A stretch of 64,000 bases of DNA. Source: Luscinia megarhynchos. Taxonomy: Eukaryota; Chordata; Aves; Passeriformes; Turdidae. The DNA is taken from contig CM067592.1 in assembly GCA_034336665.1 (NCBI GenBank), positions 50,113,783 to 50,177,782 on the forward strand, given 5' to 3'. Positions 1 through 64,000 of the stretch are shown here, one piece after another. The notes beneath the pieces are model-generated. The model was not told the DNA's origin, made no database searches, and saw only the letters and a program-made list of their open reading frames with translations. The translations under genes and the position numbers were made by a program. Each line of letters starts with the position of its first letter. The stretch's first letter is position 1.

Positions 1-3000
1 GTTACTATTACAAACCTCCATGGAGAATTTTTTGTTCCTTGTGTTCTTCCCAATGAGTAAATACAAGTTACAAGGAATCAGAATAGGTCCCTTCAAATTC
101 TAAGCTTATCAGTGAGAGCTGGAAGTGCTGTTGATTCAGAATACCAAGAAACTTAGTGGACATCTGTTAATGAGACCAAAGGAGAAAAATTCCTGGTAAT
201 TTCCAAGTACTCAAGCTGTGCAGAATTCCAGTCTGTTTCAGCACAGGCGTCTTGGTGCCCAAGGACTGAATTAATGCTCTCACCAGGTCTCCTTGTGATG
301 TGGTAAAGCAGGGAAGAGAGTTTGTTCTTAATTCAGCACTGCTCACAGCATAGAATTTTTTAAAAAGCAAGACCCAGAACTGATACGAAATTACTAAGTA
401 ATGCAACATCTGGAGCAAAGAGGACTCTTGAAAAATGTTTAGGGCTGCATCTTGAGTAGGGAAAAAAAGAGGTGTGTTTCACAGGCACTAAAATCTGGCT
501 TCTAAAAAGGAGTAAAAATAGATAAGAACAAACACTTACTATCTGTGTGATTAATACCCTTGCTGGAAGCAGAAACACCTGATTTTAAATCAATATTGAG
601 ATACCAAAAGTTGAAAGTTTTGCTAAGAATCTCTGGCATTTTAGTTTTTCAGAAAAGGAACAAAGGTATTGTACTGCATACCAAATTACTTAATGCCAAC
701 TCTCAGGGTCTGTTTATAAACACACATGCACGTGCCTATAAGGAGTCCTGTTTATTCTTATTGTTATTCTTGCTCTACAGCATGATTAATTCTGGATGTG
801 TTGTTGCACATAGCTTCCACAGAGTAAAATCAAGAGTCAAACAGTCTTTTTTTTACAATTCATGAGGATTTCTAACCCGAACATTTTCTTGCAAGAAGTA
901 TGTTGAATATTAAAGTTTCCATATGAATTTTGAAAACTTCAGTGTGCAAATACATTTTACAGTTACAAAATATGTCTCACAACTGAGCAGCTAATACAGC
1001 TCAGCAGCAATCAAACCTTTGTAATATGTTTTTTTTCCCTAATATCTGGTTTGTGATTTAGTCATTACCCTGCAGCCTTTTTTCAAAAATAGGGAAGTTG
1101 AAGAGCGAATTACAGCAAATTACTCTAACACAGAGCAGGTCTAGGACAGAGTTGGAATTGTTTCTCTGGTGGGCTAGCCTATAATATTATATTAGCACTA
1201 CGCCATCTGCATTTTCAAGTTGCAGAAAGTCTTGGATGTAGCTCGTTCAAAATCTGTGCTAATAAGGATGCCAGTTTCCTTTAGGTTTTCACTGGCGTTC
1301 TTGGAGCATTTTTTTTTTCAGTCACCTGAGTCGTGGTAACAGCCTCTGGATATGTTATTTCCCATCTCTCTGTTTCTTTTCCCTAATGAGTTTTGGTCTG
1401 TTCACGTTTAAAGACTTCCCTTAGTTATAAACTGTGGCAGAGCCCTCAACTGAGACTAGGATATGAAATTTTTAAACTTGAGTTTTAGAAATGGCAGTCC
1501 TAGGGATTGAAATATCATTTAGTTACAAAAAATGGGCAAGCCTGTGTATGCAGATAAAACGTAAGCTTCCTTTGCAAGAGCATTGAGGTCTACTCTTGGT
1601 AAATCAGTGTCAGGCATTTAAAAGTTCTAATTTAAGTAATCATCACGAGTAAGTTTATGTTAAATGTCTGCATGAGTGCAGTAAACTGCCCCCTTGGCAT
1701 TGTTTCAGGAGGGATTTAGCAGAACTGGACTGCTGTCCCTGAACTTGCCTTGTGGAGGGGTGTAACATGCCACAACACAGCTTCAATAGCGCCAAATTAC
1801 CACGCTTTCCAAGTACTGTTGTTTTCTGTAATTAAATGTGATGAGTCTGAGCTGTTTGTTCTGCTTTTCGGTTTTTTTTTTTGGTTTTTTTTCACTCTGG
1901 GACAAAGTGTTTCATCTGTTTGTTTTCACTCTGATACCCTAGGAACTTCAAAGCAAATAATAAAGGGTTACCACCTTCCTGCCTCATCTAGTTACTGAAA
2001 TTACCCTCATTTTTTGATGTACCCCAGCACTTCCCTGTAAATTCACTTTCCAAACAAGAGAAAGACATGTATATCCCTTCCACTAGTCCCCCTCTCCTAG
2101 AACTCATTTCCCTAATTTCTGCAGAAAGTGGTGCTTAGAGTAGGTGCTGCTGACAATCTATTAAGCAGGTTAAGTCTCTTTTTTCTTGCTCTTTTTCCCA
2201 CCTAAATGAACAGTTAACAAAGAAGATGTGAGTGAAATTCATGAGACCTGAGCCAAAAATTGAGGTATTTTAAAAATGTATTACTTTTTTAAAAGAAAAG
2301 ACTTTTGAGTTGTAAAAATACTGGCAAGTGAGTTTTAGAGGTACTTCTAATCACATTTTGTAAGAATGAAAAAATGCTGAGAATTAATTAGTAAATCCTG
2401 GCAATTGTGATAGGCTATATTTCCCCCTTTTTTTAGCAGAATAATGAAGTCCACCTAATAATAAAAACAGAATTGAGAAAGACATTAAGTATTTCTAGTG
2501 ATTTAGTGATGCATCTGGGACAATTCTGACAAAGCTGATTAGCTCATGGAGTAGGAAACAATTCTGAATGCAGATGCTTGAAATGTTTTTTTGTGCTGAA
2601 TGCCTGATGTAGTCTAGTAGGGAAGGAGAAACTCAGATAACAGTTCTGAAGCCAGCACTAGGTGAAGGCTTGTAAGCCCACATTGGCCCAATAGAAAGAT
2701 ATGCAAACTGAGATATTTCATTATTCTGATTTGTCTGAATCCTATAAATCTATTATAATACAATTTTTTTTCTTATAATTTGCTCTTTATATCAACTTTC
2801 TTTCATTCAATATTATGATGAAACCAGAATGAAAGTTTTTTCTAATAAATTCACCTTCTTGGAGATGTTTGTTTTATATGGCTCTAAACATGAGTATTGA
2901 CAGAATGGAGTAAATGAATGTCACATATACAGAATTATGTTTGTGATTCCTGCCATGCTAGGACTAAAGTAGTTAAATAAATGCATTCTTGAATTGACTA

Positions 3001-6000
3001 AAAGTATTAATAGAAGAGCAACATCTTGGCTAATGAGAATGCCGCAAAATAGACTACGTTAAGAATGTTAAAATTTACCCTGGCTAAATCAAAGTTTTTG
3101 AACACTCAAAATATCATTACAGAAAATTGATAAAATTATGTCTGTAAAAGTGTTGCATTACCAGAGTTTCCCACTATGATCATTGTCATCTTTGTTCACA
3201 GTTTTGATTTTTCTCTATGTATTAAGTAGAAATGTGCGTTGCTCTTTTGCATTGCTTAGAACACAAATAATACAGCTTGCTTAAATTCTGGCAGTTCACG
3301 TGGCAGCTGTTGTATCAACATGTGTCTTTTTTAGTATTTCTTGAAGTTCTCAGATGAGACAATTCATTCAACACACCCTGGAGAGAATGGGAGACTGCAT
3401 TCACTACAGAAGGCAGCAGTAACAAATATTGGTGTCCATTCTCGTATAAGACAGAGATTATATGTTTAATGGCATCACAGGGTAAATCCAGACATGCTTG
3501 GCTCCTGACATTTTTCCTTTCATACATCTAATGAAGAGTAAATATGTGTGTGTACAAATAATATTTCATCATTATGAATACCACTCCCTCATTCACTCCT
3601 ATGAAAATTCATTTTTTCCTTTAAGGTTCTTTTGTCTTTCTCAACAAAAGCAGACCAAACTGATGACTGACACCATTTATTGGGGGGCCAGTGAACTCTG
3701 CCCCTCTCCCTTCTTCCTTGCTTGCCTATCAAGGGCTGTCCTGCATAAATTCTCATTGCCACTCCCAGTACTTAAAAAATCGCAAGGCCTTTTTGCACTC
3801 TCTATTGTTCCAGCAGCAGTCATCAAATCTATTGTCTCTCATCTAGTTTCATTGCACAATCAGGATTACTAATCAGAAAAAAGGAGCCAGCAGAGCAGAG
3901 CACTTGGAATGTTCTACATCACATCAAGGTCATTTTCAGCCCGAAAATCTAGTGAAACACATTTGTTCAACACAGAGGTACAAGAACTTGCTCACTGTGA
4001 GATGCCAGGTAAACCTTTCTTCTAACAGCTCTGCCCTGTGATCCTTCTACTACTCCTTAGTTTGCTTGCTGCCCTGAATATTCTTTACTGCTTTAGCCAC
4101 AAATATTTCTGCTATTTCAATTCTTCTAGAATGCATATAACCTGTGGAACTGCTGGTCATTCAAATTGCATCTCTAAAATAAATTTTCTTTGCTTCTTTC
4201 TTCTTCCCAGGCTGTAACATTTATACCTCAAAACTTTTGTTGGACAGACTTACCAAAACTCAGGTTTCTGCACACAATTACAAAACATACATTACAATGA
4301 CCTATATGTGGTGTGAGTGTATTATATTATTTTCTTATATATCGTGACTGCTTCTTTAAGCAAAGATGCCTCCCAGACAGACAGGATTAGGGTGGAAAAT
4401 GTTGCTTCTTGAGAAGGTTAAAGTCTGACACAGTGACTACATGCTGTGGACATAGAGTAATGGAGTAAAATGGTGCTGCTACTGATAGATCATGTTAATT
4501 TCATGGTTGGAACTGAAGGTAATCTCAGACTCCATTAAGAGATAAGAGGGGGGACTAGAAAGATCAGGTTTTGATCCTAGCTGTGATGATCCCAGTCATA
4601 TTACACAACACAGAAATGTAGCTATTTTATAGAATCTTACTGTCTCTGATTTGATGGGGAGGGTGGAAGGAGCATTGAAGCAGCACAAGGTGTAAACTGG
4701 TTTGAGAATGAAACTTATGTGTTGGGTATTTTTTAAACCACTGATACCTCAGAGGAAAGAAAAATACACACTGGTTTAGTTAAGAGAATGATCTTCTTCT
4801 GTTTGCCAAGAGCCACAGAAGTAATTTTCTCTTCAGCTTTATGCTAGCCACAGCTTCCCAATGGAATTACAATTTAAATGCCTTACATAATCAGAGCACT
4901 TTCAGGGGAGAATTTGACCCTGAGGGAGGCAGGAGAGCTGGACTTGCTAATAGATTTGCTAATAGTCATGTGATAAAAATAGTCTTTTCATTAACCCTTC
5001 ATGAAGTGTGGAGATTGCCTTGAGACATGCCCTAGCTTGTATCAGAAATAACCAAGAGATGAAAAGCATCCTTGTGCTCAAATGAAATGGGAAAAAAAGA
5101 CCCTAAGATATCCTATGACAGTCTTCCTAATGAGTTTCTCTTAGGTCACCATTTAAAATGGCATCCTTTTCTCACCTGCATAGAAGTACAGGAGTACCCT
5201 CCTGATGCAGGTTCTCATGCATCCTGTCTCCCCTTAAATGCAGAGTATTTTAGCATCAGTCACATTTCAGGGTCCACACAAATTAGTCCTTACAGCCCAG
5301 GTGTTTGCATGCAAAAAGAAAAATTAGCAAATCTCATGATCCCTGGGAAGCAAAGCTTCAGTAGTTGAGAGAAGAGCAGTTTCTTTCTTGGTTTTCCCTA
5401 TATGGCATATCTAGTTCACCTACCCTGTCTGCAGGTAGCCCGTTTTTTTTTACCTGCTTGACAATGGTAAGAGATTTATCCTACTTCACACTTGGAGGGC
5501 TAAGAATTTTGTGTATTGTTCTTCCAAATGTGTTACTTTTATCTCTAAACTTTTCCATGAAGTATGAGCAGTTTATGCAGCTTCCATGGGATATAAAGAA
5601 TAATAAGGTAGGTTTTTCCTTCTCACTGAAGTAGTGAGAACAAAATATATATAAGTTAAAGGTCATCTCCTCTTAACAGAATAACCACCTGGGGCATGAG
5701 GAGAAGATATGCCTCATCATTTTAATGACTAGTGAAAGAGTGATATTATGATCTAATACAACACTTGATCATGGTCAAGCATTAACAAAAACTTATCAGT
5801 GGTAAAAAATTAAAGTGCCAATATATATTTTACAAAAGTATCTAAAACCACGGCCGGTCTGAAGAAGATACTTTGAAGCAGGGGTGTAATATGAAACTGG
5901 ATATGAAAATAAATCAGTTATAATATTGTTAATTTTAAAATACTACTGAAACCACTGATAATCCAAGGATAGTGATAACCTCCGTATTTCAAGTTAATGA

Positions 6001-6285
6001 TGCATAGAATTCTGTCCTGTATTGATAATTTTCTACTGAAACAAAAAGAAATGAAAATATTTTCTTGTTTGTAAAGAGTAAGTGCTTTACAAAAATCCAT
6101 ATTTCCAATTGGAAATAGTTTAGCAAAAGATACTGTAGGAGGGATATCTGTGAGGTTTTTAGCAAAGCATTTACATTTTCCTTTCTGGCTAGAATTTTAT
6201 TTTATTGCATACTTACTCCTGAACATTATTTTTATTTATTTATTTTAAATACATCTGAATTTTTTTTCCCCCAGCATTATAGCTG
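1..6285. other. Gene-poor AT-rich stretch
   Basis: No exon, RNA gene or recognisable mobile element was seen. Open frames of up to about 124 codons (for example 3498-3872, plus) have AT-driven composition, no recognised domain and no flanking splice pattern. Many short homopolymer runs of T and A are present. Confidence 0.6.
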
Positions 6286-6289
6286 AGGT

Positions 6290-6790
6290 ATCCTTGTCAT
6301 TGAGCAAGGACAGAGTGCTTCACAAGGGAGGGAGATCCAGGCAGCAAGTCAGGCAGAGTACCGTCACCCCAAAAAGAACCAGGTCTGCTGTGCTGGAGGA
6401 GGGCAATCATGACAGGTCTGTAGATACTCTCCAGCCAAAAGTGGAGGTTAACAGGTTAATAACTAGTGAAGAGGTAAATACAAGGTCAAGTCAGGAAGCC
6501 AAATCCACGTGGTCAGAATTAGGCTTAAGATCAACAGGGTTGCTGGCCAGGTGTGGGCAATATAGGTGCAATATAGCTCTGGCAGAAAGCAAGCGTGAGA
6601 GTCACCCCTAAAAGCAGATCCTGCAGAAGGGCGAGGTGTCCCTGCAAGGCTTCTCGGGTGACACCACTGCATGTGGCCTTGTGGCTGGAGAGCTGCACTG
6701 TCTGTGTTGGCCCTGAAACCAGGCAGGTAGCTTCCAGGGTGAAGGGGGTGTGCTCAGGGAGCACAGTCACTTATAACCCATGCTAGGATT
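6290..6790. repeat. Unclassified GC-elevated block, possibly an old repeat
   Basis: About 500 bases stand out from the AT-rich surroundings: purine-rich text with recurring CAGGCAG, GGTCAAGTCAGGAAGCC and CCAGGTGTGGG-type strings, sharply bounded by T-rich DNA on both sides. The look is that of a degraded LTR or other dispersed repeat, but I cannot name the family. Frames on both strands across it are short and unrecognised. Confidence 0.25.
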
Positions 6791-8169
6791 GTGTTTCTTT
6801 TCTATTACTCGCTTTGAGCATAATGCATAAAAATGAGATTTTTTTTTCAGAACTAAGTGTCAGAAAGCCATGTGGAGATTCAATGGGCATCAGGTCTGGA
6901 TGCTTTTATGTCTTTGTGAATCTCACTTTGGAATGTTAAAATCCGGGGAATTATTTGAAAATAACTAAATTATAGAGGAAGTGAGGGGTGTGCAAGAAAT
7001 GTATAAGATGAGAAGATACAACTCAACTCCTGTCTAGTACAGAGCAGAGCACTGAAATACTTTATGTTAGAATCATCTGATGCTTCTTGCCAACCAGACG
7101 GCACTAGAAGTCATTAAGGATTCCACTTTGGAGTGTACTCTGTGAAGGGAGAGGGATATCAAAAAACAGAAGAAGAAGCAATTAGTAGTAGACCTAAACA
7201 ATATAAAGTTGAAATAATAGAAAATAAAAGTCCTTATTATAAATATGACTTCATATGCCCACATATTTCCTTGCAGTAGGTTCTCAAGTTTTCCATTCTG
7301 GAACTAGCACATCATTGGGAAAAGCAAAGATGTGCCAGGGATTTCAGTTAAAGTGAGGCTGAGCAGATGGTAGTTACATGTTGCTACAAAGGATACCTAA
7401 TTTTATTCCTAACAGGTATGTCACATTAGGTATTTGGGTTTCAAGTCAAACCAGTATTCTTTTCTGTCTCTTCCTAGTTGCCATTTGAGCCACTATTTCT
7501 TGTGTCAAAGCTACAGTGCAAGTAGTGGATTGTTCTCTGAGGAAAGAAGTTCCTGGCTTCCCAGTGTTTTCTGATGGAAGAAAGACATATCTGACATCAG
7601 CAGCGAAAGTAATGTACCCAAAGAACCAGAGAATCCAGAATAGCAGAAGAATTTTTCAGGTTCAGTAGCATATGAAAATCTTCTCCCACTAGACTACCTC
7701 TGACAACTAGTCAGTCACAAAACATTCTAAAAAATGTCATTATGCCAACATGGACATTTACAAAGTTCACTTCACTTGAGGCACAGATTAAAAAAGCTCA
7801 TTGAGACAAAGTCTCCATCAGCAGAAAGACTGTGATGTTAAAGAAAGACTTATTTTTATTTCTCTCTGTAACTGACATACATTTATTTTAATTACAGAAT
7901 GAGAGTGCTTGCATGGTAGTGATCCTAGGCTGCATTAGCAATCACTTGTTTACATACAAAAATCCAAGGACAAAGTGTGAATTCTACAGTTGAAATATCT
8001 GTTTTGCTTTTTTTAATCTGCCTCCATTCCTATATTGTGTTACAGAAACTAGGGTGATCCTTTTTCCCTGTGAAGAAATGTGAGAATACATTTGTTTAAG
8101 GCATCTTGATACATAGTAATTGGCAGAAGCCAGAGCAGTGGAGACTTTGAGCTGGGATACGTATTGAAC

Positions 8170-8370
8170 TGAAATTACAGCAAGATAGAATTGCTGGGGC
8201 TGTGGAGAACCCCTTCTATCAAGGAAAGGTAGTGAAGCCTTGGATTACAGCAAAGGAAGGGATAGAGGTTCCATTTCTGAAGGCTATTAAAAACAGGTTA
8301 GGCAAACATCTCTATAGCCTGGCATATGCAGAAGTGATCATGACTTAAGGAAAATAGATGGTCTGTATCT
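8170..8370 (+). mobile_element. Probable ancient CR1 3'-end remnant
   Basis: The text around 8270-8365 (GAGGTTCC, then AAAAACAGGTTAGGCAAACA, then GATGGTCTG) follows the pattern of old CR1 3' ends (GAGGTTTTTAAGAACAGGCTGGACAAACA ... GATGACCT), but is heavily diverged and lacks the terminal octamer repeats. Confidence 0.35.
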
Positions 8371-10125
8371 CTTTTCTTTTTGCATTGATCCAAAGAGATG
8401 ATCAATAAGGCTAAATGTTCCTTCAGTTAAGAGACACCCTGTCTCAGTGATCTCTCAGTGTCTCTCAGGAATTCCTGATTGCATGACATCTTGGAAATGT
8501 GGAAGCAATTGTGGCTTATCAGGACAACTTTGTGGTGGAGAGAAGGACTGTGTGGAATGTCCATAGATGTTCAGTGCTAATTGTACATAAAAATACAAGC
8601 AAATTCAAAAATCATTGAAGAGTTCTGGAAATAGGAATGACTAATACAGTGAGAAGTGAGGAGGACAGGAAAAACTCATTAAGAAAAAAGATTTCAGATT
8701 TCAGTTGAATGCCACTATACTACCAATGGAATGATCAGTGTATCTTAAGACCATGATGCAGACTAAGAACAGAAATGTTCCTCAGCTGCTATCTGTCACT
8801 ATTACCCAGGTCCTCCAGCAGATCTTAAGAGCAGCCAGGATTTCTGTTCTTAAGCACTGCAGACATCTGTAATGTTTCTGCCTGTGTGGGAGGACTGAAA
8901 GATGGAAGGAATTTGAGAGCATCAATAATGTTCTGCTCAGCTGAAAAACTCACATAATTCTGTGCTGAACTGGGATCCACTCTTCTTAAGCCTCCCAGGC
9001 AGTCAACCTGACAAATTAAAATTGCATTCTCAGACTTGCTGAATGCCCTTTGAAAAACTACAGCATTGACATGATCTGTTACAGTCACACAGAAGAACAT
9101 GAAAGTTTGTTCAGGAAAGTCCTTTCTGCAGAAATCTATACTAAATTATGTACTTAGGCTGGGATTTTCTGAACTTTAACCTGGATTACTTTGAAAATAA
9201 AGTTCTTGATGGCTTATCTGAGAATTGAGAGTTCATTTTTTTCTTATCCAGTCTCTTTAGAGGCTTTCAGTCATATATTACATCAAATAACTAACAACAC
9301 AAATATTTTCATTTAATGAGATAATCACTGTTACCTGTTAATTTTCTACCTGTGAGTATTTTCCTTGTAGAATTCTTGGTTATCATTGTTCTATCTTCTC
9401 TTCAGAAGAAGGAAAATTGCATGTTGTTTTACATGATGAAAATTCTAGAATACTGCTTTTTTTCCACAATAGCTCATAGACTGGTCAATCCTCTAAACAG
9501 AGAATAGTCTTGAGGAAAAATGCTTCTTCTTCAAGTCAAGACATTTCCTAGGTGACAGTCTTCATACAACCTGGAGGAAGGATACAAGACACTTTTCATT
9601 TCAAGTTTTGATGCATTTTCTGACATTTTTTGAAATAAATTAAATATTTAGGCTTATTTAGTGCCAGTTCAAACCCACAGTGCAGCAACAGAACAAGCCT
9701 TCCTGTGATGCCTCATGAACTAGAATGAACCTGAGGAATGCATTTATAAAAGCATACATTTGTTCAGTATTCCCAGTAACCTGAGAGTGGGGGGAAGACT
9801 ACCTGCCACCTTCAGCAATTAATGCCACTTGCTTTTTTGATGTTTCCCTGAGTTTCTGAGGTATGTACAACACTGTGGGTGGTCGCCAGAATAAGCAGTT
9901 TCTTTGCTGTAGTTTTCACTCGCTATAGTTACCTTTTTATGTGTTTATCTGTTTTGCTTTATCATACTGCCTCCCCGCTCTGTTCCTTTGTGTAAGTATG
10001 TAGCTGCTACTTCTGCTGTAACTAAGCTGTCATCAAAGATTGATCACCTAACATTAACCTTTCACATCCTTGAAAACCAATGTCATCACTTCTTTTTTTT
10101 AATGTATGATTATCATTTTTTTCAG

Positions 10126-10215
10126 CTTGAGACCTCTTTCTTCGAAATTCTCTCAAACTTTCAGTATTTGGAAAAATGCCTTAGAGAGATGAAGAGATAC
10201 TACAAAGTTAAGTGA
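10126..10215 (+). CDS. Weak candidate terminal exon, unknown gene
   Basis: A good acceptor (ATCATTTTTTTCAG) opens a 29-codon frame ending in TGA, starting LETSFFEILSNF and ending MKRYYKVK. It has a helical, amphipathic look. No upstream exon of matching phase and no family match were found, so it may be chance. It is listed because acceptor and frame coincide. Confidence 0.12.
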   Translation, partial: LETSFFEILSNFQYLEKCLREMKRYYKVK

Positions 10216-10659
10216 TGGTGTGTGTACAAGGCTCGGGATCTTGCTTACTGGTCTCCAGCATTTCTTGAGACCCACACTTTGTCACCTGTTCAGATCTCCC
10301 AGCAGATTGAGGGCACTCAGTACCTCTGAATCTACTAGCCTACTATGAAACTTTTTAAGGTAATCCATAGTACAAACAATCATTGTCATCATAGCAGTTG
10401 TAACCAGATCAGGCTTTTGGTCCAGTTGTCCAGCTCATCTCATGAGCAGCAGAAAGCCTGGGAGACCAGCACCACGAGGAGAGAACCAGAAGCCTATGCT
10501 GAAAGGCCTCTTTTGGCTCATGCAATTGTTTGCTTCAGTGTGGATTTACAAGGCAGTCAACAGCCTTTGTAGGGCTACATTACACAGGTGAGCAAAACCC
10601 TTTCTCTGCAGGCAGAAAATGCATAAACAATTGATTGGGGTGGTCCAGCGAAGGTGTGA

Positions 10660-11115
10660 TCACTTGTTGTGCTGTGGCACTCTCACCACGTGCCAGAGCA
10701 ATTTTGGGAATGGGAATTTCCTGGCTGCGCAGTGCATCGCTCTGCTCTTGGGAAGGGGTAGAAGGCCACCGTCTGCTGCCGCTGATCTGGCCGGTGAGAA
10801 CCTGACACCAGACACGTTCTTTGCTGCTGCTGCCCTGTGCTCCACTTGCGACAGTCTGTGCGGCGAGAGGACTTTTCCTGCGCCGGAGCGCGCTGCGCGG
10901 GGCATGCCGAGGTGAGGCTTGCCTTGCTCCGAGGAAGCGGCGCTTGCCCCGGGCCGGGCGGGGCAGCCTGGCTGCGCTGTGCTGCGGGCAGCCAGCAGGG
11001 AGCAGAGCCGGAGCGCTCCGGCCGCGCTCCGCCCGGCGGGGAGGGCGCTGGGGCTCGTCTGGAACCGTCCCGGGGCTGCCACTTGGGCGAATAGCATGGA
11101 TAATCTCACGGCGCT
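10660..11115 (+). promoter_or_regulatory. CpG island, candidate promoter upstream of the cyclase gene
   Basis: About 450 bases that are abruptly GC- and CpG-rich inside AT-rich DNA, densest at 10855-11090. Good splice-donor sequences occur within it: CCGAG|GTGAGG with the exon ending at 10911, and GCCG|GTGAGA ending at 10793. It lies about 3.8 kb upstream of the first cyclase exon recognised, so it could hold that gene's first exon. However, I found no ATG-started signal peptide ending in the phase-0 position that the next exon needs. It could instead drive a noncoding RNA. The strand is an assumption. Confidence 0.55.
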
Positions 11116-11289
11116 GCGGATGCCAGGGACCTGGAGCGGGACGCCAACCCTTGCACAGGGTGAACGTGCTCTGTATGGAGTTTCATATGCTAAGAACTGA
11201 AGCTTTAGCTACTGATTTCGCAAACCACAGCACGGCCCTCATGAATCTGATAAATGGTGTCTTTGGAACGCCATAATTTTTAAATGTCA

Positions 11290-11295
11290 AATAAA
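11290..11295 (+). terminator. Candidate poly(A) signal after the first CpG island
   Basis: AATAAA followed at once by a GT-rich tract (11306-11472), the classic arrangement of hexamer plus downstream element. Together with the CpG island ending about 180 bases earlier, it could end a short unspliced transcript of roughly 600 bases. No convincing protein is encoded in that interval. Confidence 0.3.
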
Positions 11296-11305
11296 CCCGG
11301 ATAGT

Positions 11306-11472
11306 GGGTTGGTTTTTTTTTGTTTTGTTTTTTTTGGCAGGAGGAGGTTGGGTTTTTGGGTTTTGTTGCTTTTTGGGGATTGTTTGGTTTTGTTGTTTGT
11401 TTGCTTGCTTGTTTGTTTGGGATTTTAGGAGGGTTTTTGTTGTGTTTTTTGTTTGTTCGTTTGTCTGTTTTT
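11306..11472 (+). repeat. GT-rich low-complexity tract
   Basis: About 165 bases made almost entirely of T and G on the plus strand, with many TTTG/GTTT units and G runs (GGGTTTTTGGG, TTTTTGGGG). It is simple-sequence DNA with almost no C or A. The hydrophobic frame that reads through it is a composition artefact. Confidence 0.85.
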
Positions 11473-12383
11473 AACTCGGTAACCTCATTTTGCTTCCAAG
11501 ACAAGAACCACTTGGAAAATTCGAGTATCAGAGTAAATAAATATTTTCAAGGATATCTGAAGTTTTAATCACACTAGTTTTTGTTTTGACTTACTGCTGT
11601 AAATTGCTATCCTAAAATACTTGAAAGAACATAGGTGGCAACTTTTGCTCATTAATATTGTATCCATTGTTATTATTTGCTACAAATATTTCAAATTTAT
11701 ATTTATTTGATTTTTGAAACATTAAACAGAATGCATGTTTTTAACAGTATCTAAAGTTTTCTTGGTCATAAATTTTTGAAGTATCTTTATTTTCCTTGTT
11801 TCTTTCATGTGAGAAGTTATTATTGTGTTAATTATTGAAATGGAAATAATGTATCTTAAGGGACCATCTGAGTCCAGCCAACATAATACAAATGCATCTG
11901 TAAACATAAAGTGATTTGATAATTTAATTTCAATCAGTAGAAATTACCTAGGGTTTTTTTCGGATTAAGAGATCCTTTGAAGAGAAAAGCCAAAGAGTTC
12001 AGTGTTACTGCACTAAGTAAGTCAAGCAACAGTACATAGAATTCACTTAATCTATGCTGGATTTGGTCTGGCTTTGATAATAGATTTCTCCGTGGTAAAA
12101 TGGAATGCTAAGACATTAATGCAAATTATGTTACTACATATAACTTATAAACAGTAAAAGCAGCAAATGTAAAGCAAATATTGTTAAGATGAGTACTTCA
12201 TTAAAATGTTTTTCAGATTTCTTTTATATACAGAGAGTTCTGGATAGAGCTTAAGAATATATTGCTCACTGAGCTGTCAATCCTTTCTTTTTTCCAAGGT
12301 TTATATATTTATATTGCAATGGTTTTGTTTTTAAAATTTCCAGCGCCTCTCTGTTTACATGCAGAGATGGTAATGTGTATCTC

Positions 12384-12446
12384 AAGTAGCTGGGATACGT
12401 TGTTAAATCAGACAAAGTAGCTGGGGTAGATTGTTAAATCATGCAC
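12384..12446 (+). repeat. Short tandem duplication
   Basis: Two imperfect copies of about 32 bases, each reading AGTAGCTGGG(A/G)TA followed by a GTTGTTAAATCA-like or ATTGTTAAATCA string. No function is suggested. Confidence 0.6.
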
Positions 12447-13349
12447 TTTCCAGCCATTCCTGTCTGTCCATCTTTAATCCAAGATTCCCGAGTACATGTG
12501 GCCATTGTACAGGAATTCTGAATGAAGAGATAGACAAGTAGCTGTAAAGGTAATGTATGGTGTTTACAGTCCTTTTATCATGATATCAATGTCATCAGCA
12601 TATTTGTCAGTCCAGTTAAAGAAAATAGGATCAGTCAGGCAATCTTTTGGCTTCTGAAGTATCTAACAAGTTATGATCCTTAGCTTCCCTGCCAGCAAAT
12701 TCCTTATCAAGCAAAGATATCCTAACACACAGGGCCAATAAAACCTTTACAAGATGTTGATATAAGTGGGTTATTTTACATAGATAATTGCGGGGAGGGA
12801 CCTACAAAAAAAGTGGCATGCTGAAATTCTCTAAAGGACTTCCAAATAGTGAAACCTATCATTTGGGTGAAATTGTCATAGTGAAGCACAGGAAGACAAA
12901 ATATACATGAGGTTTAGCATCTCACAACAAACGTAAAATTTCAGCCTAAAACATCTTAGTTTATACAAATAGCTTTCTCTTTAATGCATGAAGCCAAACA
13001 GATTTTTTAATTCATCTACAGCTCTTTCAAGGTTATTTGGGCACACATTGCAGTTTTTTTCATGCCATTTGGATGCAAGAAATAGTGAAGTTCGGGCAGT
13101 TTGACTAAGATTCTTAATATCAGATGGGGCTGAAAGGCAGAATTCAAGAAGCAGCATAGAGAAATATTCAGGAGAGCTGAATCACAACTGAAGATTTATA
13201 TTGGCAGGGCTTCAGCAAACATAGATATTCATGAACACATCTATGTCTTTATTGTACCAGCATGGCTACACAGAAGTCTGTTTCACCTGAGTGTGTAGCA
13301 GGACACTTGGAAAGAAGTTGTTCTGCGCCTTCAGGGACTGAGAAACTGG

Positions 13350-13412
13350 GGTCACAGGGTCTCATACGATTCAGGTTGGAAGGAAGCTCAGTAAGCTGGT
13401 CAGCTGGTCAAC
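13350..13412 (-). mobile_element. Possible CR1 3'-end scrap
   Basis: The string TCATACGATTCAGGTTGGAAGGAAGCTCAG resembles the reverse complement of a CR1 end (ATAGAATC..GGTTGGAAGGGACCT). It is too short and diverged to be sure. Confidence 0.22.
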
Positions 13413-14901
13413 CTTACTGTTCATCTTTTGGTGGTAGCCTTTGCTTGCCTTGGTGTTTGTCCATGTCTCCTTCTTTGGGCTTGGCTATGTCTCTGTGTTT
13501 ATGTCCGCAGCATCAATCAGTTAATCTGCCTAAGGGTCAGATGGTGCTCATATTTGACAAGGCACTGCAAGAAAATCCCCCCCAGTTGGATTTCTAGTTT
13601 TAAGCCCTAAGGGGCACATATTTCAGGAGAGAGGGGCTACCCCTTCAACAAGTGGGGGGTTTTCGAAGGGTTTCAGGAGAGGTGTAGAGAGGTGTTTCCA
13701 CCGTGAAGTGGAAGAGGGAAGGAGGAGGCAGAACAGCTGCAGCAGCTGGAGTTGCCAGGATCAGCTTGCCTAGCAACCCCCTTCCTAGGCGAGGGCATCT
13801 AATTCAGAAGCAACAGCAACATCAGAAGCAGCTCTGGCACTTGGTGAGCTGGGTGCACATTAGGGAGCATGGGAGCTGTCAAATCACCAGCTGTAGAGCT
13901 CCGAAGCCTCCTCAGTTTATTGGTAGGTCTACCTAGATCTGCTTACCAGAACTTATTCCTCTGATCTGTGCCTACAGAAAGAACTGTGTGTGGCTTATTA
14001 CAGTGAAACAGCCATTTATAATAGGCAGTTGATTTTTATTTTAGTAATGTAGAAAACATGAGTAATGGAAGATATATTGGAAAAATTTGTTGTGTCATTC
14101 TATTTTATTCCATTCACGTTGTGTTGTGATAAGCAATTGCATAATACAGTAGATTATTATGCTTTAATAATGTATAGAAAAACAGTACCAGATTTTAGGA
14201 GTAGAAACTATTGTCTTTTACTAGAAATAGAATAAGCCCAGAGTGCATTATCACAGAGTACTCTGATATGTTCATACACACCCTAAAGTGTATTTTTAAT
14301 ACATGATTAATATAATCTGTTATAATGTGTTATATCTACATATATAATGTATACTTTATTGTTGTTGTAATTCAAGCTGTATGCTATTATGATGCTGTAT
14401 TCTACCTATAATAGGCTTATGTAATCCTTCTTTTATGTGTCATTGTGTATATTAACATTCATATGGTTAAAAGTTGTATTGTGCTATTACAAGTATCAAA
14501 AATTTATTCATTCGAAGATTTTAGGCATAAAAGATTAAAGGAAACTCAGCAGTTTGGAGTGGGGGGAGTGCAGTTCTAAAAGCAAAGAAAAATCTATTAA
14601 AATAAACTGTCTCTCTGTGTATGGTCCTGGAATGACCTGCTCTTTGTAAAGAACGATTTTAGAAGATAAAGGTTAGTTAAGTCCCCTAACTCTTTCATAC
14701 CAGTTTCTAGACAGTCAATATAACATACTGGTTGTGTTTGTATGGAATTACTGGGTTTTTTTTCCTATAGGAGTTGGATAGGTCAAATTATGCCAGCCTG
14801 TGTTTTTATGTTTCTGCATTTGTTTGATTTCTGTAGAACGATTATCTTTTCCTCTTCTCACACTGTCTTTTTTTTTTTTTTTTGTTTTTCCTTTCTGTCA
14901 G

Positions 14902-14998
14902 GTGATGTTAGTGGAGGGGTGGCATGATTTAGATAACAAAGACTATGACTGTTGGCCCCTGGAAAAGCCAGATGAGTATAACATGCTGGACTGCGGAG
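14902..14998 (+). CDS. Cyclase exon 1 of those seen: membrane-distal ectodomain
   Basis: Encodes residues 1-33, reading [18 protein letters not shown] at the start. The acceptor is strong: a run of 16 T at 14868-14883 followed by TTTCTGTCAG. The donor is GAG|GTGAGT, and the exon ends one base into a codon that exon 2 completes as glycine. It holds two cysteines (17, 31). The exon begins in phase 0, so a preceding exon should end on a whole codon. The ATG at 14905 is in frame, but starting there would give no signal peptide, so it is unlikely to be the initiator. Confidence 0.82.
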
Positions 14999-17900
14999 GT
15001 GAGTGAGTCATAAAGATGGTATCTTACTTGGGGAATGACTGAAACCCCAAAATTGAAGTATTCATAATAATAGTTTACTTATGACATATGTTATCCATGG
15101 AGAAATGTATCGAAACCAGTGACAACCTCTCTTCCTAGAGAAATAAGCAAAATAATACAACTAAAAGATACTTCAGAATAATTATTTGTCCATTATATGT
15201 TGTTGCAACAGAAAAAGTAATAACAACAGCTGTATCCATTTGCCCAGAGAGAAACTGAAAACATTTTCTTTTTCATTAGAAAACCAAATGGAACTTAATC
15301 CTAACAAAGCATAGAGACAGTGCTGCATTGTATCAAATCTGCTTGCTGAAACCTACAGTGTCAGTTCGAAAGTGTACTGTGCTTAGTAAGCAAATCCCTG
15401 AGTCTATGTCATGCTTTTCCACCTTGCTCAAAACTGTTCCATGAGTACCTAAAAAAACCCTCAGCCCTTTCTTGGGGATTTTCAAAACCTGACTAGACAC
15501 AGGCTAGAGAAATATCCTTGAGATGACCCTGCCTTGAGCAACACAGGCTTGGACTGAATGGTTTCTATACGTGCCTTCCAAATTCAACTCTTTTGTGATC
15601 TTATGGCTCTATAATAAATAAATAACTGGTGTGAAGGAACACTTTGTTTATGTTGTGAAAGGTAGGCCCAGAGGCAATAGTTCAATAGGGTTTTTAGAAA
15701 AAAACCCCAAGAAACGTCAGAAGATGATTCTAATAAAATACTCCAGGAAATATACTGCTGTGTCACACTCTTGTTCAATGTTACAGTTAAACATTCTCCA
15801 ATTAATTCTGTTGGAACAATGAAGTTCAAAGACTTTCTAGATCATTTCAACTTTTATCCCTGTATGAATTTACTATTGATTTAACATTGAAAAACACTGT
15901 TTAGCTCTACAGATGCTTTGTTTAAAGCTATTTTTGCTAAGTGCAAGGGAAACTATCATGAGTAGGTTGCTTAATTAATGTATACCCATTACAATCAGTT
16001 TTAGAATGGACTTCAAGCTCTATCCTGCCTTTCTTTTTAGGTTTTCTTTGCCATTTTATGGGCATTGCTAGAAGCAAAGCAAAACACATGTGCTGTAACT
16101 TCATTGCTGTGGAATTAACAAAAGATCTTCAAAGCTTTTATATGTGGGAGTAACTGTCATTGAAAGAAGAGTTTGGTTTACCTTTGTGAGACCTTTATAA
16201 GGAAGTAAAAAATAATTTAACTGAAATTTGTGCTGACCTTTTGTCTTCATTCTCACATGTTCTTTGAAGCTCAATGCTCTTACCTTTTAGTAGAAATCAC
16301 ACTAGCTTTTTTTTTAATCTTTGAATTATAGTTTTTCACTTAGTGTTAGCAATTAAAATGAGTTTTTACTTTTCAAGGGAGACTGGAAATAAAGAGGTTA
16401 TTTTACAATTTACCTAGTTAAATCTGAGAGTAAATTAGGGGGAAAATTGTGGTTTCAGTACAGTGCAAGTGAAGAACATCCTTGTTAAAACAAGTATGAG
16501 TAAGAGAAGAGGTCATAACCAAACAACAAGAACAAAAAAAAAAGAGACCTCTTGTAAGGCAGGTTTACCAGTCCTCTGCAGAAGGAATTTAATACTTCCT
16601 GACAAACTGAATTACATAGTTGCATTATGTAAGTATTTGATGTGGTGCAAATTAAAACCTTCATCCAACAATAGACAAAAAGGTAGGTGAGTGCAGTGGG
16701 AAGATTTTGGTGGTGTTAACTTTATGGATTTAAAACTTTTCCCAACTTTTATCTCACTTCATTATCAGGCCCAGAGGAGGGAATATGTAGTCCCAGGGGC
16801 AAGAGACATGATGGGGATAAGTCATCTTTCCCAGTTAAAATTGTGAAAATGGAAATGAGAGATGTTTGATAGCACTCCTTCCACTGTCCTCTGTTCTAGA
16901 TGCCATATGATTCTATAACATGAGAATGCATTCTTAAATATATAATTATTAGTATATATAATTTATGCTTCATGAGTTTAAGGGTTTTGACAGAATTTTG
17001 TGTGTAGTTGAGTTGTCTGTTCCTCTTCCATAATAAGATGTGTCTCAGTGAAAGCAGCTGAGAATGAAGAGCAATATTGCCTGATCAAAAGATGAAATCA
17101 AATATACCAGAACAAGCATCAACACCATATACTGGAAATGAAGTCAGTTTACGTAAGATGAGCAGGTTTTTTGTTGCGTTTCTCCAACTTCTTGATCTCT
17201 TCTTCAATTAATGTGCATTTATGTTTACCAGTACAGCCACTAAAATGCATGACTCTTTTTGGCTCATAAAAATTGGAGACTACTCAGTGGGTTACTGAGA
17301 GGGTTGTGAAGCACTGCAACAGGCTGCCCAGAGAAGCTGAGAGTGCCCCATCCCTGAAAGTGTTCAAAGCCAGGTTTGGTGGGGTTTTGAGCAACTTGGT
17401 CTATTGGAAGGTGTCCCAACCCATGGCAGGGGAGGAGGAACTGGATCATCTTTAAGGTACCTTCCAACCCAAACCACTCTATGATCCTATGAATAGATGA
17501 AAATCACTACAGAGAAAGTTTTACATTTGTATGTATCTTTTAAGTATGTATACTTTTTAAAAAGTGTAGCAAATATTCTGACCCATGACTGTGCTGTTTC
17601 TAGGACTGGAGATGACATGGGTACAAAGGCCTCCAGAAAAGGCTGTGAGTGGGGAATCCTTCAACGTCACCTATTCAGTCTTTGCTTCAGACAGTTTTTA
17701 TCAATATGCTGTCCAAAATGGAATCCTTTCCCACAGGTATTACTTCTTATTAAAATACTGTCATGATCCTATGAGGATTTTGTGTGTAAATATTCTGTGG
17801 TTTAATTGGAGCAGACCCTCTGGGGCTCTTCATTAATTCCTTCCATCTTTGAGATCTCTCATAGCTCCGTTTGCCCTGCTCTTTTTCCCTTTGCTCTCAG

Positions 17901-20900
17901 ACCAGCCATCATGGCATGTTTACCTGCTAGGTCAGAGGCAGGGCACATGACCACTGTCACAGTGCAACTCTGAACATCACTTTTGCCTTCTCTACACATT
18001 GAGTTTATAGCTGAAGTTTAAGCATGAGTCACAGGCTTTCTGTATCTTGCACTCATTTCAGTCATAAGTATGAATCAAGTGCACAACATGGATTTGACAA
18101 AGGGCTCCTCCAGCCCTGAATCCATTTAATTCAGTGGTCAACATTGCTTGATTTCTGTGGAATTAAAATCACTTCAAAAGCTTATATGTCAGCTCACACA
18201 CTGTGTTGGGGACTGTGGACATCAGCAGTAGAGAGTATGTAGGGATGCAACTCCAGATCTACAGATCTAGATCTATAAGTCCAGGGGCAATGCACTCTGA
18301 TTTTACACTTTTGTCTGTAAGTAGCAATTCTCCATCTCTTCAGAGGAACGTTTAGGACAGAGGATGGAGCCCCAGTTTCTGTGCTGTTTTGTAAGAGATG
18401 TTTAGGAACATTTTTCTCTGCATAAGTGTTCATATTGCAAAGTTCAATTTATAAAAGCTTTTATCTGGAGTTATTTTATGTCATACTGAAAGATGATCCA
18501 TAATCTATTTGCAACAGCAAAAATTTGATTTTTTTTGTCATCTATGTAATATGTTTAAAAACTACTTAAAATTTGTTTATCACCTTTCCTGAAATGTATG
18601 GCTACTAATAGTTCTGATAACTTCACCATGAAGCAAGTTTTTTCACTGCTTGGCATGAATCTGATTTTTCTAGTCCTGTCTTGGAGACCCAGTCCCTCAA
18701 ATCAGTAAGGATTTTATAAAAGTCTGCTTTTTGTGTATGCTTGAACATAGAGACAGGTGGCAAATATTTTCTAAAAAGAGGGGCAAATCTATGCTGCCAT
18801 TTTTCAAAAGGATCAAATTTGCATCTCATTTTGACTAGGTTATCTGGTTAACTAACACTAAAGGTTACAGTGGGTGACCCAGATATACCAGAGGCTGGCA
18901 AGTCTCATTATGGTCATCAGTGTAATTGGGTGAAGTTATTGAATAAAAGTTATTGAATATGATGAAGTTATTGAATAAAAAACACAGACTACCAGGTACA
19001 TTTTGAAAAGGAGCCCTAAAGAAAAGTCCATTATGGAATTAGATGCCAACTTAATTAAGTATTTTTCTAATAGTGTCTTTTTCTGTGCTAGATGAAGAAG
19101 TGCAAGTAATGTCACCCGGTCAGACTGGAAAGAGAAGTGGAGGTGGGTCTCTGCTTGCAGCAGAGAATCTGCTAGAAGTTCCTAGTGCATGGCAGTAGGC
19201 AGAGTTCCAGTTGACAACAATCTCCAGTGCTCTAGGAGCATTTCAACCAGAAGACAAATAAAAGAAAGAAATGGTTAAACAGTACTTATTTCACTGCATG
19301 TGTTTTTGCTGCCAATTTCTTTGTGCAGGATAAAGAACAAGCTGTCATGTGTTTGTTGAAACTTTTGTGGATGAGGAATGAAGTTTTGTCTCTCTCCTGC
19401 TTGCTTAGCAATGTTACTGCTGCAAAGGAATTCTGTGAAGAGCATGAATGTCCTGTCAGATGGAAAGATGCAAATGGGGACAACTGCTGTGTCTACCATG
19501 CCAACATTCATTCCTGCCCTTTGGCCTTCATGGTTAGTGTGATGGTGCTGGACGACACATCATTGTAATAAGCAGGTTCAAGTTTGTGAAGTACTTCTGT
19601 GATTACAATTAGACCAAATTTATATAGTTCACTATATATTCACAAATTATGGTTCATTAAAACCACTGTGGTAATGTCTGTCAGTTTTAGAGTTTCTTTT
19701 GTAATGGATGCTGAGGCTGCAAGGCAATATTCAGAATCTCTCATTAGTGGGACCGTTTCATCCATGTGAGTTTACCTGATTTGGACCACTGTGCAGCCAA
19801 CAGAGAAAGAAAAACAGATCACTGAATTCTAAAACAAGCAGGGCAATTTGACATTTGTAGGTATTCCAGTCTCTGTTTTGTAGAGAGACTGTGAATAATT
19901 TGCTTGATTTACTGGAGTTGAGGGGGGTGAGTGTCACTGTCTATGACTTGTAGAACTTGAGCTTCAGGACTTGTGTCCTGAGATGGAGTGATTTTTCTTC
20001 ATTGTATCAGAGCAATGAAAGGAATCCGAATACAAGATAGCGAAATTTGTTCATGGTGTGAATGCAAGATCCATTTTTAGCCTGTTGGCTTAGTCTGTCC
20101 CTCTTTGAATGACTATTTAAAAGTTCTGATCCTAAAAATATGGTTTGGAACACCTTTATTTATTTTTTTTTTCATCTGTGAGGTAAGCCTTACGCTGCAT
20201 AAGAACTTCCATGCAGCTGCCCAGTTTTCTAGTTAATCTCCCTTCTGGAAATGTGACACATTCTTCATGACCAAAGGTGATGTAACAGGAAGCCCAGCCT
20301 ACACATCTTGCAGCTCTTTCGTGTACCCTTCTGTGGGAAGGTCCAATGACTCCACAACTGCTCTAGTTTGCTTCTTGGCAGTCTGTTCTTAAGGACTTGC
20401 TTTGTTAATGATTCCCTGAAAGCCTTTGATGGCACCAGGACTTTGATTTAAAAGAGTAATCCCTGCTGGAACATGACATCAAAATTTTTGTCTAGAACCA
20501 TAGTAAAAAACTTAAATATCCCACTGGTGTGGTGACCTCTATTATTTCTATTTCCACGATTAGTTCTTCATGGAATTATGGTGTGGAAATGGCAAAAGCA
20601 TGTTCACCAACATGCATAATTTGGTTTCTTCACAATACTCAAAATATTTGAGTTTCTGCTTAAAGGAAGTCTGAGCTATTTGACTGCCACAGTTGAATCA
20701 CTGCATAAGATTGAACATACACTTCAAAGTAAGTTTTTTCCAATTGTTTGAGAAGAGTTTGGGTTTTCATTGTTTTATTTTTCCAGTGTCATGTGTTCTA
20801 AAATATATTCTTTTGGTTAATGTTCTCCATTCCATTTGACTTGGTTTATTACTTACAGTTCTTTGAAAGAAGTGTCTGAGGAACTAGCTGGAGTTAGGAG

Positions 20901-23900
20901 ACAGACTTAGTCCCTTCAAGTAAACAAAAAACTACAAGATCTTTGGACAGCCAAAATTAATCCTCTGTGTTTGCTGTTGTAGGATGTTTACATCTTAATA
21001 GCTTTATTAAGGAATGCTCTGCAAACAGGCCCTGAAGCAGTGCCTCCCTCATTAAAGAAAAAAGAAAAAAAACTGCTGTATAGAAAGTGACACTTCAGTA
21101 AAACCCCTTGAGAAAAATATTTCTGGTTCTAGCACAGCAAATCCAGAGAAGTGAACCAGCTCTATAAGATCACTCATTCCATGAGTACACTGCTGAGGCT
21201 CATGTTTTAGGAAATAACAATACACGTGGCATCTTAATTGAATATAGGAACTATTGCTTCTCTGTTGTTTTGTCACAGAACAGTGTGGCTTGTGCTGTGA
21301 CATTTTGATAGTTTTAGTTATAAAATAGAACTTGATTTGCTGTTAGAGAACATAAGTAATTTTAAGAAAGTAAAAGAGGAGGAGCTAGGACTTTCATTGT
21401 GTTTTGGTATACTGACATAACCAATATATCTACTAAAGGCTAAAGGAGGAATATGTGGTCCATGGATCCCAGATGATGGTCAGATATTTACTCACACTTT
21501 GTCTACTGCTGGCAAAATGAGCCAAAGAAACTGGACTGCCAAGGTAAAGTATATTTATTGCATATAGGATTTTACCTGATTTGCTCTTTTTGGAGCTTAC
21601 TTGCTAGTAATTTAATGCAGTTCATGAGCATGTTCCCTATTTCGTTGTATGTATGTGCTATTGTCTAAACTATGCATATGGATGAGAACTATCAATTCCT
21701 AACTGACTTGGAAGTATCACCTTTACAACTTAGTTAGTTAGTTAGTGGATTTTGAAAAAAATGCACAAATTCTTCTGAAGGATACCCCAGCTGGTCAGTT
21801 CTTCTTATAAATGCCTACTGTATGCAAGTGAGGTTTTGATGCTTGCTGTTCTTTTTTACTTGTTTCACAGGTTGTTTTAGTTCACGTGGGTGTGACTTCT
21901 CTCATTGCACACATCAGAGTTGGGAGAATCCAAGCTGCTCTGGAAGCAAAAACCACAGTCCTTCCTGCAGTAGGTATGATATAAAATGAAAGTGTGAGGT
22001 AATAATTTATTGACTGTAAATCTCAATGCTTTTATCATTCATGCAAGTTACCAAGAGTAAAAGCGACTCCTACCCCAGCCTACCTTTGAAAAGGCACAAA
22101 TGTCTTCCTGAAATTCTTCTTCACATAACACTAAAGTCTGAAAAGTGTTTGAGCTTCTAACAGTTGTATCAATCTAGAACAGTAGAAAGCCCCTCTTGTC
22201 AAATAAGTAAAGTCAAATATCATGACCAATGGCTCCAGGTACTACAAGGCTTGTCTGCAGTTCATAGGAATGTGAGAATATTCCTCCAGCTAGTGTTCTG
22301 AGGATCTGGACACTTTTCCTCTGAAGGGGTGCAGACTAGTCTTAAACATATTGGGAAGGTAGAAATCCATATTGGTTCCCTTGTTCACATTAAAAATTGC
22401 TCCCAAGGGCATCAGTCTTTCATTCTCTTTAGTATACCTGTGCGAAGGGAAGCAGAAATAACTGTAGCAATTCTCTTAGAGATGTAAAATTTTAAAAGTG
22501 GACTTGTTTAGTAAATTAAACACACAACCTGAAGAAAATTATTGGCCAAAACAAAGTGTCATCACTATACTCTTGTTAGCTGCTCTTCTGGAAGTCTGAG
22601 AATATATTTTGCAATATTATGGAAAAAAAGAAAAAGAAACATAAAGCAACTCCAGTGTGAATAGAAGTATTTATCTATAGAATTTTCTACTCATTTCAAA
22701 ACAACTGCAGCTGAATTTTCCAGGAAACTTACAATATATCAGAGAAGAAATTTTAAAAAATGCAGCTCTACCTCTGAGACAGAAAGTGACTTCTGTTATT
22801 ATCTTGGTATTATACTGGAATTAATGAGGCTGAAACAGAATTATTACTGAGCAGTGGAAATTTTTTTAGTTTTTTTATTAAAAAAATTATATAATGATAG
22901 AATAATACCTTCAGCTCACCTCTCAAGTCTGAAGTACAGCATGATATTAGTTTAGTCAGAGAGGTAAAATTGAAAGACCATTCAAGACATGGGAGAAGGA
23001 CATTTGTTATTTAAGACTTTTGTTTTAAATTACATCTAATATTGCTGATAATTTATATAAGACCTTGTAGTAAAGTAAAGGAAATACTTGAAGTGTGGGT
23101 TGCAAGATTTCTTTCTGCAGTCCCCAGTGTGTTCTGCTGCTTCTGCTGCTGAGAAAGGGTCCCTGGCTTCTGGGGATCACAAGTGCTGTATTAATACAAA
23201 GAATGCAAAAGAAAATACTGGCCTTGAAGAACTTTGAGGTTCAGAAAAAAAGCATGGATAATGAGAAACACAATAGTGATGAAGTGATTTATATACAAAA
23301 CATGTCAAAGCCTCAGATGTAATTAACATTTAACCTGATCAAAGAGAACCTGTGTTACTTCAGAGCTTCATATTGTTCTTTAAGTTGCTGGGATGGTATC
23401 TCTGAATTCTTCAAAATTTATTCTCTCTGGGACTCTGAGGTTTCCCAGGTCAAGAACCACATGTTTAAATCTGAATACAATCTTGTGGATGGATGAAACT
23501 GCCTTAAATTTTTCTGATGTGTGTTTTGTTTTCTAATCAGTCTGTGGAGATGGCTTTTGTGAGGAAGAAGAAGGCTGCTCTATCTGTCCAGCAGACTGTG
23601 GGGAATGCCCTCTTTCTCTTGATGTTAGGATAGCAATTGCCTTACCAATATGTTTAGTCTGCACTGGCTTTATTTTGACAGTCATTGTAAGTACCTGTTC
23701 TCTACTATTTTATTTCCTTTCTCTTCCATGATTTTATTAGAGTGGAGCTCTCCCTTAGTAGAGGGAGTGATTTTCTTCTGCCTCCAGCAACTGTGTGCTA
23801 TGGAAAAGAGCAGAAAGAAGGGAAACAACTTTTAAATCTTCCTTACGAGGGAAGGCACATTGTACTAGGGATTTTCATCCTGTAAGTGAGAAGACTGAGA

Positions 23901-26900
23901 TGGAATGTAACAGGGGGATGGGTAGATTATGGTAAAGGAAAAAAAAGATTTTCTACAACATGAGGAGTAGGGGATGCCAATAAAGTAAGAGTATTTTTCA
24001 GTCACAATAAACTCTATTATGAAGTTAAAGGCTTCAAAACCCTGTGGAGGCCAGAATTATAAAAGATTTCAAGAACAAATTAGGTAAATTCATTAAGGGA
24101 CTGTCTCCACAAGAGGCCACTAAATCTCAGAGTCCAAACAGAACTTTAAAAGCAAAACATTCAAATTGGGATATTCTCAAAAGAATCATGGGGAGAGGAT
24201 AATTTATTTTTTTTCTCTTTTGGTCAGTTGATTTTTTTAATAGGTTCATTTTCTTAGTGTAAGAATCAGCTTGGTTCAGTTCAAAGTCATTAATTTTGCA
24301 TAATAGTTATCAATTATTATAGCAGGCTCATGAAGGAAAAACCAAAAGGGAATGAGGAGAGAGGAGTGTATCAATATTGGTGAAGTAGTTTTGGATGTCT
24401 TTGAATGAAAATGTCTGTATAAAGAGAGAATGATATTATGGTTTATTCCTTAAGAGAGCTTTTGGGAAAGAGGATCTACATTTCTTATGTGTCTGCATCT
24501 TGAAAAAAATGCATTTGTGAGTTTCATAGCAGAGATTTAGCAGGTGAATATGACAGTATTAGAGTCATTGTATTGACTATGTTCATAATGGTAATTTATT
24601 CAGACTTTGGCCCATGTATCCTGTAAAACTACAGGGATTGCCTCAGGGATTCCTTCTCTTTCCATCTGATACTGCAATTGCAGTGAGCATCTGAGGTAGG
24701 CAGCTTCACAGAGAGGGAGTGAGTAGGAGAAAGCTGATGGCCCACAATTTGAGGCTCTAAGGGAGTCCTGAATCATGTTATATTTGTTTGTCTTTCTGTG
24801 CCTCACTGGGTGACTTTGTGAGTTAGGAACAGAAGCCCTCTTGAAAGCTAATTGAGCATTCATAATCCACAAGGAAGTTGTGACAATGGCTGTAGCAACT
24901 GTCCAGTAAAACCACAGGAGTTGATAGAAATATGCAATTGGACAGAAAAGAAGTTTAGATAGTTTTAGATAACTGGCTTTTTAGAAAGAGCGATGGGGAT
25001 TCTTTTTCTTGCATATGTTTATTTAAAGTTCTTACAGCAAAATTAATCTATTATTTCTGCTGTTTCTCTGTAGGTTTGAAGTAGTTTGGTTTTTTTCCTT
25101 TTTTCATTTCTATAGACATATTCCTGCTAACTTCTTCAGTAGCAGCATCATGAGGTTTTTAAGTTTTATCGGTTTTACTGTAATAAGATAGGAAAGGTTA
25201 ATTTATCTAATTCAGGAATTGATATAATGTAAAAGGAACCATCTGGGAAACTAATGCCTTCTTTAATGCTTTGAGTAGCAGAAAGGATTCCTATAATATT
25301 AGTGTCACAGGAAGCAAGCCTAGTATTCACTTCTTGCTATCACATCTTTGTACAGTCACACCTTTGCAAGATAAAATGTAGGTTTCTTGCCTCAGAAGCC
25401 TTTTGAAATAAATGGGATGACTTAATTTTGATTCAGTGAGCTCTGTATTTCTCCCCATTTCAACCAATATATCAACACAATCTACACAACCTGTTCCTTG
25501 TCCATTATCTGGGCTTTTGTTACCTGTTTTAATGAATGCATCAGTCCTAATATTAAATTTCGCACTAAAAAATGGTATAATGATGGTAAAATGCTGCTTT
25601 GATTTGACATTTTGACATCAACTGCAGTCATAACAACTGCATAATTTTATCTCTTTTGAAAACATGTATTTATACTTTGCAAATGTTAGCTTTGTATGCC
25701 AGTTCTACCAAAAATCAACTATTAGCTCAATGCCTTCTTTACAAAGTAGCCACAGAATCCCTACCTAATATTCTTTATGACAGAGTATTTGACATAATAT
25801 GGCCTAATTTGTAGGACATGGGCTAATTCTCTTCCAAGACAAAAGATACATTGCTCCTTTTCTCGGGATTGGGATGAAGTGTGTTCTTGTCATGTACTTC
25901 CATAATATAGGGCACTTCCATGAGATGACATGATGCAAACCCTTCATCTGTTGTCCAGGATGAAATGTAAATGCATAAATGTTGACAATAATGGAGAGTC
26001 TGTAGACAATGCAAAATAGGACACGTAATTAGTTCTGGAATATAGCCTGTACAATTTTTAATGTATTTATTAGATGCTGTTTTCTTCTAAGCCTGTTATT
26101 AATGCTCCTGGTTCTAAAGTTACTGTAAGATATATGTTGGATGTTTACACTTCAGATTTAGTTTGGATACTTTTAAATTCTCATATTTCATAAAAATAAT
26201 CTCTGATTCAATTCCTGCAAAGACAGGAGGGTTACATTAGAAGAATTTTTTTTTATTTACTTTTGTAGTGGTTTCAATATCAGAAGCAAAAGATGCTTTG
26301 GGATGAAAGCTGGATTATAGACTTCACCAGCATCAAACAAGGTTAGTAACTTGTGATTTTGAAACTGTGATCAGTTTCCTTAATAATTTTGAGAAATAAT
26401 CTCAATTATATTGTTCATATTTTAAGGGTATTGCAAAAAGTGAAGCCATTTTTGAAATATGTATCCAATATTTCATCCCTGTAACTTCTGTGCGGTGCAC
26501 ACTCATATTTTTGTTTATCAAAACTTTAGATGAAGAAGTTATTTCAAATAGTTTCCTTCTTTTTTTTATGTTGATTTGTTAATTGAAAAAGACAAGCCTA
26601 CCCCAAAATAAACAGATAAACTCTGGAATTGGATGAAATAAATTACAATTGCTTCAGTGGATATACCTTTCTGTATCATTCATCCCATTAAGTTTCCCTG
26701 GAATTGCACAAATATATTGAGGTATATAGCACTATCTTAACTTCTCTCAGTGTATGCTGTCTGTGGCAGACTTGCTGCAAAAAGTAATTAATTTTGGCCA
26801 GAGGTTTGGAGGGGTTTTTGCTGTTTTATCTTCTGGTTATAAAATATTATTTAATTTGTTCTAATTAAACAAGTTAAGAATAAATTCAGATGTTATTATA

Positions 26901-29900
26901 TGCTTTATTTTGCTGTACTTAACATACATATAGATTATTTGCTTTGCTGTTTCTTGATTTTGCATTCAGAAAGAAAACAATACCTAGATCCTCAGAAAGG
27001 GTAAATGTATTCAACTCTGCTCTGCTGGTTGTACATATCTCATTTTCAGCCTCTGGGAGAAATTGCTCGCAGGTGTCTGCTTTGCCTGTGTTCTCTTGGG
27101 TTGCCAATGCCAAGATGTTCTTGTGATAATATATAGTAGAGATACTTTTCAGCCTTAGACTTGAACATTAATTTCTGTATACTTTTGATAAAATATCCTT
27201 GTTGGTGTAAATAAGAGATTTTGGTTACAGGAACCAAAATTGATTTCAATCCAGAATTGTGAAAACAGAAGTGGAGAAAAGTGTTTTTCAATACAGCAAA
27301 AAGTAACACAAGCAAAATTTTCAGCTGATAGTAAATTAGAAAATGCCATAAGCATCACATGTGAGGGAAACAATAGGAAAAGACTGAGGGAAATTAGAAG
27401 CATGATCAAAAAAAAATACTGATTAAAATTACTTAGAATACTCCAAGATGAAAGATGTGGCTGTCATGGAAAAAAGCCTGCAAAGCAGCAATACTGTTTG
27501 AGATTATTGCTCTAAGAGTGATGATTAACAAGTTAATGAGGACTGATAATGTTATAAGGTCACAGACAGTATGTCTTCTCTAGATAGAGTTGTTCAGATC
27601 TACCCACAGTAGCCTGAAATGCACAGATATCTAAATGAAAGCACATCACCAGTCCTTTAACCATGGTATGTTGCACTCACTATGAAAAATTAGCTTTATT
27701 TTTTAAAGATAACTTCTTTTTTTGGTGTGTTGCACTATATATAGAAATATAGATATACATATACAGTCTTATTCTCAAAGCTATCTCAGGGATCTGTAAT
27801 GTATTTCTGGGTGGAATGCAGTAGAAAGCTTCAAATGTCAGTGCAATTTTGAACTGCATATGGATAATACCATGGTGTGGGAACATGGCAGTCCTGATTC
27901 AAGGTGAGATGTTGAACTTCCTCAGCAAGATATTTCTACCAGGAAGAGTTGAGAGGTCTCAGCAATTCTGAGAGTAATTGGCTAAATCTGGGTTTTAATT
28001 GGAGATTTTGACATGATATGTCGTTCATTAAACTTGTTTTGAAGTCCTTATTTTTACTGTGAACTGGTCAACAGACATTAAAAAATGTACATCGAAAATC
28101 ACTGGGATTTTTTTCCTCTTACTCTATTGTTGCTCTTCTCTGACTTCTCTCTGGTGTCAGAATCACTTCCCACATTCCTGTACTTTACAGTCTTCTAGGA
28201 GCTCCAAATAGACTTGTTAAAGTATGGCACAGGGTTTGCTCTCCTTCCCTGGGTTCTGTCCTCAGCTTCCATGTAGCGGCAAGGGCTAATCATCTCAAGA
28301 GCAGAGAAATGAAAATTGCATAAAATCCTGAGGATTAGTGAGACATATCTCTGCCAGTGAATCATCTTTGAAATTGTTAACTTTTTATACAGCTGTCACA
28401 TTCCAAGCAATGGCTTTCTCTCTTAAGTATTAACAAGAGTAGATGGCATGCAAAGATTTTGAGACTTCCCTATATGTTCTACCTCTGGAGTCTCCACCTG
28501 TGCGTAAGTGGGAACCTTCATGTGCCTTTTCTCATCCCACATCCCATTTAGATTGCATTATACAGACAGCTACAGGAAGCATGATGAGTGCTCCCCCAGC
28601 ACCCAGTGACTCCAGTGTCAGTTGTGTTACTGCTCTGAGCTCCTGCACAGCAGCTGCCAACATGTCCAGGAGGAAATACTTCACACAGACTGGGAGATAG
28701 TAAGTCAATATATTACTCATGTACTGCAATATCAACTCTACTAGCTTCAGCTTGATTTCTGGTTCTTGCTACTTTATGTTGATAGGCAGTGAAAAAGCTT
28801 GAATTTATCTTGTTTGGCCAAATCTGGTAAGTTAAGATCATTCATCTGAGTCCTATACTGCATATTGACTGTGTCGTATTTTACATGCCAGGCTTCTGGT
28901 TTGGTTGTCTCATTTCTCCTTTTCTCTTAGGGTCTTGTTAAAAGATTGTTGGTAATAAGATATCCTACCTCTGTTAGTGAATGGCCCTTGCTGTTCAAAT
29001 GCTACCAAGACTTTTATAAAACCCTTTATTCTAAAATGCAGGCAGAACAAACTAGGTTCTTCGCTCTAAAGAAGGGCATCCTCTACAGTAGCACATGAGA
29101 AATCTTGTCCTTTAGCCAGCTGGCATGACTCAAGATTCAGAGCATTTTACCTCTGAATCAAATTATAAAGGTGCATATCATGTAGCTATAAGGAAAAATG
29201 GTATAGATATATCCTGCCATTTAAAATCAATTTTTCCTATAGAAGTGATAAAATTAATGGGTAGGAGCAGAACATGTGCAAAACTGGAAGCAGTACTTAT
29301 CATTTGAATACACAGGGAAGGTTCTGTGCTTTGCAGGACAAAGAAGCTTATTTAATATCATTGGCTGGGGGAGAAAGTGCCTTCAGCACAAATTGTGGAA
29401 AATCACAGCCCCTTCATTGATGAAATACTGTGTTCAGCATTGATATTTTTTATTTCTTTCTGATTGGTGACATTTTCATCATCATCATCACCTTCCTCAG
29501 ATGATTCAAAGTCAAAGACATTTATCAAGAGTGAAAAATGTAAGAATGGGGGATTCAATCTCCTACAAGTGCTACACTAGACACCTTGTGCTCTGTATTT
29601 ATATGGTGGTCATCACTGAAATTCCTGCAGATATCTCCACTGAGTTCCTTTGCTCTAAAAAGGAAAATTGCTTTGCTCTGTATCAAACTCCTCTGCTTCT
29701 TTGCTGAGAATGATCAACTCCATGAGTACAAAAGCATGTTAAATGTCAATGAAAGATCTGCAGAACAGCAGCCAAAAGTAATGGATAGCTGGAAGGTGGC
29801 TGTATGTGTTTCTCTAGCTTGACACTTCCTTTGCCTCTACTCAAACTACCTCAACTGTCTCACATTCCAGATGTTGTCCACAGATCAAGATTGATTGAAT

Positions 29901-32900
29901 ATAATCACTAATGGTTCCTTTATCAAAAGAAACAGGGTCCTGTCCCTTGTCTTAGATTCAGATTTACAGCCACGTATGGACATGTTTAAATTCTCTTCCT
30001 CATCTCTAGAGGCATGAAGCTATTCCCTGTTGCAAACTATTTGCAGCCCATTTTTGTAGCATTGCTGGCTTCTGGAGGTGCCCTAAAACTGTAACCAGCA
30101 TTTCATTCTGTTTCAGTGATGGTAGAACAGTGGCCATAAAGAAAATAATGAAGAAGGCATTTACACTGTCTAAAACCATACGTAAAGAAGTAAAGCAAGT
30201 GAGGTAAGAAGTGAAACCTTAGAACTGTATGTTGTTCCATTTTTATACTGATTTTTAGGGCTTAAAATCTTCCCAAATATGATTGTCAGTGCATATTCCA
30301 CTTTCTTTCGAACTTTTCTTGAAAGAGAGCAAAGATTAAAATTTTCTTATGTCTGTTTTACTTTTTCTCCACATTGTGAGACAAGGCACTTGGTTTTCCA
30401 GTTGTGCTACAAAACCAGGAGGGAGATCTGTGAAAATTACTGTTGTGCTGTGATTTTTTTGTTGATTTTCACAGGGAACTTGATCATCCCAATCTCTGCA
30501 AATTCATTGGAGGCTGTATAGAAGTTCCAAATGTTGCCATTGTCACAGAGTACTGCCCCAAAGGCAGCCTGAGTGATGTGCTCCTCAATGAAGATATTCC
30601 TTTGAACTGGGGTTTCAGGTAAAAAATCCACGGAGGGAGGGAGGGAGGAAATAAGAATGTCCAGTCCAACTTGCCTTTTGGGTGTTTTGAGAAATCATAT
30701 GTTTAGTCCTTGCAATGCTAAGCCAATGACTTTTAAACTCTTTCTCTAGTTATACTGCAAAACCATTTTAAAACCCTTTTTTGCCATATAACTTTACTTT
30801 GTTCCCAAATATCTTAGGTGTCCCTATTTAACTAAACCCCACTACATCTTTGTTTGTGAAGATACATTGGTGAAATGGTTAGCATACCTGCAAGTGGTTT
30901 ATTAATCTTACCAATACAGGAAATGAGCTCATATTGTCAATGTCAAGGTTTCACAAAGGCAGTGATATTATTTTTGAGATTTTGACATCTCCTTTCTGCT
31001 TCTGCTATATTCTTGCCTTCAGCAAAGAAAAATGGTTTTCAGGAAGGAAACCTTCCAAATAAAGCAAGCAAGATAATAAAATTGTTTCACTTGTAAACCT
31101 GTGAGAACACTCCCAAGGATACAAAAGTACTGACAATTTCTAGAAGAAACTTTATGGCCTTGGCCTGTGAGCTCAGAGAGATACGGGTTTTCAGTCACCT
31201 TACGTGTTTTGGAAAAATGAGCAATGGGGACACAACTTGAAAGCTATAGTTTCTGTAAGCTTTAGCAGGCTTTGGAGCCATTCTTGAGTGAAAGTGGAAA
31301 TACTAGCTCACTGACTTTTGACTTTCAGGTTTTCTTTTGCTACTGATATTGCCCAAGGAATGGCTTATCTCCACCACCACAAAATGTATCATGGACGGTT
31401 GAAGTCTAATAACTGTGTGATAGATGACCGGTGGGTTTGTAAAATTGCAGGTAAAGAGAAACTAGAAAAAATTTTCAAAACTGTCCAGCTAATCCCCTAA
31501 ATATAGATTTCACACAGAACAGTCTTCCAAAGTGCTTTCATGTTGACATTTCTTGTGGAATTGCTGGCTGTACCAGACTTCACTAGCAGCACTTTATGCT
31601 GAAGCAAGCTTCATGTTACATTATCAATTCATTTAGTACGTGCCATGGATGCACAGTTCAGATCCTACAAATTATTCAGTCTATCAATATCTGAGCAGAA
31701 ACTCTGCCTTGTTCTGTATTTTGGTAGAGCGAGAAGCTTGAGGCATGGACAGTGGCGTAAAGAGATGTAGTAATGCTGACTGATTGGTAAGCACAAGGTA
31801 GTTTAATGGAGAAAAGCAGTCTCAACTCAGTGCTTTTGAGTCTTGTTCACAGCAGTGAATTGTATTCCCCCAGGGATGGAGCTACAGGTCAGGTCTGCTC
31901 CTGGTACAGGAAGACAGCCTGTGGGAACAGGAAAACCACTGGAGAGTCTAGTTTAGTTTGCAGCTGCCAAAGGGAATTAAGGCAATGATCATCTCCTCTA
32001 CTTTTTGCCCGGAGTAGAGATCATACTCTCTAACCTATAGCTGTCCTAAAAGCAGCAGCAGCAGCAGATGTGTTTTTCACTGGTACATCCTATGACTAAG
32101 GCTCCTACATGAGGCCAGGCCTGCTTCTCCAACTCCTTCAGTATCCTTCTGCCTTCAGAACTGCCTGCTCTGCTTGGAGCCTATGCTGGAGAAAAACATA
32201 AAAATTAAACATGGTTGGATTACATCCACTGCATCACCTTAGCACAGCTCCTCTCAAACAGGATATCTGTGAAATCATTCAGCAACTGCTGTTTTGATTC
32301 TTTTCTGTGTCAAACTGTAGCATTTTCAAATCTTCATGGTTTATCTGGATGCAGTAATGTCAAACAGACCTCACAAATAACAAATGTGGGAGCTATTTTA
32401 AAAGTGACCTCCACATAAAGATTCAATCCCTAGGAACATCTTAATTAGAGGTCACTCCAGATAAAACCAGATGTTCACATCCAGACTTTCCACACACTCA
32501 GAAGAGTGCTGTTTACGTAAGAAATAAAACAGAAGTCAGTTGTTTTTTTCTCCTTCTTCCTGATTCTGAGTCATATGCTAAGAATTCCTTCTATATTAGG
32601 CTAGAAGTATAGATGGAAAGATGTTTCACATCTATGCTGCCTTTGTTCTGATGCTAGTGGTGTTTAAGTAACGCCCACCATCTGATTTTCAGTTGTTAGT
32701 CTGTCTAACTAGTAATTACTTGAGCAACCTGCCACCAGAGATAAGGAGCAAGGGACAAAGTAGAACAGAAACCTGTATTTACATGCTAACTCTTGCACTG
32801 AGGTGAGACTATTATCTGAAAATAATTTGATAAAATCATAAGATAATTCTGATTTTGGTGGATCACTTAGTTCAGTTTCCCTACTGTCATTAATTCTTGC

Positions 32901-35900
32901 CCAAATACTTGGTTTTCCAGATGCTGTATTTGCAATAGTTTAGGGGGGAAAACCACTCAACCCCACTATTTCTAGACTAAAATGTGCATTTGGAATAGAG
33001 AAAATTAATTTCTTTAGACTAGCTGTGTTACTGTGTACTGCTGTACACGTTTCAGGGAAGTATCCACTGAATAATTTTCCTGTTTTCTTCCATTTTAGAT
33101 TATGGTTTGCAGTCATACAGAAAACAAGATTCTCCTGATGGATCAAGTTCATCCCAGCAGAATTTGATTTATACAGCTCCTGAAAAACATACTCTTTCAG
33201 ATTTTGAACCCAATTCGATGTCAGATGTCTACAGGTAGCTGAGTTTTCAGCTTTAAGTAATCTTGAGTATTCCTTAATGACAGTTAGGCTTGGTATAATT
33301 CTGTTGTCACTGCAGGTATATATTTGATTGTATTTTTTATAGGATTGATCCTGGAATATAGAGCAGCATAGATATCACAGGATCTTCAAGGTAGATAATC
33401 AAATACTGAATTCACTGACATTATTTAAAAGCAGAGCTGACCCAATGATATATAAGGAGCCACTTGACTAGTAAGATAAAAAGGCATGAAGATCTGCTAT
33501 TATCTAATTATCCTTTTCTCTGTTGTTATGTCTTATGAAAAATAGATTATTTTCAGCAACGACAATACTTTAAAAGTTAATAGCATCAATGTTCTAGGAT
33601 GTCATAATGCACATATGCATCCTGTAATTCTGTAATTGAATGTCAATACAATTATTTGGGGGCATATACATGTTGATGATATTTGGTTTACAGAGGAAAA
33701 ATAAAGAGAAGGGGGGAAAATGGATGCACCAGAAAATAGCTCCATTCCTTTCCTTTTGAAAACCTTTATAGAAGATTGCTTTCCAGTGGCTTTCCCTGCC
33801 AGTGGTGGACTACTTCTATCCAACCACTTTTCAGATAAGTGGGAACACAATTGTAAACAAAGTCTGCATATACAACGTACTTGAACATCATTAATTTTTA
33901 CCTATCCTATCATATTAACTGAGCAAGGACTTGAAGTCTCAGTAGTATTTCTTCCTATAGGCTTCAATGTGTCCTTAGAATTTGCTCCAAAATAGCTCAG
34001 CTAAGGCAGTTTGAGATTGTGTTGGTGGTGCTTCTGGCTACAGTCATTTGTCCTATGTTGATCTGTACTTTTGCAAGTAGTCTTTGAAGGAACTATGCTC
34101 CAACTAAACAAGAATTTTAGTGTTGTCTTATGGATTCCAACTTACCATTGCCCTGCAGCCAAAGTGCAACCCAAAAAATGTTTCCTTGGCTTGCTGTTCT
34201 CAGTTCCCTCCTGTTCTGGATAGGCATCATTATCTGACTTTGCAGGCAACTTTGTCTCCTAAAGGTATTTCTTCCCAAGGGTTCCCCTTTGAATAGTCTT
34301 TAGATCTGATTTGCTCATATCATATATGTCTACAATGAACTTTTGACAGATTCAGTGACTGTTTCCTGGATTTATCTTGCTATCCCACCCACACGTCCAC
34401 AAAATCCACATCTTCTTTTGTGGCACTGCAGTTATTAATTTCTTGGTTAAAAAAAGGGTAAAAGCAGTGAGAGATAACACCAAAAAAGGGAGAAGAGCAA
34501 CATGCAGACAGGGAAGATGGAGAAGCAGCCTTTAGAATTGAAACTATTATCTTCTTATCTGGGCTGTTCTTTAGAATTTGCATTTTAACAAATTTTGTGT
34601 TTGATGATATGAGCAGGAGATAAGCCTTTCTGATACATTTGGCCTCACTGTCCAGGCAGCATTGATCAAGTATTGAAATCCTCAGTTTTCATCTGTGCAA
34701 AAATTTCATTAATATTCCTGAAGGTGAGGCCCAAATAAAAAATGAGTAGAAACTGCAGGAGTGGGACTTGTGATTTAGTGTGCTCCTCCAGATGAATCAC
34801 TTGCTTTTAAAGTTCTCTATGGAAAGTGTTGGTCAGATGGGAAAGCTAAAATGGAAATGAGAACAGAAGCATGAACATAGCTCCTGTTTTGAGCTGAAGA
34901 GGCTGTTTCCAGTCACAGTTTCTCCTAGATTGGTTCTTCTTGATTTGTAATCGTCATATGAATTTCACTATCCACAGTGGATAAGTTAATTTTATTGGGT
35001 AGTGTGGCTTAAGATGAATTAAATCAATACTGCTTCATCAGACTTACTATAATCTAATTATTATCCTTGAAAATCTGTTTCAGTTTTGCTGCCTCACCAG
35101 GACTGATTTGCTTTCTCCTACCAAATCACCACAAAATTAATATAAAATCTCATCAGAATTATTTCTAAATTATTCATCATGCTTTATATGCATAATTTTA
35201 TTTTCCAATGGTGGTCCACAAGTGGGCTGAAAGATAGATAAACATACCCTGTTACCAACAGAATATCTTACAGAACAGTGCAACCATTGGTGACACAACA
35301 GATTGAAAATCAATATTCTCCAAAAAAAGTAAATGTTACTAAGCTGAGAGGCATGCAGGGGTAACTTATTACAGTTTCACTATATACAGGCATCTTCATC
35401 TAGATTGTTGTCTGGAGGAGGTGCTTGCCTCTGAGAGATCACTATTCTGAAAGATCTCCAATGAGTTCAGAGAAAAGACTGAATTCTCTGTTTTCACTGT
35501 CTTTTTCCATTCTTCATCATTGATGAATGTGACCTTAGTTCAACTGAGGAAGATAATGACCACAAAAATATAATTCAGAAGGAACAAGCAGAAATGCTTA
35601 CTATCTTCTCTGGACACAGTGTGTCATCACAGACTTTATGGACATTTTCTAGAGCAGTGATCTTTTCAGTGGCTGAAAAAAAGCCACTCCTCCCACTGGT
35701 GATTCTGATGAACTTGCTCCTGACCTTTGATTGGAGCAAAAATCAGAACTCTATGTTTAGCAGTTAGGAATCATGTACATAAACCTGCACCTATTACCTC
35801 TGGATGCCATTAATTCTTACTGAGAAAATCGCTTTGCTGACCATCAAACTTAAACATCGCTGGGACTGTAACCATGAGAGAGAAATGCAAAGAACATTCA

Positions 35901-38900
35901 GTAACAAATCTCTGAAAACACAAAGTAGTAACAACTAGAAGCACCATTGCAATCCTTTGTTTTTGAGATACTGGGATTTCTGTCATAGAATGGGGAAGAA
36001 TAAGAAATAATGAAAAGAAGAAATCACTGATTCAATTAGCTGTTATTGCATTATGATTTTTCTTCATTTTTATTCTGCAGTTATGCCATAATTTTACTAG
36101 AAATTGCCACAAGGAGTGACCCTCTGGCAGTAAGTAAAGATGAACTATCTATAGAAGTTGCATGAAAACTTTGATTCTGTTTCTACTGAAGACACAAACC
36201 AAACTTTGAGTTACTGCATCTTAGAGTTACTTTTTGAGCATATATTTCCCTCATGATTTTATGGGTGCCAGTTCAGTTCCCATGGAACTTGCAGTCAGGG
36301 TTTCCATGTAGATCTACCAGTTTTGCCTTTCACAGCTTTGAAGGAGAGCATGTGATAAACATAGTGTAGCTCCAAAACTTCCTTTCGATTAGTTTTGTGA
36401 GGCTTAATGACTAGGTGGATGCAGGGAGAATGTATGTATTAATATCTTCTTTTTTCTCTTGCTTCTTCCTTTTCCTGTCATTTACAGGCCCTTTTTGTGG
36501 AATCTTGCAGTAATAAGAATAACCTAGAAAAGCAAATTAGCTGCTCTCCATAAGGAAAATATCTGTTTTGAATATGTCTTTTGTTCACTGCTAAATAGCA
36601 AACACAAAAAGAATGCGCCTTGAAATTACAAACAGATGGTCTGGATATGTAACCACATTCTCTCTGAAATAATTTGCTTAACAAGATTGTAACAATAAAG
36701 ACTTGATACTACTATTTTTTCAGTTCTGACAATTTATGATAATAGACTAATACAGTCCTTGTGTTCTTTTAAAAGTTTCCCAATATTTTGTCAGGTATTC
36801 ATTTGTTTCAAAAGTTGTTTATGTCATGTAAACATTGAGATTAAAGCCTGCCAGCCTTGAAAAAACTTTTAGACAAGGTGACCCATTTTAGACTGGGTTA
36901 TATTTTTTTTATCCTTTCTTCTCCCTTGTGCTCTTACAAAAAAAAAGCTGACTTAGAGGTGATAGGGAAGATGTTATAAAAGTGATGTTGATAATAATAA
37001 TATATTTTCAGTGGCTGTCATGAGAAACATAACGCTTGTATAAAACATTGTTTAATCCCCTTTTCTCTAGAAAAATGATTTGCATTCAGCTGAATATTCT
37101 TGGTGCCCACCTTTGGCAGAATTAATTTCAGGAAAGGCTGGGAATTCTTGCCCATGTCCCACAGATTATATAGAGGTGAGTAAAATACAATATTGTGTAC
37201 AAAAATCATTTATTGAACTGAATTTACAATACATCATAGAAGTTTTATGGCAACATTACCTTTGATAAATATAAATAACCTGGAAATCAAGAAGTACATC
37301 TCAAACAAGGCAAAATTATAATACTTAACATCCTTAATAAAAAACCTCTCATACTGGCAATGAAAGATTCAGTTGTCCCCTCCTATTGCTGGTGTAATAG
37401 ATTATGTTCTTAATATTCAATCATTGATTTTTGTGCAATTTTGTTTTTATTATAAAGTGTTGAATTCCATACATATTTTATGTTAGTAATATCTAGCTTC
37501 CTGACAGAGGGTTTTCACATAATGAAGTCTGTCTCAGGCAAATTACGAGTTTGGTTTGTTTCTTATGCAACAAGCCTTTCTCTTCAATAGCCTCAATAAA
37601 GTACACTCCCTCCCAGTTTAATTAAATCAGAACAAGATGGAGTCATCCTCATTTCAGTTTAAGCACAGTATAATTTACCCTTGCTGGTCTGTAGAAACGT
37701 AAATGTAAAAAAAATTCTCCTTAGCAGCCCTGTTTTTTAATCTGACCTTAACATTCTTAAGGGGTACTTCAGCTCTTAATCTTTTGTGAAATTTATGTGA
37801 AGACAAGTCCTCTGAAACCAGTAGGTGACTCCAACAGCATAACACTCCCATACAGCACAAGAGCTGAAGGAGTGTTCAGCAGAAGGAACGTGTATGTATG
37901 TCTTACTCATGCTTTCTTACTGCAGCATTTTCAGAACCAATATCCTTCATTTAGCAAAAACCTGTAGAACTCCAGAGGCTTCAGTATGTCTCTGACACTT
38001 TAGCAGGTAGAGCTTCACAGCCAGTTGGCACCAAGAGAACAGAAGTTTTAACTTAAAATACTGCTTGTGCTTGGAATAATAAAAGGCTGTTTACTTTGCT
38101 CACTGTCTTTCTCTTCTGCAGTTAATTGAAAGGTGCAGAAGAAATAATCCACCCCAAAGGCCTACATTTGAACAAGTCAAGAAAATGTTGCACAAGATGA
38201 ATCCTGTTAGCCCTGTTGACATGATGATGACTCTGGTAAATTTAGCTTTTTAATCCAACCCGATCTGCTAGCTTTCAATAACTTTCACCTCTATCCTTCA
38301 GGGTAGTTTTTTTTAATCTTATACCTCTTGTTTGGTGAAAAAATCCACTACTATTTGTTCAGTTCTGTTAGGCTGACTGTAACTGCAGTTCAGCTTGAAA
38401 CCCAGCTTTCCTTCTCATTCAGTTTTTTAACTTTCTCAACTACTTTTGGGCTGAACATTTTTTTTGTCTGTCAAATGTTGTTTGCAAACTATATTCCCCC
38501 TTTCCTGTGGCTCAGTGGTCTTATAGTACCAGGGATATAGAATACCTGCATGCTACAAATAGCATGTTAATAAGTAATTTTGAGCAGTATATCTCAAGCT
38601 CATCAGCAGAGAAGATTCCTGGCTCCACAGACTATTGTCTCACACAGAGGAGGGATGCAAATAGCAAAGCATAGACTAGCATAGTAAGATTGTTTATGAA
38701 AGAGCATTGTAAGTTTTTGGTAAAAGATTGAGACCTTGTTTTGTTAAGATTTTGATCTGTGTCTGTAGGTTGCTCTCTGCATTGGATTTGGGCCCTAAAG
38801 TTTGCATGAAATTTGAAAATACTGAGATTGCCTTCTGCTTTCTTGTGTGCAAGCAACAACCTCAAGTCTAGAATCATAAAATTACCTAAGGAGAAATCTG

Positions 38901-41900
38901 ATCTTTGGATTTTGTAAAAAAGTGTTAGTGTCTTAGACTTGTGCCTTTTTTTATTTCTGAATGTTTTCAAGGCAGAATCATTCAAATACTTAAATCTTAT
39001 CCAACTAGCTATTTGTTTCAGTAAAAAGATGAATTTTTGGAAAATTTTAGAAAATTCTCTGTTATTTAGATGGAGAAATATAACAAACATCTGGAGATAC
39101 TTGTTGCTGAGAGAACCCAGGACTTAATGCATGAAAAACAGAAGACTGATCGTCTGTTGTATAGTAAGTTATAAAGAAAAAAATACTGGATATTCTTCTC
39201 AACAATAATTTTATTTCAGCTGTCTGACTACAAACAAGAACCCTTTGATAAGTGATTATTAATAGGTAATGTTTATCTAGCAAAGAATGGTTATACGTTT
39301 TTCTTGAAAAGCTGGAAAGATATTTAGCTACTTTCTGTATTTCCCCCTAGAGATCAGTATGCTCATCTGGGAGCTGTGGCCCAAAATCCATAGTGCTTTG
39401 ACTTTGCATAGGTATGGCAGGCCTTTTACATACTTATAAATGTTGTGGAATTGTAGTTGGTTGCTTTTGTTGGCAGTGTATGTTCCAAAATTCAGTAAGA
39501 AAAAAAGGCATAAAGAGATGGAAATAGCATATAAGACAGGAAAAAACAAAGGGATGTGGAAGTAAAAAATAGGAGGAAAAAGATGATTAAAAAAAAAAAA
39601 AATACAGGGAAGTGATAGTAAACAAACCTAACACAAGTAGATAGCAGTAGCAAAGAGCTGACAAAGAAGGAATTAGTAAAATCCTAGATCACACCATTAG
39701 AATCTAACCTTATTTTTCTTGCAATGTATAGCTACTGGCTTGTTTGGTCTAAAAGTTATGGAACATGTGAAAAATCTGGATGTGTTATCGGTGAGATTTA
39801 TGGTAAATTCTCACATTATAGAAAAGCAGATTTTGACGCCAAAGTGTATTTTTACCTTCATAATATTTTGCATTTGTGAACAATTTTTGTGCCTTTAAAC
39901 AAACATATTGTGTTCAATGTGTTCTTTTATCCTGTAAAAAGATTACAATGCTCTACTTTCTACAACAGGTATGTTGCCGAAACAAGTAGCAGATGATCTC
40001 AGGCAGGGAAAACCTGCACAAGCTCAGAGTTACTCAAGTGCCACCATCTTCTTCAGGTAAATAAAAATGAAAGATAGGACTTGAACTGTCTCCTACAGAA
40101 GAAACTTCTAGGCTCCTAGTGGAGGTGAAGCTCCTGAGTACAGAATTTCTATCTAAACTGCCACCTATTGTAACAGGTAGCTCTCTTAAAGAGTGTCTTC
40201 CAAAATTCTCACACCTCCCTATTTCTCATTATAATTACTTAATAAAAAATGACATCACTCTGGTGTTCCAACAAACAGTAGCACATCACTTTAAGTTTGT
40301 CACACATGCATGAATGTATGTTTCATAAGATAGGTCTAAGTAAAGAATCCACCTTTTAGCCTGTGTAAAGAAAATTTGTCTATCCTTAGAGTCCACCTGG
40401 GTTTACAGTTGTAATTCTTTATATATGCAGGAAGCAACATATAAATGGCATGACTTCACTTTTCATAAATGAACAGATATCAAGTTCTCTTTTTTTCATT
40501 TATACCTATAGAAGACTGCTTACAGGTTAAAGTCTACCTGTAAAAGTGCTTTACTGCATTGCGAAGCAAAAAGACTTAGGTCAGTCTGTCCTTTCAAATG
40601 GAAGGACTCTTTTGTAAATTTAAATAAATTAAGACAAAACTATCCAATACGAATATTAGCAAAATAATTATTGAAAAGAGAAGACTGATGTAATTGCATT
40701 GAGAAATTTTTTACAGTGTGTTTGAGATTACTAATCAGCAATGATTAGGACAGTGGTTTATTATACTCTTTCTGTTGTGTTTTAACAGTGACATTGTTGG
40801 CTTCACTGAGCTGTCCAGCAGCAGCACACCATACCAAGTAGTAGATCTCCTGAACAAGCTTTATACCACTTTTGATGAAATCATAGATAACTATGATGTC
40901 TATAAGGTGGAGACAATAGGAGATGCCTGTAAGTTCCTTGAGCTGTGGACAGTGGTGGAACTGGGCCACCAAGACTGAAACTCTCTGATGACAAGAAAGA
41001 ACAGCTGAAGGAGATTTGGAAAGTTTTTTACCGCTGGGAAAACAAAAAAAAACAATTAGGAGATGAGTCCTACCAGAGCCCTAGTGCTTTAGGAACATTT
41101 TCCTGCATACCTTTAATCATTTGTATGATTGATAAGTGTTGTGAATGGGACAAATTATTTGAGTAAAATACCACTGATTTTAAGTCTTGGCAGCAGATTA
41201 ATCCCAATTGGAAACTTCACAGGAACACAACTAAAAAATTTACCTTCCACATGGGATCATAGATGCCATACCCTGATCTTTATTATCTGTCTTTTTTGCA
41301 AAGACCATAACAACATTCTTTCTTCTAAGACACTGTTGGGGCTTGACTTTCTCTTTCATTGAGTTTGTAGGAAAATGGCTTTATATTTGCTACCATGGCA
41401 ATCTTCTGAGGATAGACGGTGATTAAAGTTTAGTTCCATAAAACCTAAGGAAATCTAACAGGGCTTTTGGGTGAGACAGACAAAATTCCTATATGACATA
41501 TGGGGGAATAAAAGCCCACTTTTTTTTTTTTCCTGTGGAGCTATTGAACGCATTCTTGAGCACAAAATTCCTGAACAAATGCCCCCCAAAGATCCCTAAA
41601 AGTCTAGTTTCTTGCCCTACATAGTAACAGAATTGAAGAATTATAGAATGCCCTGAGCTGGAAAAGATCCACAAGGATCACAGAATCCAACTCCTGGCCC
41701 TGCACAGGACCATCCTCAAGACTCACACCATGGGCCTGAGAACATTGTCCAAAAACTTCTTGAGCTGTGTCTGTCTTGGTGCTGTGACCACTTCCCTGGG
41801 GAGCCTGTTTCAGTATCTGACCACCCTCTGGGTGAAAAACCTTCTCATGATGCCCAACCTAAACCTCCCCTGACACAACTTCAGGCCATTGCCCCGGGTC

Positions 41901-44900
41901 CTGTCCCTGTCCCCACAGAGCAAGGATCAGTGCCTGCCCCTCCTGCTCCCTCACAAGAAGCTGTGACTGCAGTGAGGTCTCCCCTCAGTCTCCTCCAGGC
42001 TGAGCAGACCAAGTGCCCTCAGCCACTGCTCACACGGCTTCCCCTCCAGACCCTTCACACCCTCATGGCCTCCTCTGGACACTCTCTGACAGCTCAGTGC
42101 CTTTTTGTGCTGTGGCACCCAGAGCTGCCCCAGCACTGGAGGTGAGGCTGCCCCAGCTCAGAGCAGAGCAGGACAATCCCCTCCCTTGCCCAGCTGTGAT
42201 GCTGTGCCTGATGCTCCCCAGGGCACTCTTGGCTCTCCTGGTGCCAGGGCACTGCTGGCTCATGGTCAACTTCAACCAGGATCCCCAGGTCCATTTCCTG
42301 CACTCATTTCTGCTTCCAGCCTCTTCTTTCCCAGGCTGTCTTTTCATCCTGGGTTGTCCCATCCCAGGAGCAGAATGTAACACTTCTCCTTAAATAGGAA
42401 GCTGGTGATCATCCAGTCCTCAAATTTCTCAAGGTCTCTTAGCAGGCCCTTTCTGCTTGTGAGGAATTTAGTAGCATCAGCAGACTTAGTATCCCTTCCA
42501 GCCCTGTGTCCAAGCCATTTATGAAGCTGTTGAAGAGCACAGGGCTGAGGATGGAGCCCTGTGGAACCCCACCAGTGACAGGTCACAGTCTGGTGTCACG
42601 CCATTCACTGCAACCCTTTGTGCCTGAGCCCTGAGCCAGCTGCTCACCCGTCCCATGATGTGTTTATCTAGCTCTGAGCTGGACAGTTTGTCCAGAAGGA
42701 TCCTGGGAGAGGCAGTATCAAAGGCCTTACTGAAATCCAAGAGGATTACGTCAACTGCCTTCCCTTGATCACCAGGGAGATCTTACAATGACTTCACCTG
42801 TTCTTTGAGTACTGTGGGATGAATCCCATCACATACTATAGATTTACAGGGATCAAATAAGAGCAGCAAATTCCACATAAATTCAGGGTTTAGTGGCAGC
42901 TTATCATTCTCACAGTCATGGTTGTCCAGGTCTAGGACCCCAAGAACCCATCAGCAGTTTTTAAAGCATAGTGCAGGAAGCTTAGGACAATGCCTAGTGG
43001 GAGCCATTGCCCAATGACAAATATTACCAAATATCTGCCCAATAACAAAAGGTACTGAACAGTCTGTCCCACTTCAGGCATTCTCAGTGGAGGGGAGGAT
43101 GAAGCAAGAAATGATTAGAGGGAGTAAATCTTATGTAAAAATAAGAATGAAATACAACATTTTTCTTATGTAAGGTAATTCCATACTTGAGCCATTGCCC
43201 TAGCCTTCTTTTGTTTCTGGCTTTCTTTGCTCAGCAGGCACAACTGTGCCTTGGGATATGAAGGAATAGGACTTATTTGTTTCTTTATTTCCTTTAATTT
43301 TTTTTATTGTAGGCAGCATACTTTAGTGAATCTATGTGTAATGTCAAAGGTTAACACAGTTGCATTGTTGTGTTAAGATATGGTGGTGTCGGGAGTACCC
43401 AAGGAGAATGGGATCCTTCATGCTGGTGAGATTGCAAGCATGGCTTTAGACCTTCTGGATGTCTGCAAGACTTTTAAGATCCCTCACAAGCCCAGTACCC
43501 TCCTAAAGATAAGAGCAGGAATACATTCAGGTATGTTGAGATGGCTAAAAAAGTCTTCCTCTGGCCTTGCAAATGCCTCTGTAGTGGCCATTTCCTCTCC
43601 ATTAAAAATGATATGCAGTGGAACAAACATAGAGGTCATCCCAACAGAACAATTTATTGGATACATGAGATATTGGTACCCAGTTTTGAATACAACATTG
43701 GAAACATCCCACAGCCCCCGTGCCTTTGCTGATGTTAGAACTGCCATTCTGTATCCCTTACTTTTCCCTGTCAGCTGTTCTCAAAACAGTGGGTTGTTTC
43801 TTGACATTCTGATCTAGCCTTTACTCTCAGACTCTTAGATCCCTGATTTAATCTGATGTATGATTGCAATTCTTTCTTGATAGACAGAGTTGGGCACGTC
43901 CTGTGCAGCCCAACTAACTAATTAGCATATGTTGTCTTAACAAAAAATCATATATTCTACATCTTGAATCACTTGTAAGAGAGATTTGTAACCCATGTAA
44001 AGACAATACTGACACTCAGACTTTATCTGGTTAACAAATTAGATTTAAGATAGGGTGGGAAGCAGCCACAAGGTGCATAACTGATTATGTGATTTAAAAA
44101 CAAAAAATGCCTTGTTTTCTATTTCTTAACAGGAGCAGTTGTAGCTGGAGTTGTTGGAACCAAAATGCCACGGTACTGTTTATTTGGAGATACTGTGAAC
44201 ACAGCGTCCAGGATGGAATCTACCAGTGAAGGTAATAAGGAGCAAACTGCAGGTGGGATTTTAATCATCCCTGAATTAGTTCTTTTAAAATGTTGGGATG
44301 AGTCTTGAGACCTGACCTATTCAAATCATTCTGAATCTAGTAAATAGGTTCTTGATTTCTGAGTCCAGTCTGCCTAGGGACAAATTATTTGCGTGATATT
44401 CTGTACAACCACTTTTGTAACCAGACCCCCTTATTTCTCAAGTCTCAGAAAGGGATTTTTGTGGCTTTGAAGTTCTCTACAGCAAAAAAAGGGTAGGTAT
44501 AAAACAAAATGAGAGACAAGTGGTTATGTTCACTATTTCTATTGGTTCCTGGCACCCAGGTGGATTTATGGTAAAAATATTTTAATTACTCCTCTTTTAT
44601 TGCTGATAATTTTCTCTAATGGAGAGCATAAGAAACAGTAGGACACCATGGGAGCTGTGTCTGTGTTTAAGCAGTATAGAAACTGATGTATGTGTCCTCT
44701 AGAAAACAGTTTAAACAGAAATGTTGTGGAGGTATTCTCACCACTTCTTCCTAAGAGATAACAGAGCTCCAAGTTTACTTAGCAAGCTTCATCTTTAGCC
44801 AGTATGAACATTTGGAATGCCAGATTCTGAAATACTTTAGCTGATCTAGAAGAACAGAAAGGAAAAAAAAAAAAGACTGAGTGATTCAACGTCACAGAAC

Positions 44901-47122
44901 AGTGATATCTTGTTTCTTTTCCTTCATGAAACGAAGCTGAGTCGTTTTATGGCTCATATTGCAATGCATTATAAATTAAATAGGCACACACAAAATTCTT
45001 CAGGTTTGATCCGTGGTAAAAAACAATGCTTTCAACGTCTATCATGATCCACTAGAAACAAGGCAGAAAGGCAGGGGAATGGTCCTAAATGATGGATTTG
45101 AAATTTTTGAAAGGATTTGAGAATCGCAAGCATCCATTCCTTCTCACCATTTTTATTTTTCCAAAGCAAATGCTAACCTGGATGGAACAGCTATAACTTC
45201 ATTTTCTTTCTGTCAGTCTCCCAAATAACTCCTTTCATGCTCCTTGTGTCATCTTTTCTGAACTCCTTTAAAACTAATACCTCCAAAATGTGCTTCCATC
45301 ATTCATAAGTTATCTTTTGTTCTGTATGCCAGTCTCTTTCTCAGATGGTGCATCAACCCTATAGACTTTGAGGTGAAGAAGAACATTTATCTTTCAAGCC
45401 TTTATTTTCTCTCCCTCTTTTTTGGCTACATACATCTGAGGACCTCAAATTACTTTACCAAGTTTTAACTCTAAGATGATTGCTTTAAAATAAATTGATT
45501 ACTAGCAATGTGCATTTAAAAATGCTGTCACCAGGAATCGGAGTGCTAGTGTCTTTTTATCAAGCGAGATGACAAGTTGAAATATAATGTATCTACTGGA
45601 AAGGATATTCCTGAGATATGTATCTACATATGTTGAAACTACAGGCAGTGTTTAAACAAATAAAAGTGGACATTATATAACTGTCCTTTTCTAATTTAAC
45701 AAAAATCAGTTAGACAGTCTTAGCCAGTCCTGCTATCATCTGGGATGTTTTTTAAACAAAGAAGCGTAATGATTGGCTCTGTGTCACAGAACATTACAGG
45801 TGAAAAAACCTAGTAAATTTTTTAAAATTTTGGTGAATATAATTTCTTCCCACTGTCTTAATTTACAGGTTTCATTCTGGAGTCTGAGCAAGGCTGGCTA
45901 TTTCTTTAATGTTTAGACTTTGCTGAAAACTAAATGTGCTGAGAAAGCACTGGCTCTTTATTGACTTGGAGGTAGAACTGTGTATAGTTTTCTTCACCAG
46001 ATGAAAAGGATACTCATCAGTAGCACAGATAGACAGCTGCAGAGGTTGCAAAAATATTAGATGCATAAAGTGAAAAGTAGTGTTTGTTGACAGACCCATA
46101 TTTGTCCTGAGATGCTCTCACAAATAGGCCAGGATACTGGAGTTTGTGTGCAAACATTTTGAATAACAAATAACAAAGAAGGAAAATAAAGACTTGAAAA
46201 AAATACCCAAGGGGGAGTTTATTAATGAACTTGAAATTTTTGACACATTATGAGGGATGGATCTCTCTTATATGTATGAATTGTTTGCTAATATGATATT
46301 TCTCTGTCTTTCCAGCTCTTAAAATACAGTGCAGTTCAAGTGCATACCAGCTGTTGGAGCAGATTGGAGAGTATGTGTTAGTATACCGTGGGAATTTACA
46401 AGTCAAGGTGTGTATGCAACATTTATACTCAGCTTTTCAGAGAGAAGAGTGTGAAAATACTCTGGAGTCCCTGAGTTTTAACCCATGCAGTCCCCTATAT
46501 CTTTTAGTCCTCTGTATCTCACAGTGCTCTGGTTAGACTAATTCCCATACTTGAAGAGAGCGTGTTCAGATTTTAAGCCAGGACTAATTCCATGGACTTG
46601 TTGATGGGACAAACCTGGTAGGTCAGAGATGAAGGACTCAGTCAAGCCTGGAAGTCTTCCATGGCACATTCACTGTCACAACTGCTTGAAATCAAAAAAA
46701 GGTCCTTCAGAGACATCACAAATCATCATGAGTTCCACAAGAGAATTATCATATTTGCAGATCCAGTTTTGGATGGGACTTCAAAGAATTGTTTTTAATT
46801 GATATTCTGCTATTATCTTTTATGGAAAAGTTTTATGCCTCATTTTTTCTCTATGTAAAGTGGCTGAAATGCACATGTTTCTCCTTTTGGGACTTGTTTT
46901 GAGTTGTAATAACAAAGCTATTTCATAAATGACAGATAGTATTATAACCCTGTGACTAATATTCTTCCTTAGGGGAAAGGAGACATGGTCACATACTGGC
47001 TTGAAGGTAAAAAAGCCTCTGTCACCCAGAAGGCAGTCACCAGCACTCCTGGGACTCCTCAAGATGCCAACAGAGTTTCATATAGTCCCGTACTAGGTGT
47101 TCTTCCCGGTGATCCTCTCTGA
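14902..47122 (+). CDS. Orphan membrane receptor guanylate cyclase, 22 exons seen, N-terminus not found
   Basis: The spliced frame encodes 833 residues and ends at a TGA at 47120-47122. Residue numbers in all exon entries count from the first base of the exon at 14902. Order: cysteine-rich ectodomain (1 to about 216), transmembrane helix (about 218-238), juxtamembrane stretch (239-309), kinase-homology domain (about 303-550), signalling-helix linker (about 556-604), class III guanylate cyclase domain (about 610-795) and tail (796-833). By family it should convert GTP to cGMP at the cytoplasmic face of a membrane in response to a ligand. All 21 introns are GT-AG, every junction keeps phase, and no exon has a stop or frameshift, so the gene looks intact rather than decayed. 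The ectodomain has none of the natriuretic-receptor ligand-binding fold I would expect, and no ligand can be named. The start codon and signal peptide lie upstream and were not recognised. Identity as a receptor guanylate cyclase is very secure; orthology is not established. Confidence 0.93.
15470..15605 (+). mobile_element. CR1 LINE 3'-end fragment in first intron
   Basis: GGGGATTTTCAAAACCTGACTAGACACAGG, the GATGACCCTGCCTTGAGCA block, TTGGACTGAATGGTTTCTA and a final TTTTGTGATC follow the order of avian CR1 3' ends. It is 5'-truncated, as most CR1 copies are, and moderately diverged. Confidence 0.75.
17268..17492 (+). mobile_element. CR1 LINE 3'-end fragment upstream of exon 2
   Basis: It contains GCAACAGGCTGCCCAGAGAAG, GTGTTCAAAGCCAGGTT, the GGCAGGGGAGGAGGAACTGG block and the terminal GTACCTTCCAACCCAAACCA followed by CTATGATCCTATGA, the diagnostic CR1 tail. 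It lies about 110 bases before the exon 2 acceptor, so it forms most of the intron end without disrupting the splice site. Confidence 0.9.
17604..17736 (+). CDS. Cyclase exon 2: ectodomain beta-rich segment
   Basis: Encodes residues 33-77. It contains [14 protein letters not shown], then a strand-like stretch [13 protein letters not shown] with an N-glycosylation sequon at Asn53. It has no cysteines. The acceptor is TTTCTAG and the donor CACAG|GTATTA. It starts with two bases that complete exon 1's last codon and ends in phase 2. The strand-like pattern suggests a beta-sandwich module, but I cannot assign a named domain. Confidence 0.87.
18931..18980 (+). repeat. Small local duplication
   Basis: TGAAGTTATTGAATAAAA occurs twice (18931-18948 and 18963-18980), with a partial third copy between them. 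It is intronic. Confidence 0.8.
19409..19532 (+). CDS. Cyclase exon 3: cysteine-rich ectodomain segment
   Basis: Encodes residues 77-118. It opens with a sequon at Asn78 (NVT) and holds five cysteines: 86, 91, the adjacent pair 103-104, and 113, in [11 protein letters not shown] and [13 protein letters not shown]. The acceptor is TTGCTTAG and the donor ATG|GTTAGT. It ends on a whole codon, in phase with exon 4. The spacing implies a small disulfide-bonded module. No known extracellular domain was recognised. Confidence 0.87.
21439..21543 (+). CDS. Cyclase exon 4: ectodomain segment with GPWIPDDG motif
   Basis: Encodes residues 119-153, starting [19 protein letters not shown], with one cysteine (124) and a sequon at Asn149 (NWT). 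Two AG acceptors lie close together. The one just before 21439 gives phase 0, matching exon 3 and avoiding a stop. The alternative seven bases later shifts frame and soon stops. The donor is AAG|GTAAAG. The exon is a whole number of codons (35). Confidence 0.84.
21728..21747 (+). repeat. TTAG microsatellite
   Basis: About four and a half copies of the tetramer TTAG/TAGT in the intron between exons 4 and 5. Short and unremarkable. Confidence 0.7.
21871..21973 (+). CDS. Cyclase exon 5: ectodomain beta-strand segment
   Basis: Encodes residues 154-188. The pattern [22 protein letters not shown], spanning the exon 4/5 junction, resembles the last strands of an extracellular beta-sandwich, ending in an IAHIR turn. 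The acceptor is TTTCACAG. Two donors are possible: TAG|GTATGA (exon end 21973) matches the phase of exon 6, whereas the GT at 21970 would not. The exon ends one base into a valine codon. Confidence 0.85.
23541..23686 (+). CDS. Cyclase exon 6: juxtamembrane Cys module and transmembrane helix
   Basis: Encodes residues 188-236. Six cysteines at 189, 194, 200, 203, 207 and 210 sit in [20 protein letters not shown], a compact motif seen in varied extracellular proteins. It lies directly outside the membrane. After LSLDVR come about 20 hydrophobic residues (I218 to F238, running into exon 7), the only membrane span in the product. The acceptor is TTCTAATCAG and the donor ATT|GTAAGT. The exon ends on a whole codon. 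Confidence 0.93.
26269..26341 (+). CDS. Cyclase exon 7: start of cytoplasmic region
   Basis: Encodes residues 237-261: the inner edge of the membrane helix (WF), a basic stop-transfer stretch (QYQKQK), then [11 protein letters not shown]. This W...I.DF pattern follows the membrane helix in receptor guanylate cyclases. The acceptor is TTTTGTAG and the donor CAAG|GTTAGT. It ends one base into an aspartate codon completed by exon 8. Confidence 0.9.
28552..28699 (+). CDS. Cyclase exon 8: juxtamembrane linker into kinase-homology domain
   Basis: Encodes residues 261-310. Most is a low-complexity linker rich in Ser, Ala, Thr and Pro (about 264-296); it ends [12 protein letters not shown], leading into the first strand of the kinase-homology domain. 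The exon was placed by phase: it must take one base from exon 7 and leave two for exon 9, and the acceptor CCCATTTAG and donor AGATA|GTAAGT do exactly that. The 5' boundary is less certain than the 3' one because the linker is not a conserved sequence. Confidence 0.82.
30117..30203 (+). CDS. Cyclase exon 9: kinase-homology domain, ATP-site lysine
   Basis: Encodes residues 310-339. It carries [10 protein letters not shown] with the strand-3 lysine (K318) retained, and a following helix with Glu334 as the likely helix-C glutamate. No glycine-rich loop is visible in the preceding exon, as is common in the kinase-homology domains of receptor cyclases. The acceptor is GTTTCAG and the donor GAG|GTAAGA. 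Confidence 0.93.
30475..30618 (+). CDS. Cyclase exon 10: kinase-homology domain, hinge
   Basis: Encodes residues 339-387. It contains [15 protein letters not shown] and the hinge motif [13 protein letters not shown], the counterpart of TEYCPRGSLQD in natriuretic-peptide receptor cyclases. It ends with NWGFR, the helix D to E region. The acceptor is GATTTTCACAG and the donor TTCAG|GTAAAA. It is separated from exon 9 by an intron of only 271 bases. Confidence 0.95.
30632..30649 (+). repeat. GGGA microsatellite
   Basis: Four copies of GGAG/GGGA start 14 bases downstream of the exon 10 donor. G-rich runs just inside an intron can act as splicing enhancers; whether this one does is unknown. Confidence 0.7.
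31329..31450 (+). CDS. Cyclase exon 11: degenerate kinase catalytic loop
   Basis: Encodes residues 387-428. It contains [19 protein letters not shown] followed by RLKSNNC. The HRDLKxxN catalytic loop of active kinases reads HGRLKSNN here (408-415): the proton-accepting aspartate is replaced by Arg410, while Asn415 is kept. This is the usual state of the receptor-cyclase pseudokinase. The acceptor is GACTTTCAG and the donor GCAG|GTAAAG. Confidence 0.95.
33099..33234 (+). CDS. Cyclase exon 12: kinase-homology domain, DYG and APE motifs
   Basis: Encodes residues 428-473. It has DYG (428-430) in place of DFG, as in other receptor cyclases, then a Ser/Gln-rich activation-loop region. TAPEKH carries the APE motif at 454-456, followed by SDVYS. 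The acceptor is CCATTTTAG and the donor TACAG|GTAGCT, which is weaker than most in this gene. Confidence 0.94.
36081..36129 (+). CDS. Cyclase exon 13: kinase-homology domain helix F
   Basis: A 49-base exon encoding residues 473-489, [17 protein letters not shown], the counterpart of the SFGIILQEI helix in natriuretic receptors. The acceptor is TTATTCTGCAG and the donor GCA|GTAAGT. It lies 2.85 kb from exon 12 and ends on a whole codon. Confidence 0.93.
37071..37175 (+). CDS. Cyclase exon 14: kinase-homology domain C-lobe
   Basis: Encodes residues 490-524, including [20 protein letters not shown] and ending TDYIE, which runs directly into LIERC of exon 15. The acceptor is TTTTCTCTAG and the donor GAG|GTGAGT. 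It is a whole number of codons (35) with phase 0 at both ends, so skipping it would not break the frame. Confidence 0.92.
38122..38235 (+). CDS. Cyclase exon 15: end of kinase-homology domain
   Basis: Encodes residues 525-562. [20 protein letters not shown] matches the final helices of kinase folds (subdomain XI, with the conserved R.P.F pattern). [15 protein letters not shown] then starts the linker helix. The acceptor is TCTTCTGCAG and the donor CTG|GTAAAT. It is in phase 0 at both ends (38 codons). Confidence 0.95.
39070..39163 (+). CDS. Cyclase exon 16: signalling-helix coiled-coil linker
   Basis: Encodes residues 563-594: [20 protein letters not shown] then [12 protein letters not shown]. 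This is the coiled-coil dimerisation linker between the kinase-homology and cyclase domains, with the family hallmark (L.E.LV.ERT..L..EK...D.LL). The acceptor is TTATTTAG and the donor TATA|GTAAGT. The upstream polypyrimidine tract is weak. Confidence 0.95.
39590..39602 (+). repeat. Poly-A run
   Basis: A homopolymer run of A in the intron between exons 16 and 17. No adjoining retroposed sequence was recognised. Confidence 0.7.
39969..40056 (+). CDS. Cyclase exon 17: entry to the cyclase domain
   Basis: Encodes residues 594-623. [15 protein letters not shown] is the conserved hinge (LP..VA..L..G) before the cyclase fold, and SATIFFS starts its first strand. The acceptor is TCTACAACAG and the donor TTCAG|GTAAAT. 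Confidence 0.96.
40789..40928 (+). CDS. Cyclase exon 18: metal site and guanine-recognition glutamate
   Basis: Encodes residues 623-670. [10 protein letters not shown] carries the first metal-binding aspartate (D624). [10 protein letters not shown] carries the guanine-selecting glutamate (E664) and the second metal aspartate (D668). All are in the state expected for an active guanylyl cyclase. The acceptor is TTTTAACAG and the donor GCCT|GTAAGT; the tyrosine codon after GDA is split and completed 2.4 kb downstream. Confidence 0.97.
41635..42785 (-). mobile_element. CR1 LINE copy, antisense in cyclase intron 18
   Basis: Read on the minus strand this is a CR1 copy of about 1.15 kb. It holds the end of its reverse-transcriptase frame (ending near 42100, with frames such as 42519-42740 starting [20 protein letters not shown]), followed by a 3' UTR and the usual end motifs at 41640-41700. 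The frame is broken by stops and is 5'-truncated, so it is inactive. It sits in the 2.4 kb intron between exons 18 and 19 and explains that intron's locally high GC content. Confidence 0.92.
43378..43530 (+). CDS. Cyclase exon 19: cyclase domain core
   Basis: Encodes residues 670-721: [20 protein letters not shown], a helix, then [10 protein letters not shown]. The segment MVVSGVP matches MVVSGLP of known receptor cyclases. The acceptor TTGTGTTAAG has an unusually poor pyrimidine tract, but it is the only AG giving the right frame and a complete GDAY motif. The donor is TCAG|GTATGT. Confidence 0.93.
44133..44231 (+). CDS. Cyclase exon 20: catalytic residues
   Basis: Encodes residues 721-754. 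[20 protein letters not shown] contains the guanine-binding cysteine (C736). VNTASRMES carries the transition-state asparagine and arginine (N743, R747). All match catalytically active receptor guanylyl cyclases. The acceptor is ATTTCTTAACAG and the donor GAAG|GTAATA. Confidence 0.97.
46316..46407 (+). CDS. Cyclase exon 21: cyclase domain, late strands
   Basis: Encodes residues 754-784: [20 protein letters not shown], then [11 protein letters not shown], matching the EALKIH and ELRGDVEMKGKG region of family members. The acceptor is CTGTCTTTCCAG and the donor AAG|GTGTGT. It ends on a whole codon. Confidence 0.95.
46973..47122 (+). CDS. Cyclase exon 22: end of domain, C-terminal tail and stop
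   Basis: Encodes residues 785-833 and the TGA stop. [13 protein letters not shown] closes the cyclase fold (compare GKGKVRTYWLLG). It is followed by a tail of about 36 residues rich in Ser, Thr and Pro, ending VLPGDPL, which is longer than the bare end of the catalytic domain and has no recognised motif. The acceptor is ATTCTTCCTTAG. Confidence 0.95.
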   Translation, partial: GKGDMVTYWLEGKKASVTQKAVTSTPGTPQDANRVSYSPVLGVLPGDPL

Positions 47123-47689
47123 AGTCCTGCGTCCCAGTCACTCATTAGCTCCAGTATCCCTTCTGCCTTCAGTCTCTTAGGTCATCCTGCTGAATTAGAA
47201 AAGAGATAATACACCCCTTTGGCCTTGTGAGTGTATTAGCTCAGGCTCTATTTACCAGTGTTCCTCCCAGCAGTGGCTCTGAAAATATAGAAAAAGCAAA
47301 AAACCCATCTTATGGAGTAATATGTAGAAATGGCCCAGCAGCTACCAGAGCAGAAGGTAGTTCCCAGTGTTGCTTCTTGACTTGATTTTGATGGGAAATC
47401 CTCAGCCAACAGCCACCATGACTTCAAAATTAGCTGGTTGGACATTCCAGCCTGTGAGGTGTTCCCCCAGGAAAGGAGACAGCGTAGTGTTACTGTTTAG
47501 TGATATCATAAACCCTGGGGTGTGGCTGGTTTTGTGCTGTGAAAGGGAAAGGAGGTGTGTATTGTGTGAGGAAGTAAGATCCATCAAAAGAAGAGAATGG
47601 AGCAGAGAAATTATAGCGGATACAAGTTGAAACAAGAATTTGTACTCCTACTTCCATTTCATCCTCACTGTCTGGAGCATAGAAAGAAG

Positions 47690-47695
47690 AATAAA
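47690..47695 (+). terminator. Candidate poly(A) signal of the cyclase gene
   Basis: An AATAAA hexamer lies about 570 bases past the stop codon and is followed within 20 bases by a GT/T-rich stretch (CTAGTTTGTTTCC), as a cleavage region should be. It is the first canonical hexamer I noticed downstream of the stop. The actual 3' end is not proven. Confidence 0.45.
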
Positions 47696-47699
47696 GAAA

Positions 47700-50425
47700 A
47701 AATCTAGTTTGTTTCCATACAGCCATTTCCTAGTGACACCTGCCATCTTGTTGCAGAGACTTGAAAATCTTGGGAGAGAAATGCAAGACATTGTATGCTG
47801 TTGCTAAACAGGATAAAGTTCACTACAGCTGCTCTTGTCTTTGGCTGCTCTGGGACTTCTCTGGAAAACAGCTTTTAATGTTAGCTGCTGTTGCTGCTTT
47901 GACAAAAGTGGCAGTGAACCTACTATTGCTGGATAGCTGTCTGTCAGTGAAATCAGGCAGCCCTCTGAGTCACTGTGTAATTTAGGACACAGTTTAGGAA
48001 AGGTCATTCCTGAGCCAGCATTTCCTGTAAAGAGAGAACCACCACTACAAGTGGAGTGATCTCTAGATGAACGTGATTCCATGAGCATTGATGGTGTTGG
48101 CTTTATTTAAAGACTTACCTTTTGGGGCTAATCTATTTTGAAGAGTTTGGCCCACTCTAGTTCAACTGCTTAACAAACAATCTAACAGAGTAAATGAAGC
48201 TGAGAGACAGAGGATATCAAATGTCAAAGCATTTCCACCATAACGTGAACTAGGCTGGATAAAGCTAAACGGGAGGAGATAAAAAGGAAGGACTTTGAGT
48301 GACATAGCACCACTTACTCCTGCTTATTCTGGTCCCTTACCCTCCAGTCTGTCTCTGATCCTAGACAGAAGAACAAGAACATGCATGTAGTTGCAACTAT
48401 TCTCGTATAAATTTATGTAGTTAAACCAAGCAGTTGACTACTTGTTCATGTTCCTATGTAGCTACATAGCTAGAACTTTTAATTCCAAGTATGTGCTGTG
48501 TGATAGTGATAGGAGTGTCACATTATGGTCTTTTTTAAGCTTCTGTGAGAAGTAAATGCAGCAGTAATGATAGATATTTCTGGGATGCCTAAGAGAGGTA
48601 GAAAGTTAAATACTTCCAAATTATAGGAGATTTTTTTTAACTACACAGAAAAGATATATAGCATTCTGAGTCTGTGTATGTCTCAGAATGTATCTGCAAC
48701 TTGAATGGAACAAAAATTGCAGCAAGGGACATAGACACACCTTAGTCCGGCACATGAGATCCCAACATGATGACCAGCCAAATTTTTAATTAGTTTCATA
48801 TTTTTCTAAGCTTAAAATTTCCATTCTCCTTTTTAATATTTTGTATTAGAAGTATAGTATAAGTACTTGTTTTGTACTCTTAGCAGAACAAACCTTTCAG
48901 TTATCAGTAGCCCAGAGATATCCTCTAATACAACCATTTCCTTTTTCCAATTGCTATCTAGGAATTGTGAAACTCTCTGCTCTGTTTTAGTACTTCATGG
49001 TGTATTAGTTTACATTATCTTAATGAGTTTGTATTTGCTTATGTTTTATTAAAAAGGTGCATACCCTTGTCAAATGTTGATGTGAAACTATATGTTTTGT
49101 CCGTAGCATTTTAGTTTTAACTCTTCTGCTTTATTCTAATGTTGTCTGTAGAATTAAAAGACTTTTTTAAAGTGTCTTATGAGTTTAAAATCTTCTACAT
49201 AGAAATGAGTGATGAGTGACTAACAGCAAGCTTGCTGGATTGGCAGCTTTAACCACTGACAAGTCCTTGGGTAATATTCAAGTTGTGCTGAAGGTAGCAG
49301 AGACTCTTGCTGACTTCGGGCAGCTTAGAGCCTGGTAGTTTTCTATTAAAGAGGCACAGCCTGAAGAGCACCTGGGTCAGCCTACTTCAGTTTTATTGTT
49401 ATTTCCTGATCCTTTCCTTGAACAGAGCATCTCCAGAATGAGAATTATTTTCTACAGACTGTTGAATCTGTCATGTCTTTCCTGCAACTTCAAGCAATAG
49501 TCCTTATTAATGTCAGCTTGTCTGATGACTGTGATGATATGACTGACTTCAGAAGATAGAAGTACAGTGGTGAACATTACAGATACAAACAGAAGTGTCC
49601 TCAGTCAACTGACAAGCATTTTAAGATTAATGTCAGGCATTTTGACAGATGTAGTCAATGACAACGGCCATGTTTCAGATGTGGGAAAGCTGGTAAAGCT
49701 GAAGTATGATAACCAGAACAGTGCTCATCTGTGAGATACTTTAAATCCACAGAGATTCACATCCCAAATTTGGAGCCAGTCAGCTAATCTAGCAAGCATT
49801 CTTTTCTGGAATGGCACTATATACTAGAAGTATGTGATGTGTTCTTCCTTTTCTTGGTGATTTTATCTATGCCAGAAAATGGGAAAGCAATTGCAATAAT
49901 AGAGCTGAAGAAGTGAAGGTGATACATACTTTATAGATCACACAGTGGCCATTCACTTTCTACAGTGGTGCAAGATAATACAGAGGATACTAAGACCCTA
50001 CTCTCAACGTGGTGATTTTATGGAAAGACTGTGCATTCTGATTATTATTTATTGCAGCTCCATCTACCTAGCAGCGAGAATGCAGGCAAGAACACTAAAA
50101 AAAAAAATAAAAAAAATCACACAACACAAAAACTGACTTATGAAAGTCTTTTATTAGATTGATAAACCTTCACTATCTTGTTTCAACTTGAATATTGAGG
50201 AACAGACTGAATAATCACAATATTTTAAAAAATCACAACATGTAAAGCCAAAAATTCATTGATGTATTTCCAAGTGTAAAACTTCCTAGATTTTATTCAA
50301 ACCATGGGCATTGGAAAAAGACTGTGTTTTGCCACCAAGAAGTTATTCTTTATCCCCAAAATTAGGTAGCAAACATATTTTACTTAGCTTGTTATTGGTG
50401 TGTGTAGGGAGTCTCCAATTCTGAG
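47700..50425. other. Intergenic stretch, first part
   Basis: No gene, RNA or mobile element was recognised between the cyclase poly(A) signal and the poly-T run near 50.4 kb. Frames here are below about 95 codons and show no domain. Confidence 0.55.
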
Positions 50426-50430
50426 GTTGG

Positions 50431-50447
50431 TTTTTTTTTTTTTTTTT
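50431..50447 (+). repeat. Poly-T run of 17
   Basis: A homopolymer T tract between the two genes, with no retroposed sequence recognised next to it. Confidence 0.8.
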
Positions 50448-50449
50448 CT

Positions 50450-53400
50450 TGTTAACAGAAAATTATCTGCTTCCTTGTACAGAAAATTAGTCAAAGGAAA
50501 TAAATTCATTTGTTTTAATAAAAGTGAAGTGAAATCAGGTGTCCTTTGCAAACAATGCAGGGAGTGTTGAGCCTGACTGGGAAGTTGAAGGATGCAGCGT
50601 TCCTTTAAGATCAATGTCTGATTAGTATGAGATTTCCCCAGCTTGCAGAACATTTCTCCAACCTACTCAGACCCTTAAAAATTAATAGACCTTCCATCTA
50701 AATTGACCTCAAAAGTAGAAATCTTTGGTTTTTTAAAGAGTGTCTTTCTGGGGCTATCCTTTCAAACCTGTAAAAAGACAAGGCTATGCAAGATTGTTCT
50801 GATTATACTCCAGCTGAGTACCATCTGCTTTTCAGCTAATGAGCACCTTGTCCTCCTAATTCTTCTCCTAATTCTTCCCTTTTTCAGTATAAAACATTGC
50901 ACTGCAGATTTTTTTACATTCTAAATTGGAATTTGAAGATAAAATATTTTGTAATAAAATGTTCTCTCCAAATAAAATATGGGGAAATTGCCTTTCCTCC
51001 TAATGTAAATTTTGGTTTAAATTTAAATGCACTTTCAGATGAAGAGATATAAAACTGCCAGGGTTTGAAATGGGACAGAGTGGGTGTTTGTGTGGGAACC
51101 CTAATGACTGAAGCTTTCCAAAGAACACCCATGAATGCATGTGATATTATTTAATGTCCCACAGCCTAGTAACCACAGTCCTCTGGTTCACACAGCAAAA
51201 CAACCTACCCCACTTTCTTATTTGTACACTATTTTTCCGCTGCACTAACTATGTCTTAAACATATATGCAATCCTTTCTGGAGCTAAATTCCAAAGACTG
51301 GATTCAATAGCTTGTGTACAGCATTAATTTTGACCTGGAAGCTGCACATGAAATGTGTAGTGCTACACCTTTGTGCAATTTGTCTTGGATTTCAACAGCA
51401 ACAAAATAAGTACTTCCTACCAGCGAGTACCAAATATGAAGCTAGTGTAGAAGCATCCTTAGGTTCATGAGTGTGCACAATTGCATTATCACTGCATTTC
51501 ATACTAAAATACAGTGGTGTGAAAATCAGTGTTTCGATGAGATCTAAAATCAGATCCCCTCTACATGGTAATTTTTTCCTGTAGTACTTCTCATGCCTTC
51601 AGGCAGGAAAACACATTCTGTCCCTACCTGAGGAGCCATCTGGGTAATCTACCAAAGATACAATACACATAGAACAGTGGTAAACATTCTGCTTTTGTGA
51701 CCAGAATTCAACACAGCTAACCTGACAAAGTAATGAAATACTGTGTATGATGCCTTTTTGGTCTCTTTTGCTTTTATGGAGGCCTCTCCTGTTCTACTCT
51801 CAATAGATGATGTGAGAGTACAGAGCCAGATTTTCAAAATGTTTAACCCTTTTTCACTCCCTGAGGAGTGAAAAGGACACTTGAGGTTGAAAAAAAATGC
51901 TGGAACTCTACCTTCCAGAATTGACTAGAGGTTCATTGGTGAAACACCAGTGGTTTGGGGAAATGCTGAATGCAAAGAATTGGAAAAAATCAGATTTCAG
52001 TTGCCAGGATTTCATGGGGGCCGTACTGAAACACAGTCATGGAATGTCTTAACTCTGTTGAAAGAACTGTGTGTTCTTGAAGAGCCACAACAGAGTCCTT
52101 CTCAGAAGTTTTTTCTCCTAAAGAACAGAAGGAATTTTAAAGTGCAGCAATAGATTTGAGGCAGAAAAGCTGGGTAAGGTGTTGGAAAACCACCTCTGAG
52201 GAGATCTCAAATTACTGTGTTGCTATGATTGTGCATTCTGTTACCTGCCTTGCAGACATATGTATAGCATATATACACACCCCATCCAGGGTGCAGTTTG
52301 TAAGGAAAAGCATTAAGCGTAAACACTTCTGTGTATCTGACACAAGGCTAATCCATGCAACTGTTCTGAACACAAAATACACAAAGATTTAAGAACTAGT
52401 GAAAGCTGAATCTAGTAAAGACATCTAGCATCGATAGGACTCCTAAATTAAAGGTAATGCTTACCTATGAAAGTTTGCCAGGGTGCATGAAGAGGGACTT
52501 CTCAATCCACTCTCTCTGTGGTCTCCAGACATGAAAGAGCACTTTCCACCAGAGAAGTAGCAAACCCACCAACAGTTCTCCCTGTAGGGATTCCATGTTC
52601 AGGCTGGCTGCAGAGTGGAAACGGGCTCAGCATGAGCTACTTTGCAGCTGATGCCCCATGCCAGGTGTCAAGAGAACACCTCTAGCCTACTTATGAGGAA
52701 ACTCCTCTACAATTTTTATACTATTTCTATTAGAAGCATGGACAGAAACCTTTCAGGACTCAAAAGTTTCCTATGCCATGGCTTTACTGGCAACATGCTG
52801 AGAGCCAAGGTCCTGTGTGCTGACTGTGCTCTGCAAGAAAATAGGTTAGTCCCTACATGCACATAAAAATCAGATTTGCAGTGCTTGGTGGCGTGACACT
52901 CACCCACCTCCAACCCATGGCAAAATCCCAAGCTTGTGCTGCAAGAACTGACAATATAATTGAATGTCTCAACATAACAGCTTAGATTGGATGGATGATG
53001 TAGTGTCAAATTCTACCACCCTGGCCAAAGACAGGAACTCGCTCTGCAAAGTCTGGTAGCGGCAGAGATGGTGAGAGGGGGTCACAGTAGCTGTTGCTCT
53101 GGTAATTACAGCATAATAAATAGCTACTGGAGCCAGAACTGAAGAGTTTGGATCAGAGGGGGAGGAATTGCCTCTGCAAGAGTATGACACTTCTGCAGAA
53201 TGCGGATCAAGAGTACAAATACCAGTCCAGAAGGACACACTGAGCACACTCACCTCTTGATTATTCAGTTCCAGGCCAAAAGGACCAGGTATTGTTTTGC
53301 ACTCAGGAGGACAAAATGCATGCTGGTTAAAACTTCAAATTGTCTTTTAGAGACTTTGCAGTGACCAGCTAGTATGACTGTAAAAATGCTACTTGTGTCA

Positions 53401-56400
53401 ACAGAAATTTATGCAAAGCAACACAAGATTGCCTCTTGTTGATCTGCATACCACATTGTCTCTTAAAAGACAATAAACTACATTGTAGCTCTATGATAAA
53501 TGCTATTGCAAAAATAAAGTTTATATATCTTAGGAACGTCTCTAAATGTCCAAATTGCTGTTTTCCATTAAATGCTTTATACACCCTCCCATCCATACTT
53601 TAGGACCAAGCAATATATGGTTCACAAGACACTTATCCCCCGAGATATTTATCCCCAAAACAGAGCTCCCCTACAGCTTCATGCATTGTTTGGAAGAGAG
53701 CATTGAGGAGAGAAGTGGGACTTTGACCCAGAGGTCTTATAAAGTAGCAAGAACAGAAAGAAGCTCTTATCTCTGGTCACAGCTTGGAATCACACCCCAA
53801 GCTGTGGTGCTCTGAAGCCAAATTCATATTAGAAGCTGCCTCTGAAAAGCAAAGTGATTATTCCTGCTTGTTCTAAGAACAGCACAGGTACCAGAAGTTC
53901 TAGTGTCCGCATGAGCTGAACAAAAATAAAGTCCCAGGTGCTCTCTTATCTGGGCATGTTAATTGCATAAAAACTTTGAAAATGCTGTCATGATGACTGT
54001 GATCAAGTATGTATTAGATTTCTACTGGCAAAACTATAAAAGTGTCACTTTATTAAAAAAACCCAAACCAACAGAATCACAAAACTCCCAAAACAACAAA
54101 AGCAAACAAAAAATGAACCATAACACCTAACCTCCCCAGAAAAAAAAAAAACAACCAAAAACCGAACCCCTTTTCATTTTCAAATTTAAAAATTCATATT
54201 TTTAAAATGGCCAAATTAATTTCCATTTTATTCTCTATGAAACTAGCAGGACAAAAAAAGAAATAGAAAGAGGTTTCAGAGGCAGCACTAATTTATTTCT
54301 CTAATTTCAAATTCTCACACTTCAATTAAAAAAATTAGAGGATTATGGTATATTAGCCTAGAAATATTGCTTAAAGTTGTATTTTATTTTGAAATCTTAG
54401 CTGAATGAATGGGGAGATGACATTGCCTGTAAATATCAATTTTTAAACACACATTTTTTATAGCTCTTTCTGTATTGTGGGAAGCTTTCCCTCCCATTAA
54501 ACTTTGCTTGAATAGAAGGATTCTCTTGTTTTTACACTAAGAATGGAATAAAGCACATGACTCAGATCTGCATGTCTATATATGAAGTTATGTATTCACT
54601 ACTCCATTTGTCACTAATGTTTGCTGTCTTCTCTTGAAAAAGCCTGTGTAACTTTTGAGAGAGAACATCTAATCCTAGACAAAATGGAAAGACTTGACTG
54701 CTTCCTATATATATATTTGCAGAACTGTACAAATCTAGGTTCCCAGCAGGCTGGTGCCTTGCTCTCTTATGCAAGGCAAGGATTACTCACAACCCTGTCA
54801 GAGGCAGCAGGCAGGACCCAGTAGCCTGTTTTCTCGTGGTGGGTCTGACCTCCAGGGATGTGAGCACCCCTGGGCGTGCAGTGAGACCCTCGCCTGCTCT
54901 GCTTAGAAGCAGAAAGCAAAAGGCCCTATTTGTCACCATGTCCATCAGCAGCATTTTAGCTGTTGGCTTCAGAGGCCATGAAATAAGACTTCCTGGTGCC
55001 ATTGAAGAGTTGCTCTGTACATTGAGGAATAAGATCCTGCAGTGACTAAGTCTAAGCAGGAGGCAAGCTGCTGACAACAACTGAGTGCTTTTATGTGGAA
55101 GTTGATCATGTCAGGGAGAGGGTCTGTTTTTGTGGAATTCCTCTACTCTCGGATAAAACCTAGGCTGCACAGACTGCAGGTGTTTATCTATTACCACAGT
55201 ACTGTTCCTGCATGCCTGAGCAGCAGAGCTGCCTGTAACCACCTCTTCAGAGTTTTTCCCTGAATAGGTGATTTACCTTCAACTAGCTACTGTTTTCTGA
55301 ATTTATCCCAATAGTATCCAGATGCCCCACCAAAACTTGGCCAAAGGGTTAACGTCTTATTTGGTCTGAAAGACACCAAGCTAGCTGGAAAATTGTTTCC
55401 TTCTTCTGGAAACATCTTCAGAGACTGGTTGTCTGTTACAATTTGACATAAGTTTCTCAACAAACAAACAAATACACACATAAATATATGTATAAAATTT
55501 ACATTCACTTTCCAGACAATTCCATGGGCATGGAAAGCCTCATTTAAGTGCAAAATTCCCTTTAAATTTTCTACAGAACAACTCAGGTTGCTACAAACAA
55601 AAGGCTGCTTTTCTTATTTCCTACTCTGGTAAGTCAGTGTGTTTCTCTGGTACAACTTATGGCTGACAAAAACCAGCTAAGTAGGAACAGCTATTAAGAC
55701 TTTCATCACACAGGAACTTTTTGGCATTCTGGGAATTTACTTATAGGAACTGGGGCTTTGTGAGATGCTAGCAAATTACTCTATGCTTTAGCAACCATTA
55801 CCCTCAGACCTGAACACTCAGAGCAGCTGCTTACCACGCACATTGTGTTATACCACATCTCTGGTACCCACACTGTAGAGGTCAGGTAAGATGTCTATGC
55901 ACAGCATGGAACATGCAACTTAGTGTTGGGCAGAGTAGCCAGGATTTGTATTTCAGTATGTAAACTGCAGGCTCTGAGTTTGAATGGTTAATCTTCACTA
56001 CTCACTTCACATTTTCTTGCTATGTATCCATAAGCTGTGAAAAAACCATCTGTCAGTCAGGTCCTTCTCCCAGCAAAGCATGGCTTTGAGACCCCTGAGT
56101 GGACTGTCACCATGCATTCCCCATACAGAAATATCTGTCATTTTAGAAAAGGCACAAGAAAATGGCATTTTCAGAAGAGTCAGATCCCACTCTAAACATA
56201 ACACACAGAAGTCTATTCCTGAAGCAATTTTTGAGGTACTGAAATATAGTTTGAAGACCTGAGTTCACTGACATCTGCTCCTAGTCTCTGCAAGAACTGT
56301 GTCGTGTTCATGTTGCATTCTCCTTGTCAAGTATGTGTCTAAAATCCAGAAGTGTTAGAAACATTCCAGTGAACTCAAGACCAGTGGAAAATTAAGCTAA

Positions 56401-57050
56401 CACATCTATGCTCATGCTCTTGATGATGGGTTAGTCTTCGAAAACTCTCCTGAGCCTGTCTGGTTTCTAGGAGACTTTCAGAAGAGCCCATGGGGTCAGG
56501 ACATCTATTCCTTTACACAAAGGAAAACAAAATCCTGCCAGGACAAAGGGAGACAAATGACTTCTATACTCCCTGACATTAGCCAGCTGTTAGAGTTCAT
56601 GCTGACATCTCTCAATCCCTCCCAAAATGAAGTGACAGTATTTCAAAACTTATTCAGCCATAGAGCACCACATTCTTTCCTACAGAGAGCTCCAGAGTTT
56701 CATACAGCTCTTGATCTCAGCTGACAGCTACTGCTGCCCTGCTGCCAGCGTGCCTACGGGCTTGGGTACAATATGCAGCAGGAAAACCAAAGGGAGGGAA
56801 AGGGAGAAAATAAAATTAAAATGCAATTTCTTTTTTTCCAAAAATGAAAAATTGAATTCTTTAACCTTTAAACATGCTTGTTTACTTACAGAAAGCTTAC
56901 TTCAGGCACAAAAGGTTTGAGTATCAGTCACATACCACTTTAAATTGAAATAGTATCAGGATTGTCCCATGCAGTCAGCTATATTATCCCCTATCAAGAA
57001 GTTGACGTTGCAGTTTTTGTATACATACATATATATAAAGTATGCATCTT
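50450..57050. other. Intergenic stretch, second part, including any TMEM215 3' UTR
   Basis: No independent gene was seen. The TMEM215 3' UTR must extend leftward from 57051. On the minus strand, AATAAA hexamers (TTTATT on the plus strand) occur far away, for example near 54050 and 54225, so its end cannot be assigned. An A/C-rich patch at about 54050-54170 is low complexity. Confidence 0.5.
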
Positions 57051-57773
57051 TCACACAATGGTCTCCTGGTCTGAGTTGACTCCAGTGGGGTTTATGTAAC
57101 AACAGTACCTGTCATAAGGGCTGTTATCCTTGTAAGAGCAGACAATGATACTATCTTTAGGAGCCACAAAAATGTTGTCTTCGATGTCAGGGCAAGGAGT
57201 GCTGTCCCTGCTGGGAGAAGAGCTCTTCTTCTCCAAGGCACTGTATGTGGAGCCATCTCCCACGAACACATTCTCTGGCATCTCTGGGTAACAGCTCTCC
57301 AGGTATTTCAGCATCTCCTCCTGCTCCACCTTTTTGGCGAGGCTCTTGCCCTCTGCCGTGGCAGCGGCGGTGGTGCCGGAGGTGCAGATGAACACGGTGT
57401 CCTCTCCCCTCAGCCCCCTCCTGTCCTTGCGGTAAGCTTTCCTGGCCAGCTCGTCACAACTTCCCTTGCCAGACTCCAGGTCCGAGGGGGTCCTTAGCAG
57501 CTCCACGACATCCCGGTCCTTGACCTCCTTGCAGCACGGACGCATGTTCTCGGGACATTTGGTGCAGCCGTCGGTCTTTCTGGTGAGGGCGATGGCGGCG
57601 ATGCCCGGCAGGCAGATGGCCGGCCCGATGGCCAGCAGCGGGATGTCCCCCAGGGTCTCTCCCTTGATGCCGGACACGGTGAACATGAAGCCGAACACCA
57701 GAAAGACGCTGACCAGGGCCACCACCAGCCCCGTGCGGGGGTTGATGTCGTCGGGCCGCAGGGTCCGCGCCAT
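57051..57773 (-). CDS. TMEM215: Transmembrane protein 215
   Basis: An intronless frame of 240 codons plus a TGA. It starts MARTLRPDDINPRTGLVVAL. It has two hydrophobic segments at about 15-35 and 44-63, with a very short intervening loop (IKGETLGD). A long polar, probably cytoplasmic tail follows, with VVELLRTPSDLESGKGS and SIIVCSYKDNSPYDRYCCYI, and the last residues are ETIV. These blocks match TMEM215 as I recall it from mammals, where the protein is about 235 residues and begins at the MRPDD equivalent. The tail between about 70 and 195 diverges. The start was chosen as the ATG just ahead of the conserved RPDDINPRTG; the frame stays open far upstream, but only through CpG-island sequence. 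The molecular function is poorly known. The last four residues fit a class I PDZ ligand. The gene is convergent with the cyclase gene, and no poly(A) site was assigned. Confidence 0.93.
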   Translation of the reverse strand: MARTLRPDDINPRTGLVVALVSVFLVFGFMFTVSGIKGETLGDIPLLAIGPAICLPGIAAIALTRKTDGCTKCPENMRPCCKEVKDRDVVELLRTPSDLESGKGSCDELARKAYRKDRRGLRGEDTVFICTSGTTAAATAEGKSLAKKVEQEEMLKYLESCYPEMPENVFVGDGSTYSALEKKSSSPSRDSTPCPDIEDNIFVAPKDSIIVCSYKDNSPYDRYCCYINPTGVNSDQETIV

Positions 57774-58480
57774 CCAGCTGCTGCGCGCGGGGACCGCGCC
57801 GTCCCCCGGGGCGCCCCTCGGGCCGGCGGGCAGCCGCTCCCCGGCGAGCCTCCGAAGCTTCCCGGGCAGCGAGCCGCGGAGCACCCCGACAGCCGGCGCC
57901 GCTCGGCTTCCCCTCGGCGGAGCCGCGGACGGAGGGCGGGCCGGGGCCGGGAGCTGTCCTGCCTCCTGCCTCCTCCCTCGCTCCCTCCCTCCCGCGCTCG
58001 CTCCCTCGCTCCCCGGCGCCGGCCGGAGCGCCTCGCCCGGCTGCGGCCCCGCCGCGCCCTCCCACGCTGCCGGGCTCACGCCCTGCCCGAGGCCGGGCGT
58101 GCAGAGACCGGACTTCCAGCAGCAGCGGCCGGGGAGACAGCTGCCGCGAGGGTTCACCTGCCCGGCCTCCGCCTCCTCCTCCTCGTCCTCGCCCGGCCCC
58201 GCCGGAGCCCCGCACAGCCGTGAGTACGCGCACCGCCCGGCGCGGGATGCGGCGGGGCCAGCGCGGCCGCTCGGCGGGGCTGCCCCTACCTGGTGGCCGC
58301 CGCTGCTCGGGCGGCCGCTGCCGCCGCCCCGGGCAGCCCTTCCCTCTCGGGAGCAGGGGAGCGCGCCCCCGATGAGCGTCCTTCCGCGGGAAGCCGGCAT
58401 GTGCATCCTGCGCACGGGCCCCTGCACCCGACGCCTCTTCCTCGCTGAGGACGGGGCTTGCGAAGTGAATCCTCTCCCGG
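57340..58480 (-). promoter_or_regulatory. CpG island covering the TMEM215 promoter, 5' UTR and early coding region
   Basis: Very GC-rich and CpG-dense compared with the AT-rich flanks, with many CCGCCC/GGGCGG-like boxes and a run of CTCC/CGCTCC repeats near 57965-58015. It overlaps the first half of the coding sequence and extends about 700 bases upstream of the chosen ATG, as is usual for a vertebrate CpG-island promoter. The transcription start cannot be placed from sequence alone. Confidence 0.8.
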
Positions 58481-58599
58481 ACAGACAGCAGTCCTGCCCA
58501 GAGTCTTCTCCCAAGTTAGGCACCAGTGGAGAGCAAGGCTTCAGGAGATGCTCTGCGGCAGCTGGATTTCATCCTGAAGGTGGCCCTTAGGGATAAAGC

Positions 58600-60590
58600 C
58601 TCTCCTGATGTTATTCCCTCCCCAAGAATGAACACAGGTGTTGGGGTTCCCTTGGTATCCATGGCCTGCCGACTGTGATGGTGACGTTCTGTCCCTGTGA
58701 TTTGATGCACTTCGATGATGGGAATTTGAAGTAAGCACCACCAGCTGAATGAGTATAGAAAAGGATCTCAAATAGGTGGGAATGTGGAAAGGCAGCAGCA
58801 TCTTCAGGCAGGTTGCCAGTGATACAAAAGACTAAATACTTTCACCTGGGGTAGGGATGCTGGGAGATAAAAAGGAGTCATACCAGAAAGCTTCCAAGAA
58901 AATTAAGGTAACAGAAAAGGACACTCTGAACTAAAATTGTGAAATCGTAGTTTATTTAAGTTTTCCCATTAACATGATTCGTTTTCCTCATCCTATGAAC
59001 TTGGAAAGCTCAGAGAAGCCAATTTAGAAAACACTTAGCGGTTTGTCAGGTCATGAAAAGCATGGGTTTTATTTACCATCCCTACACTACAACATCAGTG
59101 GAGCACCTCTGTGTTGTAGATTTCCAACTTGCCTCGCAGAGAGCAAGTTCAAGAATATAATTTTGTAAGTGGGAGCAATTCCTGCCTTAGAGGACACCTA
59201 ATGTGGTCTCAAGTTAAAGTATTTACTGTTTCATTTGAAGGATGAGTAAAAATGGGAGTAGAAGTACACATTGGAGAGAGTTTTTAAGTGGAAACGGCCT
59301 GTGTTTCAGATTAAAAGTTTGTAGTGGACCACAATCATTGTTTCAACTTGTCCTCCAGAAAATTGTCTAGTGAAATTCACACTGAACCTCTCACCTGTTG
59401 CAGAGTGGGCTGAAGCAGGAATGTTTTGGATTCTGTTGCAAATGCCTTTCTTGACTGAAAGATTTAAAAACCAAAACCTTCCATCCAGCACAAGTTAACT
59501 TCTGCTTTTGCCACTCTGCAAAATAGTAGTATGAGAAATGACAGTAGCGTTCTCAGCTCCTATTTTCCAGAGTGAAAATTTGCTGTTTCTTTCCATCTGC
59601 TGTTACTCAGATACACAGCTTTTATGTCCTCATGTTGGAATGAATAATGCTTTTTTTTTTATCCATCAGCTAGATTCTGGATGAAAGGAAGTGATTAACC
59701 TTAAGCAAGCCTGTCCCACATAACTAAAATGTTGTAAAGTGTGAGTTATGAAGTAATGGGTACGTTGGTAACTAATGCCATGAAAGTCACTGTTCCTGCT
59801 CCCTGACCTTCCTTCACCTCCCCTAGTGCATTTGAATAGTTTTTCAAAAAATTGGAAATTGTTCTTTTGTTGAAAAACAAATTATGATGCCTGGGAAAAG
59901 CAATTACCTGAAGCTGCATTCATCAACAGTCCTTCAGAGATAGAAAAAGGACACAGAAATGTAAATATTAGTGGCATTTGTGGAGAGGAAAATTGCTGTA
60001 AGAGCTGAAGTACATGTCAGAATATCTAACAGGAGTAAAAATGGCCCTTCAAATTTAAGCGACAGGCTTACCGAGATGGAAGAGGGAACATCTACTTTGG
60101 AACAGAATGCTGTTAGTGGACAGAAAAACACAGAAAATGTCAGGACAAAGGTGGAACTAAATGTCTTCAATTTGTCCCTTTGTGAGTGATTTCAAGACAA
60201 GATTGTATGCTTCCAGCAGGAGGGGATAGAAAGGGAAAACAATCACCCAGTTCCAGGAAAGCATGCCATAATTGTTAAAATTGTCTTTCCAAGCTAGAAA
60301 TCGAGAGACCAGCAAGTGCCACTTAACACAACTGAGCAACAATGCAAATGGTTGAATTTTCTATCCTGTTCATAACTAGAGAAAAAAAAAATACTCCTTT
60401 GAGGCGAAGTATGTTTCTGTTCTGGTGCTGTACACAAAAATTAGGTACTCAATCACATTTTTACCTCACTTTTCAACAGCAACCTGTCTTCCCCCCTCTT
60501 GAGTGGATGGGCAGCAGGAAGGACTGAAGGAAAGAAGTGTTCTCTATGTAATAGATCAGATTTATGATCACCTGAAGAACTTGAACATGT
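58600..60590. other. Stretch upstream of TMEM215 without a recognised gene
   Basis: Past the CpG island the sequence returns to AT-rich unique DNA. No exon or repeat was recognised. It may contain distal regulatory DNA of TMEM215. Confidence 0.5.
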
Positions 60591-60600
60591 GGTGAGATGC

Positions 60601-61184
60601 TGTGCTGGATAGAGTTAATTTATCTTTACAGTGTCTGGTATGGGGCAGTGTTATGGAACTGTTTTGAACACAGTGTTGATAGTACAGAGATGTTTTTGTT
60701 ACTGCTGAGCAAGGCTTACACAGAGCCAAGGCTGTCTCTGCTTTCTGCACTTCCATGCTGATAAGGAAGCTGGAAATGCATGGCAGGCTGGAAGGAGAAA
60801 CAGCTAGGACAGGTGACCCAAATTGATCAAAGGGATTTCCAGACGATGTGACACCATGTTTAGTACATAAAGTGAGGGGAAGAAGGAGGAAACGTGGGAC
60901 ATTTGGAGTGAGGATGTTTGTCTGCCCAGGTCACTGTCAGGTGTGACGGGGCCCTGCTGTCCTGGGGATGGCTGAACACGTGCATGCCCCTGGGAAGCAC
61001 TGAATTAATTCCTTGTTTTGATTTGCTTGCATGCATGGACTTTAATGTACCTATTAAACTGTCTATATCTCAACCTGACTTTCCTACCTTTTACCCTTCT
61101 GATTCTCTCTCCAGTTCCAGTGGTGGAGGGTGGTGAGTGAGTGGCTGCTGGTGCTTGTATGCTGGCTGGAATTAAACCACGACA
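60601..61184 (+). mobile_element. Solo LTR of an avian ERVL-like endogenous retrovirus
   Basis: It begins TGTGCTGGATAGAGTTAAT and ends AAACCACGACA, with the TG...CA ends of an LTR. Inside are GTTACTGCTGAGCAAGGCTT, a TATA-like ACATAAAGTGAGGGGAAGAAG and, near the end, the polyadenylation-type CTATTAAACTG. These strings match a common avian LTR type that I recognise. Flanking pentamers are GATGC (60596-60600) and GATAC (61185-61189), an imperfect 5-base target duplication. No gag, pol or env sequence adjoins it, so it is a solo LTR left by recombination. Confidence 0.88.
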
Positions 61185-61185
61185 G

Positions 61186-62095
61186 ATACTTCCCAGAGTC
61201 CCAAGGGAATTAGCTGACATAGTTGCCAAGCCACTGTCCATGGTACATGAAAAGTCCTGGCAGTCAGGTTAAGTCCCAAGTGACTGGAAGAGCAGAAATA
61301 ATGGACCCACTTTTAAAAAATGCAGGAAAGAGAACCCTGGGAACTACTGATCTCTCAGCCTCCCTGGAATGACTTTGCTATTAAAAGCTACCCAGTAGCT
61401 CCCTAAATTGCCTAGAGAAGGATTGATGGGTGGGCTGTTCAATGGATATGGAATTGGTTGAATAGTAACACCCAGTGGTCAACCACTCAATCTTCACATG
61501 GAGACTGGTATAGATGGTGTCCCTTAGGGATCTGCCTTGGGAGAAGTAGTGTTTAGTGTCTTCCTCAGTGATGGAGAGTCATTGACAAGTTTGCAGCCAA
61601 CCTGCTTGGAGTGGTTTGAGTGGTGCTGTTGACACACCTGAAGGCCAGGATCCCATCCAGAGGGACCTGGACGAGTTTGAGAACTGAGCCCATGGGAATC
61701 TCATGAGGTTTAACATGACCAAGTACAAGGTGCTGCATGTGAGTCAGGACACTCCCAATATCAACATAAGCTGGGGGATGAACAGACTGAAAGCAGCCCT
61801 GTGAGCAGGACTGGGGGATGCTGGTGGATGAGAGGCTGGGCATGACCCAGCCATGAGCACTCCCAGCCCAGAAAACCAAACACACCCTGGGCTGCATCCA
61901 GAGCAGCGTGGGCAGCAGGGGAGGGAGGGGATTCTGCCCCTCTGCTCTGCTGGTGAGACCCCACCTGGAACCCTGCACCCAGCTCTGGGGTGCCCAAAGG
62001 AAGGGCATTGGCCTGTTGGCATGAGTAAGGAGTAGGGCCACAGGATAAGAGCTATGGAGCACCTTTTCTGTAATGAAAGGCTGGGGGAATTGTTG
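61186..62095 (+). mobile_element. CR1 LINE fragment, sense, reverse-transcriptase region, decayed
   Basis: A conceptual reading gives CR1-like text broken by stops and shifts: LPRVPRELADIVAKPLSMV near the start, and later LHPEQRGQQGREGILPLCSA and ETPPGTLHPALG. It starts within two or three bases of the solo LTR end and meets an opposite-strand CR1 near 62095. It is inactive. Confidence 0.88.
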
Positions 62096-62104
62096 AACCT
62101 CATG

Positions 62105-62880
62105 AGATTCCTGTGCGCCCACTTCTCCATCTCACCCACATCCCTCTGGGTGACATCCTGTCCTTCAGGAGTGTCAACCACACCACTTACCTTGGTGTCA
62201 TTTGCAAATTTGCAGTGGGTGCACGCAATACCCTCATCTGTGTCATTAATGAGATATTAAATAACAGTGGTCCCAATACCAGCCCCTGAGGGACAGCCCT
62301 TGTCACTGATGTCCTGATGTCCATTGGGTCTCTGAGCTGTTGACCATTATCCTCTGGATGCCATTGTCCAACCAATTCCTTGTCCATCTAAAAGTCTACT
62401 CATCAAATCCATCTCTCTCCAATGTAAAGAACAGGGTGCTATGAGGGACCATGTCAAAAGCTTTACAGAAGATAAATGACATTCACAGTCCTTCCCGTGT
62501 CCACAGATGTAGTCACTCTACTCTACTTCCAGTCTATTCACTCTCTATTTCCAGTCACTAGGGATTTCTCCTGACTGCCATGACTTTGCAAATACAGTGG
62601 AGAGTGATTTGGCAACCACATTAGCCAGTTCTCTCAGGACTTTCTGGGATGCATCTCAGTGGATCCCATAGACATACATGTTCTGGTTGCTCAGGCGATC
62701 GGGAGCCTGATCTCTTAAGGAGGAAAGCACTTTTCTCACCCAGCCTCCACCTTGCTGTCCATCCATTCAAGAGGTGTGGGAAGAAAGATTGACAATGAAA
62801 AAAGTTGCTGAGTATCTCAGCCTTCTCTCATCTGTTGTTTCCAGCTTTCTAGTCATGCCATCAGAGCAGTACGTTTTCTT
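62105..62880 (-). mobile_element. CR1 LINE fragment, antisense
   Basis: On the plus strand it shows CTTGGTGTCATTTGCAAATT, then AGCCCCTGAGGGACAG, ATCAAATCCATCTCTCTCCA, TCAAAAGCTTTACAGAAG and GACTGCCATGACTTTGCAAA, in the order of an inverted CR1 second frame. There is a small extra duplication (TCACTCTACTC / TCACTCTCTATTTCCAG) at about 62510-62560. It is decayed, and its junction with the preceding sense fragment gives an inverted arrangement. Confidence 0.88.
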
Positions 62881-62884
62881 TGAC

Positions 62885-64000
62885 CTTTCTTAATTACCAC
62901 GGAGCAACCAAACCATCTATTTGGATAAGCAGCATAAGATGTATTACATTCCTTTGGTTTTTTTATGTAGGTTTGAAGATAGAGATCAGAAAAGGATGGA
63001 CCAAGATGGATGTGGTGAAAAGGGTACCAGTTGACTGACAGGTAATATTTCCTGATACTTCTTTCTTAAACCATTTCTCTGAACCTACTGTTTTGCAGGC
63101 ATGATTGTCTGCTTCAGTCAATGGCTTTTTGCAAGAGCAAAATCTTTCTCTGACCAAGTAGTATTGCAAAATCCATGGAAAAATGTGTGTACCATATTTT
63201 TTAGTATCCTAAAGTTAAAAGCTCTGGCAGATGGAGTTTTGAATTAAGACATTACAATTGGCAGCTGGCTTAGGTCTAAGATCTCAGCCATACCATGCAA
63301 GAACTCCACAAGCCCTTAATAACATCATAGGTAAAATTAGACTCAAATTTTCACCTTCCAAGCTCTCAGGCAACACTAAAACTCGATACTGTTTTTGAGT
63401 ATGGGATCATGTAAGTCCTATCTGTAATTTGGATATGGAACATGGGACTTGTTTTGCTAGCAAGTTCTGTGTGGATTGGGATACTCAAGTTTCAAGCTTT
63501 TACACTAATGCACTTGTGCACATATTTGAGCCACCCCATCAGCTTGAGGAGACAGTCAGTCATTCTGCTGAGGTCACTGGCAGGCACTTCAAACCTGCTC
63601 AAGAGCTGCCTCACAGAAGTTCTTCCTGTCTGCAACAAGTACTCCTTGCTGAAAGTGGATGCTGAATGCGCAACATCCATCTCCAGGCCTTTTAGTACAT
63701 TGTGTTTTCTTGGCAGCATATACAAAAGGAAATACTTGACAATTTTTTTTTTTTGGTAATGTGAAACTATGTGCTATGATCCTCATATACCTCTGTTAAA
63801 AGATTTTTTTTCTCCATTCAATAATGCTTGTTGTTTACCCAGCTTCACATACCATAATTACCTTATTTATATTTCTTAGGGTATCTGTGTAGCCACTTCT
63901 GAGGCCTCTTCCATGCCTCTGGCCTGCTTTCAAAAGTTCTCTGTGTCTTCGTGTCCTCAAGCACAAGAAGTTCACCTTAGGGAAGATGTTTGGTCTCTGA
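62885..64000. other. Window end without a recognised gene
   Basis: AT-rich DNA with overlapping frames of up to 105 codons on both strands around 63430-63790. None has a recognisable domain or splice context. Confidence 0.5.

Follow-up and report, generated by a model that had tools for sequence, protein, structure and literature searches.

An intact receptor guanylate cyclase with a predicted Ig-like ectodomain, very probably of a separate subfamily as old as the chordate–mollusc ancestor

The window, by which we mean the whole 64,000-nucleotide stretch of DNA that was analysed (50.11-50.18 Mb of contig C36 in a genome of 1.09 Gb), carries an intact receptor guanylate cyclase gene on the + strand. 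We consider it very likely that its product is a single-pass orphan receptor of a separate subfamily, dating back to the common ancestor of chordates and molluscs and presumably acting as a homodimer.

A preliminary description had joined 22 exons within 14902-47122, in phase and without a stop, into a full receptor cyclase. Our reconstruction of the gene from 13000-48900 bears this out: an AG acceptor precedes all 22 exons, a GT donor follows all but the last, the phases are compatible, and the joined frame runs through 833 codons with zero internal stop codons to a TGA at 47120-47122. Real as they are, these exons lacked the first coding exon, which we located by tblastn using the first 24 residues of the sparrow (Passer) orthologue as the query (90% over 21 residues, E 1e-7). 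It leads in phase 0 into the exon at 14902, and its hydrophobic product, kept in other birds, is a putative signal peptide. The complete product has 851 residues encoded by 23 coding exons, as follows.

13869..13922, + strand: first coding exon, start codon and putative signal peptide MGAVKSPAVELRSLLSLL; tblastn with the Passer N-terminus; ATG, GT donor
14902..14998, + strand: exon, N-terminus of the ectodomain (WHDLDN..., C35, C49)
17604..17736, + strand: exon, ectodomain, first sequon
19409..19532, + strand: exon, ectodomain, Asn codon of the second sequon; H125, H129; C104, C109, C121, C122, C131
21439..21543, + strand: exon, ectodomain, CGPWIPDDG...FTHT (C142, H155), third sequon
21871..21973, + strand: exon, ectodomain, TSLIAHI (H185), last strands
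23541..23686, + strand: exon, six-cysteine stalk (C207-C228) and transmembrane helix (about 232-255); hydropathy maximum 236-254
26269..26341, + strand: exon, juxtamembrane segment, WDESWI motif
28552..28699, + strand: exon, juxtamembrane segment, Ser/Thr-rich
30117..30203, + strand: exon, kinase homology (VAIKK); Pfam
30475..30618, + strand: exon, kinase homology; Pfam
31329..31450, + strand: exon, kinase homology, HGRLKSNNC at the HRD site of active kinases
33099..33234, + strand: exon, kinase homology; Pfam
36081..36129, + strand: exon, kinase homology; Pfam
37071..37175, + strand: exon, kinase homology; Pfam
38122..38235, + strand: exon, end of the kinase homology; Pfam
39070..39163, + strand: exon, signalling helix (coiled-coil linker); HNOBA match
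39969..40056, + strand: exon, start of the cyclase; Pfam
40789..40928, + strand: exon, cyclase, SDIVGFT (first two bases of the Ser codon in the preceding exon) and VETIGDA
43378..43530, + strand: exon, cyclase
44133..44231, + strand: exon, cyclase, RYCLFGDT and NTASRMES
46316..46407, + strand: exon, cyclase, C-terminal part; Pfam
46973..47122, + strand: last exon, end of the cyclase, C-terminal tail, TGA; Pfam

Around this gene, a CpG-rich stretch at 10501-11500 (GC up to 0.66, CpG observed/expected 0.6-0.9), some 3 kb upstream of the first coding exon, is a possible promoter with a non-coding first exon; three open reading frames within it gave no Pfam match. Downstream of the cyclase gene and convergent with it lies an intact TMEM215 open reading frame (57051-57773, - strand, within the open frame 57051-58568), with 240 residues from its ATG and a Pfam TMEM215 match at E 7e-118. 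Stretches at 41640-42850, 61560-62260 and about 17290-17490 resemble pieces of CR1 retrotransposons. Three open reading frames within the first two of these stretches had no Pfam match, nor did any of the ten open reading frames of the window outside the receptor gene that were scanned, and an Rfam scan of the window returned zero matches at gathering scores. NDUFB6, tried as a synteny landmark, matched contig C18 and not C36, and we therefore draw no conclusion about synteny.

The cytoplasmic half is that of a receptor cyclase. Pfam assigns a cyclase domain to the window protein (PF00211, E 5.3e-67), with a kinase-like domain (PF07714, residues 309-547 of the 833-residue model) between the membrane and the cyclase. 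The catalytic motifs of the cyclase domain are intact; we take them to be metal- and GTP-binding, and its Glu and Cys positions to be GTP-specific. The kinase-like domain has HGRLKSNNC in place of the HRD motif, which is replaced likewise in other receptor cyclases. Among solved structures, the closest in sequence are NPR1 (E 5e-147), whose match lies in the cytoplasmic half, and GC-C (E 6e-101). There is a single membrane helix, placed by the hydropathy maximum at residues 236-254 and found at 237-271 in the model of a relative (P0122). Outside the membrane, the receptor comprises the putative signal peptide, a cysteine-rich predicted Ig-like sandwich of about 180 residues and a six-cysteine stalk; inside, it comprises a kinase homology domain without HRD, a coiled-coil signalling helix and the cyclase domain. 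By analogy with known receptor cyclases, an extracellular ligand or condition would act on the ectodomain of the presumed homodimer, and the change would be relayed through the stalk, the membrane helix and the signalling helix. Turning of the membrane helices would align the two cyclase domains, which would then convert GTP to cGMP.

The ectodomain contains 14 cysteines and three N-glycosylation sequons (NVT, NVT and NWT), exactly as the preliminary description had counted them. A Pfam scan of the window protein and 12 diverse ectodomains found no ectodomain family, apart from one stray match in one member at E 0.23. The sole match in a PDB sequence search with the ectodomain was a cytochrome b6/f subunit (E 0.23), and a PDB profile search with 12 ectodomains gave nothing up to E 10. 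AlphaFold (AF2) models of family members predict an Ig-like sandwich, with a pLDDT of about 95 over most of it. Foldseek and VIA searches with two models returned generic sandwiches only and no significant structural match. The weak top matches include PmoD, LPMO and neelaredoxin, sandwiches that we take to be copper- or iron-binding, along with many non-metal sandwiches. No chain of the ANF_receptor type appears in the 50-row fold-match listings, an absence that on its own rules nothing out.

Conservation was assessed on 66 proteins, from birds to bivalves, selected from 168 returned and numbered as in the lungfish protein. All eight core cysteines are invariant (66/66; C147, 65/65) and all six stalk cysteines occur in 64/64; these residues presumably form disulphides. 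Three histidines, H130, H134 and H190 (H125, H129 and H185 in the window protein), are present in 66/66, and H160 (H155) in 65/65 of the sequences with a residue there, while the histidine of the N-terminal WH is kept in 98%. The same four histidines occur in 12/12 rows of a smaller alignment that includes the window protein, which carries the 8+6 cysteine and four-histidine ectodomain pattern shared by the subfamily from clams to marsupials. The model places H130, N132 and H134 on strand 128-137 and assigns H190 to strand 183-193; H160 falls in a less certain stretch. If strand 128-137 is regular, its three residues would share one face, and because the histidine strands would be neighbours in an Ig-like sandwich, a metal or ligand pocket is plausible.

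Our searches revealed relatives far beyond birds. A search scored on residues 1-300 brought up 415 proteins (E up to 1e-3), of which the best 120 come from birds, crocodilians, turtles, lizards, snakes, tuatara, platypus, three marsupials, frogs and a caecilian, and also from lungfish, coelacanth, ray-finned fishes, sharks, a ray and a chimaera. Among the matches listed, Zonotrichia, Motacilla and Passer are the closest (95% over residues 1-300), which marks the source of the window as a songbird; the marsupials (opossum, koala and agile gracile opossum) show 75-76% identity and the fishes 65-70%. The preliminary description had proposed a class kept in birds and lost in mammals. This proposal is too narrow: the gene was not lost in all mammals, since it is present in the platypus and marsupials, and the class extends through the jawed vertebrates to amphioxus and bivalves. 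No placental mammal occurs among the best 120 of 415 matches, which suggests an absence in placentals. A search restricted to the ectodomain yielded 35 short or partial vertebrate proteins and unnamed fragments. When only longer proteins were admitted, 13 matches at E up to 0.1 were obtained, from six vertebrates, two amphioxus and five bivalve-type proteins. The amphioxus matches cover 99-100% of the queried ectodomain at 50-53% identity, with E values of 1e-79 or better; the bivalve-type ones, from four named bivalves and one unnamed source, reach 42-44% (E about 1e-60). The ectodomain is 96% identical to that of Passer, 73-76% to those of four cartilaginous fishes and, in the 12-row alignment, 50-55% to two amphioxus and 40-45% to four bivalve-type proteins, and a chance origin is therefore excluded. 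Pfam finds the kinase-like and cyclase domains in the scallop and amphioxus members as well, so the whole receptor is older than the chordate–mollusc split, with the subfamily, as judged from these sequences, already present in that ancestor.

Vertebrates also have a second paralogue, in lungfish, pufferfish, newt and electric ray (P0122, P0125, P0131 and P0156; 99/99 in the ectodomain tree). It was not found in the bird genome, because the ectodomain matches fall at the window locus alone (55 matches listed, 54/160 candidates scored). Several members show peculiarities of their own. Two predicted proteins, P0126 (tammar wallaby) and P0121 (newt), have the ectodomain without the cyclase half, which may reflect a gene-model error, a splice form or decay. 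The ectodomains of the sea turtle proteins P0089, P0090, P0091 and P0093 are 72-73% identical to that of the window protein, compared with 84% for the pond turtle P0032; two of these sea-turtle members sit on short branches beside P0032 in the whole-protein tree, and a local peculiarity of the gene models or sequences is the likely cause of the low values. A long C-terminal tail is common to four of the five bivalve-type proteins (P0164, P0166, P0167 and P0168); it carries a motif resembling TPVE...RKIS.IS and then (T)S(N)DSG, and is absent from the vertebrate members inspected.

Our main phylogenetic analysis separates this family from the known receptor cyclases. The main tree is unrooted and uses 550 columns of the kinase homology and cyclase domains. 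It holds 16 family rows (nine vertebrate, two amphioxus and five bivalve-type) and six known rows, namely NPR1 (PDB), two bird NPR-type loci, GC-C (PDB and bird) and one bird locus, L022, which we take to be a retinal-type cyclase. The known rows are partly joined from bird exons, two being only about one third filled, and the tree is without insect or nematode cyclases. The 16 family rows part from the six known rows with support of 100/100; the program gave a warning of long branches meeting. The cytoplasmic half of the window receptor is placed outside the NPR clade and outside the GC-C and retinal-type rows, the latter being the one bird locus, so that the cyclase does not fall inside a known receptor clade as far as these rows represent them. 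A tree constrained to unite the nine vertebrate members with the three NPR rows is 51 log units worse, and this grouping is rejected (p-AU 0.0008). Another, shorter tree, built from the cyclase domain only (26 rows, with an algal cyclase as the root), also includes four rows omitted from the main tree (Narcine, the algal cyclase and the bird loci L019 and L020). It supports the known receptors at 89/94 and vertebrates plus amphioxus at 80/97; its branches are long, and it leaves the bivalves unresolved at the root and does not recover the family as one clade. In this tree the bird cyclase locus L020 (G000:C24:2816500-2826000) groups neither with the NPRs nor with the GC-C and retinal rows, and its branch is long (2.22). 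The ectodomain-only tree gives the same order of bivalves, amphioxus and vertebrates, and because of this agreement the ectodomain and the cytoplasmic half appear to have travelled together since the chordate–mollusc ancestor.

Most of the names given among the best 120 of 415 matches are 'atrial natriuretic peptide receptor 1/2(-like)', ANPRA/ANPRB or a bare 'guanylate cyclase', with a few proteins hypothetical or unnamed. For this family the natriuretic name is misleading. The ANF_receptor domain (PF01094) occurs in the precomputed domains of 0 of these 120 matches, and Pfam did not find it in the window protein, the amphioxus and scallop members or the 12 ectodomains. A six-frame genome search for the domain gave 66 matches, none of them in the window; as a control, it placed the domain near 4/8 other receptor-cyclase loci (C819, C28, C36:8.84 Mb and C2:84.40 Mb) and missed the other four (C503, C24:2.82 Mb, C3:24.5 Mb and C1050). 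Upstream of the 22 exons lies the putative signal peptide and not a natriuretic ligand domain, and the earlier view that the ectodomain stands outside the natriuretic-receptor class holds. Given that no natriuretic ligand domain was found, a natriuretic peptide is unlikely as the ligand. The window receptor shares with NPR1/NPR2 (GC-A/GC-B) the single membrane pass, kinase homology, signalling helix and cyclase, its cytoplasmic half being 47% identical to that of NPR1, but differs in its ectodomain of about 180 residues plus stalk, predicted to be an Ig-like sandwich, and lies on the other side of the tree. The guanylin receptor GUCY2C (GC-C) has the same cytoplasmic architecture (39% identity) and also lies on the other side, as do the retinal and olfactory cyclases (GC-E, GC-F and GC-D), for which L022 stands. 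These retinal and olfactory cyclases likewise share the cytoplasmic architecture. The birds-to-bivalves proteins that bear the natriuretic name together with this ectodomain belong to the same family, which has two vertebrate paralogues, one of them found in this bird.

Taken at face value, the database names and the closeness of the cytoplasmic half to the NPR1 chains would make the protein a divergent natriuretic peptide receptor (NPR1/NPR2). We regard this as very improbable, because the ANF_receptor domain was not found, the vertebrate members fall together with amphioxus and bivalve proteins of the same ectodomain and not with the NPR rows, and NPR-type loci with ANF_receptor nearby exist separately in the bird genome. 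Nothing that we found favours a decaying or non-functional copy, a reading hardly credible in view of the gene's 23 intact exons, its consensus splice dinucleotides, its 94-96% identity to Passer and its short end branches.

The way in which the receptor is controlled leaves more room for alternatives. To our knowledge no ligand is known for this ancient receptor-cyclase branch, the window receptor included. The receptor might then be ligand-independent or controlled from inside, as the retinal guanylate cyclases are by GCAP, with an ectodomain serving folding, dimerisation or adhesion; a review calls the retinal cyclase ROS-GC an orphan receptor with no extracellular ligand identified (PMC9849996). 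We find such control from inside improbable, since the ectodomain is strongly conserved (42-44% identity from shark to bivalve) with its 14 cysteines and four histidines fixed, which argues for a specific binding role, and since the sole retinal-type row branches elsewhere. Another possibility would be that the ectodomain is a metal-dependent sensor or pocket in which H125, H129, H155 and H185 bind zinc, copper or iron, so that the metal, its redox state or a metal-held ligand controls cGMP. The invariance of the four histidines from birds to bivalves, the placing of two of them on one modelled strand and a third on another, and the presence of PmoD, LPMO and neelaredoxin among the weak fold matches all point this way, and we regard the idea as possible, though less likely than not. 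The fuller proposal, of a bilaterian-old receptor cyclase class whose Ig-like ectodomain holds an invariant metal-binding histidine pocket sensing metal, redox or a small molecule, and which was kept in marsupials and monotremes and lost toward placentals, is speculative and in our judgement unlikely; if true, it would feed cGMP signalling through a fold that differs from the peptide-binding one of the natriuretic receptors. The separate orphan subfamily, whose extracellular ligand we infer, remains our preferred reading.

The preliminary description had called this the best candidate for an undescribed system in the window. No description of the family was found in the parts consulted of the open-licence literature, a body that leaves out most subscription papers; the genes themselves have been annotated many times under a misleading name. 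As far as the portions used here extend, the family is mentioned neither in a 2019 study of natriuretic receptors (PMC6878697) nor in a 2006 study of the cyclase family (PMC1435932), nor is it described in PMC6170504, PMC3863949 or PMC9849996. The last of these, the review cited above, credits mammals with seven membrane guanylate cyclases. Dipterans have, according to another study, two orphan cyclase clades without a vertebrate orthologue, as judged against five human receptors (PMC3863949). Since the present family seems to be missing from placentals, these dipteran clades merit re-examination against it, and we consider that they may belong to it.

To conclude, our work describes a further ancient branch of the receptor guanylate cyclases, strongly conserved from clams to marsupials and equipped with a different ectodomain. 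In our view, the family was overlooked because its members are named after the natriuretic receptors and because the placental model mammals seem to be without it. Discovery of its ligand could reveal a new hormone or sensor that placental mammals have given up.
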